NCBI RefSeq assembly: GCF_020169335.1
Contig: NZ_JAIEZN010000002.1
Span: 868,001 to 932,000, forward strand
Length of the DNA stretch: 64,000 nt
Direction of reading: 5' to 3'
Source: Devosia aquimaris
GTDB lineage: Bacteria; Pseudomonadota; Alphaproteobacteria; Rhizobiales; Devosiaceae
The translations under genes were made by a program, and so were the position numbers. The notes under the pieces are model-generated. The model made no database searches. It saw only the letters and a list, made by a program, of their open reading frames with translations, and was not told the DNA's origin. Positions 1 to 64,000 of the stretch are shown here, one piece after another. Positions within the stretch are counted from its first letter, which is position 1; every line of letters starts with the position of its first letter.

Positions 1-1
1 G

Positions 2-1096
2 CCCAGACTGCCAGAGACATCTGATGATGTCGTTGAGATTATACCGTCAGCGCCAAAACCAAGACAAATTAGAAAGCCTAGAGATGGCTCTGCGCGGAAG
101 ACCAGGCGCGCGAAGAATCTCCGTCCAGCCCGTCATCCCCTGCTGCTAGGTGTCGAAGAACACTTCCGAAAAACGCGGGCTTTGAACGATGGTGAGTTCT
201 TGAGGCCCTCTAAGCGCATCCTGCCAGACCTCATTTCATCGGAGTCCGGATTGCTTCGCGCGCTCTCGCTCGCCAATGACCTCTACCTCGCGCTGGATGA
301 GGAAGGGTTTCGAATCCACATCGCTCAGGCCAGCGAGGGCTTTCATCGCATCCGCGTCCGGGAACAGGAGGTGGATCGAAAGGATCGCAAGTACGGACGT
401 TATCACTCAGGGAGCATCTGGGCTCCAGACCGACCAACTGTCTTCAATATTGGGACGGTGCCGATCGGTCTCGCTCTCACCGAGATGACCGAAAGGGTGA
501 CGATGCGATACCTCAACGGTGATTACCACCGTGAGGATAGTATGCTCATACGGTCGGCCAAGCCCTGGCAACTGACGCACTCCTGGACAACGGAGCGGGA
601 TGTGCCCTGCGGACGTTTTCGGGTGACTGCCTATTCTCCGAAAGAGGGCGTCGACTGGTCCACAAGCTGGCAGGAGACCAATCAGAACGCGCTTGGCAAC
701 CTCATCCCCAAAATTGTCGATGCGTTGAAAGCGGCTAAAGATGCTGTGCAATGCTTGATGGACGCCGAGGATGTGGCCAAGGCGAGAAGGAAAAAAGAGC
801 ACGAGGAATGGTGGGAGCAGTATCAACAACAGGAGGATGCCCGCAAGACAGCTCAGGCTTTGGCGGATAGTAGGCAGCAACTCGCGGAAATCATGGAGAG
901 GTGGGGAAGGGCAATGACGGTAGAGCGCTTCGTCACGGATGCAGAAGAGCGTTTGAAGTGCACAGACGGCGAGCGTCGGCAGCGTTTGGAGGAGCGATTG
1001 AGGCTCGCAAGGGAGATGATGGAAAGGGTGGATCCGCTGGATTTCCTAGAAAGCTGGGTAACTCCTGGGGAGCGGCATCGTTCAAGGTTTGCTTAG
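2..1096 (+). CDS. hypothetical protein, 5'-truncated by the window edge
   Basis: The reading frame is open from base 2 to the TAG at 1094-1096, so the gene begins before this window. A TTG at 182 would be only an internal start. The visible part starts with a basic linker rich in Arg, Lys and Pro, then a segment with ISSESGLLRALSLANDLY, then a mixed alpha/beta region. From about residue 185 of the TTG frame there is a long charged helical stretch (Lys, Glu, Gln, Arg rich) that looks like coiled coil. I recognise no catalytic motif. Codon use and GC are less extreme than in the genes after 4.5 kb, which fits its place in an integrated island. Function unknown; it could be cargo or a structural or DNA-associated protein. 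Confidence 0.7.
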   Translation, partial: PRLPETSDDVVEIIPSAPKPRQIRKPRDGSARKTRRAKNLRPARHPLLLGVEEHFRKTRALNDGEFLRPSKRILPDLISSESGLLRALSLANDLYLALDEEGFRIHIAQASEGFHRIRVREQEVDRKDRKYGRYHSGSIWAPDRPTVFNIGTVPIGLALTEMTERVTMRYLNGDYHREDSMLIRSAKPWQLTHSWTTERDVPCGRFRVTAYSPKEGVDWSTSWQETNQNALGNLIPKIVDALKAAKDAVQCLMDAEDVAKARRKKEHEEWWEQYQQQEDARKTAQALADSRQQLAEIMERWGRAMTVERFVTDAEERLKCTDGERRQRLEERLRLAREMMERVDPLDFLESWVTPGERHRSRFA

Positions 1097-1208
1097 ATTA
1101 GAATTGTCATCTGGCCTGCATGGTATTGCGTCGGCGATCTTATCGATATCCGAGGCAACGTCATGCTCAAGGCAAAACTTGCCCTGCTCCTCTCCGAAGG
1201 CAGCCGTT

Positions 1209-2045
1209 TCATGATGCAGTTGGCGCCGCGGCCACACTTGCGGGCTTCGCGGAACGTTCAGCCTTGATCCACGCGAAGAAGGCATCGGTCGTGTCGATGG
1301 GATTGCCCGTCGCGATGTAGGCGTCTAGCTGAATCGAGAAGCACAACAGCAAGACGCGGGTGAGGAGTTCGACGTCACTATAGCTGACCGCCTGACTGCT
1401 CTTATTCGCGGGAAGATCGAACTGGAGGGTCGGCCAAGTGCCGTGAAGCACCCGCGAACGCGCTGTCGTAATTGCCTCGGCGAACTGCTCAACGGTCACA
1501 GAACTGTTAGGCGTGATCGTGTCGGTGCGGCTTAGACCAAAAAATACGTCGAAGCTCTCATGAAGGCGCCGCTTGCTGCCGCTCATGTTCTCGGCGCGGA
1601 AGAGCGCCTCAATCGCCGTCTCCAGCTTCGCGACGGCCACGGTGTCGAGCGTCTCGGCCAATGCTTTGTGATACCAATAAGCCGCGTTACACCAAGCTTC
1701 GTCAAGATCGGGAACGGGACTTGAAGCGTCAAGGAACGCCGCGAGACGCTGTCCCATCGAGCGCAAGCTCGGCTCTGCCTCCCTAATGTGATGCTCGATC
1801 AGTTCGAGCGAGCGCGCGAGCGCAGGGGCTTGAATTCGCGTCCCCTCGCTGAAGCCACCGCCTTCAGTCCGCGAGATATCGACTCTCCATACTGGAGTGG
1901 CGCGAGCAGAAGCGCGGGCTATGGTACGCATCTCATCGCCCGGCGAAAGCAACTGGATCGCTGCGAGGGCGATGTCGGTCGAAAGGTCGGCGGCTCGGAT
2001 TGACTCCTCAGGTGGTCTTCCGGTCACTTTGACAAATGCCCCCAT
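1209..2045 (-). pseudogene. C-terminal part of a HEPN-domain protein (frameshifted)
   Basis: This frame continues the protein whose N-terminal part ends at 2024. The translation holds a helical domain with AKLETAIEALF and then ARSRVLHGTW. An Arg-x4-His pattern of this kind is typical of HEPN and Apea-like HEPN domains, many of which are RNases in defence or toxin systems. The apparent start (ATG 2045) has no ribosome-binding site and lies inside the end of the other frame. Adding one G to the G5 run near 2039-2043 joins the frames smoothly (reading TAPWGAFVKVTG), giving one protein of about 496 residues. The lesion may be true decay or a homopolymer sequencing error. The HEPN assignment comes from the motif and helix pattern, not from a search. 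Confidence 0.6.
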
Positions 2046-2698
2046 GGTGCGGTGCGTTCATTCGCGAACTTGGCAAGCATCGAGAACTGGAACCCGCTCA
2101 AACGCGCTCGTCGGGCCGGCTTTCTCCGGATAGCAGCCCAGACATCTCGGAACCACTGCTTCCAAACGGGCGGCTCCTTCGGCCAGAACTCCGCGCGCGA
2201 AATTCCAAAGCTCTCGGTCGGCAGTTCCGAGAAGTGACGAAACGTCACCGGACCAACGGTGAAGGTCGGGATGGCGTACGGATACAGCGTGCAAGGCACG
2301 AGGTGCTCACGCACCTGCGTGAGCGTGCTGAACCAGTTATCAATCACAGCTTCGAGCCAATCGAAATCTGGCTGAGCGAGGGAGGACGATTCACGGCCGA
2401 CCCACGCCTTCATCATCTCGCCGGCAATGAGCTTCGCGAGTGTAGCGTTGCTCGCGCGACGGCTATTCTGGCTCAGGCTCGGGCGGAAGGTCTTTGCGAG
2501 CGTGGTGATTGCAGCGAGGTCCCCGCCTGTGAAACCAGTAGCTGTCTTCTGGAGCGGATTGATCGAAGCCGTGAGCAGTCCGTGTTGATGAAGGACGCTG
2601 GAGAGATCATCTGACCCGTAGGGAAACGGACTCGTGAGGCTGATGGTCTTCATTCCATCGAGCGCCTGCCGACAGAGGCTTTCCTGTTCAGGGGTCAT
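2024..2698 (-). pseudogene. N-terminal part of the frameshifted HEPN-domain protein
   Basis: Starts at ATG 2698 and runs 224 residues before an early stop reached just after the frame break. The N-terminal region has no recognised domain. It contains a serine- and threonine-rich head and a middle segment with PYAIPTFTVGPVTFRHFSEL, resembling the variable N-terminal sensor regions in front of Apea-like HEPN domains. The last residues (WGHLSK) diverge from the expected continuation found in the frame that opens at 2045. It lies on the island between an unknown gene and the integrase, a common place for defence or toxin cargo. Whether the protein is made depends on whether the missing G is real. 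Confidence 0.6.
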
Positions 2699-2852
2699 GT
2701 ATCACTGCGCCAAGTATCCGATCTGAATTGAATTTCAGAATGCCTGCGAAAAGAACCTCGGGGAAGCAACCTTTTCACCCCATTTGGGTCATGGCAGCCT
2801 CTGGCATCTCCGAGAGGCCGTGGACGGACGGAACGGCGTACGCAATGCCCGA

Positions 2853-4204
2853 TCACGCTGCGGACCGTTCAGCACTCTTTCGTTGTGGGGTTGGTTTTCC
2901 CAAGAAATTAGCAAGCGCTGACTTCCGGGAATCCCGATCGAGAGCATAGGAAGTGTGGGTGAATGCAACTCCGTCCAACAGGCCTTGAATATAGCCGGCG
3001 ATGCGGTCGGCCGCCATGATAAGTGCGGTATCCACGGTGTGGATGTAGCGGCTGGTGATAGTCCCTCGGGAGTGTCCAACCAAGGCAGCGATCGTCGCCT
3101 CAGTGAACCCAAGGTCATTTCCGATACTAGCGAAGCTGTGCCGCAGAACATGCGGCGTGATGCCGGCCAGAACGGTGTCCTTGAATAGCGTTGTCCACTG
3201 TCTTGGGAAGGTGCCGAATGGTGTGTCATCCTCCCACCCTGGGAAGACATAGTCGTCGGCATCATGTTCCTCGTCGCAGCGGCTCTCGAGATACTCTATC
3301 GCGGGCAGACCAATCGGACGCACCGACGCCCCTCCTTGCTGTCAGTCAGACGCAGACAACTGCCTTGGATATCGACTTCCCCACACTGCAGACCAATGAT
3401 CTCGCTGCGCCGGCACCCGGTTAGCGCGATCAGCCGGATGATTTCTGCGGTGGTCTCGTACTGCCGTTCCTCGATGGCCTTCCGCAGAATACCGCCGAGT
3501 GTGCCATACTCTTGCTCGCTGAACCGGCGAGCGTTGACCTGGTCCTTCGGCTTGCGAACGCCATGCACGGGATTTTGCTCGATAATGCCGAGTTCTACCG
3601 CATAGGTGAGAATGCCGCCGAAGAGACCGATTGTCCGGGCCGCCGTGCTGGCCCCTCCACGGACGATTGCGCGTCCGCGTAGCTTGTCGGTCTTGACGTT
3701 CGCGAGTGTCTTCCCCGCCATGATGTCCTTCATGGCTTGCGTTATATCGGGCTTGGCCAAATCCCGAACGCGCCGACTTCCGAGGAGAGGAATGATGTGC
3801 CGCTCAATTCGGCCCACATCGGTCGAGATCGTCGTAGCCTTTTTCGGACGGCCTCGCTTGCCCAGCACAAGACCAATCCTCAGGTCTTCAAGGTATCGGT
3901 TGCAGAGTTCCTTGACCGTAATCGCCTCGCGATCAAGCTTGCGCTCCTCTGCCGGGTTTCCCCCCTGCGCGACTGCACCGAGCGAAACTTTTGCCTCGCG
4001 CCTCGCCTCTTCTGGAGTCCAGACACCGTGCAGGCCAATCGTAACCCGACGCGAGCGGCCGGCAGCACGATACTGCACGACATAGCTTCGCTTTCCCGAT
4101 TTGAAGACGCGCAGTCCAAAGCCTGGAAGATCGTCGTCCCATAGAACATAGTCCGAGGCTCTGATACCGGTGGCATCGACGGTTCGCTTGGTCAGCTTGG
4201 TCAT
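2853..4204 (-). pseudogene. tyrosine site-specific integrase, frameshifted
   Basis: Phage or island integrase of the P4/DUF4102-type tyrosine recombinase family. The N-terminal part (from ATG 4204) has the arm-binding domain (LPGFGLRVFKSGKRSYVVQY) and a SAM-like core-binding domain. The catalytic domain has its first Arg in LTGCRRSEIIGL, then HVLRHSFAS and GHSRGTITSRYIHT, which supply the His, Arg, His and Tyr residues. The frame breaks near 3320-3330 after LTDSKEG. One extra G in the G4 run gives GASVRPIGLPAIEYLE and restores a protein of about 450 residues. A start at 4306 is also open, but 4204 has an AAGGA-like site and matches the family N-terminus. The gene points away from the tRNA fragment at 4383, the usual layout for an island integrase next to its att site. 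Confidence 0.85.
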
Positions 4205-4382
4205 TTGGGGCGGTTCCTTGGTAGAATCCCCGCGTAAGCAATGCGTAAGCACCTGGGGGAGGGGTTTGAGCCGCTCTTTCGTACCGCCGACGCTGACCAC
4301 CCTCAAATTTGTTTTTAGATTTCAGTGGCATAGCGCGCAATCGGATAGAAACGGATAGGTTCGGCGAAAGCCACTATCCATT
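4205..4382. other. integrase upstream region with GGATAG boxes
   Basis: Non-coding stretch between the integrase start and the tRNA-derived att core. Two direct copies of CGGATAG lie at 4342-4348 and 4352-4358, one helical turn apart. An inverted CTATCC is at 4374-4379, immediately before the att core. This is the kind of short-repeat layout expected for integrase core or arm binding sites and possibly for integrase autoregulation. The binding role is inferred; the repeats are seen directly. Confidence 0.45.
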
Positions 4383-4427
4383 CTCCGAAGGCAGAGGCCA
4401 CACGTTCGAATCGTGTCGGGTGCGCCA
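4383..4427 (+). repeat. attachment-site remnant: 3' half of tRNA-Arg(CCG)
   Basis: From the anticodon loop (CTCCGAA, anticodon CCG) to the terminal CCA, the sequence matches the 3' half of a tRNA. It has a 3' anticodon-stem strand GGCAG, a T-arm ACACG-TTCGAAT-CGTGT, an acceptor strand CGGGTGC, discriminator G and CCA. The 5' half is absent: no GCACCCG acceptor strand occurs upstream, and CCATT before the loop cannot pair with GGCAG. This is what an island leaves when its integrase recombines in a tRNA anticodon loop. The intact tRNA-Arg(CCG) should lie at the other end of the island, outside the window. Tens of bases later the high-GC chromosomal genes begin. Confidence 0.75.
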
Positions 4428-4577
4428 TTTCTCCAATGATCTGGGATCCGGCCTTTTCCTCGGACGATTTGTGGCGCAGGCTTGCGGCTTGTGGTGCCGC
4501 CCGGTGGCGTGCCCGCCGGTGGCACGCGACGGCAGGGTGTCGCGAGCAAGAGCGTAGCAGGAATGTAGGGGGCTGGG
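4428..4577. other. intergenic, chromosomal side of the att site
   Basis: This stretch holds no supported gene. It is already GC-rich like the rest of the chromosome and leads into the MFS gene. I see no clear terminator or promoter in it. Confidence 0.5.
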
Positions 4578-5789
4578 ATGGTCGCGGAAACCGGCAAGAT
4601 GGCGCGGGGCTCGCGCGCCTATTGGCGGGCCTCTGCGGCGCTGTTTCTGGCCGCCTTCTCGGTTTTTGCCGCCGTCTATTCGGTTCAGCCGCTCTTGCCG
4701 ATCTTTGCCCGGGAGTTTGGCCTGGACGCCGCCGGCAGTTCGGTGGCCCTGTCTGCCACCACGGCCACGCTCGCCATCAGCCTGGTGCTGATGGGCTGGC
4801 TGGGCAATCGCTTTGATCGCAAGGCGTTGATGCTGACCACCATGATGCTGACGGCGCTGCTGGTGCTGGCCGTGCCGGCGAGCCCGAGCTGGGGTGTTCT
4901 GGTGGGCTTGCGCGCAATGCTCGGCATTGTCGTGTGCGGTGTCCCCGCCATTGCCATGGTTTATCTCGCCGAGGAAATGTCCAACGATGCCCTCGGGCTG
5001 GGCATGGGCCTGTTCGTCGGCGGCTCGGCGCTGGGCGGCATGGCAGGCCGATTGATGATCGGCTTTCTGACCGACCTGATGGGCTGGCGCGCAGCCCTGG
5101 CGACGCTCGGGCTGCTGATCCTGGTCAATGCCGTGCTGTTCGTCGTGCTGCTGCCGGCCCCCAGGACGCCGCGCGGACGCATATTGTTGGTGCGGGAACT
5201 GGCGGGCAATTTCCGCACGCTGTTTGCCGACCAGGCGTTGCCGCTGCTGTTTGCCTGTTCTTTCCTGATGATGGGTGGCTTTGTCGCCATCTACAACTAT
5301 GTCGGCTTTCGCCTTTTGGCTCCACCCTATGGCCTTGCCCAGAGCCAGGTGGCGCTGGTGTTTGTCGTCTATCTCGTGGGCAGTCTGGGGTCGGCCTGGA
5401 TGGGCGCCCTGGCCGGGCGGGTGGGGCGACGCAAGGTTCTGTGGGCGCTGATCATGGTGATGATCGCCGGGGTCGCCGTCACGCTGGCCGGTCCGCTCTG
5501 GCTCGTCATCCTGGGCATGGCCATCCTGACCTATTCCTTTTTCGGCGCCCATGCGATCGCCAGCGCCTGGGTGGCGCGCCGGGCCCAGCACGCCCGGGCC
5601 CAGGGCAGTGCCGTCTATCTGCTGGCCTATTATGCCGGCTCGAGCGCCATTGGCACCCTGGGTGGCTATGGCTGGAGCCACTGGGGCTGGCCGGGCGTCG
5701 CCGCCATTTCCGGAGGCGGCTTTGCCATTGCGCTGCTTCTGGCCATGCGCTTGTACGCGCTGCCCCCCTTGAACCTGCCGCCGGGCTAG
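4578..5789 (+). CDS. MFS transporter, YnfM-like exporter
   Basis: 403-residue major facilitator superfamily protein with about 12 hydrophobic segments and no signal peptide. The N-terminal FSVFAAVYSVQPLLPIFARE segment and the GWLGNRFDRKALM loop between helices 2 and 3 resemble the YnfM/arabinose-efflux-like group of drug or sugar exporters. The LAGRVGRRKVL loop gives the matching signature of the second half. It probably exports a small metabolite or drug by proton antiport at the inner membrane. It stands alone, directly after the island boundary. Substrate unknown. Confidence 0.85.
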   Translation: MVAETGKMARGSRAYWRASAALFLAAFSVFAAVYSVQPLLPIFAREFGLDAAGSSVALSATTATLAISLVLMGWLGNRFDRKALMLTTMMLTALLVLAVPASPSWGVLVGLRAMLGIVVCGVPAIAMVYLAEEMSNDALGLGMGLFVGGSALGGMAGRLMIGFLTDLMGWRAALATLGLLILVNAVLFVVLLPAPRTPRGRILLVRELAGNFRTLFADQALPLLFACSFLMMGGFVAIYNYVGFRLLAPPYGLAQSQVALVFVVYLVGSLGSAWMGALAGRVGRRKVLWALIMVMIAGVAVTLAGPLWLVILGMAILTYSFFGAHAIASAWVARRAQHARAQGSAVYLLAYYAGSSAIGTLGGYGWSHWGWPGVAAISGGGFAIALLLAMRLYALPPLNLPPG

Positions 5790-5870
5790 GCGCTCCTCGC
5801 GTCCGGTTTTGCGGTGCGGCCGAAATGGTCTAGGACTGGCGGTGGGCGGCGAGTAGGGGAGGACGAGCCG

Positions 5871-5921
5871 ATGAACTGCACACGGCCGGCCGGCTCTGTC
5901 CGGGCCGATGCACCATGCTGA
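5871..5921 (+). CDS. possible 16-residue leader peptide before dctB
   Basis: ATG 5871 follows a very strong ribosome-binding site (AGGGGAGGA at 5855-5863). It opens a short frame reading MNCTRPAGSVRADAPC that stops at TGA 5919-5921. The stop lies inside the first codons of dctB (ATG 5915), which itself has a weak Shine-Dalgarno. This geometry fits a leader peptide that couples translation to dctB. It could instead be chance, or the real dctB start could be elsewhere. Expression is inferred from the sequence only. Confidence 0.35.
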   Translation: MNCTRPAGSVRADAPC

Positions 5922-7669
5922 ATGGCGTCGCCGTGCGGGCGAACTATGTGCGGCTGACGGCGCTCAACCTGTTGGTTGGCGCTCTGCTATGCGCAGCCGG
6001 CGCCTATCTGGTTGGCACATTTGCATCAAACCTGGAGGCCGGGCGGCTCAGCGCCGCCGCGCAGGAGAGTCTGAACGTGCAAGCCGAGGCGCTCAATGGG
6101 GCCCTCGACAAATACCGCATCCTGCCGGTTCTGCTGGGGCACCGGCCCGATATCGAGGCGCTGCTGGGCGCTGCGCCCGCGAGCGCGGCGTCGCTGCGCC
6201 GGATCGCGCTGACCTCGGCCGGCATGTCGGGCGCGCTCGACGTTGTGTTCCTGCAGCCCGATGGCACGCTGGTGGCCCGCGCCGCCGACACATTCAACGA
6301 TCCCATCCTCCCGGACGGCCCCTTGCTGCGCGCTGTGCTGCAGGGACGCCTGGGACGGGACGAAAGACTGCTCAGCGATGGCCGCAGGGCCTATGTCTTT
6401 GCCTCGGCGGTGTGGGGGGACAACGCCATTGCCGGCGCTGTGCTGGTCTATGTTGACCTTGAATCGATCGAGAACAACTGGTCGCTGATCAACAACCCCA
6501 TATTGGCAACCGACGCCACGGGACGGGTCATCATGTCCAATCGCCCGGCATGGCGCATGGGACCACGCCCGGATTTTTCCGGACCCGTCCGCGGCGGCGC
6601 GGCCAATGCCATGCTGGATGTGCCCACCGATTATCTGGCGCGGTCGCGCGCCCTGCCGCCGCTGAAATGGACGCTGACCGTCTTGCTGCAGGCTGCGCCG
6701 ATCCGCTGGGCCGGCCTGTTCTGGGGCGCGCTGGCGGCCGCGCTGGTGCTGGGCCTGACCCTGCTGGTGCAAACCGCGATCAACCGCTTCTTTGCCGCCC
6801 TCCGGCGCAGCCGGGCCCAGCGGGCCCTCGCCTTGCGGCTCGAGCGCATCGTGCGCGACCGCACGCGGGAACTGCTGCAGACCAATTCGTCGCTCGCCCA
6901 TGAGGTCGTCGAGCGCAAGGCCGCGGTCGACCTGTTGCGCAGGACGCAGAGCGAACTGGTGCAGACCGGCAAGATGGCCGCCCTGGGGCAGATGTCGACG
7001 GCACTGTCCCATGAAATCAACCAGCCGCTCTCGGCCGTCAAAACCTATGCGCAGAATGCCCTGGTCTATCTCGAGCGCGACCGGACAGACGAGGTGGCCG
7101 ACAATCTCAAGCGCATTTCGGAGCTGACCGATCGCATGGCCGAAGTGTCCCGGCATTTGCGTAACTTTGCCCGCAAGCCCAATCCGACCTTTGGCGCCAC
7201 CAGCATTGCCAAGGTGATCGAGGACGCGCTGGCGGTCGTGGCGGCGCGGCTGCGGGAAGAGCAGGTGGTGCTCATCAAGGACCTCGGGCCGCCTGGCCTG
7301 ATGGTGCGCGGCGGCCCCGTGCGCCTGCAGCAGGTGATCGTCAACCTCGTGCTCAATGCCCTCGACGCCATGGCGGGGCAGCAGCAGCCCGGCATCTTCA
7401 TCACGGTGACGTCCCATGCCGAGCATGTCGACGTGGCCGTCCGCGACAGCGGGCCAGGCATTGCACCCGAGGTGCTGCCGCAGATATTTGATCCCTTCTT
7501 CACGACCAAGGGCGTGGGGCAGGGCCTTGGGCTGGGGCTTTCGATTTCGTTCAATATCGTCAAGGATTTCGGCGGCACGCTGTCGGCGCACAATGCGCCC
7601 GAGGGCGGGGCATGCTTTGTGCTGCGCCTCGACGCGGCAGAACAGGATCAGGTGGCGGCTGGTGAGTAG
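5915..7669 (+). CDS. dctB: C4-dicarboxylate sensor histidine kinase DctB
   Basis: 584-residue membrane histidine kinase. The first transmembrane helix is near residues 12-35, followed by a periplasmic double-PAS-like sensor region to about residue 265 and a second helix near 270-290. A coiled-coil linker, the DHp domain and the ATPase domain follow. The H-box ALSHEINQPLSAVKTY places the phosphorylated His near residue 366. The N box (NLVLNALDA), G1 (DSGPGIAPE) and G2 (GQGLGLGLS) are intact. It would sense C4-dicarboxylates in the periplasm and phosphorylate DctD. The stop overlaps the dctD start, so the two are translationally coupled. The divergent sensor region leaves the exact ligand open. 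Confidence 0.88.
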   Translation: MLNGVAVRANYVRLTALNLLVGALLCAAGAYLVGTFASNLEAGRLSAAAQESLNVQAEALNGALDKYRILPVLLGHRPDIEALLGAAPASAASLRRIALTSAGMSGALDVVFLQPDGTLVARAADTFNDPILPDGPLLRAVLQGRLGRDERLLSDGRRAYVFASAVWGDNAIAGAVLVYVDLESIENNWSLINNPILATDATGRVIMSNRPAWRMGPRPDFSGPVRGGAANAMLDVPTDYLARSRALPPLKWTLTVLLQAAPIRWAGLFWGALAAALVLGLTLLVQTAINRFFAALRRSRAQRALALRLERIVRDRTRELLQTNSSLAHEVVERKAAVDLLRRTQSELVQTGKMAALGQMSTALSHEINQPLSAVKTYAQNALVYLERDRTDEVADNLKRISELTDRMAEVSRHLRNFARKPNPTFGATSIAKVIEDALAVVAARLREEQVVLIKDLGPPGLMVRGGPVRLQQVIVNLVLNALDAMAGQQQPGIFITVTSHAEHVDVAVRDSGPGIAPEVLPQIFDPFFTTKGVGQGLGLGLSISFNIVKDFGGTLSAHNAPEGGACFVLRLDAAEQDQVAAGE

Positions 7670-9011
7670 CGATATCGAAGTGCTTTTGGTCGACGACGAG
7701 GAAGATCTGCGCCGGGCCACCAGCCAGACCCTTGATCTTGTGGGCTATCCCGTGCGCACCACGGACAGCGCTGAAGACGCGCTGAGCTTTGTCTCGCGCT
7801 CCTGGCACGGAATCCTCGTCACCGACATCCGCATGCCGGGCATGGACGGCATGGCCCTGTTGCGCGCCGCCATCGCCATCGACCCGGACCTGCCCGTCCT
7901 GCTGCTGACCGGGCATGGCGACGTCAACCTGGCGGTCGATGCCATGCGCGACGGCGCCTATGACTTCATCGAAAAGCCATTCCAGGTGGAGCGCCTGCTC
8001 GATTCCATCACCCGGGCGATGGAAAAGCGCCAGCTGACGCTCGAGAACCGCCAGCTACGTTCGAGCGTGGCCAACCGCTCGGACGATCTGGAGACGCGCA
8101 TTGTCGGCCGGTCCCGCGCCATGCTCAGCATTCGCAAGCAGATCCGGGCCGTGGCACCCACACCGGCCGATGTGCTCATCGTGGGCGCCACCGGCACCGG
8201 CAAGGAACTGGCCGCCCGCGCTATCCATGACCTGTCATCGGATACGGACCGGCGTTTCGTCGCCATCAACTGCGCCGCCATCCCGGCGCAGATGATGGAG
8301 GCCGAATTGTTCGGCTATGAGGTCGGTGCCTTTCCCGGCGCCCTGCGGGCCCGGGCCGGCAAGTTCGAGCATGCGCGCAACGGCACCATTTTTCTCGACG
8401 ACGTGGAAAACATGCCGCTCGACCTGCAGGCCAAGCTGCTGCGCGCCGTGCAGGAGCGCGCGGTGACGCGGCTGGGCTCGCACGAGCCCATCGAGCTCAA
8501 TGCACGGTTCATCGCCACATCCAGCGTTGATCTCGAACGGGCCGCTGACGAGAACACCTTTCGCAAGGATCTGCTCTATCGGCTCAACACGGCAACGATC
8601 CGCCTGCCCCCCCTGGCAGAACGGACCGAGGATATACCCGAACTCTTCGCCCATCTGGTGCAGATCGTCGCCACGCAGTTGCGCATGCCGGCGCCCAGGC
8701 TTTCGGCACAATATCTGGCCAGCCTGCAGATGCGGCCCTGGCCGGGCAATGTGCGGGAACTGCGCAATGCCGCCGAACGCTATGTCCTGGGCATAGATGG
8801 GAACGAGGAGGTCGACGCCAAGGCCAGCGGCGCCACCCTGCGCGAGCGCATGCAGGATTATGAACGGCGCATCATTGCCGCCGAACTGCAGTCGCAGGGC
8901 GGGCGCGTCAAGGCTGTCTATGAGGCGCTCGGCCTCTCGCGGAAGTCGCTCTACGAGAAAATGCAGAAGCTCGGGCTCGATCGAAAGCAGTTCCTGGACG
9001 AGGAGGACTGA
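7662..9011 (+). CDS. dctD: sigma-54-dependent response regulator DctD
   Basis: 449-residue NtrC-family activator, chosen from GTG 7662, which overlaps the dctB stop. The receiver domain covers residues 1-120 with acidic pair Asp11/Asp12 and phospho-acceptor Asp55 (VTDIRMPG). The AAA+ domain has Walker A GATGTGKE near residue 175 and Walker B GTIFLDD near 245. A Fis-type helix-turn-helix lies near the C-terminus (VYEALGLSRKSLYEKM). The sigma-54 contact loop reads GAFPGA at about residues 222-227 instead of the usual GAFTGA. Phosphorylated DctD would activate the TRAP transporter genes just downstream from upstream enhancer sites. Confidence 0.88.
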   Translation: MSSDIEVLLVDDEEDLRRATSQTLDLVGYPVRTTDSAEDALSFVSRSWHGILVTDIRMPGMDGMALLRAAIAIDPDLPVLLLTGHGDVNLAVDAMRDGAYDFIEKPFQVERLLDSITRAMEKRQLTLENRQLRSSVANRSDDLETRIVGRSRAMLSIRKQIRAVAPTPADVLIVGATGTGKELAARAIHDLSSDTDRRFVAINCAAIPAQMMEAELFGYEVGAFPGALRARAGKFEHARNGTIFLDDVENMPLDLQAKLLRAVQERAVTRLGSHEPIELNARFIATSSVDLERAADENTFRKDLLYRLNTATIRLPPLAERTEDIPELFAHLVQIVATQLRMPAPRLSAQYLASLQMRPWPGNVRELRNAAERYVLGIDGNEEVDAKASGATLRERMQDYERRIIAAELQSQGGRVKAVYEALGLSRKSLYEKMQKLGLDRKQFLDEED

Positions 9012-9017
9012 GCCCAT

Positions 9018-9045
9018 TGGGTGGATTTGATCCCAAATCCACCCA
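9018..9045. promoter_or_regulatory. 12-bp inverted repeat upstream of dctP, possible DctD site or dctD terminator
   Basis: TGGGTGGATTTG (9018-9029) and CAAATCCACCCA (9034-9045) form a perfect 12-bp inverted repeat with a 4-base loop, about 165-190 bp upstream of dctP. A further TCCACCCAT copy lies at 9070-9078, 31 bp (three helical turns) after the one at 9039-9047. Spaced repeated half-sites at this distance are what an enhancer-binding activator needs. Because it starts 7 bp after the dctD stop, the hairpin could also terminate dctBD transcripts, though no T-run follows. Confidence 0.5.
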
Positions 9046-9113
9046 TGCAAATGCGCCAATGTACCCTTTTCCACCCATATTGCCTCGCTGCGGAAGTTTT
9101 TTGCAGCCGGTTG

Positions 9114-9132
9114 GGGCAATGAGCGATTGCCC
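9114..9132. promoter_or_regulatory. GGGCAAT/ATTGCCC inverted repeat upstream of dctP
   Basis: Perfect 7-bp arms with a 5-base spacer, about 75-95 bp before the dctP start. It may be a binding site for an additional regulator or for IHF-assisted architecture. The role is not known. A weak -24/-12-like arrangement (GG at 9157-9158 and GC at 9169-9170, with the correct 10-base gap) lies downstream at 9156-9171. The flanking bases match the sigma-54 consensus poorly. Confidence 0.3.
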
Positions 9133-9207
9133 GCAGCTCTTCCCTGGGGCCTGTGAGGGCCAGCAGATGCAATCAATGTATCGCCAAGCCATTTTGGGAG
9201 AGAGAAA

Positions 9208-10209
9208 ATGAAGCAGATTCTGGCAGCAGCCGCGCTTGTTGGCGCAATGGCCATGGGCACCCAGTCCGCCATGGCGCAGTGCGATGACGGCGAGATCGTC
9301 ATCAAGTTCGCCCATGTCGTGGCCGCCACCGGTCACCCCAAGGGCGATGCGGCAAACCTGTTTGCGCAGCGCGTCAACGACGAGATGAACGGCATCGCCT
9401 GCATGGAAGTGTTTCCCAATTCGACCCTGTTTGACGATGACAAGGTGATGGAAGCGCTGCTGCTCGGCGATGTGCAGCTGGCGGCGCCTTCGCTGGCCAA
9501 GTTCGAAGCCTATACGCTGAAATATCGCCTGTTCGACCTGCCGTTCCTGTTCGCCGACCTGGATTCGGTGTCGCGCTTTTTTGCCACCGACACCGCCAAG
9601 GACCTGCTGCTGACCATCCAGGACGTTGGTTATACCGGCCTGGGCTATTGGTCGTCCGGCCTCAAGCAGTTCTCGGCAAACAAGCCGCTCCTGCTGCCCA
9701 CCGATGCAAACGGCCTCAAGTTCCGCATCCAGACCTCTGACGTTGCCGAGGCGATGATCGATGCCATCGGCGGCTCGGCGCAGAAGCTGGCTTTCTCGGA
9801 GGTCTACGGCGCCCTGCAGACCAAGGTGGTCGATGGCCAGGAGAACTCCTGGTCCAATACCTACACCCAGAAGTTCTTCGAGGTGCAGGACGGCATCACC
9901 GAGACCAACCACCAGCTGCTTGCCTATCTGCTGGTGACCTCGACCGAATGGCTCGACAGCCTTGAGCCGGAGGTTCGCGACCAGTTCCTCAAGATCGCCG
10001 AGGAAGTCACGGTTGCGGCCAATGACAGCGTCGCGGCCCAGGAGGCCAAGAACCGCCAGAACATCCTCGACGCCGGTGGCGTCATCCGCGAGCTGACCCC
10101 TGAGCAGCGTCTGGCCTGGGTGGATGTGATGAAGCCCGTCTGGACCGAGTTCGAAGGCGATATCGGGGCCGACAATATCGCTGCCGCCGTGGCTGCCAAC
10201 ACCAAGTGA
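9208..10209 (+). CDS. dctP: TRAP transporter substrate-binding protein DctP
   Basis: 333-residue periplasmic DctP-family binding protein. A signal peptide ends near AMAQ (residue 24). The mature part begins with the family pattern FAHVVAATGHPKGDAANLFA. The segment FRIQTSDVAEAMIDAIGG carries the conserved Arg that binds the ligand carboxylate, followed by VVDGQENSWSN, a signature of the C4-dicarboxylate group. It delivers succinate, malate or fumarate-like acids to DctQM. A GGGAGAGAG ribosome-binding site precedes ATG 9208. An attenuator-like hairpin follows, which would keep its expression above that of the membrane subunits. Confidence 0.9.
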   Translation: MKQILAAAALVGAMAMGTQSAMAQCDDGEIVIKFAHVVAATGHPKGDAANLFAQRVNDEMNGIACMEVFPNSTLFDDDKVMEALLLGDVQLAAPSLAKFEAYTLKYRLFDLPFLFADLDSVSRFFATDTAKDLLLTIQDVGYTGLGYWSSGLKQFSANKPLLLPTDANGLKFRIQTSDVAEAMIDAIGGSAQKLAFSEVYGALQTKVVDGQENSWSNTYTQKFFEVQDGITETNHQLLAYLLVTSTEWLDSLEPEVRDQFLKIAEEVTVAANDSVAAQEAKNRQNILDAGGVIRELTPEQRLAWVDVMKPVWTEFEGDIGADNIAAAVAANTK

Positions 10210-10216
10210 TCCCGTT

Positions 10217-10244
10217 CGGCCCGGACCCCCGAGGGTTCGGGCCG
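10217..10244 (+). terminator. hairpin between dctP and dctQ
   Basis: CGGCCCG (10217-10223) pairs with CGGGCCG (10238-10244), and CCC/GGG pairs further inside. The position directly after the binding-protein gene suggests partial termination or 3'-end stabilisation of the dctP message. No T-run follows. Confidence 0.5.
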
Positions 10245-10278
10245 GCACCGGTCCGATGGCGCGCTCCGTGGAGGCAGC

Positions 10279-10953
10279 ATGACTGAGATGGTTGTTATGA
10301 TAGCAGTGCTCCTGGGAGCGCTGTTCCTGACCGAGCGGGTGTGGCCAAAGGCCGTTACCCGGCTCGAAGAGGGTGTTCTGGCCGTGCTGATATCGGCCCT
10401 GACCCTGGTGAGCTTCACCCAGGTGGTGATGCGCTATGGCTTCGGCACAGGCTGGGGCGGAGCGCTGGAATTTACCCGCATCCTGTTTGCCTGGCTCATC
10501 CTGTTCGGCATGAGCTACGCCATCAAGATCAACGCCCATCTCGGCGTCGATGTGGTGTTGCAGGCCCTGCCGGCCCGCCCCTCGCGCATCCTGGCGGCGA
10601 CGGCCGCCGTGCTCTGCGTGCTCTACGCCGTCATCCTGCTCAATGCCAACTGGATGCAGCTGCTTGGCATCGACGCCAAGGGCGGCGCCATCGACTACTG
10701 GGCCAAGATGTACAAGGTCGGCATCGGCCTGGATGACCTGCGCTACCCCGAGTGGGCGCAGGAGACATTCGGGCTGCAGGAGCGCGTGCAGCGCTGGATC
10801 GCCTATCTGGTCCTGCCGCTGGGGCTCGCCCTGTTTGCCTATCGGAGCCTGCAGGCCGCGATCGATATCGTGCTGGGCCGCCGCCAATTCATCATAGCCA
10901 GCCATGAGGCCGAAGAGCTGGTGGCGGAAAACCGCGACGCGGTGAAGGACTGA
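10279..10953 (+). CDS. dctQ: TRAP transporter small permease DctQ
   Basis: 224-residue inner-membrane protein with hydrophobic helices near residues 5-20, 33-55, 65-85, 105-130 and 170-195, matching the four-helix DctQ subunit plus an extra segment. The conserved middle motif around EFTRILFAWLILFGMSYAIK is present. It is longer than many DctQ proteins (about 160-200 residues) because of a loop between the third and last core helices. It bridges DctP and DctM. A GGAGG site precedes ATG 10279, and dctM starts 4 bp after its stop. Confidence 0.88.
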   Translation: MTEMVVMIAVLLGALFLTERVWPKAVTRLEEGVLAVLISALTLVSFTQVVMRYGFGTGWGGALEFTRILFAWLILFGMSYAIKINAHLGVDVVLQALPARPSRILAATAAVLCVLYAVILLNANWMQLLGIDAKGGAIDYWAKMYKVGIGLDDLRYPEWAQETFGLQERVQRWIAYLVLPLGLALFAYRSLQAAIDIVLGRRQFIIASHEAEELVAENRDAVKD

Positions 10954-10957
10954 CGCC

Positions 10958-12556
10958 ATGGAGCCCATCATCCTGTTTCTCATGGTCCTGACGCTGCTGT
11001 TCCTGGGCGTGCCCATTGCCGTCGCCCTGGGCCTGTCGAGCGTTCTGACCATTGCGCTGTTTTCTGCCGACAGCATGTCCTCGGTTGCCCTGCAGCTGTT
11101 CTCGGCCTCACAGAACTATACGCTTCTGGCCATCCCGTTCTTCATCCTGGCGTCGACCTTCATGTCGACGGGCGGCGTGGCGCGACGCATCATCCGCCTC
11201 GCCGTGGCCAGCGTTGGCCACTTCCGCGGCGGCCTCGCCATGGCCTCGGTGCTGGCCTGCATGATGTTTGCCGCGCTGTCCGGCTCGTCCCCGGCCACCG
11301 TGGTGGCCATTGGCACCATCGCCATCGCGGCAATGCGCCAGGTCGGCTATTCGCGTGAATTCTCGGCCGGCATCATCGCCAATGCCGGCACGCTGGGCAT
11401 CCTCATTCCGCCGTCCATCGTCATGGTTGTCTATGCAACCGCCACCAATGTGTCGGTGGGCCGCATGTTCCTGGCCGGCATCCTGCCCGGCCTGCTGGCT
11501 GGCCTGATGCTGATGATTGCCATCTACATCGTCGCCCGCCGCCGCAATCTGCCCTCCGAGCCCTGGCAGGGCTTTGGTGAGGTCATGGCGGCCGGCAAGG
11601 ACGCCGGGTGGGGGCTGTTCCTGATCTTCATCATCATCGGCGGCATCTATGGCGGCGCCTTCACCCCCACCGAGGCCGCATCCGTGGCGGCCGTCTATTC
11701 GGTGCTGGTGGCCCTGTTTGTCTATCGCGACATGGGCCCGCTCAAAGGCAAGCCCTGGATTCCGGAAGGCACGGATGCGCGCGCCATCGTCGGGTTCAAG
11801 GCAACGGTCTATGCGCTGGCGATCTTCGTGGTCTGGATGATCTCGTCCTTCTTCTTCCTGGGCAGCATCGAGACAGCCACGCGCGCCCAGATTAGCCTGG
11901 TGCTGGCCCTGGTGGTGCTGCTGGGCTACCCCTATGCCCGCCAGCAGCCTAGCCCCCTGACCTTCGTCGCGGGCCTGCCGGTATGGGGCTATAACCTCGC
12001 CCTGATCGCGCGGCGCTTGGTGCCGGCGCTGTTTCACGGCGATACCAACAAGGCCCTGGTGGACAGTGCCAAGACCACCGTCATGCTGATGTTCATCATC
12101 GTCAACGCCCTGCTGTTCGCCCATACGCTGACAGCCGAGCGCATTCCGCAGACGATCACTGAATGGATGCTGGGCGCCGGCTTCAACTGGTTCACCTTCC
12201 TGATTGCCGTGAACGTGCTGCTGCTCATCGGTGGCCAGTTCATGGAGCCATCGGGCCTGCTGCTGATCGTGGCGCCGGTGGTCTTCCCCATCGCCATGGA
12301 ACTGGGCATCGACCCGATCCACCTGGGCATCATCATGGTGGTCAATATGGAGATCGGCATGGTGACGCCGCCAATCGGGCTCAACCTCTTCGTGACCTCC
12401 GGGATCACCGGGATGAGCCTGGCCCAGGTGGTGCGTGCGGCATTGCCCTTTGTCGTCGTGCTGCTGATCTTCCTGGTCGTGGTGACCTATGTCCCGGTGC
12501 TGTCGACACTGGTGCCCTATGCCATGATGGGACCGGAAGTCATCATCGGCCGCTAG
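10958..12556 (+). CDS. dctM: TRAP transporter large permease DctM
   Basis: 532-residue membrane protein of the DctM family, the sodium-coupled transport subunit. Early motifs (LSSVLTIALF, FILASTFMSTGGVARRI) and the pore motif GTLGILIPPSIVMVVYA are present, as is the C-terminal GMVTPPIGLNLFV. It is about 100 residues longer than the common 425-residue DctM. The excess is a central insertion (about residues 240-370) with extra helices (YALAIFVVWMISSFFFLG). Such insertions occur in a subset of TRAP permeases. Third gene of the dctPQM operon, followed by a strong terminator. Confidence 0.9.
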   Translation: MEPIILFLMVLTLLFLGVPIAVALGLSSVLTIALFSADSMSSVALQLFSASQNYTLLAIPFFILASTFMSTGGVARRIIRLAVASVGHFRGGLAMASVLACMMFAALSGSSPATVVAIGTIAIAAMRQVGYSREFSAGIIANAGTLGILIPPSIVMVVYATATNVSVGRMFLAGILPGLLAGLMLMIAIYIVARRRNLPSEPWQGFGEVMAAGKDAGWGLFLIFIIIGGIYGGAFTPTEAASVAAVYSVLVALFVYRDMGPLKGKPWIPEGTDARAIVGFKATVYALAIFVVWMISSFFFLGSIETATRAQISLVLALVVLLGYPYARQQPSPLTFVAGLPVWGYNLALIARRLVPALFHGDTNKALVDSAKTTVMLMFIIVNALLFAHTLTAERIPQTITEWMLGAGFNWFTFLIAVNVLLLIGGQFMEPSGLLLIVAPVVFPIAMELGIDPIHLGIIMVVNMEIGMVTPPIGLNLFVTSGITGMSLAQVVRAALPFVVVLLIFLVVVTYVPVLSTLVPYAMMGPEVIIGR

Positions 12557-12570
12557 GCCGGCTGCACAGC

Positions 12571-12608
12571 AGAGACGCCCCGCACGATGCCCCGTGCGGG
12601 GCGTCTCT
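12571..12608. terminator. strong bidirectional hairpin between dctM and ectR
   Basis: A perfect 15-bp stem (AGAGACGCCCCGCAC at 12571-12585, complement at 12594-12608) with an 8-base loop lies between the converging dctM and ectR genes. No T-run is visible. The stem length and placement make it the likely shared terminator. Confidence 0.75.
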
Positions 12609-12676
12609 GCGTCGCGCTGGTCGATGGACAAGTGGCGCGTGCCGCTGACCGGGCAGGCTATAAGGGGAAGCCGGAT

Positions 12677-13219
12677 TTAGCCGTCTTCGCGCCGATCCGG
12701 CTCTGGTGGTGCCAGCTGGCCCGAGAGGTGCTCGGACGAATCGAGCACCGCGGCGACGGTGGGATCGTCTTCGCCCAGCATCGCGGCAACGCGCTCGAGC
12801 GCGGCGATCAGCATGGACTGCTCCCAATCCTGCAGTGCCGAGAACTGTTGGTGAAACTGCGCATGCACGCCCTCTGGCGCTATGTCGAGCACCTTGCGGC
12901 CCGCCTCGGTCAGCGACAACAGCACCTGCCGTCGGTCCTTGTCGCCGCGCCGCCGCTGGATCATCCCGAGGCTTTCCAGCTTCTGCAGCAGGGCCGTCGT
13001 GGTCGCCTGGGTGATGCCCATTCTGCTCGCCACATAGCCGGCGGTCTGTTCCTCCCGCCCATCCAGCATCTGCATGAAGATCAGCTGCGATGGCGTCAGC
13101 CCGGTCTCGCCCATGAGCTGCTTGGCGTTCAGCTCGGTGCGGCGCAGGATCTTGCGCATGGCTGTCAGCGCCAGCTTGGTACGGTCTTGCACGGTTTCAT
13201 CCCACAACAGATGGCCCAT
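12677..13219 (-). CDS. ectR: MarR-family regulator EctR of ectoine synthesis
   Basis: 180 residues from ATG 13219; an upstream TTG at 13273 would add 18 residues without a better ribosome site. A winged helix-turn-helix of MarR type is clear: LTPSQLIFMQML, then SRMGITQATTTALLQKLESLGMIQRRRGDKDRRQVLLSLTEAG. EctR proteins repress ect operons in halotolerant bacteria and lie divergent from ectA, as here. The 240-bp intergenic region with repeated GCTAAA boxes is its probable target. The gene is of the size reported for EctR. Name assigned by context plus family. Confidence 0.8.
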   Translation of the reverse strand: MGHLLWDETVQDRTKLALTAMRKILRRTELNAKQLMGETGLTPSQLIFMQMLDGREEQTAGYVASRMGITQATTTALLQKLESLGMIQRRRGDKDRRQVLLSLTEAGRKVLDIAPEGVHAQFHQQFSALQDWEQSMLIAALERVAAMLGEDDPTVAAVLDSSEHLSGQLAPPEPDRREDG

Positions 13220-13286
13220 CCTATAGCCCGCCCGTTGTGAACCCAAGTTGGGAATGTGACGGGGATGCGGCAATTAATTCGTCAAT

Positions 13287-13458
13287 GCTAAACGATTCGA
13301 CAGGAATTTTGGCCAGATGGTCAAGAGGATGAGGTTGTCAGGCTGAAATGCGCCGCCGTAAGCAATTGAAATATATATGCTAAATTCCTGCGCGGGAAGG
13401 ATCCTGCCCAGAAACCTGCCAGAACAGGGTTGTGAATTTAGTTTTTACGAGCTAAACA
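13287..13458. promoter_or_regulatory. ectR-ectA control region with three GCTAAA boxes and candidate ectA promoter
   Basis: GCTAAA occurs at 13287-13292, 13379-13384 and 13451-13456. The last copy faces TTTAG at 13438-13442 as an interrupted palindrome, a plausible EctR operator. A candidate promoter TTGTGA (13430-13435), 17 bp, TAAACA (13453-13458) ends 7 bases before ATG 13466. The region 13361-13386 is unusually AT-rich. All roles are inferred from position and repetition. Confidence 0.45.
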
Positions 13459-13459
13459 A

Positions 13460-14041
13460 TTGCTCATGATTTATGGCAACACAGTGCTGTACGACGCTGA
13501 CGCCCTGCGTCGGAAAGCTGTCCAGAGCCCCGCGTTCCGGATCCGCGCACCGCGCGCCACCGATGGCGCCGCCATCTGGTCCCTGATCCAGGCGCAGCCG
13601 GCGCTCGATGACAATTCGCTCTACTGCAACCTGCTGCAGGCCACCCATTTCGGCGCCACCTGCGCGCTGGCCGAGTTGAACGGCCGGGTCGTCGCCTGGG
13701 TGTCGGGCTATATCCCGCCCGAACAGGCGGACACGCTGTTCATCTGGCAGGTCTGCGTCGACCCTGCGGCGCAAGGGCATGGCCTGGGACGCCGGCTGAT
13801 TGCCGACGTCCTTGCGCGCTCGACATGCCGCAACGTCACCATGCTCGAATGCACCATTACCGACGACAACGAGCCATCCTGGGCGCTGTTCCGCTCCATC
13901 GCGCGGCGCCTGGATGCACAGCTGAGCCAGGCCGAGCATTTCGCGCGCGACGATCATTTTGCCGGGCGCCATGACAGCGAGTTCGCCGTGCGCATCGGCC
14001 CCTTTGATCCCGCACAATTCGCCCGGCTGCACGGCAGCTGA
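13460..14041 (+). CDS. ectA: L-2,4-diaminobutyrate acetyltransferase EctA
   Basis: GNAT-fold enzyme that acetylates diaminobutyrate with acetyl-CoA, the second dedicated step of ectoine synthesis. The acetyl-CoA loop is VDPAAQGHGLGRRLI near residues 100-114, with the EctA signatures LDDNSLYCNLL and LECTITDDNEPSW. The frame opens at TTG 13460, but ATG 13466 (two codons later) is the likelier start. Neither has a Shine-Dalgarno, and a -10-like TAAACA ends 7 bases before the ATG. First gene of ectABCD-ask. Confidence 0.92.
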   Translation: MLMIYGNTVLYDADALRRKAVQSPAFRIRAPRATDGAAIWSLIQAQPALDDNSLYCNLLQATHFGATCALAELNGRVVAWVSGYIPPEQADTLFIWQVCVDPAAQGHGLGRRLIADVLARSTCRNVTMLECTITDDNEPSWALFRSIARRLDAQLSQAEHFARDDHFAGRHDSEFAVRIGPFDPAQFARLHGS

Positions 14042-14084
14042 GCCCGCCCCCTTCTTCCGACTGCATCTCTTCAGGAGACATCCC

Positions 14085-15374
14085 GTGACCATTCAAGCCA
14101 CGATCACGCCCCTTGATACCTTCGAGCGCGTCGAAAGCCGCGTCCGCTCTTACTCGCGCAGCTTCCCCAAGATGTTCGACAGGGCTCTGGGCGCAACCAT
14201 CTATGACATGCAGGGCAAGGCCTATACCGACTTCCTGGCCGGCTGCTCGACGCTGAACTATGGCCACAATGACCGCGACCTCAAGGCCGCGCTGATCGAA
14301 TACATCTCCAACGATGGCATCGCCCATGGCCTGGACATGTTCACCGACGCCAAGGAGCATTTCCTGTCGACCTTCGAGCGGCTGGTCCTGCGGCCGCGCG
14401 GCATGAAGCACCAGCTGCAGTTCACCGGCCCCACCGGCGCCAATGCCGTGGAAGCGGCCATGAAACTGGCGCGCAAGGTCACCGGCCGCACCAATATTAT
14501 CGCCTTCACCAACGGCTTCCATGGCGTCACGCTGGGCGCGCTGGCCGCCACCGGCAATGGCAAGCACCGCAACGGCGCCGCCATGCCGCTCCCCGGCGTC
14601 ACCCGCGCGGCCTATGACGGCTATTTCGGGCCCGAGATCAACACGGCCGACCTGCTCGATCGCCAGCTCTCGGACCCCTCAAGCGGCATCGATGCGCCAG
14701 CCGCGATCATCGTGGAAACCGTCCAGGGCGAAGGCGGGCTCAATGCCGCTTCCCCGGCATGGCTGGCCCAGATCCAGGCCATCGCCAAAAAGCATGGTGC
14801 GCTCTTCATCATCGACGACATCCAGGCCGGCTGTGGCCGCACCGGTGGCTTCTTCAGCTTTGATGGCATGGGCCTGTCGCCCGACATCATCACCATGGCC
14901 AAGTCGCTTTCGGGCATGGGCCTGCCGCTGGCCGTCACGCTCATCAAGCCCGAGCACGACATCTGGAAGCCCGCCGAGCACAACGGCACCTTCCGCGGCA
15001 ACAACCACGCCTTTGTCACGGCCGCTGCGGCGCTCGAGAAATTCTGGTCCGACGACCGCTTCGCCAAGGAGGTCGCCGAAAAGGCCCGCTATCTCGGCGA
15101 GCGCCTTTCGGCCATCGCCGAGGAGCATGGCCTGACCACCAAGGGCCGCGGCATGATGATGGGCATCGACGCCGGTTCGGGCGAAAGCGCCGCGGCCATC
15201 TGCAAGGCCTGCTTTGCCAAGGGCCTGATCATCGAGACGTCAGGCAGCTTTGACGAAGTGGTCAAGGTGCTCTGCCCGCTCACCATTTCCCTCTCCCAGC
15301 TGACCGCCGGGCTGGACGTCATGGAAGCCGCCTTCGAGGCGGTTCTGGGGTCCCACCGCGCGGCTGCCGAATAA
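14085..15374 (+). CDS. ectB: diaminobutyrate--2-oxoglutarate transaminase EctB
   Basis: 429-residue class-III PLP aminotransferase that makes L-2,4-diaminobutyrate from aspartate semialdehyde and glutamate. GTG 14085 is chosen because TCAGGAGACAT precedes it and the protein then begins like other EctB. Motifs: [17 protein letters not shown] for phosphate binding, [19 protein letters not shown] with the PLP-ring Asp, and [16 protein letters not shown] with the Schiff-base Lys. The length matches the family (about 420-430). It lies 43 bp after ectA in the same operon. Confidence 0.94.
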
Positions 15375-15385
15375 GGATATTTCCC

Positions 15386-15778
15386 ATGATTGTACGCGAT
15401 CTTGAATCCGCCCGCCTGGGCGACCGCCTCGTCAATTCCAACGGCTGGGACAGCACCCGTCTGCTGCTGGCCGGCGACGAGATGGGTTTCAGCTTCCACA
15501 TCACCCGCATCCACGCCGGCACCAGCCACGAGTTCCACTACAAGCACCACTTCGAGAGTGTCTATTGCATCTCGGGCGAGGGCCAGATCGAGGAGCTCGA
15601 CACCGGCAAGGTGCATCAGATCCGCCCCGGCGTGATGTATGCGCTCGACCAGCACGACCGCCATCGCCTGTCAGCCACCAGCGAAATGGTGATGGCCTGC
15701 TGCTTCAATCCGCCGGTGACCGGCCAGGAAGTGCACCGCGAGGACGGCTCCTACGCCCCCATCGCTGAAAACGCCTGA
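15386..15778 (+). CDS. ectC: L-ectoine synthase EctC
   Basis: 130-residue cupin that cyclises N-gamma-acetyldiaminobutyrate to ectoine with loss of water. It begins with the family pattern [12 protein letters not shown] and carries the cupin core [20 protein letters not shown]. The second half has [19 protein letters not shown]. Metal and substrate residues of the barrel (Glu in ESVYC, Tyr in MYAL, His in QHDRH) are kept. Full length for EctC, 11 bp after ectB. Confidence 0.95.
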
Positions 15779-15816
15779 ACTTTCCTCCCCAACACAGCAA
15801 CTGAAAGGCGAGCATC

Positions 15817-16746
15817 ATGACTCTGTCAGCTTACGACACCGCCAATCACGACGATTACCCCACCCGCCTGCCGGCCGAGAAGTGGCAGGAGCGCAAGGAC
15901 CCCGTGGTCTGGGGCAAGTGGACGCCAGAAGCGCCGCTGACCCGCGCCCAGACCGAGAGTTTCGAAAAGAACGGCTATCTTGTTCTGTCCAATGTGTTCA
16001 CCCCGGCCGAAATCTCCGCCCTGCAGGCGGAATCGGCGCGCATGCGCTCGGGCGAAGCCCAGATTTCTGCCGACAACGTCATCACCGAGCCCGGCTCGGA
16101 CGAGGTGCGCACCGTGTTCCGGCTCGATGAGGAGAACGCCCTGTTCGATCGCCTGGCGCGCGACCGCCGGGTGGCCGGCGCGGTCAGCTTCCTGCTCGAC
16201 GACGATGTCTATCTCCATCAGTCCCGCCTCAACTACAAGCCGGGCTTCACCGGCAAGGAGTTCTACTGGCACTCCGACTTCGAGACCTGGCACGCCGAGG
16301 ACGGCATGCCGCGCATGCGCGCCATTTCGGCCTCGATCCTGCTGACCGACAATGACGCGCTCAACGGTCCGCTGATGCTGATGCCCGGCACGCACAAGAA
16401 CTTCATCGCCTGCGCCGGCGAAACGCCCGAAGACAACCACAAGACCTCGCTCAAGAAGCAGGAAGTCGGCGTGCCCTCGCATGACGCTCTGACCAAGATG
16501 GCGCAGGACCATGGCATCGACTACGCCTCCGGCAAGGCCGGCACGGTGGTGCTGTTCGACTGCAACACCATGCATGGCTCGAACGGCAACATCACCCCGT
16601 TCCCGCGCTCCAATGCCTTTTTTGTCTACAATGCCTGGTCCAACCGCGTCATCGCGCCCTTCGCGGCCAAGACGCCGCGCCCGGCCTTCCTGAGCTCGCG
16701 CGACCCCAAGGCACCGCTGACCATCGAGGCCGGCAAGATCTGCTGA
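15817..16746 (+). CDS. ectD: ectoine 5-hydroxylase EctD
   Basis: 309-residue non-haem iron(II) and 2-oxoglutarate-dependent dioxygenase that turns ectoine into 5-hydroxyectoine. The iron ligands are His152 and Asp154 in FYWHSDFETWH and His253 in NTMHGSNGN. The EctD consensus around FYWHSDFETWHAEDGMPRMR is kept, as is the C-terminal FFVYNAWSNR. A GAAAGGCGAG site precedes the ATG. Its presence means the organism can make both compatible solutes, the hydroxylated form being linked to heat and dry stress. Confidence 0.95.
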   Translation: MTLSAYDTANHDDYPTRLPAEKWQERKDPVVWGKWTPEAPLTRAQTESFEKNGYLVLSNVFTPAEISALQAESARMRSGEAQISADNVITEPGSDEVRTVFRLDEENALFDRLARDRRVAGAVSFLLDDDVYLHQSRLNYKPGFTGKEFYWHSDFETWHAEDGMPRMRAISASILLTDNDALNGPLMLMPGTHKNFIACAGETPEDNHKTSLKKQEVGVPSHDALTKMAQDHGIDYASGKAGTVVLFDCNTMHGSNGNITPFPRSNAFFVYNAWSNRVIAPFAAKTPRPAFLSSRDPKAPLTIEAGKIC

Positions 16747-16777
16747 GCCTTCTCTCGTGCGTTACCTAGCTACGGAT

Positions 16778-16799
16778 GCCGCTCCCGCAAGGGGGCGGC
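16778..16799 (+). terminator. short hairpin between ectD and ask
   Basis: GCCGC (16778-16782) pairs with GCGGC (16795-16799), with a partly paired CCC/GGG inner part. It is short and may only attenuate read-through into ask. Confidence 0.3.
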
Positions 16800-16809
16800 C
16801 GGAGACCAC

Positions 16810-18267
16810 ATGACCAACCAGATTGCGATCCATACCGTCGAAAAGATCGGCGGCACATCGATGGCGCGCACGCAGGAACTGCTCGACACCGTGCTGATCG
16901 GCGACCGCCAGGGGGCCGATCTCTACAACCGCATCTTCGTCGTCTCCGCCTATGGCGGCATGACCGATGATCTGCTCGAGCACAAGAAATCGGGCAAGCC
17001 GGGCGTCTATGCCCTGTTTGCCAATGCCGAGGGCGGCTGGGCCTGGGGCGATGCGCTCAGCGCCGTAGCCGACAAGATGTTTGCGCACAATGCGCGCATC
17101 TTTGCCGATGACGGCGCGCGCCAGAGCGCCGACCGCTTTGCGCGCGAGCGCGTCGAAGGTGTTCGATCCTGCCTGATCGACCTGTCGCGGCTGTGCTCGT
17201 TCGGACACTTCCAGCTCGAGCAGCACTTGCTGACCGTGCGCGAACTGCTCGCGTCGCTGGGCGAGGCGCATTCGGCCTTCAACACAAGCCTGCTGCTCAA
17301 CCTCAAGGGCGTGCGGGCCCGCATGATCGACCTGACCGGCTGGCGGGACGGCGGACAGTTCACGCTCGATGAGGCCATCCAGCGCAGCCTGGCCGAAGTC
17401 GACCTGGCCACCGAACTGCCCATCATCACCGGCTATGCCCAGTGCAGCGAGGCGCTGATGGGCACCTATGACCGCGGCTACAGCGAAGTCACGCTGTCGC
17501 GCGTTGCGGTGGTGACCGGCGCGCGCGAGGCCATCATCCACAAGGAATTCCACCTCTCGACGGCCGATCCCAACATCGTGCCGGCCGATGCGGTGCGGGT
17601 GATCGGGGAAACCAATTACGACGTCGCCGACCAGCTCTCAAACATGGGGATGGAGGCCATCCACCCCCGGGCCGCCAAGAGCCTGCGGCAGGCCGGCATT
17701 CCGCTGCGCGTCAAGAATGCCTTCGAGCCCGAACATCCCGGGACGGTCATCCGCTCGGACCTGGTGGCCTGCGCACCGCAGGTGGAGATCGTCACCGGGC
17801 TCAAGAACGTGTTTGCCTTCGAGTTCCACGATCAGGACATGGTGGGGGTCAAGGGCTATGACACCGAGATCCTCGAGGCGCTCAAGCGCCACAAGGTCTG
17901 GATCATCGCCAAGACCTCAAATGCCAACACCATCACCCATTTCCTCAAGGGGTCGATGAAGGCGATCAAGCGGGTCGAGGCCGACCTCTCGGCTGGCTTC
18001 CCCAGTGCGGAGATCAGCCTACGCAAGGTGTCGCTGGTGTCCGCAATCGGGCGCAACATCGGCCAGGCCAGCATCCTGATGCAGGCCATGCAGGTGCTGG
18101 CGGATGCCGGCATTGCCCCGCTGGGCGTGCACGACCTGATCCGCAAGGTCGACCTGCAGGTGATCGTTGAACCCGACGACTTCGAAGCCACCCTCAAGGC
18201 GCTGCATCGCGGCCTGATCCAGGATCGCGCCCCCACACCCCAGCAGCGCCTGAACGCTGCAGCCTGA
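16810..18267 (+). CDS. ask: aspartate kinase of the ectoine cluster (Ask_Ect)
   Basis: 485-residue aspartokinase that feeds aspartyl phosphate into ectoine synthesis. The N-terminal kinase core begins VEKIGGTSMARTQEL and has FVVSAYGGMTDDLLEHK. C-terminal ACT domains follow from about residue 340 (SLVSAIGRNIGQASILMQAM). It matches the specialised ectoine-linked kinase in its length and in the EVTLSRVAVVTGAREAIIHKE segment. Such enzymes have relaxed feedback control compared with LysC, and clustering after ectD is typical of alphaproteobacteria. Confidence 0.92.
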   Translation: MTNQIAIHTVEKIGGTSMARTQELLDTVLIGDRQGADLYNRIFVVSAYGGMTDDLLEHKKSGKPGVYALFANAEGGWAWGDALSAVADKMFAHNARIFADDGARQSADRFARERVEGVRSCLIDLSRLCSFGHFQLEQHLLTVRELLASLGEAHSAFNTSLLLNLKGVRARMIDLTGWRDGGQFTLDEAIQRSLAEVDLATELPIITGYAQCSEALMGTYDRGYSEVTLSRVAVVTGAREAIIHKEFHLSTADPNIVPADAVRVIGETNYDVADQLSNMGMEAIHPRAAKSLRQAGIPLRVKNAFEPEHPGTVIRSDLVACAPQVEIVTGLKNVFAFEFHDQDMVGVKGYDTEILEALKRHKVWIIAKTSNANTITHFLKGSMKAIKRVEADLSAGFPSAEISLRKVSLVSAIGRNIGQASILMQAMQVLADAGIAPLGVHDLIRKVDLQVIVEPDDFEATLKALHRGLIQDRAPTPQQRLNAAA

Positions 18268-18336
18268 ATCTATGGCCGGCTGAATGATGGGCTCCAGCCG
18301 GCTTTCATTGCCCGACGAAACCACAGGAGTACACAC

Positions 18337-19200
18337 ATGACCACTTTCGGAAAAACCGCAGTCATGGCGCTGTCCGCCATCGCCGCTTCGGCACTCGCTT
18401 CCACCGCCGTCAGCGCAGCCACGCTCGCCGAGATCCAGGAATCGGGCAAGGTGCGCATCGCCGTCGCCAATGAGATTCCCTATGGCTATGTCGACCCCAA
18501 TGGCGACGCCATGGGTGCCGGTCCCGATGTCGCCAAGGCGATCATGGACAAGCTGGGCGTTGAGGAAATTGAGTGGGTCACCACCAATTTCTCGTCGCTG
18601 ATCCCGGGCCTGCAGGCCGACCGCTTCGACATGGTCGCGGCCGAAATGGCCATCCTGCCGGACCGCTGCAAGCAGGTGCTCTTCTCGGAGCCCAACACCT
18701 CCTATGGTGAAGGCCTGCTGGTGGCTGCCGGCAACCCCAAGGACATCCATGCCTATGCCGACTTTGCCGAAAATCCCGAGCTCAAGGTGGCCATCATGGC
18801 CGGTGCCGACCAGCTCGAGATGATGCAGAAGCTGGGCGTCGATGAAGCCAATCTCGTCACCCTCAGTGCCAATGCCGACGCCATCTCGACCGTTTCGACC
18901 GGTCGGGCCGACGCCTATGCGGCCACCAGCCTGACCGCCAGCGGCCTGGCCGACCAGAACGACGGCGTGGAAGTGGCCGGTGAGTTCACCGACCCGGTGA
19001 TCGACGGCGAGGAAGTGCGCAGCTGGGGTGGCTTCACCTTCGCCAGCGGCAATGAGGAACTTCGTGACGCGGTCAACACCGCCCTGGCCGAGTTCAAGCA
19101 GACCCCCGAATGGTCCGAGATCCTGATGGGCTACGGCTTCACCCAGGCCGACGTTGACGGCTCGGGCAACCACACCACTGCCGAGCTCTGCGCCGAGTAG
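18337..19200 (+). CDS. ehuB: ectoine/hydroxyectoine ABC transporter binding protein EhuB
   Basis: 287-residue periplasmic binding protein of the SBP_bac_3 family. A signal peptide ends near VSAA (residue 27-28). The mature start VRIAVANEIPYGYVDPNGDAMGAGPDVAKAIM and the segment AEMAILPDRCKQVLFSEP follow the EhuB pattern, with aromatic residues for the ectoine ring. It captures ectoine and hydroxyectoine for EhuCD. It follows the biosynthesis operon on the same strand, linking synthesis with scavenging. A GC-rich hairpin after the stop probably keeps its message abundant. Confidence 0.92.
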   Translation: MTTFGKTAVMALSAIAASALASTAVSAATLAEIQESGKVRIAVANEIPYGYVDPNGDAMGAGPDVAKAIMDKLGVEEIEWVTTNFSSLIPGLQADRFDMVAAEMAILPDRCKQVLFSEPNTSYGEGLLVAAGNPKDIHAYADFAENPELKVAIMAGADQLEMMQKLGVDEANLVTLSANADAISTVSTGRADAYAATSLTASGLADQNDGVEVAGEFTDPVIDGEEVRSWGGFTFASGNEELRDAVNTALAEFKQTPEWSEILMGYGFTQADVDGSGNHTTAELCAE

Positions 19201-19224
19201 TCACGGCCTTTTCGACGCAATCCT

Positions 19225-19248
19225 GGGCGGGTGCTCCGGCGCCCGCCC
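19225..19248 (+). terminator. attenuator-like hairpin between ehuB and ehuC
   Basis: GGGCGGGTGC (19225-19234) pairs with GCGCCCGCCC (19239-19248) with a TCCG loop and one wobble. It lies in the gap after the binding-protein gene, as also seen after dctP. Confidence 0.55.
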
Positions 19249-19284
19249 TAGACGTGTTTCAACCCTTCGCACAGGACATGTGTC

Positions 19285-19956
19285 ATGCATTGGACTGAAT
19301 ACCTGCCGCCCCTGATGGAAGGGGCCTGGGTCACCATCCAGCTCACTGTCTATTCGACGGTGCTCGGTGCTGCCCTGGCCTTTGCCGCAGGCATCGGCAA
19401 GCTCTCGTCAAACTGGCTCATCAAGGCCGTTTCCGTCGCCTATATCGAGGTGTTCCGCGGAACGTCCCTGCTGGTTCAGCTCTTCTGGCTCTATTTTGCG
19501 CTGCCCATTGCCGGCATGGCGATCGGCATTGACCTGCGGCTGCCCCCGGTCGCGGCCGGTGTGCTCGCCCTGTCGCTCAATATCGGCGCCTATGGGGCCG
19601 AGGTCGTGCGCGGCGCCATCCAGTCGGTCCACCAGGACCAGCACGAGGCCGCCCGCGCCCTCAATTTCACGCCACGCCAGACCCTGTGGAACATCACCAT
19701 TCCCCAGGCCATTCCCGAAATGATGCCGTCCTTCGGCAATCTGGCCGTGCAGAACCTCAAGGACACCGCCCTTGTCTCGCTGATCAGCCTGGGCGACCTG
19801 GCGTTCCGCGCCGAGCAGATCCGCAACTACACCCAGGACAGCACCACCATCTATTCGATGCTGCTGGTCACCTATTTCGGCATGGCGCTGGTGCTCACCG
19901 CCATCATGCGCAGCCTCGAGGCCTATGTCGGCCGCTGGCGCACGGCAAGGAGCTGA
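19285..19956 (+). CDS. ehuC: ectoine/hydroxyectoine ABC transporter permease EhuC
   Basis: 223-residue inner-membrane permease of the polar amino-acid (HisMQ) type with about five helices. The loop that contacts the ATPase reads EAARALNFTPRQTLWNITIPQAIPEMMP, the EAA motif of ABC importers. EVFRGTSLLVQLFWLYFALP is typical of the EhuC/GlnP group. It forms the heterodimeric channel with EhuD. The next gene starts 3 bp after its stop, so the two are in one operon. Confidence 0.92.
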   Translation: MHWTEYLPPLMEGAWVTIQLTVYSTVLGAALAFAAGIGKLSSNWLIKAVSVAYIEVFRGTSLLVQLFWLYFALPIAGMAIGIDLRLPPVAAGVLALSLNIGAYGAEVVRGAIQSVHQDQHEAARALNFTPRQTLWNITIPQAIPEMMPSFGNLAVQNLKDTALVSLISLGDLAFRAEQIRNYTQDSTTIYSMLLVTYFGMALVLTAIMRSLEAYVGRWRTARS

Positions 19957-19959
19957 CCC

Positions 19960-20648
19960 ATGTTGTTCGGATATGAATGGGACCTTTCCAGTCCCCTGGC
20001 CTTCGCCATTTCCATCCTGCCCATCCTGCTCACCGGCATGCTGGTGACCATCCAGGCCACCGTGCTGGGCTTTCTGGTCGCGCTGGTACTGGGCCTGGTC
20101 TGGGCTGTGCTCAAGGGGGCGCCCTCGCGCTTTATTGCCTGGCCAGCCAAAGTGGTGACCGAGTTCATCAGGGACACGCCGCTCCTGGTGCAGCTGTTCT
20201 TCCTGTACTACGTGCTGCCCGAGTACGGCATCGTGCTGCCGGCCTTCATGACCGGGGCGCTGGCGCTGGGCATCCAGTACAGCGCCTACACCTCTGAGGT
20301 CTATCGGGCCGGGCTCGAGGCGGTCGGCAGCGACCAGCGCGAGGCTGCCCGGGCGCTCAACCTCTCCTCCGCGCGGACCTTCACCCACATCATCGTGCCG
20401 CAGGCCGTGCCGCGCATCGTGCCCGCCATGGGCAATTACCTCGTCTCGATCATGAAGGACGTGCCGGTGCTCTCGGTGGTGACGGTGCTCGAAATGCTCA
20501 ACGTGGCCAAGATCGTGGGCGACCGCACCTTTGACTATCTGGTGCCGCTTTCCATGGTCGGCGCACTCTATCTCATCATGACCTTGGTGGCCTCGACGGG
20601 CGTGCGCCTGCTCGACACCTGGCTGCCCAAACAGGGGATTCCCTTGAA

Positions 20649-20652
<4 letters not shown>
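19960..20652 (+). CDS. ehuD: ectoine/hydroxyectoine ABC transporter permease EhuD
   Basis: 230-residue partner permease of EhuC with the same fold. The EAA loop is [28 protein letters not shown], and [22 protein letters not shown] is the conserved pore-lining stretch of this family. The stop overlaps the ATG of ehuA by the ATGA arrangement, so translation is coupled. Full length. Confidence 0.92.
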
Positions 20653-21425
<773 letters not shown>

Positions 21426-21466
21426 CGGCGCCGTCCCCCGAACCACCGCGACTGGAGACCCATGCC

Positions 21467-22732
21467 GTGAACGCCATTGCCAAGCCCGCGCCGCTCGTGG
21501 CGGCGTTTTCCATCCTGCTCAGCGTGGCATTCCTGATCATGGGCAATGGACTGCAGCTGATGCTGCTACCCATTCGCGGTGGCATCGAAGGCTTCAGCGC
21601 CGTCCAGATCGGCCTGCTTGGCTCGGGCTATTTCTTCGGCTTCGTGCTCGGCTGCGCCTTCACCCCGGCCATGATCATGCGGGTGGGTCACATCCGCACC
21701 TTTGCCGCCCTGGTCGCCATCGCCTCGGCGGCGGCGCTGGGCTATCCCATGGCGCTGGACGCCGGCGTCTGGGTGGTGTTGCGGCTGATTACCGGCTTTT
21801 GCCTGTCCGGGCTCTATCTGGTGGTCGAAAGCTGGCTCAATGACCAGGCGACCAATGAGACGCGCGGCGTCCTCATCTCCACCTATGTCACGGTCAACTT
21901 CACGGTCATTACCCTGGGCCAGATGATGGTGACGCTGTTCCAGCCATCCTCCTTCATCCTGTTCTCCATCGCCTCGGTACTGGTTTCGCTGGCCGCGGTG
22001 CCCATTGTCATGACCCGCTCGAGCCAGCCGCCGCCGATCACCATTGTCCGCTTTCGGCCCATGCGCATCTTTCGGCTGTCGCCGACGGGCACGGTCGCCA
22101 TCTTCCTGATCGGGCTGGCCACCGGCTCGTTCTGGGCCCTGGCGCCGGCCTATGCCAGCAATGTCAGCGGCAATGTCAGTGACGCGGCCTGGTTCATGAG
22201 TGCCGCCGTGCTGGGCGGCGCGCTGGCGCAACTGCCCGCCGGCAAGGTGTCGGACCGGGTGGATCGGCGCAAGGTGCTCATTGGCCTGGCCCTGCTGTGT
22301 GCGGTGGTGGGGGCGGCGCTGTGGATGACCAGCGAGACCAGCCTGGCCTGGTTTGCGCTGGGGGCCGCTTTTGGCGCGGGGCTCCTGCCCAGCTATGCCA
22401 TTGCGGCCGCGCATGTGTTCGACTTTGCCGATCGCTCCGACTATGTCGAGATTTCAGCCGGCCTGCTGCTGCTGAGCGGCATGGGCTCCACCATTGGCCC
22501 GCTTCTGTCCTCGGCCAGCGTGGAACTGTTCGGCCAGCCGGGCTTTTTCCTCGCCAACGCCCTGATCCAGATCGTGCTGATCGGCTATGTCAGCTTCCGG
22601 CTCAGCCGCCGCGAAGGCCTGCCCATCGAGGAGAAGCAGACCTTCGATCTGGGCACCAGCGCCGCCGTTTCGGTGGTTGGCGACGAGGACGCCGTGCAGC
22701 TCAGCGACCTCGTCGTGCAGGAGCAGACCTAG
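21467..22732 (+). CDS. MFS transporter, YcaD-like
   Basis: 421-residue major facilitator protein from GTG 21467 with about 12 membrane helices. The N-terminal LLGSGYFFGFVLGCAFTPAMI and the loop AGKVSDRVDRRKVLIGL give the family signature. ESWLNDQATNETRGVLIS is a pattern seen in the YcaD/sugar-cation group of alphaproteobacteria. An acidic cytoplasmic tail follows the last helix. It lies 41 bp after ehuA and may be read through from the ehu operon, but no ectoine link is shown. Substrate unknown. Confidence 0.82.
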   Translation: MNAIAKPAPLVAAFSILLSVAFLIMGNGLQLMLLPIRGGIEGFSAVQIGLLGSGYFFGFVLGCAFTPAMIMRVGHIRTFAALVAIASAAALGYPMALDAGVWVVLRLITGFCLSGLYLVVESWLNDQATNETRGVLISTYVTVNFTVITLGQMMVTLFQPSSFILFSIASVLVSLAAVPIVMTRSSQPPPITIVRFRPMRIFRLSPTGTVAIFLIGLATGSFWALAPAYASNVSGNVSDAAWFMSAAVLGGALAQLPAGKVSDRVDRRKVLIGLALLCAVVGAALWMTSETSLAWFALGAAFGAGLLPSYAIAAAHVFDFADRSDYVEISAGLLLLSGMGSTIGPLLSSASVELFGQPGFFLANALIQIVLIGYVSFRLSRREGLPIEEKQTFDLGTSAAVSVVGDEDAVQLSDLVVQEQT

Positions 22733-22779
22733 GCCGTTTCAACTGCGGATTGGCGCGGTCCCGTCGCCCCCTCCCTCGT

Positions 22780-22802
22780 TCCCTCCCCTCAAGGGGGAGG
22801 GA
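22780..22802. terminator. convergent terminator between MFS and GH95 genes
   Basis: TCCCTCCCC (22780-22788) and GGGGAGGGA (22794-22802) form a perfect 9-bp stem with a 5-base loop in the gap between two converging genes. CCCTCC/GGAGGG hairpins of the same type recur at 48332 and 62705. Confidence 0.65.
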
Positions 22803-22850
22803 GGCAAAAGAGCCGATAGATCGCTGAAATGTGAAGCGGTCTGGGCGCGC

Positions 22851-25196
22851 TCAGTTCTTGAGCGTCACCTTGGCCCCGGCGGTGAGCGTCAGGCGGTAAA
22901 GCCGGCGGCCGGGCAGGACTTTGCCAACTGGCTCTGGCACAGCCGTACCTTCGGCGGGCACAAAGCCCCTGGGCAGATCGATCAACAACGCCGCATCGCG
23001 GCCGCCCGTAATGGTCAGCGCGGTCAGGGCGCCGTCGCGCCAGGCCAGGTCGACGCTGTGGCCGCCAAAGCTGCGGATGCCACGCGCCTGTCCGGTGCGC
23101 CAGCTGGGGGGCAGGGCGGGCAGCACGATGATCCGGTCCCTGCGGCTCTGCACCAAGAGTTCGGTCATGCCGGCCACGGCGCCGAAATTGCCATCGATCT
23201 GGAACACATTGCCTTCCGGCCAGCCCGAATGGGGATGCAGCACCATCAGGGACTTGAACGCCAGGTCATTGATGAGCCCGACAATGGCCTTGTCCGCCAG
23301 CGCCGCGTCGCGCAGCCGCGCGGCCTGGCACAGCACCCAGGCCTGGCTCCAGCCGGTATGGCCCGAGCCATGTGCCAGTCTCTGGTCGAGCGCATTGCGC
23401 ACACCGGCAAACGCCACCGGCGTCTCCTCGGCAGTGATGCGGCGACCCGGGTGGTGGCCGTAAAGATGGGAGAAGTGGCGGTGGCCCTGTTCGATGGGCG
23501 CAACATCGCCCGCCCATTCGCCAAGCGTCCCGTCGGCGCAAAGGATCGGCAGCCGCAGCCGCGCCAACGCCGTCCGGGCGCGCTCGACCAGCGGGCGATC
23601 GCCCTCGATTTCGGTCGAAACATAGAGCTCAAGCAGTTCGCGGATCATCTCCTGGTCCATGGCGGCACCCGCCGAGACCGCGCCGCCGGCACCATCGGCC
23701 GTGACGAACATGTTCTCCGGCGAGGTCGAGGGGCTGGCCACCAGCGAGCCATCGGCGTGCTCGACCAGCAGGTCCAGCGCAAAGGCCGTGGCGGCGCGCC
23801 AGACGGGCAGGGCCACGGTCGACAGATAGGCCGTGTCATCGGGGTCATAGTCGAGATGGGCCCGCAGTTGCAGGCCGAGCCAGACCAGGCCCGTGGGCCA
23901 GTTGGCCCATTGCGGATCGCCATTGACCGGCGCCGAGAAGTGCCAGATGTCGGTGTTGTGGTGCACGCAGGCGCCTGCAGCCCCGTAATAGTGCTGCGCT
24001 GCCGCGGCGCCCCGCGCGCCGGCGGCATCGGCCACGAAAGCCTGCAGCGGCTGCGCCAGATCCGCCAGCCCGGTCATTTCGGCGGGCCAGTAGTTCATCT
24101 CGGTATTGATGTTGACGGTGTAATTGCTGCTCCAGGCGGGACGCACATCCACGTTCCAGATGCCCTGCAGATTGGTCGGCTGCGTGCCCGGGCGCGAGCC
24201 GCTGATCATCAGATAGCGGCCATAGTGATAGAACAGCTCCGCCCGATGTGGATCGCGCCCATTGCCGGGCTGCGAGGCGGACAGATCCAGGTCCATGCGA
24301 TCAAAATACTGCGCGTAATCGGCTCGGTGCGCCGCAACCAGCGTCTCGGTCGGCAGCGCCAGCGCAGCCTTGACGCGGGCCTGGGCAGCCTCGAGCAGGG
24401 CAGGACAGTCGGCGCTGGGGCGGCGGTCGAAACCGCGGAAACCGCTTTCGGCAGCAATGATCAACCGCACCTGCCCGTCGTCGCCGCGATGCAGCGCCGC
24501 CACGATGCCATATCCCATGCCGGCGGCCACGCTGCCATCGGCAGCGGGCGCATCGGTGCCATAGACGACCGCGGGTTCCAGATCGACATAATTGGGCAGC
24601 ACATTGGCCGGCACCCGGCCCCAGGCCTCAAGCCATTTGACGCCATCGGCCTCATGCTGGTGCAGATGCACATCGCTTTGCGGAGACGCGAATGTCAGCG
24701 CCATCTCGTCCAGTGCCAGGGCGCCATCGCCCGCGATGGTCGACAGCAGCACCTGGGCCGGCGCCGACACCAGCGTCCGTGTCGCCACGGGCCCTGACTT
24801 GGCCACAAAGCGCACCTGCGCCTCGGCTGTCGCCAGGTCAAGGCAGCGGCCATAGTCCAGGGCGCCCTCGCCATCGGCGTAGCGCAGCTTGATCGTGCCC
24901 AGCGGCTGGTAGGACTGCGTCCAGCCCGGCCCCTGCATCTGCCGGCTGATGGCCTCGGCCGCGACGCTGTCGCCGCGGGCAATGGCGGCGCGCAGGGCGG
25001 GCAGGTGATGCGCCGGCGACGGGCCGGGCTCATCGCCCAGCGGGCCACCCGACCACAGCGTGTCCAGGTTCAGCGCGAAGCTCTCCAGGCCCGGATGGCC
25101 CTGCACGCTGGCGCCCAACTGGCCATTGCCGAGCAGAAAGCTCTCGGTGAAGCCATTGGCGGGCTGGGAAAGGTCGAGGCGGAAACGGCTGGTCAT
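22851..25196 (-). CDS. GH95 alpha-L-fucosidase/galactosidase, copy 1
   Basis: 781-residue glycoside hydrolase family 95 enzyme without a visible signal peptide, so probably cytoplasmic. The N-terminal beta domain (ESFLLGNGQLGASVQG, LNLDTLWSGGP) is followed by the (alpha/alpha)6 barrel. Residues corresponding to the inverting machinery of GH95 are present: Asn362 and Asn364 in VNINTEMNYWPAEM, general acid Glu494 in STSPEN, and Asp668 in FQIDGNFGAVAG. Such enzymes remove alpha-1,2-linked L-fucose or L-galactose. It is the last gene of the leftward operon with an ABC importer (25268-28826), so it should act on the imported oligosaccharide. Confidence 0.9.
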   Translation of the reverse strand: MTSRFRLDLSQPANGFTESFLLGNGQLGASVQGHPGLESFALNLDTLWSGGPLGDEPGPSPAHHLPALRAAIARGDSVAAEAISRQMQGPGWTQSYQPLGTIKLRYADGEGALDYGRCLDLATAEAQVRFVAKSGPVATRTLVSAPAQVLLSTIAGDGALALDEMALTFASPQSDVHLHQHEADGVKWLEAWGRVPANVLPNYVDLEPAVVYGTDAPAADGSVAAGMGYGIVAALHRGDDGQVRLIIAAESGFRGFDRRPSADCPALLEAAQARVKAALALPTETLVAAHRADYAQYFDRMDLDLSASQPGNGRDPHRAELFYHYGRYLMISGSRPGTQPTNLQGIWNVDVRPAWSSNYTVNINTEMNYWPAEMTGLADLAQPLQAFVADAAGARGAAAAQHYYGAAGACVHHNTDIWHFSAPVNGDPQWANWPTGLVWLGLQLRAHLDYDPDDTAYLSTVALPVWRAATAFALDLLVEHADGSLVASPSTSPENMFVTADGAGGAVSAGAAMDQEMIRELLELYVSTEIEGDRPLVERARTALARLRLPILCADGTLGEWAGDVAPIEQGHRHFSHLYGHHPGRRITAEETPVAFAGVRNALDQRLAHGSGHTGWSQAWVLCQAARLRDAALADKAIVGLINDLAFKSLMVLHPHSGWPEGNVFQIDGNFGAVAGMTELLVQSRRDRIIVLPALPPSWRTGQARGIRSFGGHSVDLAWRDGALTALTITGGRDAALLIDLPRGFVPAEGTAVPEPVGKVLPGRRLYRLTLTAGAKVTLKN

Positions 25197-25267
25197 ATCG
25201 GGCTACTTTGCAAAATGGGGGGTGGAAGGTTGCCCCTCCACCCCCGCTTCAGATGTGAGAGGTCTGA

Positions 25268-26893
25268 CTACTTGGCCGATGCGTCATAGCTGGCCTGGTA
25301 AATCTCGACATAGCGGTCCACGCCGAGATTCTTCAGATCGTTGACATAGCCTTCCCAGGCCGCATCGTCATTGATGTCGCGCTGGCCGGTGATGAACTCG
25401 GCATTGGCCTGCTGGACATAGTTGTTGATGTTGGTCTGCAGCTGGGCCAGCTCGTCGGCCTGGCTGGCATCAACCCAGACGTTCCAATAGGGGAACACCT
25501 GGTCGGTCGGCACATGGGGCTCATAGAGCTTGGTGGCCTGGAACAGGCGGCGCTCATAGCCACTGGGCTCATAGATGTCCTCGGGCTGCACCTGGCCGCC
25601 GCGCCATTCATTGTCCTGGAAGAACTGTACGAGTGCGCCCCAGGCCCGGTTGGTCGGCTGGCCATTGTTGGGGTCCGGCAGGGCCTTGAAGATCGGCGGA
25701 TTGCTGGCATCGAGCGCAACATCGCCGGCATCCGGCTTGGCCCAGTTCTCGCCCTCGAAGCCATAGTAGCCGTTCAGGCGCCCTTCGTCGGTGAACAGAT
25801 AGTCCAGCATCTTGATGGCGGCGATCTGCTGCTCTTCATTGGCCTTGTTGGTGATCACGAAGGATGCGCCGGGCCGGCTGGGCAGATTGTAGGACGTGTA
25901 GGAGACGCCGCCCGGGCCGGTCAGCGGCGGCACCGGATCGTAGTTCTTGTCGCGCCCGTCGGGCTGGCCGTTTTCCACCATGATGGCGGGGTGCATCAGC
26001 GTCGCGGCGCCCACGATGGTGCCCTCGGCCGAATTGCCCAGTGCCGACAGCGCATCGCGGTTCTGCGTGAAGGCGCCGCTGTCCACCAGACCCTCCTTGT
26101 AGAGGTCCGAGATATAGGCGAGGCCCTGGCGCCAGCCATCCTGCATGGCCTGGAACTGCAGCTTGTCGCCATTGAGCGCCAGCATCATCGGGGCCGCGTC
26201 GGACGAGCGCGGATCATAGATGAAGGCGTTCATGAAGTAGGGGACGATGTAGTCGGACTTGTCTGCCGAGAGCGGAATCTCGTCGGCACGGCCATTGCCA
26301 TTGGGGTCCTGCGTCTTGAACGCGGTCAGCACCGCCTTCATCTCTTCGGTGGTCTTGGGCATTTCGAGCCCGAGCTTGTCCAGCCAGTCGGAGTTCAGCC
26401 ACAGCTTGGCGGCATAGCTGCAGTGGTAGCAGTCGTTCCACTGCGGCAGGCCGTAGATATTGCCATCGGGGGCCGTGGCCAGCGCCTTGAACGCCGGCAC
26501 CTTCTCGAAGGCTGCCTTGATATTGGGGGCATGCTGGTCGATCAGGTCATTGAGCGGCAGCACAACGCCATAATCGGCATATTTGAGCAGCTCCGCCTGG
26601 CTGAGCACATCCAGCCAGCCGATCAGCAGGAAGGCTTCCGGGTAATCGCCGCTGGCCAGGGTGATCTGGCGCTTCTCCATCGCCGCCCCGCCGTCATAGG
26701 TCGTGGTCTCGAAGGAAAGGTCGATGCCGAACTTGTCCTCGATCTCCTTGGTGAAGGCATTGGTGTTCAGGTCCTGGGCCGCGTCCTGCGGCGCGAACAC
26801 GCGCAGGGCGGTCTGGGCGAAGCTGGGCGCTGACAATGCCGTTGTAGCGGCAAGCGACAAGGCCAGCACTTTGATTGTGTTATTCCAACGCAA
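25268..26893 (-). CDS. ABC sugar transporter binding protein, LplA-like (system 1)
   Basis: About 541-residue extracellular solute-binding protein of the large LplA/YtcQ type. TTG 26893 is preferred as start because GGAGG lies 6-10 bases before it; ATG 26905 would contain that ribosome site inside the gene. A signal peptide ends near SFAQ. The long mature domain has the family features LPQWNDCYHCSYAAKLWLN and FKTQDPNGNGRADEIPLS, a calcium-loop-like stretch. It would bind an oligosaccharide for the two permeases upstream in the operon. The GH95 gene follows 71 bp downstream. Confidence 0.87.
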   Translation of the reverse strand: MRWNNTIKVLALSLAATTALSAPSFAQTALRVFAPQDAAQDLNTNAFTKEIEDKFGIDLSFETTTYDGGAAMEKRQITLASGDYPEAFLLIGWLDVLSQAELLKYADYGVVLPLNDLIDQHAPNIKAAFEKVPAFKALATAPDGNIYGLPQWNDCYHCSYAAKLWLNSDWLDKLGLEMPKTTEEMKAVLTAFKTQDPNGNGRADEIPLSADKSDYIVPYFMNAFIYDPRSSDAAPMMLALNGDKLQFQAMQDGWRQGLAYISDLYKEGLVDSGAFTQNRDALSALGNSAEGTIVGAATLMHPAIMVENGQPDGRDKNYDPVPPLTGPGGVSYTSYNLPSRPGASFVITNKANEEQQIAAIKMLDYLFTDEGRLNGYYGFEGENWAKPDAGDVALDASNPPIFKALPDPNNGQPTNRAWGALVQFFQDNEWRGGQVQPEDIYEPSGYERRLFQATKLYEPHVPTDQVFPYWNVWVDASQADELAQLQTNINNYVQQANAEFITGQRDINDDAAWEGYVNDLKNLGVDRYVEIYQASYDASAK

Positions 26894-26946
26894 TTTATCC
26901 TCCATGTTGCGTTCAGTCCGAGCGAAGCGCTCCGGGGTCGGCATGC

Positions 26947-27891
26947 TCAGCCCTTGACGGAGCCGAGCATGATGCCTTTGGCGAAGTGGCGGGCCACAAA
27001 GGGGTAGATGAGCAGCACCGGCACGGTCGAAATCACGATGAGGCTGTACTTGAGCAGGTCCGCCAGCTGCTGGCGTTCCAGGGCCTTTGCCACATCGGTG
27101 AGATTGGATTGGGTGTTGAGAATCAGGATGTTGCGCAGCACCAGCTGCAGCGGATAGAGCGCGTCGTTGCGCAGGTAGATCAGCGCATCGAAGTACGAAT
27201 TCCACTGCACGATGGCGTACATGAGGGCGATGACGGCGATCATCGGCTTGGCCAGCGGAATGGCCACCAGCCACAGGAAGCGCAGGTCACCGGCCCCGTC
27301 CACGCGGGAGGCTTCGTAGAGTTCCTTGGGAATGGCATCGCGGAAATAGGCCGTAGCCAGGATCACCTGCCAGACGCCCACCGCATTGGGCACGATCAGC
27401 GCCCAGGGCGTGTCGATCATGCCCAGGGCCCGCACCACCATATAGGTGGGGATCAGCCCGCCCGAGAACAGCATGGTGAACACGATCAGCTTGGTGATCA
27501 GGCTGCCGCCGAAGAAGTCGGCGCGCGACAGCGGAAATGCGATGGCAATGGTGAGCGCGACGCTGAGCAGCGTGCCGCTGACCGTGTAGAAGATCGAGTT
27601 GAGAAAGCCCGAGACGATCTTTGGATCGCGCAGCGCCACCTCATAGCCGCGCAGGGAGAAATCGACCGGCCACAGCGATACCCGGCCCGCAGAGACGGCC
27701 GATGGACTGCTCAGCGAACTGGCCACGATGTAGATCATGGGCAGCACAACGATCAGCAGCAGCGTGATCAGCAGCAGGTAGACGGCCACCATGAACAGGC
27801 GGTCCACCAGGATGGTGTTGAGCGAGCGCCGACGCTGGCGCGCCAGCCGCAGCGCGCGCGCATCGGGTGCGGACATGTCAGCGCTTACCAT
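26947..27891 (-). CDS. ABC sugar transporter permease, LplC-like (system 1)
   Basis: 314-residue membrane protein with six helices, MalG-like. The EAA loop is ELYEASRVDGAGDLRFLWLVAIPLAKP, and the C-terminus ends FAKGIMLGSVKG, the hallmark of the LplC/YtcP group that works with LplA-type binding proteins. Its start overlaps the end of the upstream permease gene by 7 bp, so the two are coupled. It forms half of the channel. Confidence 0.9.
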   Translation of the reverse strand: MVSADMSAPDARALRLARQRRRSLNTILVDRLFMVAVYLLLITLLLIVVLPMIYIVASSLSSPSAVSAGRVSLWPVDFSLRGYEVALRDPKIVSGFLNSIFYTVSGTLLSVALTIAIAFPLSRADFFGGSLITKLIVFTMLFSGGLIPTYMVVRALGMIDTPWALIVPNAVGVWQVILATAYFRDAIPKELYEASRVDGAGDLRFLWLVAIPLAKPMIAVIALMYAIVQWNSYFDALIYLRNDALYPLQLVLRNILILNTQSNLTDVAKALERQQLADLLKYSLIVISTVPVLLIYPFVARHFAKGIMLGSVKG

Positions 27892-28826
27892 AGGCCTCTC
27901 CCCGCGACCCGCTTGGCGAGCGCGTTCACAACCAGCAGAAGAACGAGATTGACCGCGGCGTTGAACAGGTTGATCGCGGTGGCGGAGCTGAAATTGGCGT
28001 TCAACAGGCCCGTCTTGTAGACATAGGTCGAGATGATCTCGGACTGCGCCAGGTTCAGCGGGTTCTGCAGCAGGAAGGCCTTCTCGAAGCCCACCTGCAT
28101 GATGTTGCCCACGCCCAGGATCAGGATGACGATGGCCGTGGGCATGATGCCCGGCAGGTCGACGTTGAGGATCTTCTGGATGCGGCTGGCCCCATCCACC
28201 TTGGCCGCTTCATAGAGCGAGGGATCAATGCTCGAGAGCGCTGCCAGATAGATCACGGCCGAATAGCCGGTCGTCTGCCAGACGTCGGACCACACATAGA
28301 CGTGGCGGAAATAGTCGGCCCGGGCCAACAGGTCCACGGCGGGCACCCCGAACAGGCCGAACACGTCGCCGACAAGGCCCACGCGGGGCGACAGGATGAG
28401 GATGGTCATCGACACCACCACCACCGTCGAGATGAAATAGGGGGCATAGGTGACGATCTGCACGGTCTGCTTGAAGAAGCGCAGCCGCACTTCGTTGAGC
28501 GCCAGGGCCAGGATGATCGGGATGGGGAAGCTCGCCAGCAGATAGTACAGCGAGAGATAGAAGGTGTTGCCGATCAGCTGACGGGACACCGGATTGTTGA
28601 AGAAGGCCTGGAAATGCTTCAGGCCCACCCAGTCGCTGCCCCAGACGCCGGCGACCACATTGAAATTCTTGAACGCGATGACCGCATTGATCATCGGTAC
28701 ATATTTGAACACGATGAAATAGAGCAGCGGCGGCACTGCCAGCAGATACAGCGTCCAGTGCCGTTCCCAGCTGCGCCGGGCCGCGTAGGCAAGGCTCTGC
28801 CGATGGCTTTTTACCGGTTTCGACAC
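27885..28826 (-). CDS. ABC sugar transporter permease, LplB-like (system 1)
   Basis: 313-residue MalF-like permease. GTG 28826 is chosen because an AGGAGAAGGG ribosome site lies just before it; an in-frame start at 28859 is less likely. Six helices are visible. The early motif YVPMINAVIAFKNFN and the EAA loop SLYEAAKVDGASRIQKILNVDLPGI define the LplB group. First gene of the leftward operon permease-permease-SBP-GH95. The region before it carries two CGTGAATGTTCACG operators and a promoter. Confidence 0.9.
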   Translation of the reverse strand: MSKPVKSHRQSLAYAARRSWERHWTLYLLAVPPLLYFIVFKYVPMINAVIAFKNFNVVAGVWGSDWVGLKHFQAFFNNPVSRQLIGNTFYLSLYYLLASFPIPIILALALNEVRLRFFKQTVQIVTYAPYFISTVVVVSMTILILSPRVGLVGDVFGLFGVPAVDLLARADYFRHVYVWSDVWQTTGYSAVIYLAALSSIDPSLYEAAKVDGASRIQKILNVDLPGIMPTAIVILILGVGNIMQVGFEKAFLLQNPLNLAQSEIISTYVYKTGLLNANFSSATAINLFNAAVNLVLLLVVNALAKRVAGRGLW

Positions 28827-28875
28827 GGTCCCTTCTCCTCTTTCACCCCCGGACAGCAAGGCTCCTCAGCCTGTC

Positions 28876-28889
28876 CGTGAATGTTCACG
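28876..28889. promoter_or_regulatory. LacI-type operator, CGTGAATGTTCACG family, copy 1
   Basis: The 14-base near-palindrome has perfect 6-bp arms (CGTGAA/TTCACG) around TG. It overlaps a TATCGT -10-like element on the minus strand. It sits 67 bp from the second copy, so two repressor dimers could cooperate over the promoter of the GH95/ABC operon. Confidence 0.75.
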
Positions 28890-28942
28890 ATAGTCTCTAG
28901 ACCTGTCATCCAATGTCTTCCGCATCGGTCGCGCCCAAAGTC

Positions 28943-28981
28943 CGTGAATGTTCACGATAGCAGGCGCAACATTTCAGTCAA
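28943..28981 (-). promoter_or_regulatory. operon promoter with CGTGAATGTTCACG operator, copy 2
   Basis: On the minus strand TTGACT (28976-28981) and TATCGT (28954-28959) are separated by 16 bp. The 14-base operator at 28943-28956 covers the end of the -10 and the start region. A bound LacI-type repressor would block RNA polymerase. The adjacent lacI gene (29025-30017) is the likely source. Confidence 0.7.
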
Positions 28982-29024
28982 CAGCTTTAGTTCGCCTCCG
29001 TGACAAAGACCCTCAGCAGCGTGC

Positions 29025-30017
29025 TCAGGCTGACTCGCGCCACAGCGGCCGCGGTAGAATCTGGCGATTGATGCTCTCGATATCGCGGAAGCCGGCCTCG
29101 GCGATCTGCTCTGATATGGCAAAGATCTCCGAGACCAGCGTCTCGCGGTCGATCGAGATCGAACTCAGCGATGGCGCGGTGGCCTCACCCAGCGTCAGCC
29201 CGTCGATGCCCATGACGCGCAATTGCCTGGGCACGTCGAAGCCGGCAACCCGGGCGCCGTGCATGGCGCCAATCGCCATTATGTCATTGAAGGCAAAGAC
29301 CGCGCCGACATCCGGATGGGCCTGCAGCAGCCGGGCGATGGCGCGCTCGCCGCCGGCCAGACTCTCCTCATCGGCCACCACCACATTGCGCGAGTGCTCG
29401 GGCACGAATTCGGAGAAATAGCCGCAGCGCGGCGAGCGGTCCATAACATGGTCGGCGCCGCGATTGGTGGCGTCGATCATGCCGAAGTGCGTGACGCCCT
29501 TGGCGATCAGCGCCGTAATGGCGTCGTGCAGACCGCCCCTGAGGTCAATGTCGATGGCATGGACGCCCGGCAGGTTGCTCGTGCCCTCGATGCGGATCAC
29601 CGGCACGCCGCCCGACGCCTGCTTGAGTTCGGACGAGGGCAGGTCGAAATGGCCCACCACGACGTCGACATGTTCAGACAGTCGCTCCAGCGCCTCGCGC
29701 TCGCTGCTGCCCTCCATGGCATCGAACGCCACCTGCCAGTTGCGCGCCTTGGCCTGCATCAGCATGTCGGCCGCAAGATCGGTGAAATAGGGATTGCGGA
29801 ACGACGTCACCACATAGCCGATGGCGCGCGACTTGGTGCGCGCCGCGAAGTTGCGGGCAAAGCGGCTGGGCCGATAGCCCAGCTGCGCCGCCACCTCGAG
29901 CACGCGCTTTTTGGTCTCGGGGTTGATGTCGGCCTTGTCGTTGAGCGCACGGGTCACCGCGCCACGGGAGACTCCCGCGGCGCTGGCAACATCCATGATG
30001 GTGATCTTTGGCGACAC
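29025..30017 (-). CDS. LacI-family regulator 1
   Basis: 330-residue LacI/GalR regulator. The N-terminal helix-turn-helix is TIMDVASAAGVSRGAVTRALN, with recognition residues Arg, Gly and Arg at the LacI 17/18/22 positions. The hinge helix is FARNFAARTKS, followed by a periplasmic-binding-like sugar domain (YVVTSFRNPYFTDLAADM). It is flanked on both sides by genes whose promoters carry CGTGAATGTTCACG, making it the best candidate for that operator. It lies 38 bp after the ATPase gene and is probably co-transcribed, so it would be autoregulated. The effector is presumably a fucosylated sugar. Confidence 0.9.
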   Translation of the reverse strand: MSPKITIMDVASAAGVSRGAVTRALNDKADINPETKKRVLEVAAQLGYRPSRFARNFAARTKSRAIGYVVTSFRNPYFTDLAADMLMQAKARNWQVAFDAMEGSSEREALERLSEHVDVVVGHFDLPSSELKQASGGVPVIRIEGTSNLPGVHAIDIDLRGGLHDAITALIAKGVTHFGMIDATNRGADHVMDRSPRCGYFSEFVPEHSRNVVVADEESLAGGERAIARLLQAHPDVGAVFAFNDIMAIGAMHGARVAGFDVPRQLRVMGIDGLTLGEATAPSLSSISIDRETLVSEIFAISEQIAEAGFRDIESINRQILPRPLWRESA

Positions 30018-30055
30018 GGTGATCTCGGGCCCTTTTCCAGGGGGCGATGGACCGG

Positions 30056-31126
30056 TCAGTCGCGACCAGTCGGTCGCAGGCGCTTGCCTGTGGCGTCAAA
30101 ATAGATCGCCTTGGACAGATCGAGCGGAAAGCTGCAGGTTTCCCCGGGCTTGATCTCGACGTCGCGGCGGTCTTCCACAATGACCGGTTGTTCAGCCCCG
30201 AACTGTCCGTAGACATAGCGGGTACCCCCCAGATTCTCCAGAACTTCCACCAGAACAGGCAGATTGGTGTTCTGCGGGGCTGGAACGAAGTGCTCGGGCC
30301 TTATGCCCACGATGATCTCGGAGTTTTCCGTCGGCAGCGACGCCACCGGCCAGGCGACGTCCGGACCCAGGGTCACCATGCCGTCAGCATAGTGCGCCTT
30401 GAGAAAGTTCATGCGGGGCGAGCCGATGAAGCCGGCGACGAACTGTGTATCGGGATCTGCGTAGAGCTGGCTGGGGGTGCCGGTCTGCTCGATGCGGCCG
30501 GCGCGCATCACCACGATCTTGTCGGCCAGCGTCATGGCCTCTGTCTGGTCGTGCGTCACATAGATCATCGTTGCACCCAGCGTCTGGTGCAGCTTGGCGA
30601 TCTCCACGCGCATCGATACGCGCAGCTCGGCATCCAGGTTCGACAGTGGTTCGTCAAACAGGAACACATCCGGATCGCGCACGATGGCGCGCCCGATCGC
30701 GACGCGCTGGCGCTGGCCGCCCGACAGTTGTGCCGGCTTGCGCTTGAGCAGGCTGTCCAGCTGCAGGATCTCGGCAGCCTCGGCCACGCGACGGGTCGTG
30801 GTGGCCTTGTCGGTGCCCTGCATGCGCAGCGGAAAGCCGATGTTGTCTTCAACCGTCATATGCGGATAGAGCGCATAATTCTGGAACACCATGGCGATGC
30901 CACGCGCGACCGGGTCGGCGTCGGTCATGTCCGTGCCGCCGATGCGCACCGTGCCGTCGCTGACGTCTTCGAGCCCCGCAATCAGCCGCAGCAGCGTCGA
31001 TTTTCCGCAGCCCGAGGGGCCGACGAAAACGGTGAACGATCCCTCCTCGATTTCGAGGTTCAGCTCCTCAATCACCGCGAAATTGCCAAAAGACTTTGAC
31101 ACCCCGGCCAGTTCCACGCTTGCCAC
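30056..31126 (-). CDS. sugar ABC transporter ATPase, UgpC/MsmK type (system 1)
   Basis: 356 residues from GTG 31126, which has a GGGAGGAACTG ribosome site; the longer frame to 31255 runs into the promoter. Walker A is GPSGCGKST, the Q-loop [14 protein letters not shown], the signature [15 protein letters not shown], Walker [15 protein letters not shown], and the H-loop VTHDQTEAM. A C-terminal TOBE/OB regulatory region follows from about residue 235 ([10 protein letters not shown]). It energises the LplBC-like permeases, which have no ATPase in their own operon. The CGTGAATGTTCACG operator sits 23 bp before the start. Confidence 0.9.
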   Translation of the reverse strand: MASVELAGVSKSFGNFAVIEELNLEIEEGSFTVFVGPSGCGKSTLLRLIAGLEDVSDGTVRIGGTDMTDADPVARGIAMVFQNYALYPHMTVEDNIGFPLRMQGTDKATTTRRVAEAAEILQLDSLLKRKPAQLSGGQRQRVAIGRAIVRDPDVFLFDEPLSNLDAELRVSMRVEIAKLHQTLGATMIYVTHDQTEAMTLADKIVVMRAGRIEQTGTPSQLYADPDTQFVAGFIGSPRMNFLKAHYADGMVTLGPDVAWPVASLPTENSEIIVGIRPEHFVPAPQNTNLPVLVEVLENLGGTRYVYGQFGAEQPVIVEDRRDVEIKPGETCSFPLDLSKAIYFDATGKRLRPTGRD

Positions 31127-31148
31127 CAGTTCCTCCCACGGCATGCTT

Positions 31149-31188
31149 CGTGAATGTTCACGGTATTGATCGCCACAAGGGTCGTCAA
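31149..31188 (-). promoter_or_regulatory. ATPase/lacI-1 promoter with CGTGAATGTTCACG operator, copy 3
   Basis: On the minus strand TTGACG (31183-31188), a 17-bp spacer and TACCGT (31160-31165) form a good promoter. The 14-base operator lies at 31149-31162, overlapping the -10 and the start region. The arrangement repeats that at 28943. Confidence 0.75.
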
Positions 31189-31267
31189 GCAAGGACGCAG
31201 TGCCGGCTACCCCGACGTGGCGTCGGCAAACTTCGAAAAAGCCCGTTGCTTGCATCGCCTGGATAGC

Positions 31268-31300
31268 TTGTCAGGCGAGGGCGATATGATAACGTTTCAT
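31268..31300 (+). promoter_or_regulatory. GH29 gene promoter with TGATAACGTT operator, copy 1
   Basis: TTGTCA (31268-31273), a 16-bp spacer and TAACGT (31290-31295) form the promoter. TGATAACGTTTCAT (31287-31300) covers the -10. The same TTGTCA-16-TAACGT with TGATAACGTT recurs at 33962-33994. AACGTT in the centre is typical of LacI-family operators. Confidence 0.7.
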
Positions 31301-31412
31301 TCTATTTGCGTTTCGGCATGCCGGGCTCGCATGGGGATCTGATTGGTCCGTAGCGGGCTGGCGACCGGCGCCCAATTGCCCTGGTGCCGGTCCGGCACAA
31401 GCGGCCCCCACG

Positions 31413-33035
31413 ATGGAAAGTTCGATGACAGCAGCCGGCCGCCGCCCCAATCCCTATCGCGACGCGACAGACCCGATTGCCGAGGGACCATTTGAGCCCA
31501 ATTGGGAGAGCCTGATCGCCCAATACACGGCGCCGGACTGGTTTCGCGACGCCAAGTTCGGCCTGTGGGCGCATTGGGGGCCGCAGTGTCAGCCAGAGGC
31601 CGGCGACTGGTATGCCCGCCACATGTATGCCCAGGGCCAGAAGCAGTATGATCAGCATCTCGAGCGCTATGGTCACCCGGCCGACACCGGTTTTATCGAC
31701 ATCATCGGCCAGTGGAAGGCGGAGAACTGGAACCCCGACGAACTGCTCGACCTCTACCAGCGGGCCGGTGCGAAATATTTCGTCGCAATGGCCAATCACC
31801 ACGACAATTTCGACAACTATGCCTCCAAATGGCACGACTGGAACGCCACCCGCGTCGGCCCGGGCAAGGACATTGTCGGCATCTGGGCCGAGAAGGCGCG
31901 CGCCCGTGGTCTGAAGTTCGGCGTTACCAACCACTCCGCCCATGTCTGGCACTGGTATCAGACGGCCTATGGCTATGACCCCGAGGGGCCGCGTGCCGGC
32001 GAACGCTATGACGCCTGGAAGCTGACCCGGCACGATGGCGCCGGCAAGTATTGGGACGGGCTTGACCCACAGGAGCTCTATGGCGGCGCCACCATGCCCA
32101 TGCCCGATGGTTTGACAAGCGCCGCCGAAGCCTGGGCCTGGCATGAGGCCAATGACCGCGTGTGGGAAGAGGCCCCGCCGCTGACCAACCCGATCTTCGT
32201 GCGCAACTGGTTCCGCCGCTGCAAGGATCTGATCGACAGCTACAAGCCGGACCTGCTGTATTTCGACAATTTCGACCTGCCCCTGGGCCAGGCCGGGCTC
32301 GACATCGCCGCCCATTTCTACAATGCCTCGCTGCAGTGGCATGGCGGCAAGATGGAGGCCGTGCTCAACACCAAGGAACTGCCCGCCGAACGCTTCGGCG
32401 CCCTGGTGGAGGATGTCGAGCGCGGCTATCGCGCCGATATCGAGCCACATCCCTGGCAGACCGATACCTGTATCGGTGAGTGGCACTACAAGCGCGAGAT
32501 CTTCGAGACCAACAGCTATATGAGCGCCGCCGCGGTGATCCACCGGCTCTGCGATGTAGTGGCCAAGAATGGCAATCTGCTGCTGTCCATCCCCCTTCGG
32601 GGCGACGGCACGCTCGACAGCATCGAGCGGCAGATCCTGGAAGATGTCGGTGCCTGGAATGCGCGCTTTGGCGACGCCATCTTTGCCAGCCGCCCCTGGC
32701 GCGTGGCCGGCGAGGGGCCTACGCAAGTGCAGTCGGGTCAGTTCGGCGAGGCCGCCGCCAAGCCCTTTACCGCCGAGGATATTCGTTTCACCACACGCGA
32801 TGCCGCCCTGCATGCCATTACGCTCGGGCCAAAGTCGGGTCGGCTGACCATTCAATCCATGGCCGAAGGCACCAATCTGGGGCAGGGCAGTGTCGAGCGG
32901 GTCGAGGTGGTTGGACACACCTCGCCGCTCGAATTCACCCGCGATGCCATGGGGCTCCATGTCAGCGTACCCGAGGGCGCCAGCCATGATTTCGGTGTGG
33001 CCCTGCGCCTGATTGGCAAGGGTCTGGTCGACTAG
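31413..33035 (+). CDS. GH29 alpha-L-fucosidase
   Basis: Retaining alpha-L-fucosidase of family 29, 540 residues, no signal peptide. The (beta/alpha)8 barrel starts with FRDAKFGLWAHWGPQ, and AMANHHDNFDNYASKW holds the conserved His pair. The nucleophile is Asp285 in PDLLYFDNFD. NGNLLLSIPLRGDGTLD closes the barrel, and a C-terminal beta domain follows. ATG 31425, four codons later, has a slightly better ribosome site and may be the real start. Lies alone on the plus strand, under the TGATAACGTT operator, and converges with the phosphotransferase gene 21 bp away. It would release fucose from imported glycans. Confidence 0.92.
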   Translation: MESSMTAAGRRPNPYRDATDPIAEGPFEPNWESLIAQYTAPDWFRDAKFGLWAHWGPQCQPEAGDWYARHMYAQGQKQYDQHLERYGHPADTGFIDIIGQWKAENWNPDELLDLYQRAGAKYFVAMANHHDNFDNYASKWHDWNATRVGPGKDIVGIWAEKARARGLKFGVTNHSAHVWHWYQTAYGYDPEGPRAGERYDAWKLTRHDGAGKYWDGLDPQELYGGATMPMPDGLTSAAEAWAWHEANDRVWEEAPPLTNPIFVRNWFRRCKDLIDSYKPDLLYFDNFDLPLGQAGLDIAAHFYNASLQWHGGKMEAVLNTKELPAERFGALVEDVERGYRADIEPHPWQTDTCIGEWHYKREIFETNSYMSAAAVIHRLCDVVAKNGNLLLSIPLRGDGTLDSIERQILEDVGAWNARFGDAIFASRPWRVAGEGPTQVQSGQFGEAAAKPFTAEDIRFTTRDAALHAITLGPKSGRLTIQSMAEGTNLGQGSVERVEVVGHTSPLEFTRDAMGLHVSVPEGASHDFGVALRLIGKGLVD

Positions 33036-33056
33036 GGCGCCGGCCCGGCCCGAGGG

Positions 33057-33968
33057 TCAGTCGTCGAGCCGGGCAATCATCCGCGCGGCATGCGCGCCAT
33101 AGTCGAAGGCCTGGCCAGTGCCATCGGTGGCACTGGCGCCAAGGCCTGCCATCACCAGGCCCCAGCTGGCCTCGAAGTAGCGGGCCACCCATTTCATCGC
33201 CGAGAGCCAGTCGTGGTCGCCGCTAGGGCGGCCCGCCTGGACCAGCATGGCGCGCTCCTCGTCTGGGTCGAGGCCGGCCGAAACGGCGATGCAGGCCAGA
33301 TCATAGACCCCGTCGCCGCACCCAGAGAACTCCCAGTCGACCAGCCAGAGCCGCTCGCCATCATCGAGCACATTGTTGGGCCAGAGGTCGTGGTGCGTCG
33401 GCCGTTGCGATGACTGTGCGCTCGCCTTTAGCCGCGTCAGCTTCTGGCGATGCCGCTCGGGCATCCCGGCGCGGCCCGCGGCCAAGGCGCTGGCCTCCAA
33501 TGCGGCAATGCGTTCGAAGATGCTGCGCGCGGGCCCTGGACCAGATGGCAGGTCCAGCTCGTGCAGCCGCCGCACCAGATCGATGACGGCGCGACGCCGC
33601 AGCGCGTCGGCAAATCCGTCCGCGGCCAGGGGGCGGGCACCGTTGATCCATTCGGTTACCAGCAACCCATCGGTTCCGGCATGAACAACCCGCGGTCCGA
33701 TACCCGCGACGCCGGCCAAGCTCGCAATCGCGCCCTCCTCAAGGGGGTCGACGCCAAGGTGGTTCCGGCCGCGCGCGCTGGCCAAACGCACGGCAAGGCG
33801 CTGGCCGTCCGCCGTCACCAACAGGCGGACATCATTGTTCAGGCTCTGCACCCCGCCGACGCGAAAGCAGTCAAACTGCCGGTGGCCAAGGACTTTTGAC
33901 ATCCTGGCCCGGACGTCGTCATCGAGGGGGGCCGGGGCATCGGATTCTGGCAGGTTTCCTATTGTCAT
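33057..33968 (-). CDS. aminoglycoside/choline-kinase-like phosphotransferase
   Basis: 303 residues from ATG 33968. Protein-kinase-like APH fold: catalytic loop THHDLWPNNVL (Brenner His-x-Asp-x4-Asn) near residue 190 and metal-binding Asp in LVDWEFSGCGDGVYDLA. The family phosphorylates small molecules such as choline, aminoglycosides, methylthioribose or sugars. In this place, between a fucosidase and a sugar-ABC operon, a sugar or glycan-linked alcohol is a reasonable guess, but nothing proves it. Its start codon overlaps the -35 of the divergent operon promoter, so both genes may be controlled together. Confidence 0.75.
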   Translation of the reverse strand: MTIGNLPESDAPAPLDDDVRARMSKVLGHRQFDCFRVGGVQSLNNDVRLLVTADGQRLAVRLASARGRNHLGVDPLEEGAIASLAGVAGIGPRVVHAGTDGLLVTEWINGARPLAADGFADALRRRAVIDLVRRLHELDLPSGPGPARSIFERIAALEASALAAGRAGMPERHRQKLTRLKASAQSSQRPTHHDLWPNNVLDDGERLWLVDWEFSGCGDGVYDLACIAVSAGLDPDEERAMLVQAGRPSGDHDWLSAMKWVARYFEASWGLVMAGLGASATDGTGQAFDYGAHAARMIARLDD

Positions 33969-33994
33969 TCTCAATCTAGATGATAACGTTACGA
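33962..33994 (+). promoter_or_regulatory. system-2 ABC operon promoter with TGATAACGTT operator, copy 2
   Basis: TTGTCA (33962-33967), a 16-bp spacer, TAACGT (33984-33989), and the operator TGATAACGTTACGA at 33981-33994. It has the same spacing and sequence as at 31268. The -35 lies over the start codon of the divergent phosphotransferase gene. Confidence 0.72.
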
Positions 33995-34047
33995 CATACT
34001 TGACGATGACGGCCGACAAGTGCCGGGTCAAGCAGGAGGAGAAAGCA

Positions 34048-35340
34048 ATGATCAAGTTCAAAGGCGTCCTTGGACGCCGTGCCTTGCTGTCCGGCATTGC
34101 CGCAACGGCCATGCTGGTTATGGGTGGAGCTGCCATCGCGCAGGACATCAGCGGCGAACTCGCCATCCTGCAGTGGCAGGGCGGCGTCGATGCCGAGATG
34201 TGGAAGAAGCTGGAAGCCGACTTCGTCGCCCAGCATCCCGGCGTGTCCGTGCGCGAACTGACCATCACCGCGCAGGGCGATGCCCGTGGCGGCATCCGCA
34301 CCGCCATTCTGGGCGGCGAGAAGGTCGATATCATCATCAATACCTGGCCGGCTTTCCGCAAGGAACTGGCTGACGCCGGTATCCTGCGTGGGCTTGACGA
34401 TCAGTGGGCCGGCCTCGGCCTGGAGTCCACGCTCAGCCAGTCCTGGCGTGACCTGGGCGTGAGCGACGGCGTCAGCTATGGCGTCCCCTATACCTACGGC
34501 GATCGCTCCGGCATCTGGTACAAGACCAGCCAGCTCAAGGACGCAGGCGTCGAAGTGCCCAAGACCTGGGAAGACTTCATTGCCGCCATCAAGACCCTGA
34601 AGGCCGCCGGCTACGACACGCCAATCCCCATGCCGGGCAAATACTGGGCGCACGGCGAATGGTTTGAATCGCTGCTGCTGCGCACCGGCGGCGTCGAGGC
34701 GGCTGCCAAGCTGGCCGCTCACGAAATCCCCTGGACCGACGAGGTGGTCAAGACCGCCCTGCGCAAATATGCCGAAATGCTCGAGGCTGGCTGCTGCGGT
34801 ACGCCCGAACAGATGTTCGCCGGCGACTGGGATCTGTCGGCTGACCAGATCTTCAAGGCCGATGCCGGCAACTTCCTGCTGCTGGGCATGTGGGTCAATG
34901 CCCGCGCCAAGGGTGACTATGGTCTGACTGAGGGCGTGGACTATTCCCTGTTCCAGTTCCCGGCGCTCGGTATGGGTCACGATGACACCTCCAGCGTTGA
35001 CGCCAAGGAACTGCTGGTGACGGCAAACGGGGAAAACCCCGAAGCAGCCGATGCCTTCCTGACCTATATCGTCTCGCCCGAGGCCACCAAGATCCTGGCC
35101 GAATATGGCTATGCCTCGCCCAGCTCCAATGCTGATACCTCCCTGCTCGGGCCGGTGCAGCAGCAGGCGACTGCAGCCGTGGCGGCCTCCAAGGTGCAGT
35201 TCGTTCTCGGCGATCTGCTGCCGGGCGACCTCGTGGACGAATACCGGGTCCAGCTGCAGAAATTCCTGCAGGATCCGTCCGACGCCAATATCGATGCTGT
35301 CACGGCAGCCATCGAAGCCAAGGCTGCGGAATCCTACTGA
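34048..35340 (+). CDS. sugar ABC transporter binding protein (system 2)
   Basis: 430-residue SBP_bac_1-type lipophilic-leader protein: RRALLSGIAATAMLVMGGAAIAQ is a signal peptide, and cleavage is expected after AIAQ. The mature lobe starts GELAILQWQGGVDAEMWKKL. VSYGVPYTYGDRSGIWYKTS lies around the ligand cleft. AGGAGGAG precedes ATG 34048, and the stop overlaps the next start (TGATG). It heads the operon SBP-permease-permease-GH151-like, so its ligand is probably the substrate of that enzyme. Confidence 0.9.
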   Translation: MIKFKGVLGRRALLSGIAATAMLVMGGAAIAQDISGELAILQWQGGVDAEMWKKLEADFVAQHPGVSVRELTITAQGDARGGIRTAILGGEKVDIIINTWPAFRKELADAGILRGLDDQWAGLGLESTLSQSWRDLGVSDGVSYGVPYTYGDRSGIWYKTSQLKDAGVEVPKTWEDFIAAIKTLKAAGYDTPIPMPGKYWAHGEWFESLLLRTGGVEAAAKLAAHEIPWTDEVVKTALRKYAEMLEAGCCGTPEQMFAGDWDLSADQIFKADAGNFLLLGMWVNARAKGDYGLTEGVDYSLFQFPALGMGHDDTSSVDAKELLVTANGENPEAADAFLTYIVSPEATKILAEYGYASPSSNADTSLLGPVQQQATAAVAASKVQFVLGDLLPGDLVDEYRVQLQKFLQDPSDANIDAVTAAIEAKAAESY

Positions 35341-36302
35341 TGAGCATGTCCGCTGCAGACGCAGCGGCGCGCTCGTCCCAAGTGTCCTCCCCCGTGGGCG
35401 GTGGCCGGCGCAAGCCGGTCGCCGTCCGCAGGAGGCGCCTCGGTGAGACGCCGGCTGCCTGGCTATTGATCATTCCAGTGCTGATCCTGTTCTCGATCAC
35501 GGTGATCTATCCGCTGGTCGAAACCATCCGCCTGAGCTTTTTCGACATCAAGGGTCTGGGCAAGCCGAAGTTCATCGGCACCGGCAACTATATCAAGCTC
35601 TTTACCGACCCGGCCTTCCGCAACACCTTGTGGACCACACTGGTCTTTACCCTGGGCACCACCACCATCACGGTGAGCCTGGGTTGGTTCCTGGCCATGT
35701 TGTGCTCGTTTGCACCCCAGCGCACGCTGCCCTTCCGCGTCATGATCTTTGCCGCCTTCGGCATTTCCGAAGCGGTGAGCGGCTATATGTGGATTTCCAT
35801 GCTGCGCCCCGACCAGGCGGGTCTGCTCAATTCGGTCATCGGCCTGTTCTCGCCCGGCTTTGCCCATCCCTGGCTGGGTGATCCCAATACCGCGCTATGG
35901 ATGATCATTGTTGCCGCCTCCTGGAGTGGCGTGGGCCTGCCGCTGATGCTGTGCTTTGCCGCCGTGCAGGCCATTCCCAAGACGGTGCTGGAAGCCGCCT
36001 ACATGGACGGGGCCAAGCCCTTTGCCATCATGCGCTTCATCATGGTGCCGCTCTCCATGCCCGGCGTGCGCGTGGCCATCTTCATCAATCTGCTCGGCGC
36101 CCTGCGGGCCTTTGACATCATCTATGTGCTCACCGGTGGCGGCCCTGTCCGCTCCACCGAGACCGTGGGCTACTTCATGTACCGGGAGTCCATGACCCAG
36201 TTCAAACTCGGCTATGGCGCCGCTGCCACGGTGATCCTGCTGGTTGCCGTCATGGTGATCTCCATTCCCGCCATCATCCAGCGCACGGCAGGTGCCAAAT
36301 GA
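35340..36302 (+). CDS. sugar ABC transporter permease, MalF type (system 2)
   Basis: 320 residues with a basic cytoplasmic N-terminus and six helices. EAA loop: TVLEAAYMDGAKPFAIMRFIMVPLSMP. The segment GALRAFDIIYVLTGGGP before the last helices is typical of UgpA/MsmF-type permeases. It overlaps the binding-protein stop by 1 base and the next permease by 4 bases, so the operon is tightly coupled. Confidence 0.92.
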   Translation: MSMSAADAAARSSQVSSPVGGGRRKPVAVRRRRLGETPAAWLLIIPVLILFSITVIYPLVETIRLSFFDIKGLGKPKFIGTGNYIKLFTDPAFRNTLWTTLVFTLGTTTITVSLGWFLAMLCSFAPQRTLPFRVMIFAAFGISEAVSGYMWISMLRPDQAGLLNSVIGLFSPGFAHPWLGDPNTALWMIIVAASWSGVGLPLMLCFAAVQAIPKTVLEAAYMDGAKPFAIMRFIMVPLSMPGVRVAIFINLLGALRAFDIIYVLTGGGPVRSTETVGYFMYRESMTQFKLGYGAAATVILLVAVMVISIPAIIQRTAGAK

Positions 36303-37120
36303 TCGGTCGCGTTCCCAACTGGATCGTCTGGGTTGTGGGCGTCATCGCCTGCATCTGGGTCATCCCCATCATCGGCATTGTCGTCACCTCGGTGCGCCCG
36401 CCTGCGGACGTCACCCTGGGCTGGTGGCGGCTGGACAATATCCGCTTCACGCTGGATGCCTGGATGCGTGTCTGGGATGAGTACCCCCTGGCCAACGCCT
36501 TCTGGACCACGCTCTGGATCACCCTGATCGGCACCGGCGCCACCATGCTGCTCACCCCGGCGGCGGCCTATGCCTTCCACTTTCTCAAGTTCCCGTTCCG
36601 CCGCACCATCCTGGTCATCATCATCAATGCCTTCGTGCTGCCGGTGCAGGTGGTGGTCATCCCGCTGTTCCAGCTCTGGCGCGACACCGGGCTGATCGAC
36701 AACATCCTGGCCGTGCTGATCCCCTATGTCGGCCTCAGCTTTGCCTGGTCGATCTTCCTGGTCAAAAACTTCATGGAGGATTTTCCCAAGGAGCTGATCG
36801 AGGCCGGCAAGATTGACGGCTGCGGGCCGCTTGCCACCTTTTGGTTCGTGGTGCTGCCCAATTCGCTCTCGGCCATTTTCGCAGTCGGCATCCTGCAGTT
36901 CCTCTGGTGCTGGAACAGCCTGCTGCTGCCAATGCTTTACCTGCGGACCACCATTCCGCTGCCGGTGCTGCTGACCCGCGTGTCGGGCACCTACGACCTC
37001 AACTGGGATCTTCGGAGCGTGGCGGCCATCGTCACCACCATCGTTCCCCTCTTTGTCTTCCTCATCTTCCAGCGACAGTTCGCCGCCGGGTCGCAGACCC
37101 GAACCGGCGCCAAGGAATAG
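36299..37120 (+). CDS. sugar ABC transporter permease, MalG type (system 2)
   Basis: 273-residue six-helix permease. The EAA loop is ELIEAGKIDGCGPLATFWFVVLPNS, and the C-terminus [11 protein letters not shown] is the usual end of MsmG/UgpE-type subunits. It pairs with the MalF-type protein encoded upstream. The next gene starts 4 bp after its stop. The ATPase of this system is not here but at 40309, beyond the enzyme and regulator genes. Confidence 0.92.
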   Translation: MIGRVPNWIVWVVGVIACIWVIPIIGIVVTSVRPPADVTLGWWRLDNIRFTLDAWMRVWDEYPLANAFWTTLWITLIGTGATMLLTPAAAYAFHFLKFPFRRTILVIIINAFVLPVQVVVIPLFQLWRDTGLIDNILAVLIPYVGLSFAWSIFLVKNFMEDFPKELIEAGKIDGCGPLATFWFVVLPNSLSAIFAVGILQFLWCWNSLLLPMLYLRTTIPLPVLLTRVSGTYDLNWDLRSVAAIVTTIVPLFVFLIFQRQFAAGSQTRTGAKE

Positions 37121-37124
37121 ATCT

Positions 37125-39143
37125 ATGCCCGCTACCAACAAGCCGATCCGCTACCGGCAGATCCATCTCGACTTCCACACCTCCGAGCACATCCCCGGCA
37201 TCGGCGCGCAATTCGATCCCGATCAGTTCGTCGGCACGCTCAAGGCGGCCAATGTCGACAGCATCACTATCTTCGCCAAATGCCATCATGGCTGGTCCTA
37301 CTATCCCACCAAGGTGGGCGCGCCGCACCCCAATCTGGCGCGGCCCGACCTGATGGGCGACATGATCAAGGCGCTGTCGGCTGCCGATATCGAGGCCCCG
37401 ATCTACATCTCGGTGCAGTGGGACGAGCGCAATGCCCGCCTGCATCCGGAGTGGCGCGTGCGCGCAGCCAGCAAGAGCCGTTTCGACCCCGCCCAGTTGC
37501 AGGCCGGCTGGCACACGCTCTGCCTCAACCACAAGGCCTATCGCGACGAGCTGCTCGAACATGCCCGCGAAGTGGTGCGCAACTATGATACGCCCGGCCT
37601 GTTCTTCGACATCGTGCTGGCCACCGACTGTGTGTGCCAGGAGTGCCTGGACTCCATGGCCTCCCATGGCCTCGACCCCACCAAGGCCGAGGATCGCCTG
37701 ACCAATGACGAATGGGTCAACGAGGTGTTCCGCACCGAGATGACCGCGGCGCTGCATGCCGAATTCCCGGGCCTTCGCATCTTCTACAATTGCGGTCACA
37801 TCCATAAACAGGGCCGCAAGCGTTTCGCGCCTTATACCCATCTCGAACTCGAAAGCCTGCCCACCGGCGGCTGGGGCTATGACCATTTCCCGTCCAGCGC
37901 CCGCTATGCGGCCACGCTCGGCCTCGATTTCCTTGCCCACACCGGCAAGTTCCACCTCTCCTGGGGCGAGTTCGGCGGCTTCAAGCATCCCGATGCGCTC
38001 GAATATGAGGCGGCCCAGATGGCGGCGCTGGGCTCGAAATGCCTGGTGGGTGACCAGCTCCATCCCAATGGCGCCATCAACCCCGACACCTATGCATCCA
38101 TCGCGCCGGCCTATGCCCGCATTGCCAAGCTCGAGCCCTTCCTCGATGGCGCGCGCCAGCATTCGCAGGTGGCGATCCTGTCGTCGGAATATTTCCACCA
38201 CGCCGGCGACCGCAACAGCGCTGCCGACAATGGCGCGGCCCAGATGCTGCTCGAGCTCAAGGTGCCTTATGACGTCATCGACGGCACCTCCGACTTCAGC
38301 CCCTATGAGGTGATCATCCTCCCTGACGACATTCCGGCCGATGCGGCCACAGCTGCCCAGCTCAAGGCCTTCGTCGCCAAGGGGGGCAGCCTGATCCTGT
38401 CCGGCAATTCCATGCTGGGCAGCGATGGCCGCTTTGCGCTGGACACCGGGGTGCGCAGCACGGGTCCGGTCAGCTTCACCCCCAGCTATATCGGCGCAGC
38501 CAAGGGGCTCGACCCGGCCATGACGGCTTCACCCTTCGTGGTCTATGGCACGGCCCAGCAGATCGTGGCCGAGGGTGCCGAGGTGCTGGCAGACGTCGTG
38601 CCACCCTATTTCAACCGGACCTATGCGCATTTCTCGTCGCACGCGCATGCGCCGGACGACACCGATGCAGCTCCGCTCGGCGCCGCGGTCACCCTGTCCG
38701 GACGGATTGGCTACATCGCCTATCCGCTCTTTACGATCTACCACAATGTCGGCCAGCCGCTCTATCGTCAGGTCTTCCGCGGCCTGCTCAACCGCCTGCT
38801 GCCCAAGCCGATGCTGAGCACGGACCTGCCCTCGTCGGGTCGTGCCACCATGACCCATCAGGCCGAGCGCAACCGCCATATCGTGCATCTGCTCTATGGC
38901 CCGCCACAGGTGCGCGGAAAGTCCGTGCCGCAGGGCGAAAGCACGCGCGTGATGGAAATGATCGAGGATATTCCGGCAATTGGTCCGGTCAGTGCCTCGG
39001 TGCGCCTACCCTCGCCGCCAAAGCGGGCGTATGAAGCGGTTTCCGGCAAGGACCTTGAGGTTCGTGATCTTGGGGACGGAACCTATGGTGTGACGCTCGA
39101 TCGCCTGCGCATCCACGCAGCGATTGTCTTTGAACACGCCTAG
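37125..39143 (+). CDS. GH151/GHL6-like glycoside hydrolase, probable alpha-L-fucosidase
   Basis: 672-residue protein without signal peptide. The N-terminal barrel is of the hypothetical glycosyl hydrolase 6 type: HLDFHTSEHIPGIG, SITIFAKCHHGWSYYPTKVG and TPGLFFDIVLATDC. A Rossmann-like beta-galactosidase trimerisation domain follows from about residue 360 (VAILSSEYFHHAGDRN, ILPDDIPADAATAAQLK) and then a beta domain. This architecture is known from GH151 alpha-L-fucosidases and related clan GH-A enzymes. Neighbouring GH29 and GH95 enzymes support fucose release, but GHL6 is broad and another specificity is possible. Start chosen 4 bp after the permease stop. Catalytic residues not assigned. Confidence 0.72.
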   Translation: MPATNKPIRYRQIHLDFHTSEHIPGIGAQFDPDQFVGTLKAANVDSITIFAKCHHGWSYYPTKVGAPHPNLARPDLMGDMIKALSAADIEAPIYISVQWDERNARLHPEWRVRAASKSRFDPAQLQAGWHTLCLNHKAYRDELLEHAREVVRNYDTPGLFFDIVLATDCVCQECLDSMASHGLDPTKAEDRLTNDEWVNEVFRTEMTAALHAEFPGLRIFYNCGHIHKQGRKRFAPYTHLELESLPTGGWGYDHFPSSARYAATLGLDFLAHTGKFHLSWGEFGGFKHPDALEYEAAQMAALGSKCLVGDQLHPNGAINPDTYASIAPAYARIAKLEPFLDGARQHSQVAILSSEYFHHAGDRNSAADNGAAQMLLELKVPYDVIDGTSDFSPYEVIILPDDIPADAATAAQLKAFVAKGGSLILSGNSMLGSDGRFALDTGVRSTGPVSFTPSYIGAAKGLDPAMTASPFVVYGTAQQIVAEGAEVLADVVPPYFNRTYAHFSSHAHAPDDTDAAPLGAAVTLSGRIGYIAYPLFTIYHNVGQPLYRQVFRGLLNRLLPKPMLSTDLPSSGRATMTHQAERNRHIVHLLYGPPQVRGKSVPQGESTRVMEMIEDIPAIGPVSASVRLPSPPKRAYEAVSGKDLEVRDLGDGTYGVTLDRLRIHAAIVFEHA

Positions 39144-39252
39144 CATGACCGTTCTCCCACGCACGGTGCCCTTGTGGGGCCATGCTGGCTTGACACAGCA
39201 GCGGCGCGCCGGCCTTGGCCGGCCGCCGGCCAGGGCAATTGGGAAGACAACG

Positions 39253-40290
39253 GTGCACAGCAGGAACGCGGACGGTCGCTCACGCAAGCAGGCAACAATC
39301 GTGGATGTGGCGGAGGCTGCCGGTGTCGCCATCGGTACCGTCTCGCGCTATCTCAACGGCCTGCCCGTGCGCGGTTCCAACCGTGCCCCGATCGAAAGGG
39401 CCATCAGCGAGCTGGGCTATCGCCGCAACATGGTGGCCGTTTCGATGAAACGGCAGACCACCCATATCGTTGGCTTCATGGTGCCGGCGCTGAGCGAGTT
39501 CCACTCGGGCCTGCTCGACCAGTTGACCCGCCGCATGCGCCGCACAGGTCGCGCCGTGCTCTGCTATTCGCACGACATGGAGGCCCGCTCCATCGAGGAA
39601 GGTCTGGAGTTCTTCGCCTCGCACCGTGTCGATGCGGTGGTGATGGACGGCGTCATCCAGGCCCAGCCCGCCCTGGAGCGCTATATCGAGGATGGCCTCA
39701 CCGTCGTGCTCTATGACAATGACGTGCCCGGCCTGTCGGCGGACCGCGTCTTCTCCAACAATCGCAAAGCCAGCGAGCGGATGGTCAACCATCTGATCGA
39801 CCTCGGTCACACCCGCATCGCCACCATTCACGGTAGTGAGGACAATTCCGCCGGTCAGGAGCGCCTGCAGGGCTATACTGACGCCATGGAGCGGCACGGC
39901 CTGGCCATGCCCGACGCCTATGTCACCTCCGGCTACTGGAGCGAAGAAGGTGGTCACGCCGCCATTCGCGACCTCATGGCGCTCGCCGAGCCGCCCACGG
40001 CGGTGTTCAGCGCCAACTACAACATGACGATCGGCGCCCTGCGCTGGCTGCGCGAACACGACCTGGACGTGCCCAATGACCTGTCCCTGGTCAGCTTCGA
40101 CGATGTGCCGGCCTTCGCCGTGCACCGCACCGGCATTACTGCCGTTGGACAGTCTATCGACCAGCTGGCGGACTCTATCGCAACTGTATTGCTGGAGCGC
40201 CTGGAGGCCGGACCACAGTCCGGACGGCGCACCCTGCGCATCGACGCCAACATCATACTCAGGGGCTCGGCCCGAAGCCCCAAGAAATAA
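39253..40290 (+). CDS. LacI-family regulator 2
   Basis: 345 residues from GTG 39253 with GGGAAG before it; ATG 39145 would add 36 Arg/Pro-rich residues unlike the family. The helix-turn-helix is TIVDVAEAAGVAIGTVSRYLN, with recognition residues Ile, Gly and Arg. The sugar domain contains VGFMVPALSEFHSG and SLVSFDDVPAF. It lies at the end of the system-2 operon and just before its ATPase. It is the best candidate for the TGATAACGTT operators at 31287 and 33981, judged by proximity and the AACGTT centre. Confidence 0.88.
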   Translation: MHSRNADGRSRKQATIVDVAEAAGVAIGTVSRYLNGLPVRGSNRAPIERAISELGYRRNMVAVSMKRQTTHIVGFMVPALSEFHSGLLDQLTRRMRRTGRAVLCYSHDMEARSIEEGLEFFASHRVDAVVMDGVIQAQPALERYIEDGLTVVLYDNDVPGLSADRVFSNNRKASERMVNHLIDLGHTRIATIHGSEDNSAGQERLQGYTDAMERHGLAMPDAYVTSGYWSEEGGHAAIRDLMALAEPPTAVFSANYNMTIGALRWLREHDLDVPNDLSLVSFDDVPAFAVHRTGITAVGQSIDQLADSIATVLLERLEAGPQSGRRTLRIDANIILRGSARSPKK

Positions 40291-40308
40291 TGTCCGGGAG
40301 GAGAGAAC

Positions 40309-41370
40309 ATGGCCACCGTTACGCTGAACAACGTGAGCAAGTCCTATGGCAGCCTTGAGGTCATCGAGAACCTGAACCTGTCTGTCGAGGACGGCAGCTT
40401 CACCGTTTTTGTTGGTCCTTCGGGCTGTGGCAAATCCACCCTGTTGCGCATGATTGCCGGGCTGGAGCCCATCACCAAGGGCGATCTCGTCATTGACGGT
40501 CGCCGCGTCAACGAGGCCGACCCCATCGAGCGCGGCGTCGCCATGGTGTTCCAGAACTATGCGCTCTATCCGCACATGACGGTGGAGCAGAACATCGGCT
40601 TTTCCCTGCGCATGGCCGGGCTCGAAAAGGCCGATATCGATGCCCGCGTGGCCGTCGCCGCCCAGACGCTGCAGATCGAACCGCTGCTCAAGCGCAAGCC
40701 GGCCCAGCTTTCGGGCGGCCAGCGCCAGCGTGTCGCCATCGGCCGTGCCATTGTCCGCGATCCCGAGGTGTTCCTGTTCGACGAGCCGCTGAGCAATCTC
40801 GATGCCGAACTGCGCGTCTCCATGCGCGTCGAAATCGCCAAGCTGCACAACAAGCTGGGCTCCACCATGATCTATGTGACCCATGACCAGACCGAGGCCA
40901 TGACCCTGGCCGACAAGATCGTGGTGATGCGGGATGGCAAGATCGAACAGGCAGGCTCGCCCGACGAGCTTTACGAGAACCCGGACAATCTGTTCGTGGC
41001 CGGCTTCATCGGCTCGCCGCGCATGAATTTCCTGCGCGCCAGCCTCGAGCCCACTGGTCCGCGCCTCGCCGCTGGCCCCAGCCTCGCCATGGCCGGTCTG
41101 GCCGGATCGGGCGATGTGCTGGTCGGCGTACGGCCCGAGCACTTTCTGCTTGGCGGCGGCGACGCCGTGCTCGCCGTCAAGGTCGATGTGGTCGAGAACC
41201 TGGGCGGCACGCGCTATCTCTATGGCTCCGCCGCCTCGGGCGAGAGCCTGGTCGTCGAAGTGCGGGACCGTCCGGGCATCAAGGCCGGCGACACCATCCA
41301 TGTCGGCGTCGATCCGTCCCGCTCCATGATCTTCCGCGAAACCGGCGAACGGCTGCGCCAGGGACACTGA
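40309..41370 (+). CDS. sugar ABC transporter ATPase, UgpC/MsmK type (system 2)
   Basis: 353-residue importer ATPase: Walker [11 protein letters not shown]-loop [14 protein letters not shown], signature [15 protein letters not shown], Walker [16 protein letters not shown]-loop VTHDQTEAM, then the TOBE region. It is very similar in layout to the ATPase at 30056 and probably a duplicate. It would power the system-2 permeases 3-5 kb upstream. Starts 18 bp after lacI-2 with a GGAGGAGAG site, and the GH95 gene begins 5 bp after its stop. Confidence 0.92.
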   Translation: MATVTLNNVSKSYGSLEVIENLNLSVEDGSFTVFVGPSGCGKSTLLRMIAGLEPITKGDLVIDGRRVNEADPIERGVAMVFQNYALYPHMTVEQNIGFSLRMAGLEKADIDARVAVAAQTLQIEPLLKRKPAQLSGGQRQRVAIGRAIVRDPEVFLFDEPLSNLDAELRVSMRVEIAKLHNKLGSTMIYVTHDQTEAMTLADKIVVMRDGKIEQAGSPDELYENPDNLFVAGFIGSPRMNFLRASLEPTGPRLAAGPSLAMAGLAGSGDVLVGVRPEHFLLGGGDAVLAVKVDVVENLGGTRYLYGSAASGESLVVEVRDRPGIKAGDTIHVGVDPSRSMIFRETGERLRQGH

Positions 41371-41375
41371 ACTGC

Positions 41376-43625
41376 ATGACCAACACGACACTATGGTACC
41401 GGTCCCCCGCCGTGGAGTGGACCCAGGCCCTGCCATTGGGCAATGGCCGTCTGGGCGGCATGCTGCATGGCGGCGTGGGGCGTGAGGAAATCCAGCTCAA
41501 CGAATCCACCCTGTGGTCCGGCGGGCCCTATCAGCCCACCAATGCCGAGGCCCTGCCCAATCTGGCGGCGGTCCGTGAGCTGATCTTTGCCGGCCGGTAT
41601 GCCGAGGCGCAGGCGCTGGCCAACCAGCATCTGCTGGCCAAGCCGCATATGCAGATGAGCTATCAGCCGGCGGGCAATCTGTTTGTCGAATTCATCCACG
41701 AGCCCGTACCGGACAGCTATCGGCGTGAACTCGATCTGACCACGGCCATCGCCACCACGAGCTACCGCTTGCTGGGTACCGGCATCAGCGATGATGCCGC
41801 GACGTTTACCCGCGAGTGCTTCATTTCCAGCGTGGACGACGTTCTGGTGCTGCGGCTCGAAAGTTCGCGGCCCGGCGCCCTGTCCTTCGAAGTCTGGCTC
41901 GACAGCCCGCAACCAGGCGACATCCAGCCCGGCGATGCCGCCACGCTCGACTATCGCGGCACCAATTTCGACAAGCATGGCATCAAGGGTCAGCTCCGTT
42001 TCGGAATCGGGCTCGACATGCGTCTCGAGGGCGGCTCGGCCGAGCGGCGCGGGCGCCGACTTGTGGTGCGCGGCGCGACTGCTGCCGTCTTTGTGCTCGA
42101 TATTGCCACCTCGTTCCGCCGCTTCGACAATGTCTCGGGCGATCCAGAGGCGCTATTGGCGGCGCGGCGCAAAGCCGTGGCCGGCAAGAGCTATGCGCAG
42201 CTGCGCGCCGACCATGTGGCGGCGCATCAGGCGCAGTTTGAACGCCTCGCCATCGACCTTGGCCCTGGCCGCCAGGACCTGCCGACCGATGAGCGCATCG
42301 CCCGCTTTGCCGATGGCGAGGACCCGGCACTGGCCGCGCTCTATGTGCAATATGGCCGCTACCTCATGCTGGCCTCCAGCCAACCCGGTACGCAGCCAAC
42401 GACGCTGCAGGGCATCTGGAACAAGGAAACCCGGCCACCCTGGGGCAGCAAATACACTGCCAATATCAATATCCAGATGAACTACTGGCTGCCCGATCCG
42501 GCCAACCTGGGCGAATGCGTCGAGCCCCTGTTGGCCATGGTCGAGGACCTCACCATCACCGGCGCCGAAATGGCGCGCCAGCACTATGGCGCGCGCGGCT
42601 GGGTGCTGCATCACAACACTGACCTCTGGCGTGCCACGGGGCCCGTGGATGGGGCGCAATGGGGGCTTTGGCCGAGCGGCGGCGCCTGGTTCTGCGCCCA
42701 GCTCTGGGACCATGCCGTCTATGCCGGCCGACCCGAGGCGCTGGTGCGTCGCCTGCTGCCGGTGATTGCGGGCAGCGTGCGCTTCTTCCTCGATACGCTG
42801 CAACCGCTGCCGGGAACGGATCTCCTGGTTACCGTGCCCTCGATCTCGCCGGAAAACCTGCATCCCCATGGGGCCGCAGTCTGTGCCGGGCCGACCATGG
42901 ACAACCAGATCCTGCGCGATCTGTTCGATGCCTATCTGGCGGCGGCAGAGCAGCTGGGCAGCGACGACCCGATGCAGGCCGACGTCCGCGCCGCGCGCGC
43001 CCGGCTCCCGGAGCACCGCATTGGCAAGCAGGGGCAGTTGCAGGAATGGCTGGAGGATTGGGACATGGATGTCCCCGAAATCCACCACCGCCACGTGTCG
43101 CATCTATATGGGCTCTATCCGAGCCTGCAGATCGATCCCGATGGCACGCCGGACCTGGCTGAGGCGGCGCGCAAATCGCTCGAAATCCGCGGCGATGACG
43201 CCACCGGCTGGGGCATCGGCTGGCGCATCAACCTCTGGGCGCGGCTGCGCCAGGGCAGCCATGCCCATGATGTGCTTGCGCTTCTGCTCAGCCCGTCACG
43301 CAGCTATCCCAATCTGTTCGATGCCCATCCGCCGTTCCAGATCGATGGCAATTTCGGTGGCGCCGCCGGCATTCTCGAAATGCTGGTGCAGTCTACCGCG
43401 GAAAAGGTGCTGCTGCTGCCGGCGCTGCCGCCGCAATGGCCCATGGGCAAGCTTCGCGGCGTCCGGGCCCGCGGTGGGCTCGAGCTTGACCTGCAATGGA
43501 CAAGCAGGGGCCCCACACAGGTTCGCCTGCGCTCCGTCAATCAGCGGAGCATCGTGCTGGAGTGCCGCGGCGCCACCCAGACGGTGACGCTTGCGGCGGG
43601 TGAAACGGTTGAATTGGTATTCTGA
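41376..43625 (+). CDS. GH95 alpha-L-fucosidase/galactosidase, copy 2
   Basis: 749-residue GH95 enzyme without signal peptide. N-terminal ALPLGNGRLGGMLHGG and LNESTLWSGGPYQP are followed by the barrel with Asn363/Asn365 (ANINIQMNYW), general acid Glu493 (SISPEN) and Asp657 (FQIDGNFGGAAG). It differs from copy 1 in the active-site loop: Gln for Glu in the NINxxMNYW motif and LPDPANL in place of WPAEM, so the two may cut different linkages (fucose versus L-galactose). Last gene of the rightward system-2 cluster, ending 2 bp from the converging lacI-3. Confidence 0.9.
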   Translation: MTNTTLWYRSPAVEWTQALPLGNGRLGGMLHGGVGREEIQLNESTLWSGGPYQPTNAEALPNLAAVRELIFAGRYAEAQALANQHLLAKPHMQMSYQPAGNLFVEFIHEPVPDSYRRELDLTTAIATTSYRLLGTGISDDAATFTRECFISSVDDVLVLRLESSRPGALSFEVWLDSPQPGDIQPGDAATLDYRGTNFDKHGIKGQLRFGIGLDMRLEGGSAERRGRRLVVRGATAAVFVLDIATSFRRFDNVSGDPEALLAARRKAVAGKSYAQLRADHVAAHQAQFERLAIDLGPGRQDLPTDERIARFADGEDPALAALYVQYGRYLMLASSQPGTQPTTLQGIWNKETRPPWGSKYTANINIQMNYWLPDPANLGECVEPLLAMVEDLTITGAEMARQHYGARGWVLHHNTDLWRATGPVDGAQWGLWPSGGAWFCAQLWDHAVYAGRPEALVRRLLPVIAGSVRFFLDTLQPLPGTDLLVTVPSISPENLHPHGAAVCAGPTMDNQILRDLFDAYLAAAEQLGSDDPMQADVRAARARLPEHRIGKQGQLQEWLEDWDMDVPEIHHRHVSHLYGLYPSLQIDPDGTPDLAEAARKSLEIRGDDATGWGIGWRINLWARLRQGSHAHDVLALLLSPSRSYPNLFDAHPPFQIDGNFGGAAGILEMLVQSTAEKVLLLPALPPQWPMGKLRGVRARGGLELDLQWTSRGPTQVRLRSVNQRSIVLECRGATQTVTLAAGETVELVF

Positions 43626-43627
43626 GC

Positions 43628-44656
43628 CTAGCCGGGCTGCGCTGGCTCGTGCAGCGAGCCACGCAGCACCACCGGCATGGTAATGAGCTCTTCCTGGGCA
43701 GTCTTGCCGTCGAGCAGCATCTGCACCGCACGCCGCCCCATGGCCTCGTGCGGCAGGCTGATGGTGGTCAGGCCCGGACGGAGATAGGAGGCCAGCTCGT
43801 CATTGTCGAACGAGACCAGCGAGACATCGTCGGGGATGCGCAGCCCCGCCTCGCCCAGCGCCTGATAGGCGCCGAAGGCGAGCCGGTCATTCAGGCACAG
43901 CATGGCCTTTGGCCGCCGCCGGCGCAGCAGCGCCTTGGTGAGGTCATAGCCATGATTGGGTTCCCAGTTCCAGCAACTGAGCTCGGCGGCAAAGTCCAGC
44001 CCGTGCTCGGCCATGGCGTCGCGGATGCCGGCAAGCCGCCGCGAGATCGAATGCGACCGAAAGAGCCCCTTCTCATCGGCCGGATTGTGTCCGAGCAGGA
44101 CAATGTCCTCTGTGACCCCAGTCTGCGCCAGCAGGCGCACCGCCGTGCGGCCGCCCTCATATTCATCGGGCAGTACGGCCGCAGGAAAGCGCGCGCTGGT
44201 GCCGTTGAGCATGACCACGGGCACATTGCCCGAGAGCGGCGGCACAAAGACCTCGCGCGCCCGCATGGCGGCAAAGATCAGCCCGTCGACCTGGCGGTCC
44301 AGCGCCGCCTCGACCGCCTGCAGCTCGCGCGCCGGCTCGCCCCCGGTTTCGAGCAGCAGCATCACGTGCTTGGCCTCTTCCGCGGCGGCCAGGGCGCCGC
44401 GGATCAACCCGCTGGCAAAGCGGGTGGTGGCGACATAGTCCGAAATGAAGGCAATCGAGCGCGACCGATCGGTGCGCAAAGCGCGGGCTGCGACATTGGG
44501 GCGATAACCCAGGCTTGTGGCGGCCGCGTGCACCTTGGCATGGGCTTCCGCCGAAAGGCGCGTATCATGCTTGCCAGTCAGGATCATCGAGGCTGCCGTA
44601 GGCGACAGGCCGGCCAGGCGTGCCACGTCCGCCAGTGTTACGCGCTTCTTCTGCAA
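43628..44656 (-). CDS. LacI-family regulator 3
   Basis: 342 residues from TTG 44656, with GAGGGG upstream. The helix-turn-helix is VTLADVARLAGLSPTAASMILTG. Recognition positions read Pro, Thr and Met, so the usual Arg is missing, and an unusual operator would be expected. Hinge helix ARALRTD is kept and the sugar domain reads AFISDYVATTRFASGLIRG. Divergent from the GH32/GH43-like gene, whose promoter region holds GCTAAATGGTTTTAGC. The same motif lies before the system-3 binding protein. Confidence 0.88.
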   Translation of the reverse strand: MQKKRVTLADVARLAGLSPTAASMILTGKHDTRLSAEAHAKVHAAATSLGYRPNVAARALRTDRSRSIAFISDYVATTRFASGLIRGALAAAEEAKHVMLLLETGGEPARELQAVEAALDRQVDGLIFAAMRAREVFVPPLSGNVPVVMLNGTSARFPAAVLPDEYEGGRTAVRLLAQTGVTEDIVLLGHNPADEKGLFRSHSISRRLAGIRDAMAEHGLDFAAELSCWNWEPNHGYDLTKALLRRRRPKAMLCLNDRLAFGAYQALGEAGLRIPDDVSLVSFDNDELASYLRPGLTTISLPHEAMGRRAVQMLLDGKTAQEELITMPVVLRGSLHEPAQPG

Positions 44657-44719
44657 GCGTTGTTGCCCCTCATCCCCAAGCCACCCTTGTGCCGCACTGG
44701 ATAGCTACGCTGCCGATGC

Positions 44720-44763
44720 TTGACAACCTTTGCGCGACACGGCAATTGCTAAATGGTTTTAGC
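44720..44763 (+). promoter_or_regulatory. GCTAAA-N4-TTTAGC operator, copy 1, with upstream TTGACA
   Basis: GCTAAATGGTTTTAGC at 44748-44763 has 6-bp arms, just before the ribosome site of the propeller hydrolase. A TTGACA -35 is at 44720-44725, but the matching -10 is not clear. The operator is shared with 46938. Confidence 0.7.
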
Positions 44764-44774
44764 AGGGGATGACG

Positions 44775-45734
44775 ATGGGATTCAATCTGCCCGATCACTG
44801 GGTGTGGGATTTCTGGCTGGCCGACGATGGCGACCAGTATCACCTGTTCTATCTGCACGCGCCCAAGTCGCTCGGCAATCCCGACCTGCGCCATCGCAAT
44901 GCCCGCATCGGCCACGCGACCTCGTCTGACCTGCGGAGCTGGAGCAACCACGGCCAGGCCTTCGACGCCGGCGCGCCCGGCAGCTTTGACGGCAGCGCCA
45001 CCTGGACCGGCAGCGTGGTCCGCGGCCCCGACGGGCAGTGGCGCATGTTCTATACCGGCTCGCGCTTCCTCTATCCCGACCAGCTCGCCAATATCGAGAC
45101 GGTGGGTCTGGCCACCTCTCCGGACCTGTTCACCTGGACCAAACAGCCGGGCCCCATCGTCACCGCCGATGCCAGTCTCTATGAAACCCTGGGCACCTCG
45201 AGCTGGCCGGAAGAATGCTGGCGCGACCCCTGGGTGTTCTTCCAGCCAACAGACCAGCAATGGCACATGCTGATGACGGCGCGCGCCAAGACCGGCACCG
45301 AGCCCGATCGCGGCGTGCTGGGCCATGTGACCTCGCCCGACCTCAAGACCTGGACGCAGCAGCCCGCGCTGAGCGAGCCGGGCGCCGGCTTTGCCCATCT
45401 TGAAGTGTTCCAGCTCGTCGAGATCGACGGGCGCAACCAGCTCATCTTCTGCTGCGATACGGCCAAGCTGGTCGGCCCGCGCGCCGGCCAGACCGGCGGC
45501 GTCTGGTCGCTGCCGGTGGGCCACATGCCCGGCGCGGTCGATTTCAGCAAGGCACGCCTGCTGGTAGATGAATCTCTTTACGCTGGGCGTATCGCCATTG
45601 ATCGCGCCGGTACGCCCTGGTTGCTCGCCTTTCACAACCAGCGCCCCGGCGAAGCGTTCCAGGGCGGCATCAGCGACCCCATTGCCCTGGTCACCGGCGC
45701 CGACGGCTATCTGATTGCGGAGCGCGGCCTATGA
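44775..45734 (+). CDS. five-bladed beta-propeller glycosidase, GH32/GH43-like
   Basis: 319 residues from ATG 44775, chosen because AGGGG lies 6 bases before it (ATG 44769 would be too close). No signal peptide. Propeller motifs: VWDFWLADDGDQYHLFY with candidate nucleophile Asp12, WRDPWVFF with the transition-state Asp151, and HLEVFQL with candidate acid Glu210. The RDP triad is typical of GH32/GH68 and also seen in GH43-like enzymes. It probably hydrolyses a fructoside or related sugar; family not settled. Its stop overlaps the next gene (ATGA). Confidence 0.75.
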   Translation: MGFNLPDHWVWDFWLADDGDQYHLFYLHAPKSLGNPDLRHRNARIGHATSSDLRSWSNHGQAFDAGAPGSFDGSATWTGSVVRGPDGQWRMFYTGSRFLYPDQLANIETVGLATSPDLFTWTKQPGPIVTADASLYETLGTSSWPEECWRDPWVFFQPTDQQWHMLMTARAKTGTEPDRGVLGHVTSPDLKTWTQQPALSEPGAGFAHLEVFQLVEIDGRNQLIFCCDTAKLVGPRAGQTGGVWSLPVGHMPGAVDFSKARLLVDESLYAGRIAIDRAGTPWLLAFHNQRPGEAFQGGISDPIALVTGADGYLIAERGL

Positions 45735-46888
45735 GCATTGTCGTCAACGGCATCGTTGCCCCCGGTTTCGAGCCGGTCGCCCGGGCCTTCGAGCAGGCTT
45801 TTGACGGTCGCCCCGCCATGGGCGCGGCCCTGCATGTGCGTCAGCACGGCGAGACCATCGTCAATCTCTGGGCCGGCGTCGCCGATGCGCGCGACGACCG
45901 CGCCTGGACCGAGCGCACGCCTTCGGTGATTTTTTCCTGCACCAAGGGGCTGGTCTCCATCCTGGCCGCGCGGCTGGTCGAGGAGGGACGCCTCGACTAC
46001 GCCGCGCCGGTGGCGCGCTACTGGCCCGAATTCGCCGTCGCCGGCAAGGACCGGGTGACGGTCGGCCAGGCGCTGGCGCATCAGGCGGGCCTGTCGGCGA
46101 CACGCGCCGACCTGAGCGAGGACGACATCGTCGACTGGGACCGCGTCGTCGCCATTCTGGCCGCGCAGGAACCGCTATGGCCCCTGGGCACAGGCTACGC
46201 CTACCACGCCATCACCCATGGCTGGGTGGCTGGCGAAATCATCCGCCGTGTCACCGGACAGTCCGTGGGAACCTACTTCCGCGAACTGATCACGGCGCCA
46301 TTGGGCGTGGACGCCTGGATCGGCCTGCCCGAGGCCAAGGCGGACAGCTGCGCCCATCTCGAAGTCAGCCCGCCGCTGATCCAGCTCTGGGCCGATGAGG
46401 CCGCCAAGCCGGCGCCCAACTGGCCCTACAAGGCCATGACGCTGGGCAGCGCCTTGCCCGCAGACCTTGTGACCGACGAGGGTGGCTTCAACAGCCAGCG
46501 CATCCGGGCGGCCGAGATCCCCGGCGCTGGTGGCGTCGCTTCGGCGCGGGCGCTGGCGACCATCTGGTCGGCGACTGTGGCCCCCACCCAGGGCGTCCGC
46601 CTGCTGGGCGATGACGTGATTGCCAAGGCAACGCAGACCCAGAGCCAGGGCGCCCCGGTGTTTGGCGGCGAGCCGCCATTTTCGCGCTGGGGCTTTGGCT
46701 TCCAGCTTGATTCCGAAGCGCGGCGCTATCTCGGCGAGGGCTGCTTCGGACATGACGGCGCAGGCGGGCAGGTCGGCTTTGCCGATCCCCAGCGCCGGAT
46801 CGGTTTCGGCTTTGTCACCAACTGGATGATGGGGCCGGAAGACACGCGGGCAACGCAGATTATCGACGCGCTGCGCCCGCTGGTCTAG
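45731..46888 (+). CDS. serine hydrolase, beta-lactamase/esterase (EstB) fold
   Basis: 385-residue class-C-like serine hydrolase without signal peptide. The nucleophile motif Ser-x-x-Lys is SCTKG (Ser69, Lys72), and the Tyr motif is near residue 158 (GYAYHAIT). C-terminal HDGAGGQVGFADP corresponds to the third active-site strand. Such proteins act as esterases, transacylases or D-peptidases more often than as lactamases. Translational coupling to the propeller glycosidase suggests it removes an acyl group from the same imported sugar. This is inferred from context only. Confidence 0.82.
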   Translation: MSIVVNGIVAPGFEPVARAFEQAFDGRPAMGAALHVRQHGETIVNLWAGVADARDDRAWTERTPSVIFSCTKGLVSILAARLVEEGRLDYAAPVARYWPEFAVAGKDRVTVGQALAHQAGLSATRADLSEDDIVDWDRVVAILAAQEPLWPLGTGYAYHAITHGWVAGEIIRRVTGQSVGTYFRELITAPLGVDAWIGLPEAKADSCAHLEVSPPLIQLWADEAAKPAPNWPYKAMTLGSALPADLVTDEGGFNSQRIRAAEIPGAGGVASARALATIWSATVAPTQGVRLLGDDVIAKATQTQSQGAPVFGGEPPFSRWGFGFQLDSEARRYLGEGCFGHDGAGGQVGFADPQRRIGFGFVTNWMMGPEDTRATQIIDALRPLV

Positions 46889-46914
46889 TCACCGCGCGGG
46901 GACAAAGGGCTCTA

Positions 46915-46953
46915 TTGACAGAGCCCGGTGTCCATGCGCTAAATCCATTTAGC
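46915..46953 (+). promoter_or_regulatory. system-3 promoter with GCTAAA-N4-TTTAGC operator, copy 2
   Basis: TTGACA (46915-46920), a 17-bp spacer, then GCTAAATCCATTTAGC (46938-46953), whose first half falls on the -10 position. Perfect 7-bp arms (GCTAAAT/ATTTAGC) around CC. It would be blocked by LacI regulator 3. Confidence 0.75.
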
Positions 46954-46996
46954 AGGCGGAAACATCCGCTGCACATTGACCCTGGAGGAGGTTGTC

Positions 46997-48298
46997 GTGA
47001 GAGCCCATTCTCGCCATGCGCTTCGCATTGCCCTGTCCCTGACCGTTGCATCCACGGCTGGCGTCGCCCTGGCCGCACCGAGCTGTGGCACGGACCCTGT
47101 CGTGCTCAATTCCTATTTCGAAACCGGCTTCCCGCTGCCCAGCAAGCTGGCCGAGGAATTCACCAAGCAGTTCCCCAATGTCACCTTCGACATCAAGGAA
47201 GACCAGTTCGCCAATATGATGGAGAACTCGCCGCGCATCCTGTCGGAAGCCAATGCGCCCGACCTGGTGCGTCTGCCGTCGCTGACCGACCTCGTTGCCA
47301 ACGACCTGCTGCTCAACCTCGATGGCTATTTCACCGAATTCGGCTGGGACAAGTTCCCCGCTGGCCAGCTGGTGCAGCTGCGCGTTGAGCCCGGCGGGCG
47401 CCCGCGCGGCACCGGCTCGCTCTATGCCATGGGCCTGAACTATTCCATGACCGGCGTGTTCTATAACAAGGAACTGGCTGCCGAGCTGGGCATGACCGAG
47501 CCCCCCAAGACCGTTGCCGAACTCGATGCCCTTCTGGCCAAGGCCAAGGAAGCCGGCATGCAGCCGATCATGCAGTGGAACAAGGGCACGGCAGGCCTGG
47601 CCTTCCCGCTGCAGAACCTGATGGGCGCCTATGGTGCGCCTGAGCCGATCAACGACTGGATCTTCCAGAAGGACGGCGCCACCATCAATACGCCGGAAAA
47701 CCTCAAGGCTGCCGAGCATCTCGATGGCTGGATCAAGGCCGGCTATTTCCCCTCTGACGCCAATGCCATTGAATACTTCCAGATGATGAGCCGCTTCATC
47801 GGTGGCGAGGGCGTGTTCATGTTCAACGGCGACTGGGAATCGGGCAATCTCGACACCAATGCCGCCGGCAAGTTCGGCTTCTTCATCATGCCGACCGCTG
47901 AAGAGGGTGGCCGCCACGCCACCATGTCCGCCCCGCTGACCTTCGGCATTTCGGCCAATGCCGCCCATGCCGACTGCGCCGCCTTCTTCCTGAACTGGGT
48001 GGCCACCAATGAGGAAGCCCGCAAGATCAACGTCGCCGTGGGTGGCTCCAACCCCGGTGGTCCGGCAGACCTGGCCATCCCGGCTGTGACGCCCGGATCG
48101 GTGACCGAAGCCTCGCTGGCCGCTGGCCAGACCCTGGCCCAGGATAACGGCGCCATGGACTTCATCGCCAATGCCACCGGCGCCATCTTTGCCGCCGGCT
48201 GGACACCTGAACTGCAGAAAATGGTTGGCGACCAGCAGACGCCCGCGGGCCTGCTCGAAGCTGTCCAGGAGGAATACGAGACTCAGCTGTCGCGCTAA
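46997..48298 (+). CDS. sugar ABC transporter binding protein (system 3)
   Basis: 433 residues from GTG 46997, with GGAGGAGG just before it. A signal peptide ends near ALAAPSCG. The mature part is an SBP_bac_1-type fold (FETGFPLPSKLAEEFTKQFP, GLNYSMTGVFYNKELAAELG, GEGVFMFNGDWESGN). It probably binds the sugar processed by the propeller glycosidase and serine hydrolase under the same operator. Followed by two hairpins in the 195-bp gap before the permeases, which should reduce downstream expression. Confidence 0.9.
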   Translation: MRAHSRHALRIALSLTVASTAGVALAAPSCGTDPVVLNSYFETGFPLPSKLAEEFTKQFPNVTFDIKEDQFANMMENSPRILSEANAPDLVRLPSLTDLVANDLLLNLDGYFTEFGWDKFPAGQLVQLRVEPGGRPRGTGSLYAMGLNYSMTGVFYNKELAAELGMTEPPKTVAELDALLAKAKEAGMQPIMQWNKGTAGLAFPLQNLMGAYGAPEPINDWIFQKDGATINTPENLKAAEHLDGWIKAGYFPSDANAIEYFQMMSRFIGGEGVFMFNGDWESGNLDTNAAGKFGFFIMPTAEEGGRHATMSAPLTFGISANAAHADCAAFFLNWVATNEEARKINVAVGGSNPGGPADLAIPAVTPGSVTEASLAAGQTLAQDNGAMDFIANATGAIFAAGWTPELQKMVGDQQTPAGLLEAVQEEYETQLSR

Positions 48299-48331
48299 GG
48301 CTGGTTGCGTAAGGCCTGCCCAGGCTCTATC

Positions 48332-48355
48332 GCCCTCCTACCCCAAGGGGAGGGC
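48332..48355 (+). terminator. GCCCTCC/GGAGGGC hairpin after system-3 binding protein
   Basis: 7-bp stem (48332-48338 with 48349-48355) shortly after the stop. It resembles the CCCTCC-type hairpins at 22780 and 62705. A partial terminator is likely because permease genes follow on the same strand. Confidence 0.45.
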
Positions 48356-48393
48356 TGGCAAGCGGGTCTTTCGGGAAACTAACCCGAAGGCCC

Positions 48394-48423
48394 GTCCCGA
48401 CCCCACCCCGTGTGGGGCGGGAC
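48394..48423 (+). terminator. second hairpin before the system-3 permeases
   Basis: GTCCCG (48394-48399) pairs with CGGGAC (48418-48423), and CCCCAC pairs with GTGTGGGG inside with a bulge. Together with the hairpin at 48332 it forms a tandem structure in the gap. Confidence 0.5.
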
Positions 48424-48493
48424 GCCCGCAAGCCCGGACAGGCCCACAAGCCAAGCGACTGTATCCTCCAAGCCTGATCGGCCGGAATGACCC

Positions 48494-49429
48494 ATGAGTG
48501 AAAACACAGTGTCCGCTCCGGACGTCAGCCAAACCGCCCTGCGCCGCCCCTCCTCCAGCGGGCGGCGCAAGGCGCGCCTGATTGCCTGGGCCTTCGTTGC
48601 CCCCGCGGCCATAGCCTATGCCGCCTTCGTGCTCGTGCCGCTGTGCATGAGCGTCTATTACTCGTTCCTGCGCTGGGACGGCATCGGCAAGGCCCGCTTC
48701 CACGGCCTGACCAATTACATCACCGTGCTCACCGATTCCGATCTGCTGCAGATCATCGGCAATGCCTTCCAGCTGGTCATCTATTTCTCCCTGATCCCGG
48801 TGGCGCTTGGCCTGGCCGTGGCCTCGGCCATCCGCAGCCACATGGCCGGCCGCTTTGGCACCATGACGCGCACCGTTTTGTTCCTGCCCCAGGTTATCCC
48901 CCTGGTGGCCGCCGGCATTGCCTGGAGCTGGATGTTCGCCTCCTCGGGCCTGGTCAACCAGACGCTCAAGGCCATTGGCCTCAGTGACTGGGCACGCGGC
49001 TGGCTGGGCGACTTCGTCTGGGCCCTGCCGGCCGTCGGCATGATCGGCGCCTGGGTCCAGCTGGGTCTGTGCACCATGCTGCTGGTGACTGGCATCACCA
49101 AGATCGACCCAAGCCTCTATGAAGCTGCGCGCCTCGATGGCGCCCGCGCCTGGCATGAGTTCCGCTACATCACCCTGCCCGGACTGCGCCAGGAGATCGG
49201 CGTCTGCATCACCGTCACTGTGATCGCCGCGCTGGCCAGCTTCGACATCGTCTACATCTCCACCCAGGGCGGTCCGGGCATCACCACCACCGTGCCGGGG
49301 CTTGAGATCTATCGTCTGGCCTTTGCCCATCGGCAGGTGGGCCTCGCCTCCGCGCTGGCCATCGTGCTGATGCTGCTGGTGCTGATCTCCATCGCGCCCG
49401 TGCAGTGGCTGACCCGGGACAAGAAATGA
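48494..49429 (+). CDS. sugar ABC transporter permease, MalF type (system 3)
   Basis: 311-residue six-helix permease with basic N-terminus. EAA loop: SLYEAARLDGARAWHEFRYITLPGL, followed by SFDIVYISTQGGPG, as in UgpA-type proteins. Its stop overlaps the start of the partner permease (ATGA). Works with the binding protein at 46997 and the ATPase at 50265. Confidence 0.92.
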   Translation: MSENTVSAPDVSQTALRRPSSSGRRKARLIAWAFVAPAAIAYAAFVLVPLCMSVYYSFLRWDGIGKARFHGLTNYITVLTDSDLLQIIGNAFQLVIYFSLIPVALGLAVASAIRSHMAGRFGTMTRTVLFLPQVIPLVAAGIAWSWMFASSGLVNQTLKAIGLSDWARGWLGDFVWALPAVGMIGAWVQLGLCTMLLVTGITKIDPSLYEAARLDGARAWHEFRYITLPGLRQEIGVCITVTVIAALASFDIVYISTQGGPGITTTVPGLEIYRLAFAHRQVGLASALAIVLMLLVLISIAPVQWLTRDKK

Positions 49430-50250
49430 AGACCGCAACGCCCAATACCCTGCTGGCCCGCGGGTTGATCATCCTGTTGATGGTGGTGACGCTGCTGCCG
49501 TTCCTGAGCATGCTTTCGGCCGCGCTGGCGCCGCAAGGCACCTATCCCAACGGTCTGCAATGGCCCGAGGATCCGCAATGGGGCAACTTCATCAGGGCGT
49601 TTGAAGTCGCCAAGATGGACCAGTTGCTGCTCTCGAGCGTGCTGATCGTGCTGGGCGTGGTGCCGATCTCCGTGGCGATTGCCACCATGGCCGGCTATGG
49701 CCTCGCCAAGCTCACCAGCGCCAAATACAAATGGGTCTATCTGGTCTTTGTCTTCGGCCTGACACTGCCCTTTGAGGCTGTCATCACCCCGCTCTACTAC
49801 GAAGTGCGGGCGCTTGGTCTGCTCAACACCCGCTTTGCGATCATCCTGCCGCTGATCGGGCTTTACATGCCCTTTGGCGTCTATTGGATGCGCGCCCATT
49901 TCCTCAATGTGCCGCAGGATCTCACCGAAGCCGCTCAGCTCGACGGCGCCACGCGCTGGAAGGAATTCCTGCTCGTGCAGGTGCCGCTGGCGCGCCCGGC
50001 CATCATGTCGCTGTCGATCCTGCTGTTCCTGTGGACCTGGAACCAGTTCCTGCTGCCGGTCGTCCTGGTGCAGGACCCCATGCAGCGCACCATGGCCGGC
50101 GCCCTGGGCGCCTTCCAGGGGCAATGGGGCACCGATATCCCGCTGCTCTGTGCTGGGTCGCTGTTGATCCTGGCGCCGACCATTCTGCTTTTCCTCATCT
50201 TCCAGCGCCAGTTCGTCGCTGCCCTCATGCAGGGCGCGGTGAAGGGCTAA
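49426..50250 (+). CDS. sugar ABC transporter permease, MalG type (system 3)
   Basis: 274 residues from ATG 49426, overlapping the previous stop; the frame is open further upstream but this start gives the normal N-terminus. Six helices, EAA loop [27 protein letters not shown], and C-terminus [19 protein letters not shown]. It forms the channel with the MalF-type subunit. The ATPase starts 14 bp after its stop. Confidence 0.92.
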
Positions 50251-50264
50251 ACCGGAGACTTCCC

Positions 50265-51350
50265 ATGGCGGGCCTGACCCTGCGATCCGTGATCAAGAAC
50301 TATGGCGAGGTACCCGTCATCAAAGGCGTGGACCTCGATATTGCCCATGGTGAGTTCGTCGTCTTCGTCGGCCCCTCGGGCTGCGGCAAGTCCACGCTCC
50401 TGCGCATGATTGCGGGGCTGGAGGACATCACCGGCGGCGAGGTCAAGATCGGCGACCGCGTGGTCAATGACGTCGAGCCGCGCGACCGCGGCGTCGCCAT
50501 GGTGTTCCAGAGCTATGCGCTCTATCCCCACATGACCGTCTACGACAATGTCGGTTTCGGGCTCAAGTTGGCCGGAACGCCCAAGGATGTGCGCGACAAG
50601 AAGATCCGCGATGCTGCCAAGGTGCTGCAGATGGAGCATCTGCTCGATCGCCGCCCGGCCCAGCTCTCGGGCGGCCAGCGTCAGCGCGTCGCCATTGGCC
50701 GCGCCATTGTACGCCAGCCCGACGTGTTCCTGTTCGATGAGCCGCTGAGCAACCTTGATGCCGCGCTGCGCGTCGACATGCGCATGGAGCTGGCGCGGCT
50801 GCATCACGACCTCAACGCCACCATGATCTATGTCACCCATGACCAGGTTGAGGCCATGACGCTGGCTGACAAGATCGTGGTCCTCAATGGCGGCGTGGTG
50901 CAGCAGGTTGGCTCTCCGCTCGACCTGTACAACACCCCGGCCAATCTCTTCGTTGCCGGCTTCATCGGCTCCCCGCGCATGAACCTGATTTCCGGCAGCG
51001 TTGCCGAAGTCACGCCCGAGCGGCTGCGCATCGTCTCGGGGCCGTCCTCCTTCTGGCTGGAAGCGCGCGGTCATGGCCTGGCCCCTGGCGCCGAGATCAC
51101 CCTTGGCATTCGCCCCCATGCGCTGTCCGTCGATCCCAGCGGGACCCTGGCAGGCAAGGTGCAACTAGTCGAACAGCTGGGCAATGAAACCGTGATCCGC
51201 GTTCTGCTGGCCGTTGGCACCGAAGTCACCGCCGTGCTGGCCGGCCAGGGCGTCCATGCTGTTGGCGGGCCGATTGCTCTGGGATTTGATGCCGCCGCGG
51301 TGCACCTGTTCGGCGCCGATGGCAACCGCATCGCCCTCAGCGGCGACTGA
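50265..51350 (+). CDS. sugar ABC transporter ATPase, UgpC/MsmK type (system 3)
   Basis: 361 residues from ATG 50265 with a GGAGA site. Walker [11 protein letters not shown]-loop [14 protein letters not shown], signature [15 protein letters not shown], Walker [16 protein letters not shown]-loop VTHDQVEAM. The C-terminal TOBE region is more divergent than in the other three paralogues. It completes the only system here with binding protein, both permeases and ATPase in one unbroken order. Followed by a strong hairpin. Confidence 0.92.
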
Positions 51351-51362
51351 AGCATCGAACGA

Positions 51363-51387
51363 CCACGGCCGCGCAGGGCGGCCGTGG
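51363..51387. terminator. convergent terminator before the RTX gene
   Basis: CCACGGCCG (51363-51371) and CGGCCGTGG (51379-51387) form a perfect 9-bp stem with a 7-base loop between two converging genes. Confidence 0.7.
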
Positions 51388-51399
51388 CCAACAGGTCGA

Positions 51400-53283
51400 T
51401 CAGGCGATGAGCATGTCATCGCCCATGTTGGTGCCGAAATCGGCTGAGGCCAGCACATGGCCATTCAGCGTGCCGAATGCGATGAGAGCGCCGCCAACGG
51501 CTCCGGACATGATGGCCATGTCCTTGGTAGAGCCGTTGACGAACAGCAGGTCTGAGGCGCCGTCGCCGTCATAATCGCCGATGCTGCGCAGGGTGGTATT
51601 GGAGGGGGCAAAGCCAACGTTGACATTGGCGCCCGTATCGCCATCGAGATAGCTCATCCAGCCGCTGCTGCGGGCAAACAGCATGTCCGCGGCGCCGTCA
51701 TCATTGAAATCGCCAACGCCGAGCAAGCTCTGACCCGTGCGATAGCCCAGGTTCACATTGGCCCCGGTGGCGCCTTCGGCATAGCTCATCCAGCCGCTCG
51801 AGGTGCTGCGGAACAGCAGATCGTCCTTGCCATCGCCGTCGAAGTCGCCGATCGCCAGCAGGTCCTGCCCGGAACGGAAGCCGACGTTCACATTGGCAAA
51901 GCTGCCGCCCTGAACAAAGGACAGCCAGCCGCTGCCGCTGCGGAACAGCATGTCATCCATGCCGTCGCCGTTGAAATCGCCTACGCCCACCAGCGTCTGG
52001 CCGGTGCGATAGCCCAGGTTCATGCCGGTGGTGGCGCCTTCCAGCAGGGAGTACCACCCCGAAGCGTCGGTGCGGAACAGCAGGTCATCCTTGCCATTGC
52101 CGTTGAAGTCGCCGACAGCCAGCAGGGTCTGGCCATTGCGGAAGCCGATATTGGTGTTCACCCCTTCAGAATCGAGGCGCCCGTACCAGCCGCTGGCCGT
52201 GCGATAGAGCACGTCATCGGTGAAATCGGCCGAAAAATTGCCGATGGCCACCTTGCTGAGCACGCCGACGCTGCCTAGCGTATCGACCGCGGCCACGCCG
52301 CCATCCATTTCCTGGCTGCGCAGGGCGCCATTGCTGGTGTTGAGCAGCAGCAGGTCATCGCCCGCCCATTGGCCCAGATTGACGTTTTCCTCCAGCGCAA
52401 TCACCGTGTTCCCGAGTACGAGGAACTCAATGCCGCTGAAGCTATCGACGTCCCCCGTCATCAGATTGGTGATCTGACCGGCAGCATACTGCACGGAGAA
52501 ATTCGACATCGACTCTGAATAGCGCAGATAGTCCAGGCCCTTGCCCATATCGACGGTGTCGTTGCCTGCACCGGGATTGAACTCGCTCCACTTGTCGTTG
52601 CCGATCAAGACATCATCGTGGATTGTGCCGACGACAACATCGATTCCCACCACAGTGTCCGTGTCGCCATAGGTATCGACAATGGTTCCGGTCGCCAGAT
52701 TGGCCACAATGCCATTGGTGCCGCTTTCGGAGGCGTAGTAGGCGACATCAAGTGCTTCACCTGCGTCGCTGCCGATGAAATGGTCATTGCCACCCAGGCC
52801 GATATAGATGTTCTGACCCCAGCGTCCGGTCAGTTCGTCGTCATACATGCTGCCGACAAGAACGTCGTTGCCGTCGGGCGCCGAATAGCTGACGCCGCCG
52901 GTCGCCGAGTTGGCGTAGAAATCAACGTCAAAGCTCTGAATGAATTGGTTGAACAGCGTGAAATCGCCAGCCGATGCCTGTTGCAGTGCCGGTAACATGG
53001 ACGAGAAGAGTATTGGCTCACTCAGCGATGCGGAGACAACGGCCTGATTGTTCTGCACCACATAGATGGTCGCCACATTGCCGTCCGGCATGCCGCCGGG
53101 ACCTGAAGGCGCATAGTTCAGAACACGGACGGCTAGGGCTAGCCCCTGCGCATTGTTGAAGTAGATGTAGCCTTCGCCCCCGGTCGTACCGCTGGTGCTG
53201 GAATAGCTCAGCCCGGCCAGTACGGCGTCGACGATGTCGCTGGTGTCGCCGCCAATGGACTGTACGATAGTCATTCTGCTCAT
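51400..53283 (-). CDS. secreted RTX/VCBS beta-propeller protein
   Basis: About 627 residues from ATG 53283 (GGGGA before it). The N-terminal third is Ser, Thr and Gly rich with no signal peptide. The middle has calcium-binding RTX nonapeptide-like repeats (GLGGNDHFIG, GAGNDTVDMG). From about residue 345 there are six full and one partial repeats of about 44 residues with the FG-GAP/VCBS pattern (GDFNGDGMDDMLFRS, GDYDGDGASDLLF), enough for a seven-bladed propeller. The features fit export by a type I system and adhesion or glycan binding outside the cell. No enzyme domain or T1SS genes are visible nearby. Confidence 0.82.
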   Translation of the reverse strand: MSRMTIVQSIGGDTSDIVDAVLAGLSYSSTSGTTGGEGYIYFNNAQGLALAVRVLNYAPSGPGGMPDGNVATIYVVQNNQAVVSASLSEPILFSSMLPALQQASAGDFTLFNQFIQSFDVDFYANSATGGVSYSAPDGNDVLVGSMYDDELTGRWGQNIYIGLGGNDHFIGSDAGEALDVAYYASESGTNGIVANLATGTIVDTYGDTDTVVGIDVVVGTIHDDVLIGNDKWSEFNPGAGNDTVDMGKGLDYLRYSESMSNFSVQYAAGQITNLMTGDVDSFSGIEFLVLGNTVIALEENVNLGQWAGDDLLLLNTSNGALRSQEMDGGVAAVDTLGSVGVLSKVAIGNFSADFTDDVLYRTASGWYGRLDSEGVNTNIGFRNGQTLLAVGDFNGNGKDDLLFRTDASGWYSLLEGATTGMNLGYRTGQTLVGVGDFNGDGMDDMLFRSGSGWLSFVQGGSFANVNVGFRSGQDLLAIGDFDGDGKDDLLFRSTSSGWMSYAEGATGANVNLGYRTGQSLLGVGDFNDDGAADMLFARSSGWMSYLDGDTGANVNVGFAPSNTTLRSIGDYDGDGASDLLFVNGSTKDMAIMSGAVGGALIAFGTLNGHVLASADFGTNMGDDMLIA

Positions 53284-53459
53284 GTGGTCCCCCTGGCCAT
53301 GACTAGAAATCACGCGGCCACAAACAACTGTTGTTGGTCAGCCTGACCAGTAACGTTGCCCGGTAATTGGCTCACGTCAACAATAGTTTGTTAACCATCG
53401 GATATGCGCAGCCGGAAGAGTGCCCGATCAAGGCGGGGGGAAGGGGGCGCCCGCAGCGT

Positions 53460-53612
53460 CTATTCGCCGGCCTCGTAATAGGTCCGGGCGAAACGCTCGA
53501 TAGTAGGACTGGTCTGCTGTTGCACCAAGGCGCGCAGCACCACGTTTTCGGGGGGTGGAAGCTTGGCCTCTCGCCTCTGCCGCCGCAGCAACGACCACAA
53601 CTTTCGCAACAT
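53460..53612 (-). CDS. small basic protein, 50 residues
   Basis: Start chosen at ATG 53612, preceded by GGCGGAGAAG; two in-frame starts upstream lack a ribosome site. The protein is basic at the N-terminus (LRKLWSLLRRQRREAK) and ends in an acidic tail (YYEAGE). No known family recognised. It has a TATACT -10-like element upstream on the same strand (53684-53689). The ribosome site is the main evidence that it is real. Confidence 0.45.
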   Translation of the reverse strand: MLRKLWSLLRRQRREAKLPPPENVVLRALVQQQTSPTIERFARTYYEAGE

Positions 53613-53953
53613 AGTCTTCTCCGCCTGCAGATCCATTTTTGCAGACGATCTGGCGATGGGCAAGGGAAGCAAGACTATAGATCAGTATAGTTTGACAGTT
53701 GACTGAGCCTAAGTCGTTGATTGAAAATCATGAATCAAATCGACATGCAGTCGGGACTCGCGTTGATTCACGGAATATCATCCGAATCGGCATCAATAGA
53801 CTCACCGGAATCCATGGCGTCGCAGAAGAATTGGGGCGCCGCCGCGATGACTGTGCTGACAACGGAATCCGGATACGAAACTGCCGGCCCCGAGGGGCCG
53901 GCAGATGCATATTGGTGGCAGGTCGGAAGGCAGGCCGATTGGCCCGACGAGCG
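53613..53953. other. 341-bp intergenic, no gene seen
   Basis: The region is more AT-rich than its surroundings. It holds a TATACT on the minus strand (53684-53689) and the terminator at 53881-53904. Plus-strand frames here look like shadows with no ribosome site. Confidence 0.5.
53881..53904 (-). terminator. terminator after the small-protein pair
   Basis: CTGCCGGCCCC (53881-53891) and GGGGCCGGCAG (53894-53904) form a perfect 11-bp inverted repeat, about 50 bp past the stop of the 83-residue gene. Confidence 0.7.
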
Positions 53954-54205
53954 TCAGGCGTCGGCCTGGTTTCGCGCAAGCGGATAGGCCGCGTCGGCAT
54001 AGAGCTTGCGGATGTCGTCGCCATCGAAGCGCGCTTCGTTGACTTCGAGCACCGTGCCGGCGAGCCCGGCCTCAGGCAGCTCTTCCATGCAGAAGCGGAT
54101 AGCCTCGGCGGCCTTGGGAAAGCGCCGGTACTGCGTCTGCTGTGACTTGGCATAACGGCGGCTGGGAAACAGCTCGGCGCTGGCGTTGTAGTTGAAGGCT
54201 GTCAT
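53954..54205 (-). CDS. small hypothetical protein, 83 residues
   Basis: ATG 54205 with AGGAG upstream. Pattern FNYNASAELFPSRR, a helix AAEAIRFCMEELPEAGLAG, and a C-terminal RFDGDDIRKLYADAAYPL. It is clearly related to the adjacent 94-residue protein (matching N-terminal, helix and C-terminal blocks), so the pair arose by tandem duplication. No function recognised. Co-transcribed with that gene, 8 bp apart. Confidence 0.72.
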   Translation of the reverse strand: MTAFNYNASAELFPSRRYAKSQQTQYRRFPKAAEAIRFCMEELPEAGLAGTVLEVNEARFDGDDIRKLYADAAYPLARNQADA

Positions 54206-54213
54206 GTCAGCTC

Positions 54214-54498
54214 CTATGCGGCATGGGCCCGAAGGCGGGCCGGGGACGGCTTGTGCAGCTTCTTGCGGGGCAACGGATAGTCCGGGCTGCGATAAAGCCA
54301 GATCATCTCGTCTTTGCGGAAACGCTGCCCTGCGATCTGAAGGCTTGCGCCTTTGAGGCTGACCGGTGCGGCTTCTTCAAGCGCGAAACGGATGGCCTGG
54401 GCGGCGGTGCGGAAGGCCTTGGGGCCTTGGGCGGCGGCGGTATGCCAGTCGCTGCCGAGATAGAGCTCGGCGGGCGCCTGGAAATCAAACTGTGTCAT
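54214..54498 (-). CDS. small hypothetical protein, 94 residues, paralogue of its neighbour
   Basis: ATG 54498 with AGAGAGA upstream. N-terminal FDFQAPAELYLGSD, middle AAQAIRFALEEAAPVSLKG, C-terminal RFRKDEMIWLYRSPDYPLPRK, then a basic tail absent in the 83-residue copy. The shared pattern A-x-AIRFxxEE and RF-x-(K/G)-D-x-(I/M) shows common origin. Unknown function. It follows the cold-shock gene on the same strand, which may suggest stress-related expression. Confidence 0.72.
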   Translation of the reverse strand: MTQFDFQAPAELYLGSDWHTAAAQGPKAFRTAAQAIRFALEEAAPVSLKGASLQIAGQRFRKDEMIWLYRSPDYPLPRKKLHKPSPARLRAHAA

Positions 54499-54572
54499 TG
54501 TCTCTCTGTCGGTCCGTCCTGGGACGGGACCATTCTGTGTTGGGGCCTCGACCGCATTGGCGGGAGGCGGCG

Positions 54573-54595
54573 GGGGTGGCGGCTGGCGTCACCCC
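54573..54595 (-). terminator. probable terminator of the cold-shock gene
   Basis: GGGGTG (54573-54578) pairs with CACCCC (54590-54595). It lies 14-36 bp past the stop of the csp gene. The stem is short but GC-rich. Confidence 0.4.
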
Positions 54596-54608
54596 GGCCT
54601 GGATAAGC

Positions 54609-54815
54609 CTAGAGCAGCGTCAGATTGGTGGCCGAGAGCTTGCCGTCGCGGCCAGTCTCGAGCTCGTAGGAAACCTTGTCGCCTTCATACAGGCCATTCA
54701 GGCCCGAACGCTCGACGGCGGAAATGTGGACGAATGCGTCCTTGTCACCGCCCTCGGGCGAGATGAAGCCGAAGCCCTTGGTGGTATTGAAGAATTTTAC
54801 GGTGCCGTTGATCAT
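54609..54815 (-). CDS. cold-shock protein, CspA family
   Basis: 68-residue OB-fold nucleic-acid chaperone. RNP1-like KGFGFISPE and RNP2-like DAFVHISAV are both intact. Full length, ATG 54815, AAGGAAAG ribosome site. It melts RNA structures during cold or stationary phase. A 276-bp upstream gap leaves room for the long structured 5' leader common in csp genes; I could not define a specific leader structure. Confidence 0.95.
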   Translation of the reverse strand: MINGTVKFFNTTKGFGFISPEGGDKDAFVHISAVERSGLNGLYEGDKVSYELETGRDGKLSATNLTLL

Positions 54816-55091
54816 GGCTGAAGTCTTTCCTTGGCGGACGCGTCATCGGCTTGGCCAATGGCGTCGCTTTCCGTCCAGCACCATGCTGGTCGGATCTAAC
54901 ACGCTCGCAAAAATCAGGAAGAAGCCAGAAATCCGGTAACCCGGCGATCGGACAGCTATCATGCGCTGAAACGTATGACGTCTATATAGGCTGTCCCACC
55001 GACAATAACAAGGCTTGGCCCCAAGGCGGGCCCAAGGGGCGACCGCAGCGCAGCGAAAGCGCAGCGGCCGCAAAGGGTTGAGTTTGACTGC

Positions 55092-56171
55092 CTAGAGCCG
55101 CTGGCCGGCCGTGTCGAAGGCCAGGCAGGCCGCCGGATCGATGCCGATGGTGATCGCCGAGCCCGCCGGAATGCGCGAATGGCCCTTCTGCTGGATGGTG
55201 ATCTTGGCGTCGTTGCGGCCGGTGGCATAGACATAGGACACCCCGCCCAATTGCTCGACCACCTGGGCCGTTGCCGTCAGGCTGGTTGTGGTGTCATCAA
55301 CGAAATGCTCGGGGCGAATGCCGATGGTGACGCTGTCGCCTGGCTTGGCCGCGCTGCCGCGCAGGCGCACCGCAATGGCGCTGCCGTCAAAGTCCTGTGC
55401 CTTTACCTGGGCTGTCTGCCCGGCGATGCTCTCGATGGTGCCGGAGAGGAAATTCATGCGCGGCGAGCCGATGAAGCCAGCCACAAACAGATTGTCCGGT
55501 TCGTCATAGAGCTCGATGGGGCTGCCCTGCTGCTCGATGCGGCCATCGCGCAGCACCACGATCTTGTCGGCCAGCGTCATGGCCTCGACCTGGTCATGGG
55601 TCACATAGACCATGGTGGCGCCCAGTTCCTGATGCAGCTTGGCAATCTCGATGCGCATCTGCACGCGCAGTTCGGCATCCAGGTTCGACAAGGGTTCGTC
55701 GAACAGGAAGGCCTTGGGCTGGCGCACGATGGCCCGGCCAATGGCCACGCGCTGGCGCTGCCCACCTGAGAGTTGGCGCGGCTTGCGATCCATCAGCGGT
55801 GCCAACTCAAGCACGCGGGCCGCGTCTGCAACGCGGGCGGCCACCTGGTCCTTGGGCATGCCGCCCATGCGCAGGCCAAAGCCCAGGTTCTGCTCCACGG
55901 TCATGTGTGGATAGAGCGCATAGCTCTGGAACACCATGGCCACGCCGCGCTCGGACGGGTCGAATTCGGTGACATCCTCGCCGCCGATCAGCACGCTGCC
56001 GGCGCTGGGCTCCTCAAGGCCCGAAATGGTGCGCAGGAGCGTAGACTTGCCGCAGCCCGAAGGCCCAACGAACACAACGAACGAGCCGTCCGGAATGTCC
56101 AGATTGATATCGTGCAGCACCGGCACGACGCCGAAGCTCTTGGATATGCCGCGCAGTTTGAGCTCAGCCAT
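55092..56171 (-). CDS. sugar ABC transporter ATPase, UgpC/MsmK type (system 4)
   Basis: 359 residues from ATG 56171 with GAGGAGGATC upstream; the longer frame to 56252 runs into the promoter. Walker [11 protein letters not shown]-loop [14 protein letters not shown], signature [15 protein letters not shown], Walker [16 protein letters not shown]-loop [13 protein letters not shown] region with [10 protein letters not shown]. Divergent from the system-4 binding protein, with a 372-bp shared control region. It would power the permeases at 57870 and 58802. Confidence 0.92.
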
Positions 56172-56543
56172 GACGTTCAGATCCTCCTCGTTTCGGCATG
56201 GGCACGGTCTCCGCCGCTGTCCACCCCGCCATGCCGATAGGGGCATGGTCAAAGCTATTTAGTTGGTCATCGGTATTTAAACGCAAGCCCTCAATCCGGC
56301 CCGTCGCGCCATCTCGCCTCCGAAATTGTAGCAAACAATTGCGGTAACACAAGATTTCCACAGAGCAGGTTCGGTCAGGCTTGCTGACCATTCGCTGAGG
56401 CACGTGCCTCTTGTATATCTTTTACGGAATGCGTAAAAAGTATCAAGCGGGGATTGTGCCAGAGGACGCATGGCCCCCGCGACAGCCGGGAAGGACCGTT
56501 CAAGGCGCCTCGGGAGCTGTCGAGAGGACATGAGGAGAATCCA
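56172..56543. other. 372-bp divergent control region of system 4
   Basis: Contains AT-rich parts near 56260-56345 and the promoter/operator at 56411-56439. No gene with a ribosome site is seen. No LacI gene is adjacent, unlike in systems 1 to 3. Confidence 0.5.
56411..56439 (+). promoter_or_regulatory. TTTTACG-N5-CGTAAAA inverted repeat over a candidate promoter
   Basis: Perfect 7-bp arms at 56420-56426 and 56432-56438. TTGTAT (56411-56416), 17 bp, TAAAAA (56434-56439) could be the promoter, with the repeat covering the -10. It differs from the three LacI operator families, so another regulator is expected. Confidence 0.5.
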
Positions 56544-57800
56544 ATGAAGCGTTTTGCGCTCGCCGCAATGCTGGGGCTGGCCGCCATCCTGCCGGCCCAG
56601 GCCCAGACCGTTGTCAAACATCTGCACATCACGTCCATCCCGGCCGAGGTGGAACTGATGAACAGCATCGCTGCCGATTTCATGGCGGCCAATCCCGACA
56701 TCAAGGTGGAACTGCCGTTCCTGGAAAACGAGGCCTTCAAGGCCAAGTTGACCACCCTGCTGCAATCGGCCGACGCGCCGGACGTGTTCCACTCCTGGGG
56801 TGGCGGCGTGTTCTACGAGCAGGCCGCAGCCGGCGTGCTGCGTCCGATCGAGGACGTGCTGAGCGATGAAGCCAAGGCCAATGTCGGCACCGCCGGCGTG
56901 TCCGCCTTCACCGCACCGGACGGTCACATGTATGGCGTCGCCCGCGACGTCAGCGAAGTGGTGCTGTGGTACAACAAGACCCTGTTCGAACAGGCTGGTG
57001 TCGACCCCGCCAGCATGGCCACCTGGGATGGTTTCCTGGCCGGCGTGCAGAAGTTCAAGGATGCCGGCATCACCCCGATCGCCATCGGCGCCAAGGACAA
57101 GTGGCCGGCCCACTTCTGGTGGTCCAAGCTCGTTGTTCGCCTGGCCGGCAAGGACGGCTTTGAAGCCGCTGCCCGCGGCGAAGGCGATGGCTTTGCCGGC
57201 GAGGACTTCGTCAAGGCTGGCGAGTACTTCCTGCAGCTGTCCGAACTCGAGCCCTGGCAGGAAGGCTTCCTGGCAGCCAGCTATGGCGATGCCTCGGGCC
57301 TGTTTGGCGACGGCAAGGCCGCGATGCACCTGATGGGCGACTGGGACTACGGCGCCATGAAGGACAATTCGGCCGACAAGGACGGCATCCCTGATGACGA
57401 GCTGGGCATCCTGCCCTTCCCGACCATCGAGGGCGGCAAGGGCGACCCCACCGATACGCTGGGTGGCCTGGGCGGCGTGCTGTTCTCCAAGAACGCCTCC
57501 GACGCGGCCGTCAAGTGGATCGAGTTCTTCAACTCGACCGAGAACCAGGCCAAATATGCCAAGGACGCCTATTACATCCCGATCGCCAAGGGCGCGGCCG
57601 ATGTGATGACCAACCCCTTCAAGGTGCAGATCGGCCAGAACATCTCGGGCGCCCATTGGCACGCTCTGTTCTTCGATCAGGCTCTTGGCCCCAATGTCGG
57701 CGGCGTCGTCAATGACGTCTCGGCTGAGCTGGCTGGCAATTCGATCAGCGCCGAGGAAGCCGCCGAAATGATCAAGGAAGCCGTGGACGACTCGCTCTAG
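56544..57800 (+). CDS. sugar ABC transporter binding protein (system 4)
   Basis: 418 residues, ATG 56544, ribosome site AGGAGAA. Signal peptide ends at PAQAQ (about residue 21). SBP_bac_1 fold with VFHSWGGGVFYEQAAAGVLRP, VLWYNKTLFEQAGVDPASM and AMHLMGDWDYGAM, a type often assigned to xylose, oligosaccharide or N-acetylglucosamine-like sugars. Substrate not fixed. First gene of the rightward operon SBP-permease-permease. Confidence 0.9.
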   Translation: MKRFALAAMLGLAAILPAQAQTVVKHLHITSIPAEVELMNSIAADFMAANPDIKVELPFLENEAFKAKLTTLLQSADAPDVFHSWGGGVFYEQAAAGVLRPIEDVLSDEAKANVGTAGVSAFTAPDGHMYGVARDVSEVVLWYNKTLFEQAGVDPASMATWDGFLAGVQKFKDAGITPIAIGAKDKWPAHFWWSKLVVRLAGKDGFEAAARGEGDGFAGEDFVKAGEYFLQLSELEPWQEGFLAASYGDASGLFGDGKAAMHLMGDWDYGAMKDNSADKDGIPDDELGILPFPTIEGGKGDPTDTLGGLGGVLFSKNASDAAVKWIEFFNSTENQAKYAKDAYYIPIAKGAADVMTNPFKVQIGQNISGAHWHALFFDQALGPNVGGVVNDVSAELAGNSISAEEAAEMIKEAVDDSL

Positions 57801-57869
57801 GTCGCCGCGACACCAGTCGGCGGGCGTTCCCTTTCGCCCGCCGGCTGCCTATTGGGGAGTATTTTGGCC

Positions 57870-58802
57870 ATGGCCAGCATTGCCACCGGCGCCGACCTGG
57901 GCGTCGCCACACGATCACGCAAACGCCGCCTCATCGAGCGCAACAGCCTTCCGGCCCTGCTGCTCTTCCTGCCGCCCGCGCTGATCCTGTTCACCCTGTT
58001 TGTCGTGCTGCCCATGGTGGATGCGGCGACGTTCTCGTTCTTTGACTGGAACGGCTACGGCCCCATCACCGACTTCGTCGGCTTCGAGAATTATGCCGAT
58101 GTGCTGACCCATCGCAATTTCGGCACCGCCGTGCGCAACAGCCTGATCGTGGTGGCTGTGTCGCTGGTTGTGCAGCTGCCGCTGGCCATGTGGTGCGCCA
58201 TCGCGCTCTCCGAGCGCGGCGTGCATATCAACGTGCTGCGCACGCTGTTCTTTCTGCCCTTCATGCTGGCCGAAGTGGCCGCCGGCCTGATCTGGAACTT
58301 CGTCTATGACGGCAACTATGGCCTCTTGCCCGCTATTGGCGATGCCATCGGCGTCGACATGCCCTTCGTTCTCGGCGACAAATTCTGGGTCATCCCGGCC
58401 ATCATGCTGGTGATCACCTGGAAGTATTTCGGCTTCCACATGATGATCTTCATCGCCGGGCTGCAGTCCATCCCGTCCGAGGTGATCGAGGCGGCACGGC
58501 TGGACGGCGTCAAGCGCTGGCAGATCGTGCGCCACATCAAGATCCCCATGATCCGCTCGGCCATCGTCATCTCGGTGTTCTTCGCCATCACCGGCGCGCT
58601 GCAGCTGTTCGACCTGATCATCCCGCTGTCCAATGGCGGGCCCAGCCACTCCAGCCACACCATCGTCACCTTCCTCTACCAGTTCGGCATCCTGCGCATG
58701 AAACTGGGCTTTGGCGGTGCGATCAGCGTGATCCTGTTCATCGCCTGCGTGATCGTGGCGCTGGCCTATCGTCGCATTCTCTTCAAGGTGGAGCAGAACT
58801 GA
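57870..58802 (+). CDS. sugar ABC transporter permease, MalF type (system 4)
   Basis: 310 residues from ATG 57870 with GGGGAG 10-17 bases upstream; TTG 57852 or 57864 are open alternatives. Six helices, EAA loop EVIEAARLDGVKRWQIVRHIKIPMIRS, and ALQLFDLIIPLSNGGPS. The stop shares a base with the ATG of the partner gene. Confidence 0.9.
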   Translation: MASIATGADLGVATRSRKRRLIERNSLPALLLFLPPALILFTLFVVLPMVDAATFSFFDWNGYGPITDFVGFENYADVLTHRNFGTAVRNSLIVVAVSLVVQLPLAMWCAIALSERGVHINVLRTLFFLPFMLAEVAAGLIWNFVYDGNYGLLPAIGDAIGVDMPFVLGDKFWVIPAIMLVITWKYFGFHMMIFIAGLQSIPSEVIEAARLDGVKRWQIVRHIKIPMIRSAIVISVFFAITGALQLFDLIIPLSNGGPSHSSHTIVTFLYQFGILRMKLGFGGAISVILFIACVIVALAYRRILFKVEQN

Positions 58803-59644
58803 TGGCCACTACATCAAGAAAACGCCAGTCCACCACCACGCCCATCCAGTGGCTGACCCTTTTGGTCGTGGCGCTGTTCGTCATCGTGCCCTTCTACACC
58901 ACGGCGCTGGGCGGCTTCAAAGAGATCGGCGAACTGCGCGTCAATCCTTTCGGCCTGCCCGCCAGCTGGGACCCGGTGCGCTTTGTCGAGATCATGGGTG
59001 GGCCGCGCTACTTCGCCTCGCTGGGCAATTCTCTGCTGATCGCCGGCGGCACCGTGTTGCTGTCGACCCTGGTGGCCTCCATGACCGCCTTTGCCCTGGC
59101 CCATATCAAGTTCTTCGGGGGTAAGTTCATCCTGGGCTATCTCATGCTGGGCCTGCTGTTCCCCTCGGCCACCGGCATTCTGCCGCTGTTCATCAAGATG
59201 CGCGACCTGGGCATGCTCGACAGCCACTGGGGCATCATCGTGGTGCAGGTGGCATTCAGCGTGTCCTTCTCGGTGCTGCTGTTCCACAATTTCTTCAAGG
59301 AGCTGCCCAAGGAACTGATCGACGCCGCGCGCATGGACAACTGCGGCTACATCAAGATCTATTGGTACATCACCCTGCCGCTCAGCCTGCCCATTATCGC
59401 GACAGTCGGCGTGTTCAACTTCGTGGGCAGCTGGAACAGCTTCCTTTTGCCGCTGATCGTGCTGAATTCGGAGGCCAAGTATACCTGGCCGCTCGGCATC
59501 ATGCAGTTCAAGGGCCAGTACGGCTCGGACTGGCCGCGCATCCTGGCCTTCCTCACGCTATCCATCCTGCCGGCCATCGGCTTTTTCCTCCTGGCCCAGC
59601 GCTACATCATCTCCGGCCTCACCGGCGGGGCGGTGAAGGGCTAG
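58802..59644 (+). CDS. sugar ABC transporter permease, MalG type (system 4)
   Basis: 280-residue six-helix permease. EAA loop ELIDAARMDNCGYIKIYWYITLPLSLP and C-terminus LLAQRYIISGLTGGAVKG. The Asp-Asn replacement of the usual Asp-Gly in the EAA motif is seen directly and is not rare. Last gene of the system-4 operon; acuI follows 71 bp later. Confidence 0.92.
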   Translation: MATTSRKRQSTTTPIQWLTLLVVALFVIVPFYTTALGGFKEIGELRVNPFGLPASWDPVRFVEIMGGPRYFASLGNSLLIAGGTVLLSTLVASMTAFALAHIKFFGGKFILGYLMLGLLFPSATGILPLFIKMRDLGMLDSHWGIIVVQVAFSVSFSVLLFHNFFKELPKELIDAARMDNCGYIKIYWYITLPLSLPIIATVGVFNFVGSWNSFLLPLIVLNSEAKYTWPLGIMQFKGQYGSDWPRILAFLTLSILPAIGFFLLAQRYIISGLTGGAVKG

Positions 59645-59715
59645 CCAGACGGTTGGAAAGCGCGCCGGTTCGGGGCACACTCCCGTCCAAAGCAAGATGG
59701 ACGGGAGGATGCTTC

Positions 59716-60705
59716 ATGACATTTCGCGCGCTGGTGACCCATCGCGATGCTGACGGCAAGGTCAGCTCGGCGGTCGAGACGCTGGACGATGATCGCCTGC
59801 CCAATGGCAATGTGACCGTCGACATCGCCTGGGCCGGACTCAACTACAAGGATGGGCTCTGCGTGACGGGCGCCGGCGGGCTGGTGCGCAATTACCCCCA
59901 TGTCTGCGGCATCGATCTTGCCGGCACAGTGCGCGACAGCGCTGACCCGCGCTATACGGCCGGCCAGCCCGTGGTGTTGACCGGCTGGCGCGTCGGCGAA
60001 ACCCACTGGGGCGGCTTTGCCGAACGCGCGCGTGTCGATGCCGACTGGCTGGTGCCGCTGCCGGAGGGGCTGAGCCTGCGTGACACCATGATCGTGGGCA
60101 CCGCGGGGCTTACCGCCATGCTTGCCATCAATGCGCTCGAAGCCCATGGCGTGGCGCCAGCCTCTGGCGAGGTGCTGGTGACCGGCGCCGCTGGTGGTGT
60201 CGGCTCCATCGCCACGGCCATGCTGGCCAAGCTCGGCTACACTGTGGTGGCGCTGTCGGGGCGGCCACAGCAGGCCGATGCGCTCAAGGCACTGGGCGCC
60301 ACCAGCGTGCTCGACCGCGGTGAGTTCCTCGCCCAGCCCGACAAGCCGCTGGAGTCGGCGCGCTGGGCCGGTGTCGTCGACTGCGTCGGCGGGCCGGTAT
60401 TGGGCAAGCTCCTGCGCCAGGTCAGATATGGTGGCGCCGTCGCGGCCCTGGGCAATGCCGGCGGCATCGGCCTTGAGACCAATGTGCTGCCCTTCATCCT
60501 GCGCGGCGTAACCCTGATCGGCATCGACAGCGTCATGCAACCGTTTGCGGCGCGCGTTGCCGCCTGGGAGCGGCTGGCGGGGCTCTTCGATGTTGCCGCC
60601 TATGGCAACATGGTGCGCGAGATCGGGCTTGAGGACGTGCCGACTGCTGCCGCAGACATCCTGGCGGGGCAGGTCGCGGGGCGCACTTTGGTGCGCCCGC
60701 GCTAG
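59716..60705 (+). CDS. acuI: acryloyl-CoA reductase / zinc-free quinone-oxidoreductase-like AcuI
   Basis: 329-residue medium-chain dehydrogenase of the AcuI/YhdH group, starting at ATG 59716 (GGGAGGAT site). The N-terminal part has AWAGLNYKDGLCVTG and YPHVCGIDLAGTV, the NADPH-binding Rossmann loop is VTGAAGGVGSIATAMLAKLG, and GLFDVAAYGNMVREI is near the end. No zinc-ligand cysteines, as expected. AcuI reduces acrylyl-CoA to propionyl-CoA in DMSP and 3-hydroxypropionate metabolism. Its stop overlaps the stop of the next gene on the other strand at CTAG. Confidence 0.88.
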   Translation: MTFRALVTHRDADGKVSSAVETLDDDRLPNGNVTVDIAWAGLNYKDGLCVTGAGGLVRNYPHVCGIDLAGTVRDSADPRYTAGQPVVLTGWRVGETHWGGFAERARVDADWLVPLPEGLSLRDTMIVGTAGLTAMLAINALEAHGVAPASGEVLVTGAAGGVGSIATAMLAKLGYTVVALSGRPQQADALKALGATSVLDRGEFLAQPDKPLESARWAGVVDCVGGPVLGKLLRQVRYGGAVAALGNAGGIGLETNVLPFILRGVTLIGIDSVMQPFAARVAAWERLAGLFDVAAYGNMVREIGLEDVPTAAADILAGQVAGRTLVRPR

Positions 60706-62576
60706 CGATAGCCTGCGGCCTGCAGCTCGAAGAGTTCGGCATAGCGACCGCGCTGGGCCAGCAGTTCCTCGTGCGAGCCGGATTCCAGGATCCCGCCATG
60801 CTCGAGCACCAGGATGCGGTCAGCCATGCGCACGGTCGAGAAACGGTGCGAGATGATCACGGCCGTCTTGCCGGAGGCCAGGCTCTTGAAGCGGGCGAAC
60901 ACCTCTGCCTCGGCCTTGGCGTCGAGCGCGGCGGTGGGCTCGTCCAGGATGATCAGCCCGGCATCGCGCATATAGGCGCGGGCGATGGCCACCTTCTGCC
61001 ACTCGCCGCCACTGAGGTCGCGCCCCTTGTTGAAGAGCCGTCCCAAGGGCTGGTCATAGCCCTTGGGCAATTTGGCAATGACGGCATCGGCAAGACTGCG
61101 CTCGGCGGCGTCGCCAATGCGCGCCATGTCATGCTGTTCATCGACACGGCCGACGCCGATATTCTCGCGCGCCGAGAGGCTGTAGCGGATGAAATCCTGA
61201 AAGATCACGCCGATATGGGCGTGGATATCGGCAACGGCGAAATCCTTGAGGTCGATGCCATCGATGGTGATGCGGCCCTCGTCGGGGTCATAAAGCCGGG
61301 TCAGCAGCTTGACGATCGTAGTCTTGCCCGCGCCATTCTCGCCCACCAGCGCCAGCGTTTCGCCGGCGGTGAGGGTAAAGCTCAGATGCCGCAGTGCCCA
61401 GCTGTCGGTGTCCGGATAGCGGAAGCCGACATCCTCGAACACGATGCCGTGGCGGATCGGCTCGGGGAAGGGGCGGGGCTGCGCCGGCGAGGTGATGTTG
61501 GGCGTGATCTCGAAGAACGAGAACAGATCATCGAGATACATCGACTGCCCGGCGATCTGGGTAAAGCCGAGGAGCAGCTTCTGGAACAATCCGTTGAGCC
61601 GCAGGAACGAGCCTGAGAGAAAGGCGAGATCGCCAATGGTGAAATCGCCGGTGATGGTGCGCCAGACGATAAAGCCATAGGCGCCATAATAGGTCAGCGT
61701 CGAAATGGCCGAGAACAGCGCACCCCAGAACGAGCGCTGCAGCGCAATGCGACGATTGTCCTGGAAGATGCGTTCAGCCAGCGTCTTGAAGCGGGTGATG
61801 AGGAAGTCGCCCAGGCCAAAGAGCTTGATCTCCTTGGCTGTCTCGGCGCTGGCGCCAACCTGGCGGATATACTCGAGTTCGCGCCGCTCCGGTGTGCGCC
61901 AGCGGCTGATCATATAGGCTAGCGTGTTGAAGCGCGCCTCGCCCCAGACAGCGGGCACAAAGCTCAGCGGCAGCAACAGGATCAGCCAGGGCGCATAGAC
62001 GAACAGGCCCGCCGCCAGCGTTGCCACGGTGATGATGTCCTGCGCCTGGCCGAACATCTGGCTCAGGAGGGCATTGCGCCCCGCGGCCTGGCGCCGGGCG
62101 CGCTCCAGCCGGTCCTGGTATTCAGCCGATTCAAAATGGACGAGGTCGAGCCGCGCCGCATGGGCCATCAACTCCACGCTGACAGTATTGGAATGCAGCT
62201 CGGCCAACACCGAGTCGACCAGGCCGATGATGCGGTTAAGCAGATCCGATCCCAGCACCAGCGCCAGTTCGAGCCCCAACAGCAGCACGATGGTGGTGAG
62301 CGCGCCGCTGCCCCACCAGTCGGCAAACGTCGGGCCGGGGGCGGTGAGCCCGGTGAGCCGCACCACTTCGTCCACGATCAGCTTGCCGACATAGAGCATG
62401 GCGATCGGCTGCAGAGCCGCGACCAGGCGCAGGCCGATGCTGGCCGCGGTCAACGGCGCGCTGGTCCGCCAGATCTGCGCAATCAGCCGCCCCAGATGGC
62501 GGAGATTGTCCAGACGTTCGCGGAAACTGGGAGGCTTTTCGGCAGGGGGCGGACGGCGCCCGGGCAGGTCGGTCAT
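60702..62576 (-). CDS. ABC exporter, fused membrane and ATPase domains
   Basis: 624-residue half-transporter. Six helices lie in the first 330 residues. The nucleotide-binding domain starts near residue 370 with Walker A VGENGAGKTTIVKLL, signature LSGGEWQKVAIARAY, Walker B LIILDEPTAALDAK and H-loop IISHRFSTV. GENGAGKTT with Asn is less common than GxSGxGKST but known in lipid or peptide exporters. It would act as a homodimer exporting lipids, peptides or drugs. The substrate is not indicated by context. The N-terminus has a proline-rich leader. Confidence 0.88.
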   Translation of the reverse strand: MTDLPGRRPPPAEKPPSFRERLDNLRHLGRLIAQIWRTSAPLTAASIGLRLVAALQPIAMLYVGKLIVDEVVRLTGLTAPGPTFADWWGSGALTTIVLLLGLELALVLGSDLLNRIIGLVDSVLAELHSNTVSVELMAHAARLDLVHFESAEYQDRLERARRQAAGRNALLSQMFGQAQDIITVATLAAGLFVYAPWLILLLPLSFVPAVWGEARFNTLAYMISRWRTPERRELEYIRQVGASAETAKEIKLFGLGDFLITRFKTLAERIFQDNRRIALQRSFWGALFSAISTLTYYGAYGFIVWRTITGDFTIGDLAFLSGSFLRLNGLFQKLLLGFTQIAGQSMYLDDLFSFFEITPNITSPAQPRPFPEPIRHGIVFEDVGFRYPDTDSWALRHLSFTLTAGETLALVGENGAGKTTIVKLLTRLYDPDEGRITIDGIDLKDFAVADIHAHIGVIFQDFIRYSLSARENIGVGRVDEQHDMARIGDAAERSLADAVIAKLPKGYDQPLGRLFNKGRDLSGGEWQKVAIARAYMRDAGLIILDEPTAALDAKAEAEVFARFKSLASGKTAVIISHRFSTVRMADRILVLEHGGILESGSHEELLAQRGRYAELFELQAAGYR

Positions 62577-62704
62577 GCCCCAATTGTAGCGTCGCCGGTG
62601 ACGGCGCGGAACTAAATTCGGTGCAAGCTTGGCTTGGTTTCAAGCGGGGGCTGCGTTTGCAGGGCTGCCCGGCGACGCGGCGGGCAGCGCGCTCGACACA
62701 AGGC

Positions 62705-62733
62705 GTCTCCCTCCCCACCAGGAGGAGGGAGAC
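62705..62733 (-). terminator. terminator after the aldo/keto reductase
   Basis: GTCTCCCTCC (62705-62714) pairs with GGAGGGAGAC (62724-62733), a perfect 10-bp stem, about 10 bp past the stop of the reductase gene on the minus strand. Confidence 0.7.
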
Positions 62734-62742
62734 AGCTCAGGA

Positions 62743-63732
62743 TCAATAGCGGTCGAAGGGCTTGGGCTTGTTGCCCATGATCTCTTCGATTTTTGCAGTG
62801 ACATCGGCGGTGAGTTTGTCCTTGGACTTGAGCGCCGAGAGATTGTCCACCAGCTGCGCCTTCTTGGACGCGCCCAGGATCACCGTCGAGACATGCGGGT
62901 TGCTCAGGCACCACAGCAGGGCCAAATGGTGGATCGGCAGGCCGACGTCCTTGGCCAGGCCTGCCAGCTGGCGGATCTTGTCCAGCTTGGCCTTGCCGGC
63001 TTCGCTGGTCCATTCCTTTTTCAGCCACTCATAGCCAGGCAGGTTGAAGCGGCTGTCCTCGGGGATGCCATCATTGTACTTGCCGGTCAGCGCGCCCGAG
63101 GCGAGCGGCGACCAGATGGTTGTGCCCAGGCCCATCAGGTCATAGAGCGGCAGATAGTCATGTTCGACCTTTTCGCGCACGAAGAGGTTGTACTGCGGCT
63201 GCTCCATCTGCGGGCCGATGAGATTGTTGGCGCGGGCGAAGCCCCAGGCTTCGGTGAGCTGTTGGGCATTCCACTCCGACGTGCCCCAATAGAGGATCTT
63301 CCCCTGGGTCACCAGATTGTGCATGGCCCAGACGGTTTCCTCGATGGGCGTGTCGATGTCGGGGCGATGGCAGAAATAGAGGTCGAGATAGTCCACCTGC
63401 AGGCGCTTGAGCGCGGCATGACAGGCCTCGGTGACATGCTTGCGGCTCAGGCCCTTCTGGGTCGGCTTGCTGCCGCCCCAGAACACCTTGGAGGAGACCG
63501 AAAAACTGTCGCGGCTCCAGCCGAGCTGCTTGAGGGCTGCCCCCATCAGCGCTTCGGATTCGCCGGCCTCATAGCCCTCGGCATTGTCGAAGAAATTGAC
63601 GCCCTCGTCATAGGCCAGGCTCATCAGCGCCAGGGCCTCGTTCTGATCCACCTGCTTTGAGAAGGTGACCCAGCTGCCCAGCGATAGCTCGCTGACCTTG
63701 AGGCCGGATTTGCCCAAGCGACGATATTCCAT
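62743..63732 (-). CDS. aldo/keto reductase, Kv-beta/YghZ-like
   Basis: 329 residues from ATG 63732 (AGGAA site); an in-frame upstream start at 63774 lacks a site. The family start MEYRRLGKSGLKVSELSLGSW is followed by a catalytic-tetrad Asp/Tyr region (FFDNAEGYEAGESE), Lys (SSKVFWGG) and His (LYFCHRPD). It reduces aldehydes or ketones with NADPH, and members resemble voltage-gated potassium-channel beta subunits. Not obviously linked to the sugar systems. Confidence 0.92.
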   Translation of the reverse strand: MEYRRLGKSGLKVSELSLGSWVTFSKQVDQNEALALMSLAYDEGVNFFDNAEGYEAGESEALMGAALKQLGWSRDSFSVSSKVFWGGSKPTQKGLSRKHVTEACHAALKRLQVDYLDLYFCHRPDIDTPIEETVWAMHNLVTQGKILYWGTSEWNAQQLTEAWGFARANNLIGPQMEQPQYNLFVREKVEHDYLPLYDLMGLGTTIWSPLASGALTGKYNDGIPEDSRFNLPGYEWLKKEWTSEAGKAKLDKIRQLAGLAKDVGLPIHHLALLWCLSNPHVSTVILGASKKAQLVDNLSALKSKDKLTADVTAKIEEIMGNKPKPFDRY

Positions 63733-63889
63733 GACACTGTTCCTGTTGTTTTTTGCGGCCGGGCCGCCAGACAAGCATCGGCATTCGCCGATGAATATTA
63801 TCGTTCATACGATCGCTTTGTGGCGGTGTAAAGTCAGGCGCTGACCAGCGGCGGTGTGCACCGGCAGCGGCAGCGACAGGGAGGGACAC

Positions 63890-64000
63890 ATGCTGGGCGA
63901 AATCGACTCTCATGCCATTCTGGCAGTCAGCGATCTGACGCGGGCGCACCAGTTCTATGTTGACGTGCTGGGGCTGGAGCTTGTGCGCGGCGACGCCCAT
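63890..64000 (+). CDS. VOC-family (glyoxalase-like) protein, 3'-truncated by window edge
   Basis: ATG 63890 with CAGGGAGGGA upstream. The visible 37 residues contain HAILAVSDLTRAHQFYVDVLGL, the usual N-terminal betaalphabetabetabeta start of the vicinal oxygen chelate fold (glyoxalase, dioxygenase or resistance proteins). Divergent from the aldo/keto reductase. Too short to assign an activity. Confidence 0.7.
   Translation, partial: MLGEIDSHAILAVSDLTRAHQFYVDVLGLELVRGDAH

What the first reader, a model, noticed from the sequence alone, without database searches (positions are those of the whole stretch)
28876..46953. Three LacI regulators with three distinct operator families, each tied to its own module
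CGTGAATGTTCACG occurs three times around lacI-1 (28876, 28943, 31149). TGATAACGTT occurs twice (31287, 33981), both times in the same TTGTCA-16-TAACGT promoter. GCTAAA-N4-TTTAGC occurs twice around lacI-3 (44748, 46938). Nearly all overlap a -10 element. The three recognition helices also differ (Arg-Gly, Ile-Gly, Pro-Thr-Met). The region thus looks like insulated switches for different sugars.
Basis: partly seen in the sequence, partly recalled or inferred. Interest (0 to 1): 0.7.

Follow-up and report, generated by a model that had tools for sequence, protein, structure and literature searches.

The report
Three sugar repressors with own operators
A Devosia bacterium keeps three neighbouring sugar-uptake gene sets, each apparently switched by its own LacI-type repressor through its own DNA site; this is a well-supported but ordinary arrangement, and two of the three sets probably deal with related sugars.

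Summary
All seven sites are where stated, and in the own genome the exact motifs occur nowhere else. Each motif travels with its own LacI: a pair of op3 sites is in 31 of 34 LacI-3 genomes and 0 of 102 others; op2 is in 30 of 36 LacI-2 genomes and 4 of 100 others; op1 lies beside all four LacI-1 orthologues, with one mismatch in G042. Matrices made from relatives give each window site 24.6-34.2 bits for its own motif and negative scores for the other two.

The reading is partly right: three local LacI regulons, probably insulated at the DNA level. 'Different sugars' fits LacI-3 (GH32 fructosidase) but not LacI-1 versus LacI-2: both control GH95 fucosidases, and GH95 types change places between the two modules in relatives. 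GH29, beside module 1, carries the LacI-2 site. In LacI-3 the quoted Pro and Thr positions changed at least four times each while the operator arms stayed fixed. No binding or inducer was tested. New members of a known kind.

The parts
22851..25196 (-). GH95b, alpha-L-fucosidase family, last gene of module 1
   Evidence: Pfam Glyco_hydro_95_cat 396 bits; best PDB match 2rdy
25268..26851 (-). SBP1, extracellular sugar-binding protein of module 1 (N-terminal part of the gene not included; no Pfam family at E<=0.001)
   Evidence: open frame, 66-67% identical to the gene in the same place of L084 and L086; no Pfam hit, so the role is by position
26947..27891 (-). ABC permease P1a
   Evidence: BPD_transp_1 21.7 bits, below the cut-off of 26.4; 82-86% identical in L084/L086
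27885..28859 (-). ABC permease P1b
   Evidence: BPD_transp_1 48.1 bits
28876..28889 (.). op1 site, proximal, before P1b
28943..28956 (.). op1 site, distal, before P1b
   Evidence: pair kept in L084, L086, L087 and, with one mismatch each, L085
29025..30017 (-). LacI-1 regulator
   Evidence: PF00356 49.7 bits; helix SRGAVTR; 5 of 136 family genomes
30056..31144 (-). ATP1, ABC ATPase, probably in one operon with lacI-1 (start uncertain)
   Evidence: ABC_tran 121 bits
31149..31162 (.). op1 site before ATP1-lacI-1
   Evidence: exact site in front of ATP1 also in L084, L086, L087
31284..31298 (+). op2 site before GH29
   Evidence: same place in L088 and L092
31413..33035 (+). GH29, alpha-L-fucosidase family; LacI-2 regulon member
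   Evidence: Alpha_L_fucos 269 bits; nearest PDB chains 7snk and 7ljj, the latter named exo-alpha-L-galactosidase
33057..33899 (-). APH/choline-kinase-like phosphotransferase between GH29 and the module 2 promoter (start uncertain); not found in any of the 64 fetched loci
   Evidence: APH 52.7 bits; absent from the maps
33978..33992 (+). op2 site before SBP2
34048..35340 (+). SBP2, extracellular sugar-binding protein, first gene of the module 2 operon
   Evidence: SBP_bac_1 80.5 bits
35340..37120 (+). permeases P2a (35340-36302) and P2b (36299-37120)
   Evidence: open frames and conserved order
37131..39143 (+). GHL6/GH29-related glycosyl hydrolase with GH42 trimerisation-like domain (start uncertain)
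   Evidence: GHL6 109.6 bits
39259..40290 (+). LacI-2 regulator (start uncertain), inside its own operon
   Evidence: PF00356 39 bits, Peripla_BP_3 114 bits; 36 of 136 family genomes
40309..41370 (+). ATP2, ABC ATPase
   Evidence: ABC_tran 121.6 bits
41376..43625 (+). GH95, alpha-L-fucosidase family, module 2
   Evidence: Glyco_hydro_95_cat 536 bits; best PDB match 7kmq, 852 bits, the xyloglucan fucosidase XacAfc95 (PMC8245568)
43628..44656 (-). LacI-3 regulator, divergent from GH32
   Evidence: PF00356 34.8 bits, Peripla_BP_3 109 bits; 34 of 136 family genomes
44748..44763 (.). op3 site in the lacI-3/GH32 divergent gap, next to the GH32 ribosome site
44775..45734 (+). GH32-like fructosidase, single propeller domain (an ATG at 44769 is also possible; relatives favour 44775)
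   Evidence: Glyco_hydro_32N 67 bits; model pLDDT 91 and GH32/GH68 fold matches
45731..46888 (+). beta-lactamase-fold serine hydrolase, module 3
   Evidence: PF00144 228 bits
46938..46953 (.). op3 site before SBP3
46997..48298 (+). SBP3, extracellular sugar-binding protein (GTG start inferred)
   Evidence: SBP_bac_1 69.6 bits
48494..51350 (+). permeases P3a (48494-49429), P3b (49405-50250) and ATPase ATP3 (about 50277-51350)

Best explanation
Three local LacI-family repressors sit beside three ABC-importer/glycosidase modules, and each binds its own palindrome at the promoters of its own module, blocking RNA polymerase until a sugar from that module binds the repressor. LacI-1 (op1, CGTGAA-N2-TTCACG) controls ATP1-lacI-1 and P1b-P1a-SBP1-GH95b. 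LacI-2 (op2, AGWTGA-TAACGTT-TCAACT and relatives) controls GH29 and SBP2-P2a-P2b-GHL6-lacI-2-ATP2-GH95. LacI-3 (op3, GCTAAA-N4-TTTAGC) controls GH32-serine hydrolase and SBP3-P3a-P3b-ATP3, and probably its own divergent gene. Shown by sequence: sites, conservation, pairing with the regulator, no cross-match. Inferred: binding, repression, induction. Also inferred: modules 1 and 2 use related L-fucose (or L-galactose) bearing oligosaccharides, such as xyloglucan fragments, and module 3 a fructoside.
For: Family DBD and ligand domains in all three. Motifs confined to these sites in the own genome. op3 exact at both places in 29 of 30 relatives' loci, the 30th with one exact and one 1-mismatch site. 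op2 within 400 bp upstream of a module gene in 25 of 33 relatives' LacI-2 loci plus the window. op1 exact three times in each of G053, G054, G056 and twice with one mismatch in G042. Genome-level pairing: op3 pair 31 of 34 against 0 of 102; op2 30 of 36 against 4 of 100; op1 with centre TG/CA/CG 4 of 5 against 1 of 131 (Fisher tests). Matrices from relatives: own scores 24.6-34.2 bits, cross scores -3.4 or lower, no further site in the window. Promoter geometry TTGNNA-16-TAACGT (op2) and TTGAC-to-op3 spacing kept in most relatives. GH95 nearest to a xyloglucan fucosidase; GH32 fold.
Against: No binding, transcription or inducer data. As single matches the op1 and op3 patterns are no commoner family-wide than their backwards controls (op1: 30 sites in 18 genomes against 30 in 27; op3: 47 genomes against 47), so the case rests on place and clustering, not on counts. 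LacI-1 has only four relatives. The right half of op2 before SBP2 is degenerate in the window and its nearest relative. Eight of 34 LacI-2 loci, all of them relatives, showed no op2 in the fetched DNA: three end at a contig end and in four the site lies on the same contig just beyond the stretch fetched; the eighth (L116) has no module. op1, op2 and op3 were assigned to regulators by neighbourhood.
Confidence: 0.87

Rival explanations
1. Same three regulators and sites, but LacI-1 and LacI-2 answer to the same or nearly the same inducer (a fucosyl oligosaccharide), so that modules 1 and 2 are two arms of one response and not switches for different sugars.
For: Both modules hold GH95 enzymes. 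In G053 and G056 the GH95 beside SBP1 of the LacI-1 module is 69-70% identical to the module 2 GH95, while in six LacI-2 loci (L109, L111, L112, L114, L117, L119) the GH95 is of the GH95b type. Modules 1 and 2 are neighbours in two of five LacI-1 genomes, in different order. In L104 an op2 site stands before a module-1-type transporter, though that junction may be an assembly fault.
Against: The transporters and binding proteins of the two modules are of different kinds (SBP1 no Pfam family, SBP2 SBP_bac_1), which suggests different oligosaccharides; the operators do not overlap.
Confidence: 0.5
2. The palindromes are bound by other regulators (a global regulator or one of the other LacI proteins of the genome), and their neighbourhood to lacI-1/2/3 is incidental.
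For: The genome has 25 LacI-type DNA-binding domains, and one of the others (L214) shares the I-G..R helix of LacI-2.
Against: Presence of the sites follows presence of the neighbouring regulator over 136 genomes; nowhere else in the own genome; L214's own surroundings (3.1 kb) hold no AACGTT site.
Confidence: 0.05
3. Chance repeats or promoter boxes read as operators.
For: With mismatches allowed, counts in the window are near chance; op1 and op3 single-match counts equal the backwards controls family-wide; all seven sites touch promoter-like hexamers.
Against: Two op3 sites at the same two gaps in 30 of 30 relatives' loci, down to 68% regulator identity; conserved op1 and op2 sites beside orthologues; promoter boxes alone would not give palindromic arms of six bases.
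Confidence: 0.02

Closest known systems
Local LacI-family sugar regulons of RegPrecise (Ravcheev et al. 2014, PMC4052901; abstract, section 9 and passages seen)
   Same: Palindromic operators upstream of neighbouring sugar genes, autoregulation, tandem sites; nearly 90% of studied LacI-TFs are such local regulators.
   Different: op2 is mostly an odd palindrome (22 of 33 pattern matches have the 7-nt centre), a kind found for 4% of regulators there; none of 62 op3 sites has a CG centre, against CG in 1173 of 1303 there; the GH32 op3 site lies closer to the start codon than the usual 30-140 bp.
LacI recognition code AA-15/AA-16 to NT-5/NT-4 (Camas et al. 2010, PMC2978694; abstract and passages seen)
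   Same: LacI-2 belongs to the TVSR subgroup for which the code was stated.
   Different: LacI-1 has AVTR and LacI-3 AASM; in LacI-3 both code positions changed at least four times each with operator arms constant.
Xanthomonas xyloglucan locus with GH95 XacAfc95 (PMC8245568, passages seen)
   Same: GH95 of module 2 is closest to this enzyme among solved structures.
   Different: No GH74, GH31, GH35 or TonB transporter was seen in the module; uptake is by ABC importers; a GH2 is present in the LacI-1 module of G053 and G056 only as far as looked.
GH32/GH68 fructosidases and LacI-type sucrose or fructoside regulators such as ScrR and BfrR (names from PMC4052901 passages)
   Same: Fructosidase-family gene beside a LacI regulator and a sugar importer.
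   Different: Short single-domain GH32-like protein with a serine hydrolase; the effector is unknown; NCBIfam names no equivalog for LacI-3 above cut-off.

Membership tests
LacI-family transcription regulator | N-terminal LacI helix-turn-helix domain (PF00356) above cut-off | tested here: met
   49.7, 39 and 34.8 bits against a cut-off of 27
LacI-family transcription regulator | periplasmic-binding-protein-like effector domain | tested here: met
   Peripla_BP_3 53.4, 114.2, 109.4 bits, cut-off 26.5
Local LacI regulon | conserved palindromic operator at promoters of neighbouring sugar genes | tested here: met
Local LacI regulon | regulator binds the operator and a sugar releases it | not testable with these tools
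   needs gel shift and inducer assay
Canonical even LacI operator with CG centre | even palindrome with central CG | tested here: not met
   op3: even, but no CG in 62 sites; op2: mostly odd; op1: even, centre TG in the window, CG in the ATP1 site of three relatives
GH95 alpha-L-fucosidase | GH95 catalytic and flanking domains | tested here: met
   module 2; GH95b; activity not tested
GH32/GH68 fructosidase (clan GH-J) | five-bladed propeller related to GH32/GH68 | tested here: met
   Pfam 67 bits; the 50 listed fold matches are GH32/GH68 by title, out of 762 with E<=10
GH32/GH68 fructosidase (clan GH-J) | catalytic Asp, Asp of RDP, Glu | tested here: met
   D12, R150-D151-P152 and E210 invariant in 15 of 15 aligned sequences; their catalytic role is recalled from the families, not tested

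The most novel reading that the evidence does not exclude
LacI-3 and its orthologues read their operator by a mode outside the published LacI code: with Met instead of Arg at AA-20 and AA instead of VS before it, positions AA-15 and AA-16 no longer set the operator, so they drift (P/T/S/R and T/S/A, at least four changes each on the tree) while both arms GCTAAA/TTTAGC stay fixed in 61 of 62 sites and the centre is never CG. This would be a natural case in which the recognition-helix residues usually used to predict specificity are silent.
Probability: 0.35. Interest if true: 0.5.

Novelty: new member of a known kind. Interest (0 to 1): 0.3.

Why it matters
It gives three well-footprinted regulator-operator pairs, two of them with non-canonical operators, in one 22-kb stretch of a genus for which my searches found no described LacI operator. 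They are good test pieces for LacI orthogonality and for the limits of the LacI recognition code, and they assign fucosidase and fructosidase genes of Devosia to regulons. For biology at large it is ordinary.

Tried and rejected
Chance repeats: rejected by conservation in place, though plain counts would not have rejected it. One regulator for all three motifs: rejected at sequence level by the cross-scores and by separate presence and absence of the three regulators. GH29 as part of module 1: rejected, it carries op2 here and in L088 and L092. Helix residues 17/18 as the cause of specificity in LacI-3: not supported. Correlation of LacI-2 helix changes with operator changes: only L118 (Gly to Ser) has a changed site, one case, not enough. 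NCBIfam gave no equivalog above cut-off for any LacI. Search of held papers for these operators found nothing on them (listings).

Own slips: the first op2 genome pattern had a 10-base spacer in place of 12, so it served only as an unplanned control with three 3-mismatch hits; it was repeated correctly. The helix extraction found 12 of 25 LacI proteins and was redone for all 25. SBP1 and SBP2 queries, and SBP2, were out of frame; one search repeats the maps with the right frames, and identities of SBP1/SBP2 should be taken from there. The row for L119 is garbled. The genome tallies for op2 and op3 were collated by hand from the tables and recounted once. The op2 matrix includes one likely chance match (L091) and the near-identical strain G049 (L088), so its two window scores are not fully independent. 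The tree has 11 of 28 inner branches well supported.
Full report
Check of the observation. All seven sites are present as described. In the own genome (3,810,411 bases, 3 contigs; window = G000:C2:868001-932000) CGTGAANNTTCACG occurs 3 times and GCTAAANNNNTTTAGC twice, nowhere but in the window, controls 0. TTGTCA-N12-ATGATAACGTT occurs twice exactly, both in the window; eight more places have 2-3 mismatches.

Taxon. The relatives that hold LacI-3 are named Devosia species in genome contigs; contig lengths equate G049 with Devosia sp. FKR38 and G123 with Pelagibacterium limicola. So the window is from the genus Devosia or very near it (inference).

Anatomy. Module 1 (minus strand): ATP1-lacI-1 with op1 at 31149; P1b-P1a-SBP1-GH95b with op1 at 28876 and 28943. 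Module 2 (plus): GH29 with op2 at 31287; SBP2-P2a-P2b-GHL6-lacI-2-ATP2-GH95 with op2 at 33981. Module 3: lacI-3 (minus) divergent from GH32-serine hydrolase (plus) with op3 at 44748; SBP3-P3a-P3b-ATP3 with op3 at 46938. The GH32 op3 site ends 11 bases before the ATG at 44775, next to AGGGG. By my reading the GH32 -35 (TTGACAA) overlaps, on the other strand, a -35-like TTGTCAA of lacI-3.

Conservation. LacI-3 has orthologues at E<=1e-50 in 34 of 136 family genomes (own included), LacI-2 in 36, LacI-1 in 5. In 30 relatives' module 3 loci op3 is exact at both the LacI-3/GH32 gap and before SBP3 in 29; the 30th (L147) has one exact and one 1-mismatch site. Of 34 LacI-3 genomes 31 have a pair of exact op3 sites; the three others are G035 (partial LacI-3 match, one unrelated-looking site), G096 (one exact, one 1-mismatch) and G106 (LacI-3 at a contig end). 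None of the other 102 genomes has a pair; G032 has two sites on different contigs. Counted as single matches, op3 is in 47 of 136 genomes and the backwards control also in 47, so the count alone says nothing; the pairing and place do.

For op2, AGWTGATAACGTT is in 30 of 36 LacI-2 genomes and 4 of 100 others; the backwards control hits 9 of 136 (Fisher p 6e-20). In the fetched loci 26 of 34 (window included) have an op2-like site within 400 bp upstream of a module gene; of the eight without, L084, L106, L107 and L108 have the site on the same contig just outside the fetched stretch, L100, L109 and L115 end at contig ends, and L116 has no module. The promoter frame TTGNNA-16-TAACGT recurs in most of them. 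Of 33 pattern matches (one, in L091, probably chance) 22 have arms spaced by 7 nt (odd palindrome), 4 by 8 nt (even; clean in L089 and L090) and 7 neither; both spacings thus occur within one orthologue group.

For op1, all four LacI-1 relatives have sites: three exact in G053, G054 and G056, two with one mismatch in G042. Family-wide the pattern has 30 sites in 18 genomes against 30 in 27 for the control, so again place matters: 12 of the 30 are beside LacI-1, and outside LacI-1 genomes a centre of TG, CA or CG occurs once (G027).

Specificity. Matrices from relatives' sites (9 distinct op1, 31 op2, 60 op3) score the window sites op1 27.9-29.5, op2 24.6 and 31.2, op3 32.4 and 34.2 bits; the highest score in 30 first-order resamplings of the window was 20.3, 15.8 and 9.8; every cross score is -3.4 or lower; no other window site stands out. 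The own genome has 25 LacI domains. By my reading the triads R-G..R (LacI-1) and P-T..M (LacI-3) are unique among them, I-G..R (LacI-2) is shared by L214.

Helix drift. In LacI-3 and 30 orthologues positions 17 and 18 read TT 17, SA 4, TA 3, PT 2, ST 2, TS 2, RT 1, with at least four changes at each position on the tree, while 61 of 62 op3 sites have both arms intact and none has a CG centre. Camas et al. (PMC2978694; abstract and passages) limited their two-residue code to the TVSR subgroup with Arg at AA-20; LacI-3 has AASM. Small residues at AA-15/16 may simply make no contact, which would be a dull version of the same fact.

Which sugars. GH95 of module 2 is closest in the PDB to 7kmq, the xyloglucan alpha-1,2-fucosidase XacAfc95 (PMC8245568, passages); GH95b is closest to 2rdy; GH29 is closest to 7snk and 7ljj, the latter an exo-alpha-L-galactosidase. 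In G053 and G056 the LacI-1 module has a GH2 between the op1 pair and P1b and a module-2-type GH95 beside SBP1, and in six LacI-2 loci the GH95 is of the GH95b type. The two modules thus trade enzymes, which speaks for related fucosyl (or L-galactosyl) substrates. The GH32-like protein has GH32/GH68 fold matches only among the 50 listed (model pLDDT 91.3) and invariant D12, RDP and E210, which speaks for a fructoside.

Known or new. Ravcheev et al. 2014 (PMC4052901; abstract, section 9 and passages) describe this kind of local regulon for over 1300 LacI proteins; odd palindromes in 4% and non-CG even centres in a small minority. The three regulons here are new members with two less usual operators. 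I found no paper on LacI operators of Devosia in the held library by the searches (listings only).

Noticed in passing
L104:4146-4530 (genome G020, 210 contigs): An op2 site is followed by the first part of an SBP2-like gene that runs into the end of a GH2-like frame and then the module-1-type transporter P1b-P1a-SBP1, putting that transporter under op2; a real recombination or an assembly fault.
   Followed up: partly
window 33057-33899: An APH/choline-kinase-like gene lies between GH29 and the op2-SBP2 promoter; in L088 and L092 GH29 and SBP2 stand in tandem with short gaps and no such gene was found.
   Followed up: partly
window 33981-34010 and most LacI-2 loci: A further TTGA half-site (ACTTGA or AGTTGA) follows op2 about 20 bp after the first half-site in most relatives; possibly a second contact or a -35 of another promoter.
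   Followed up: no
G013, G015, G030, G035, G065, G071: The identical palindrome GCTAAATTTGTTTAGC (one strand or the other) occurs once each in these genomes, away from LacI-3 modules; probably another conserved element.
   Followed up: no
window 45731-46888: A beta-lactamase-fold serine hydrolase sits between GH32 and SBP3 in 28 of 30 relatives' module 3 loci (missing in L146 and L147); its role in fructoside use is unexplained.
   Followed up: no
L084, L086: The LacI-1 module of G056 and G053 has an extra GH2 gene between the op1 pair and P1b that the window lacks; G054 has a gap of the same size.
   Followed up: partly
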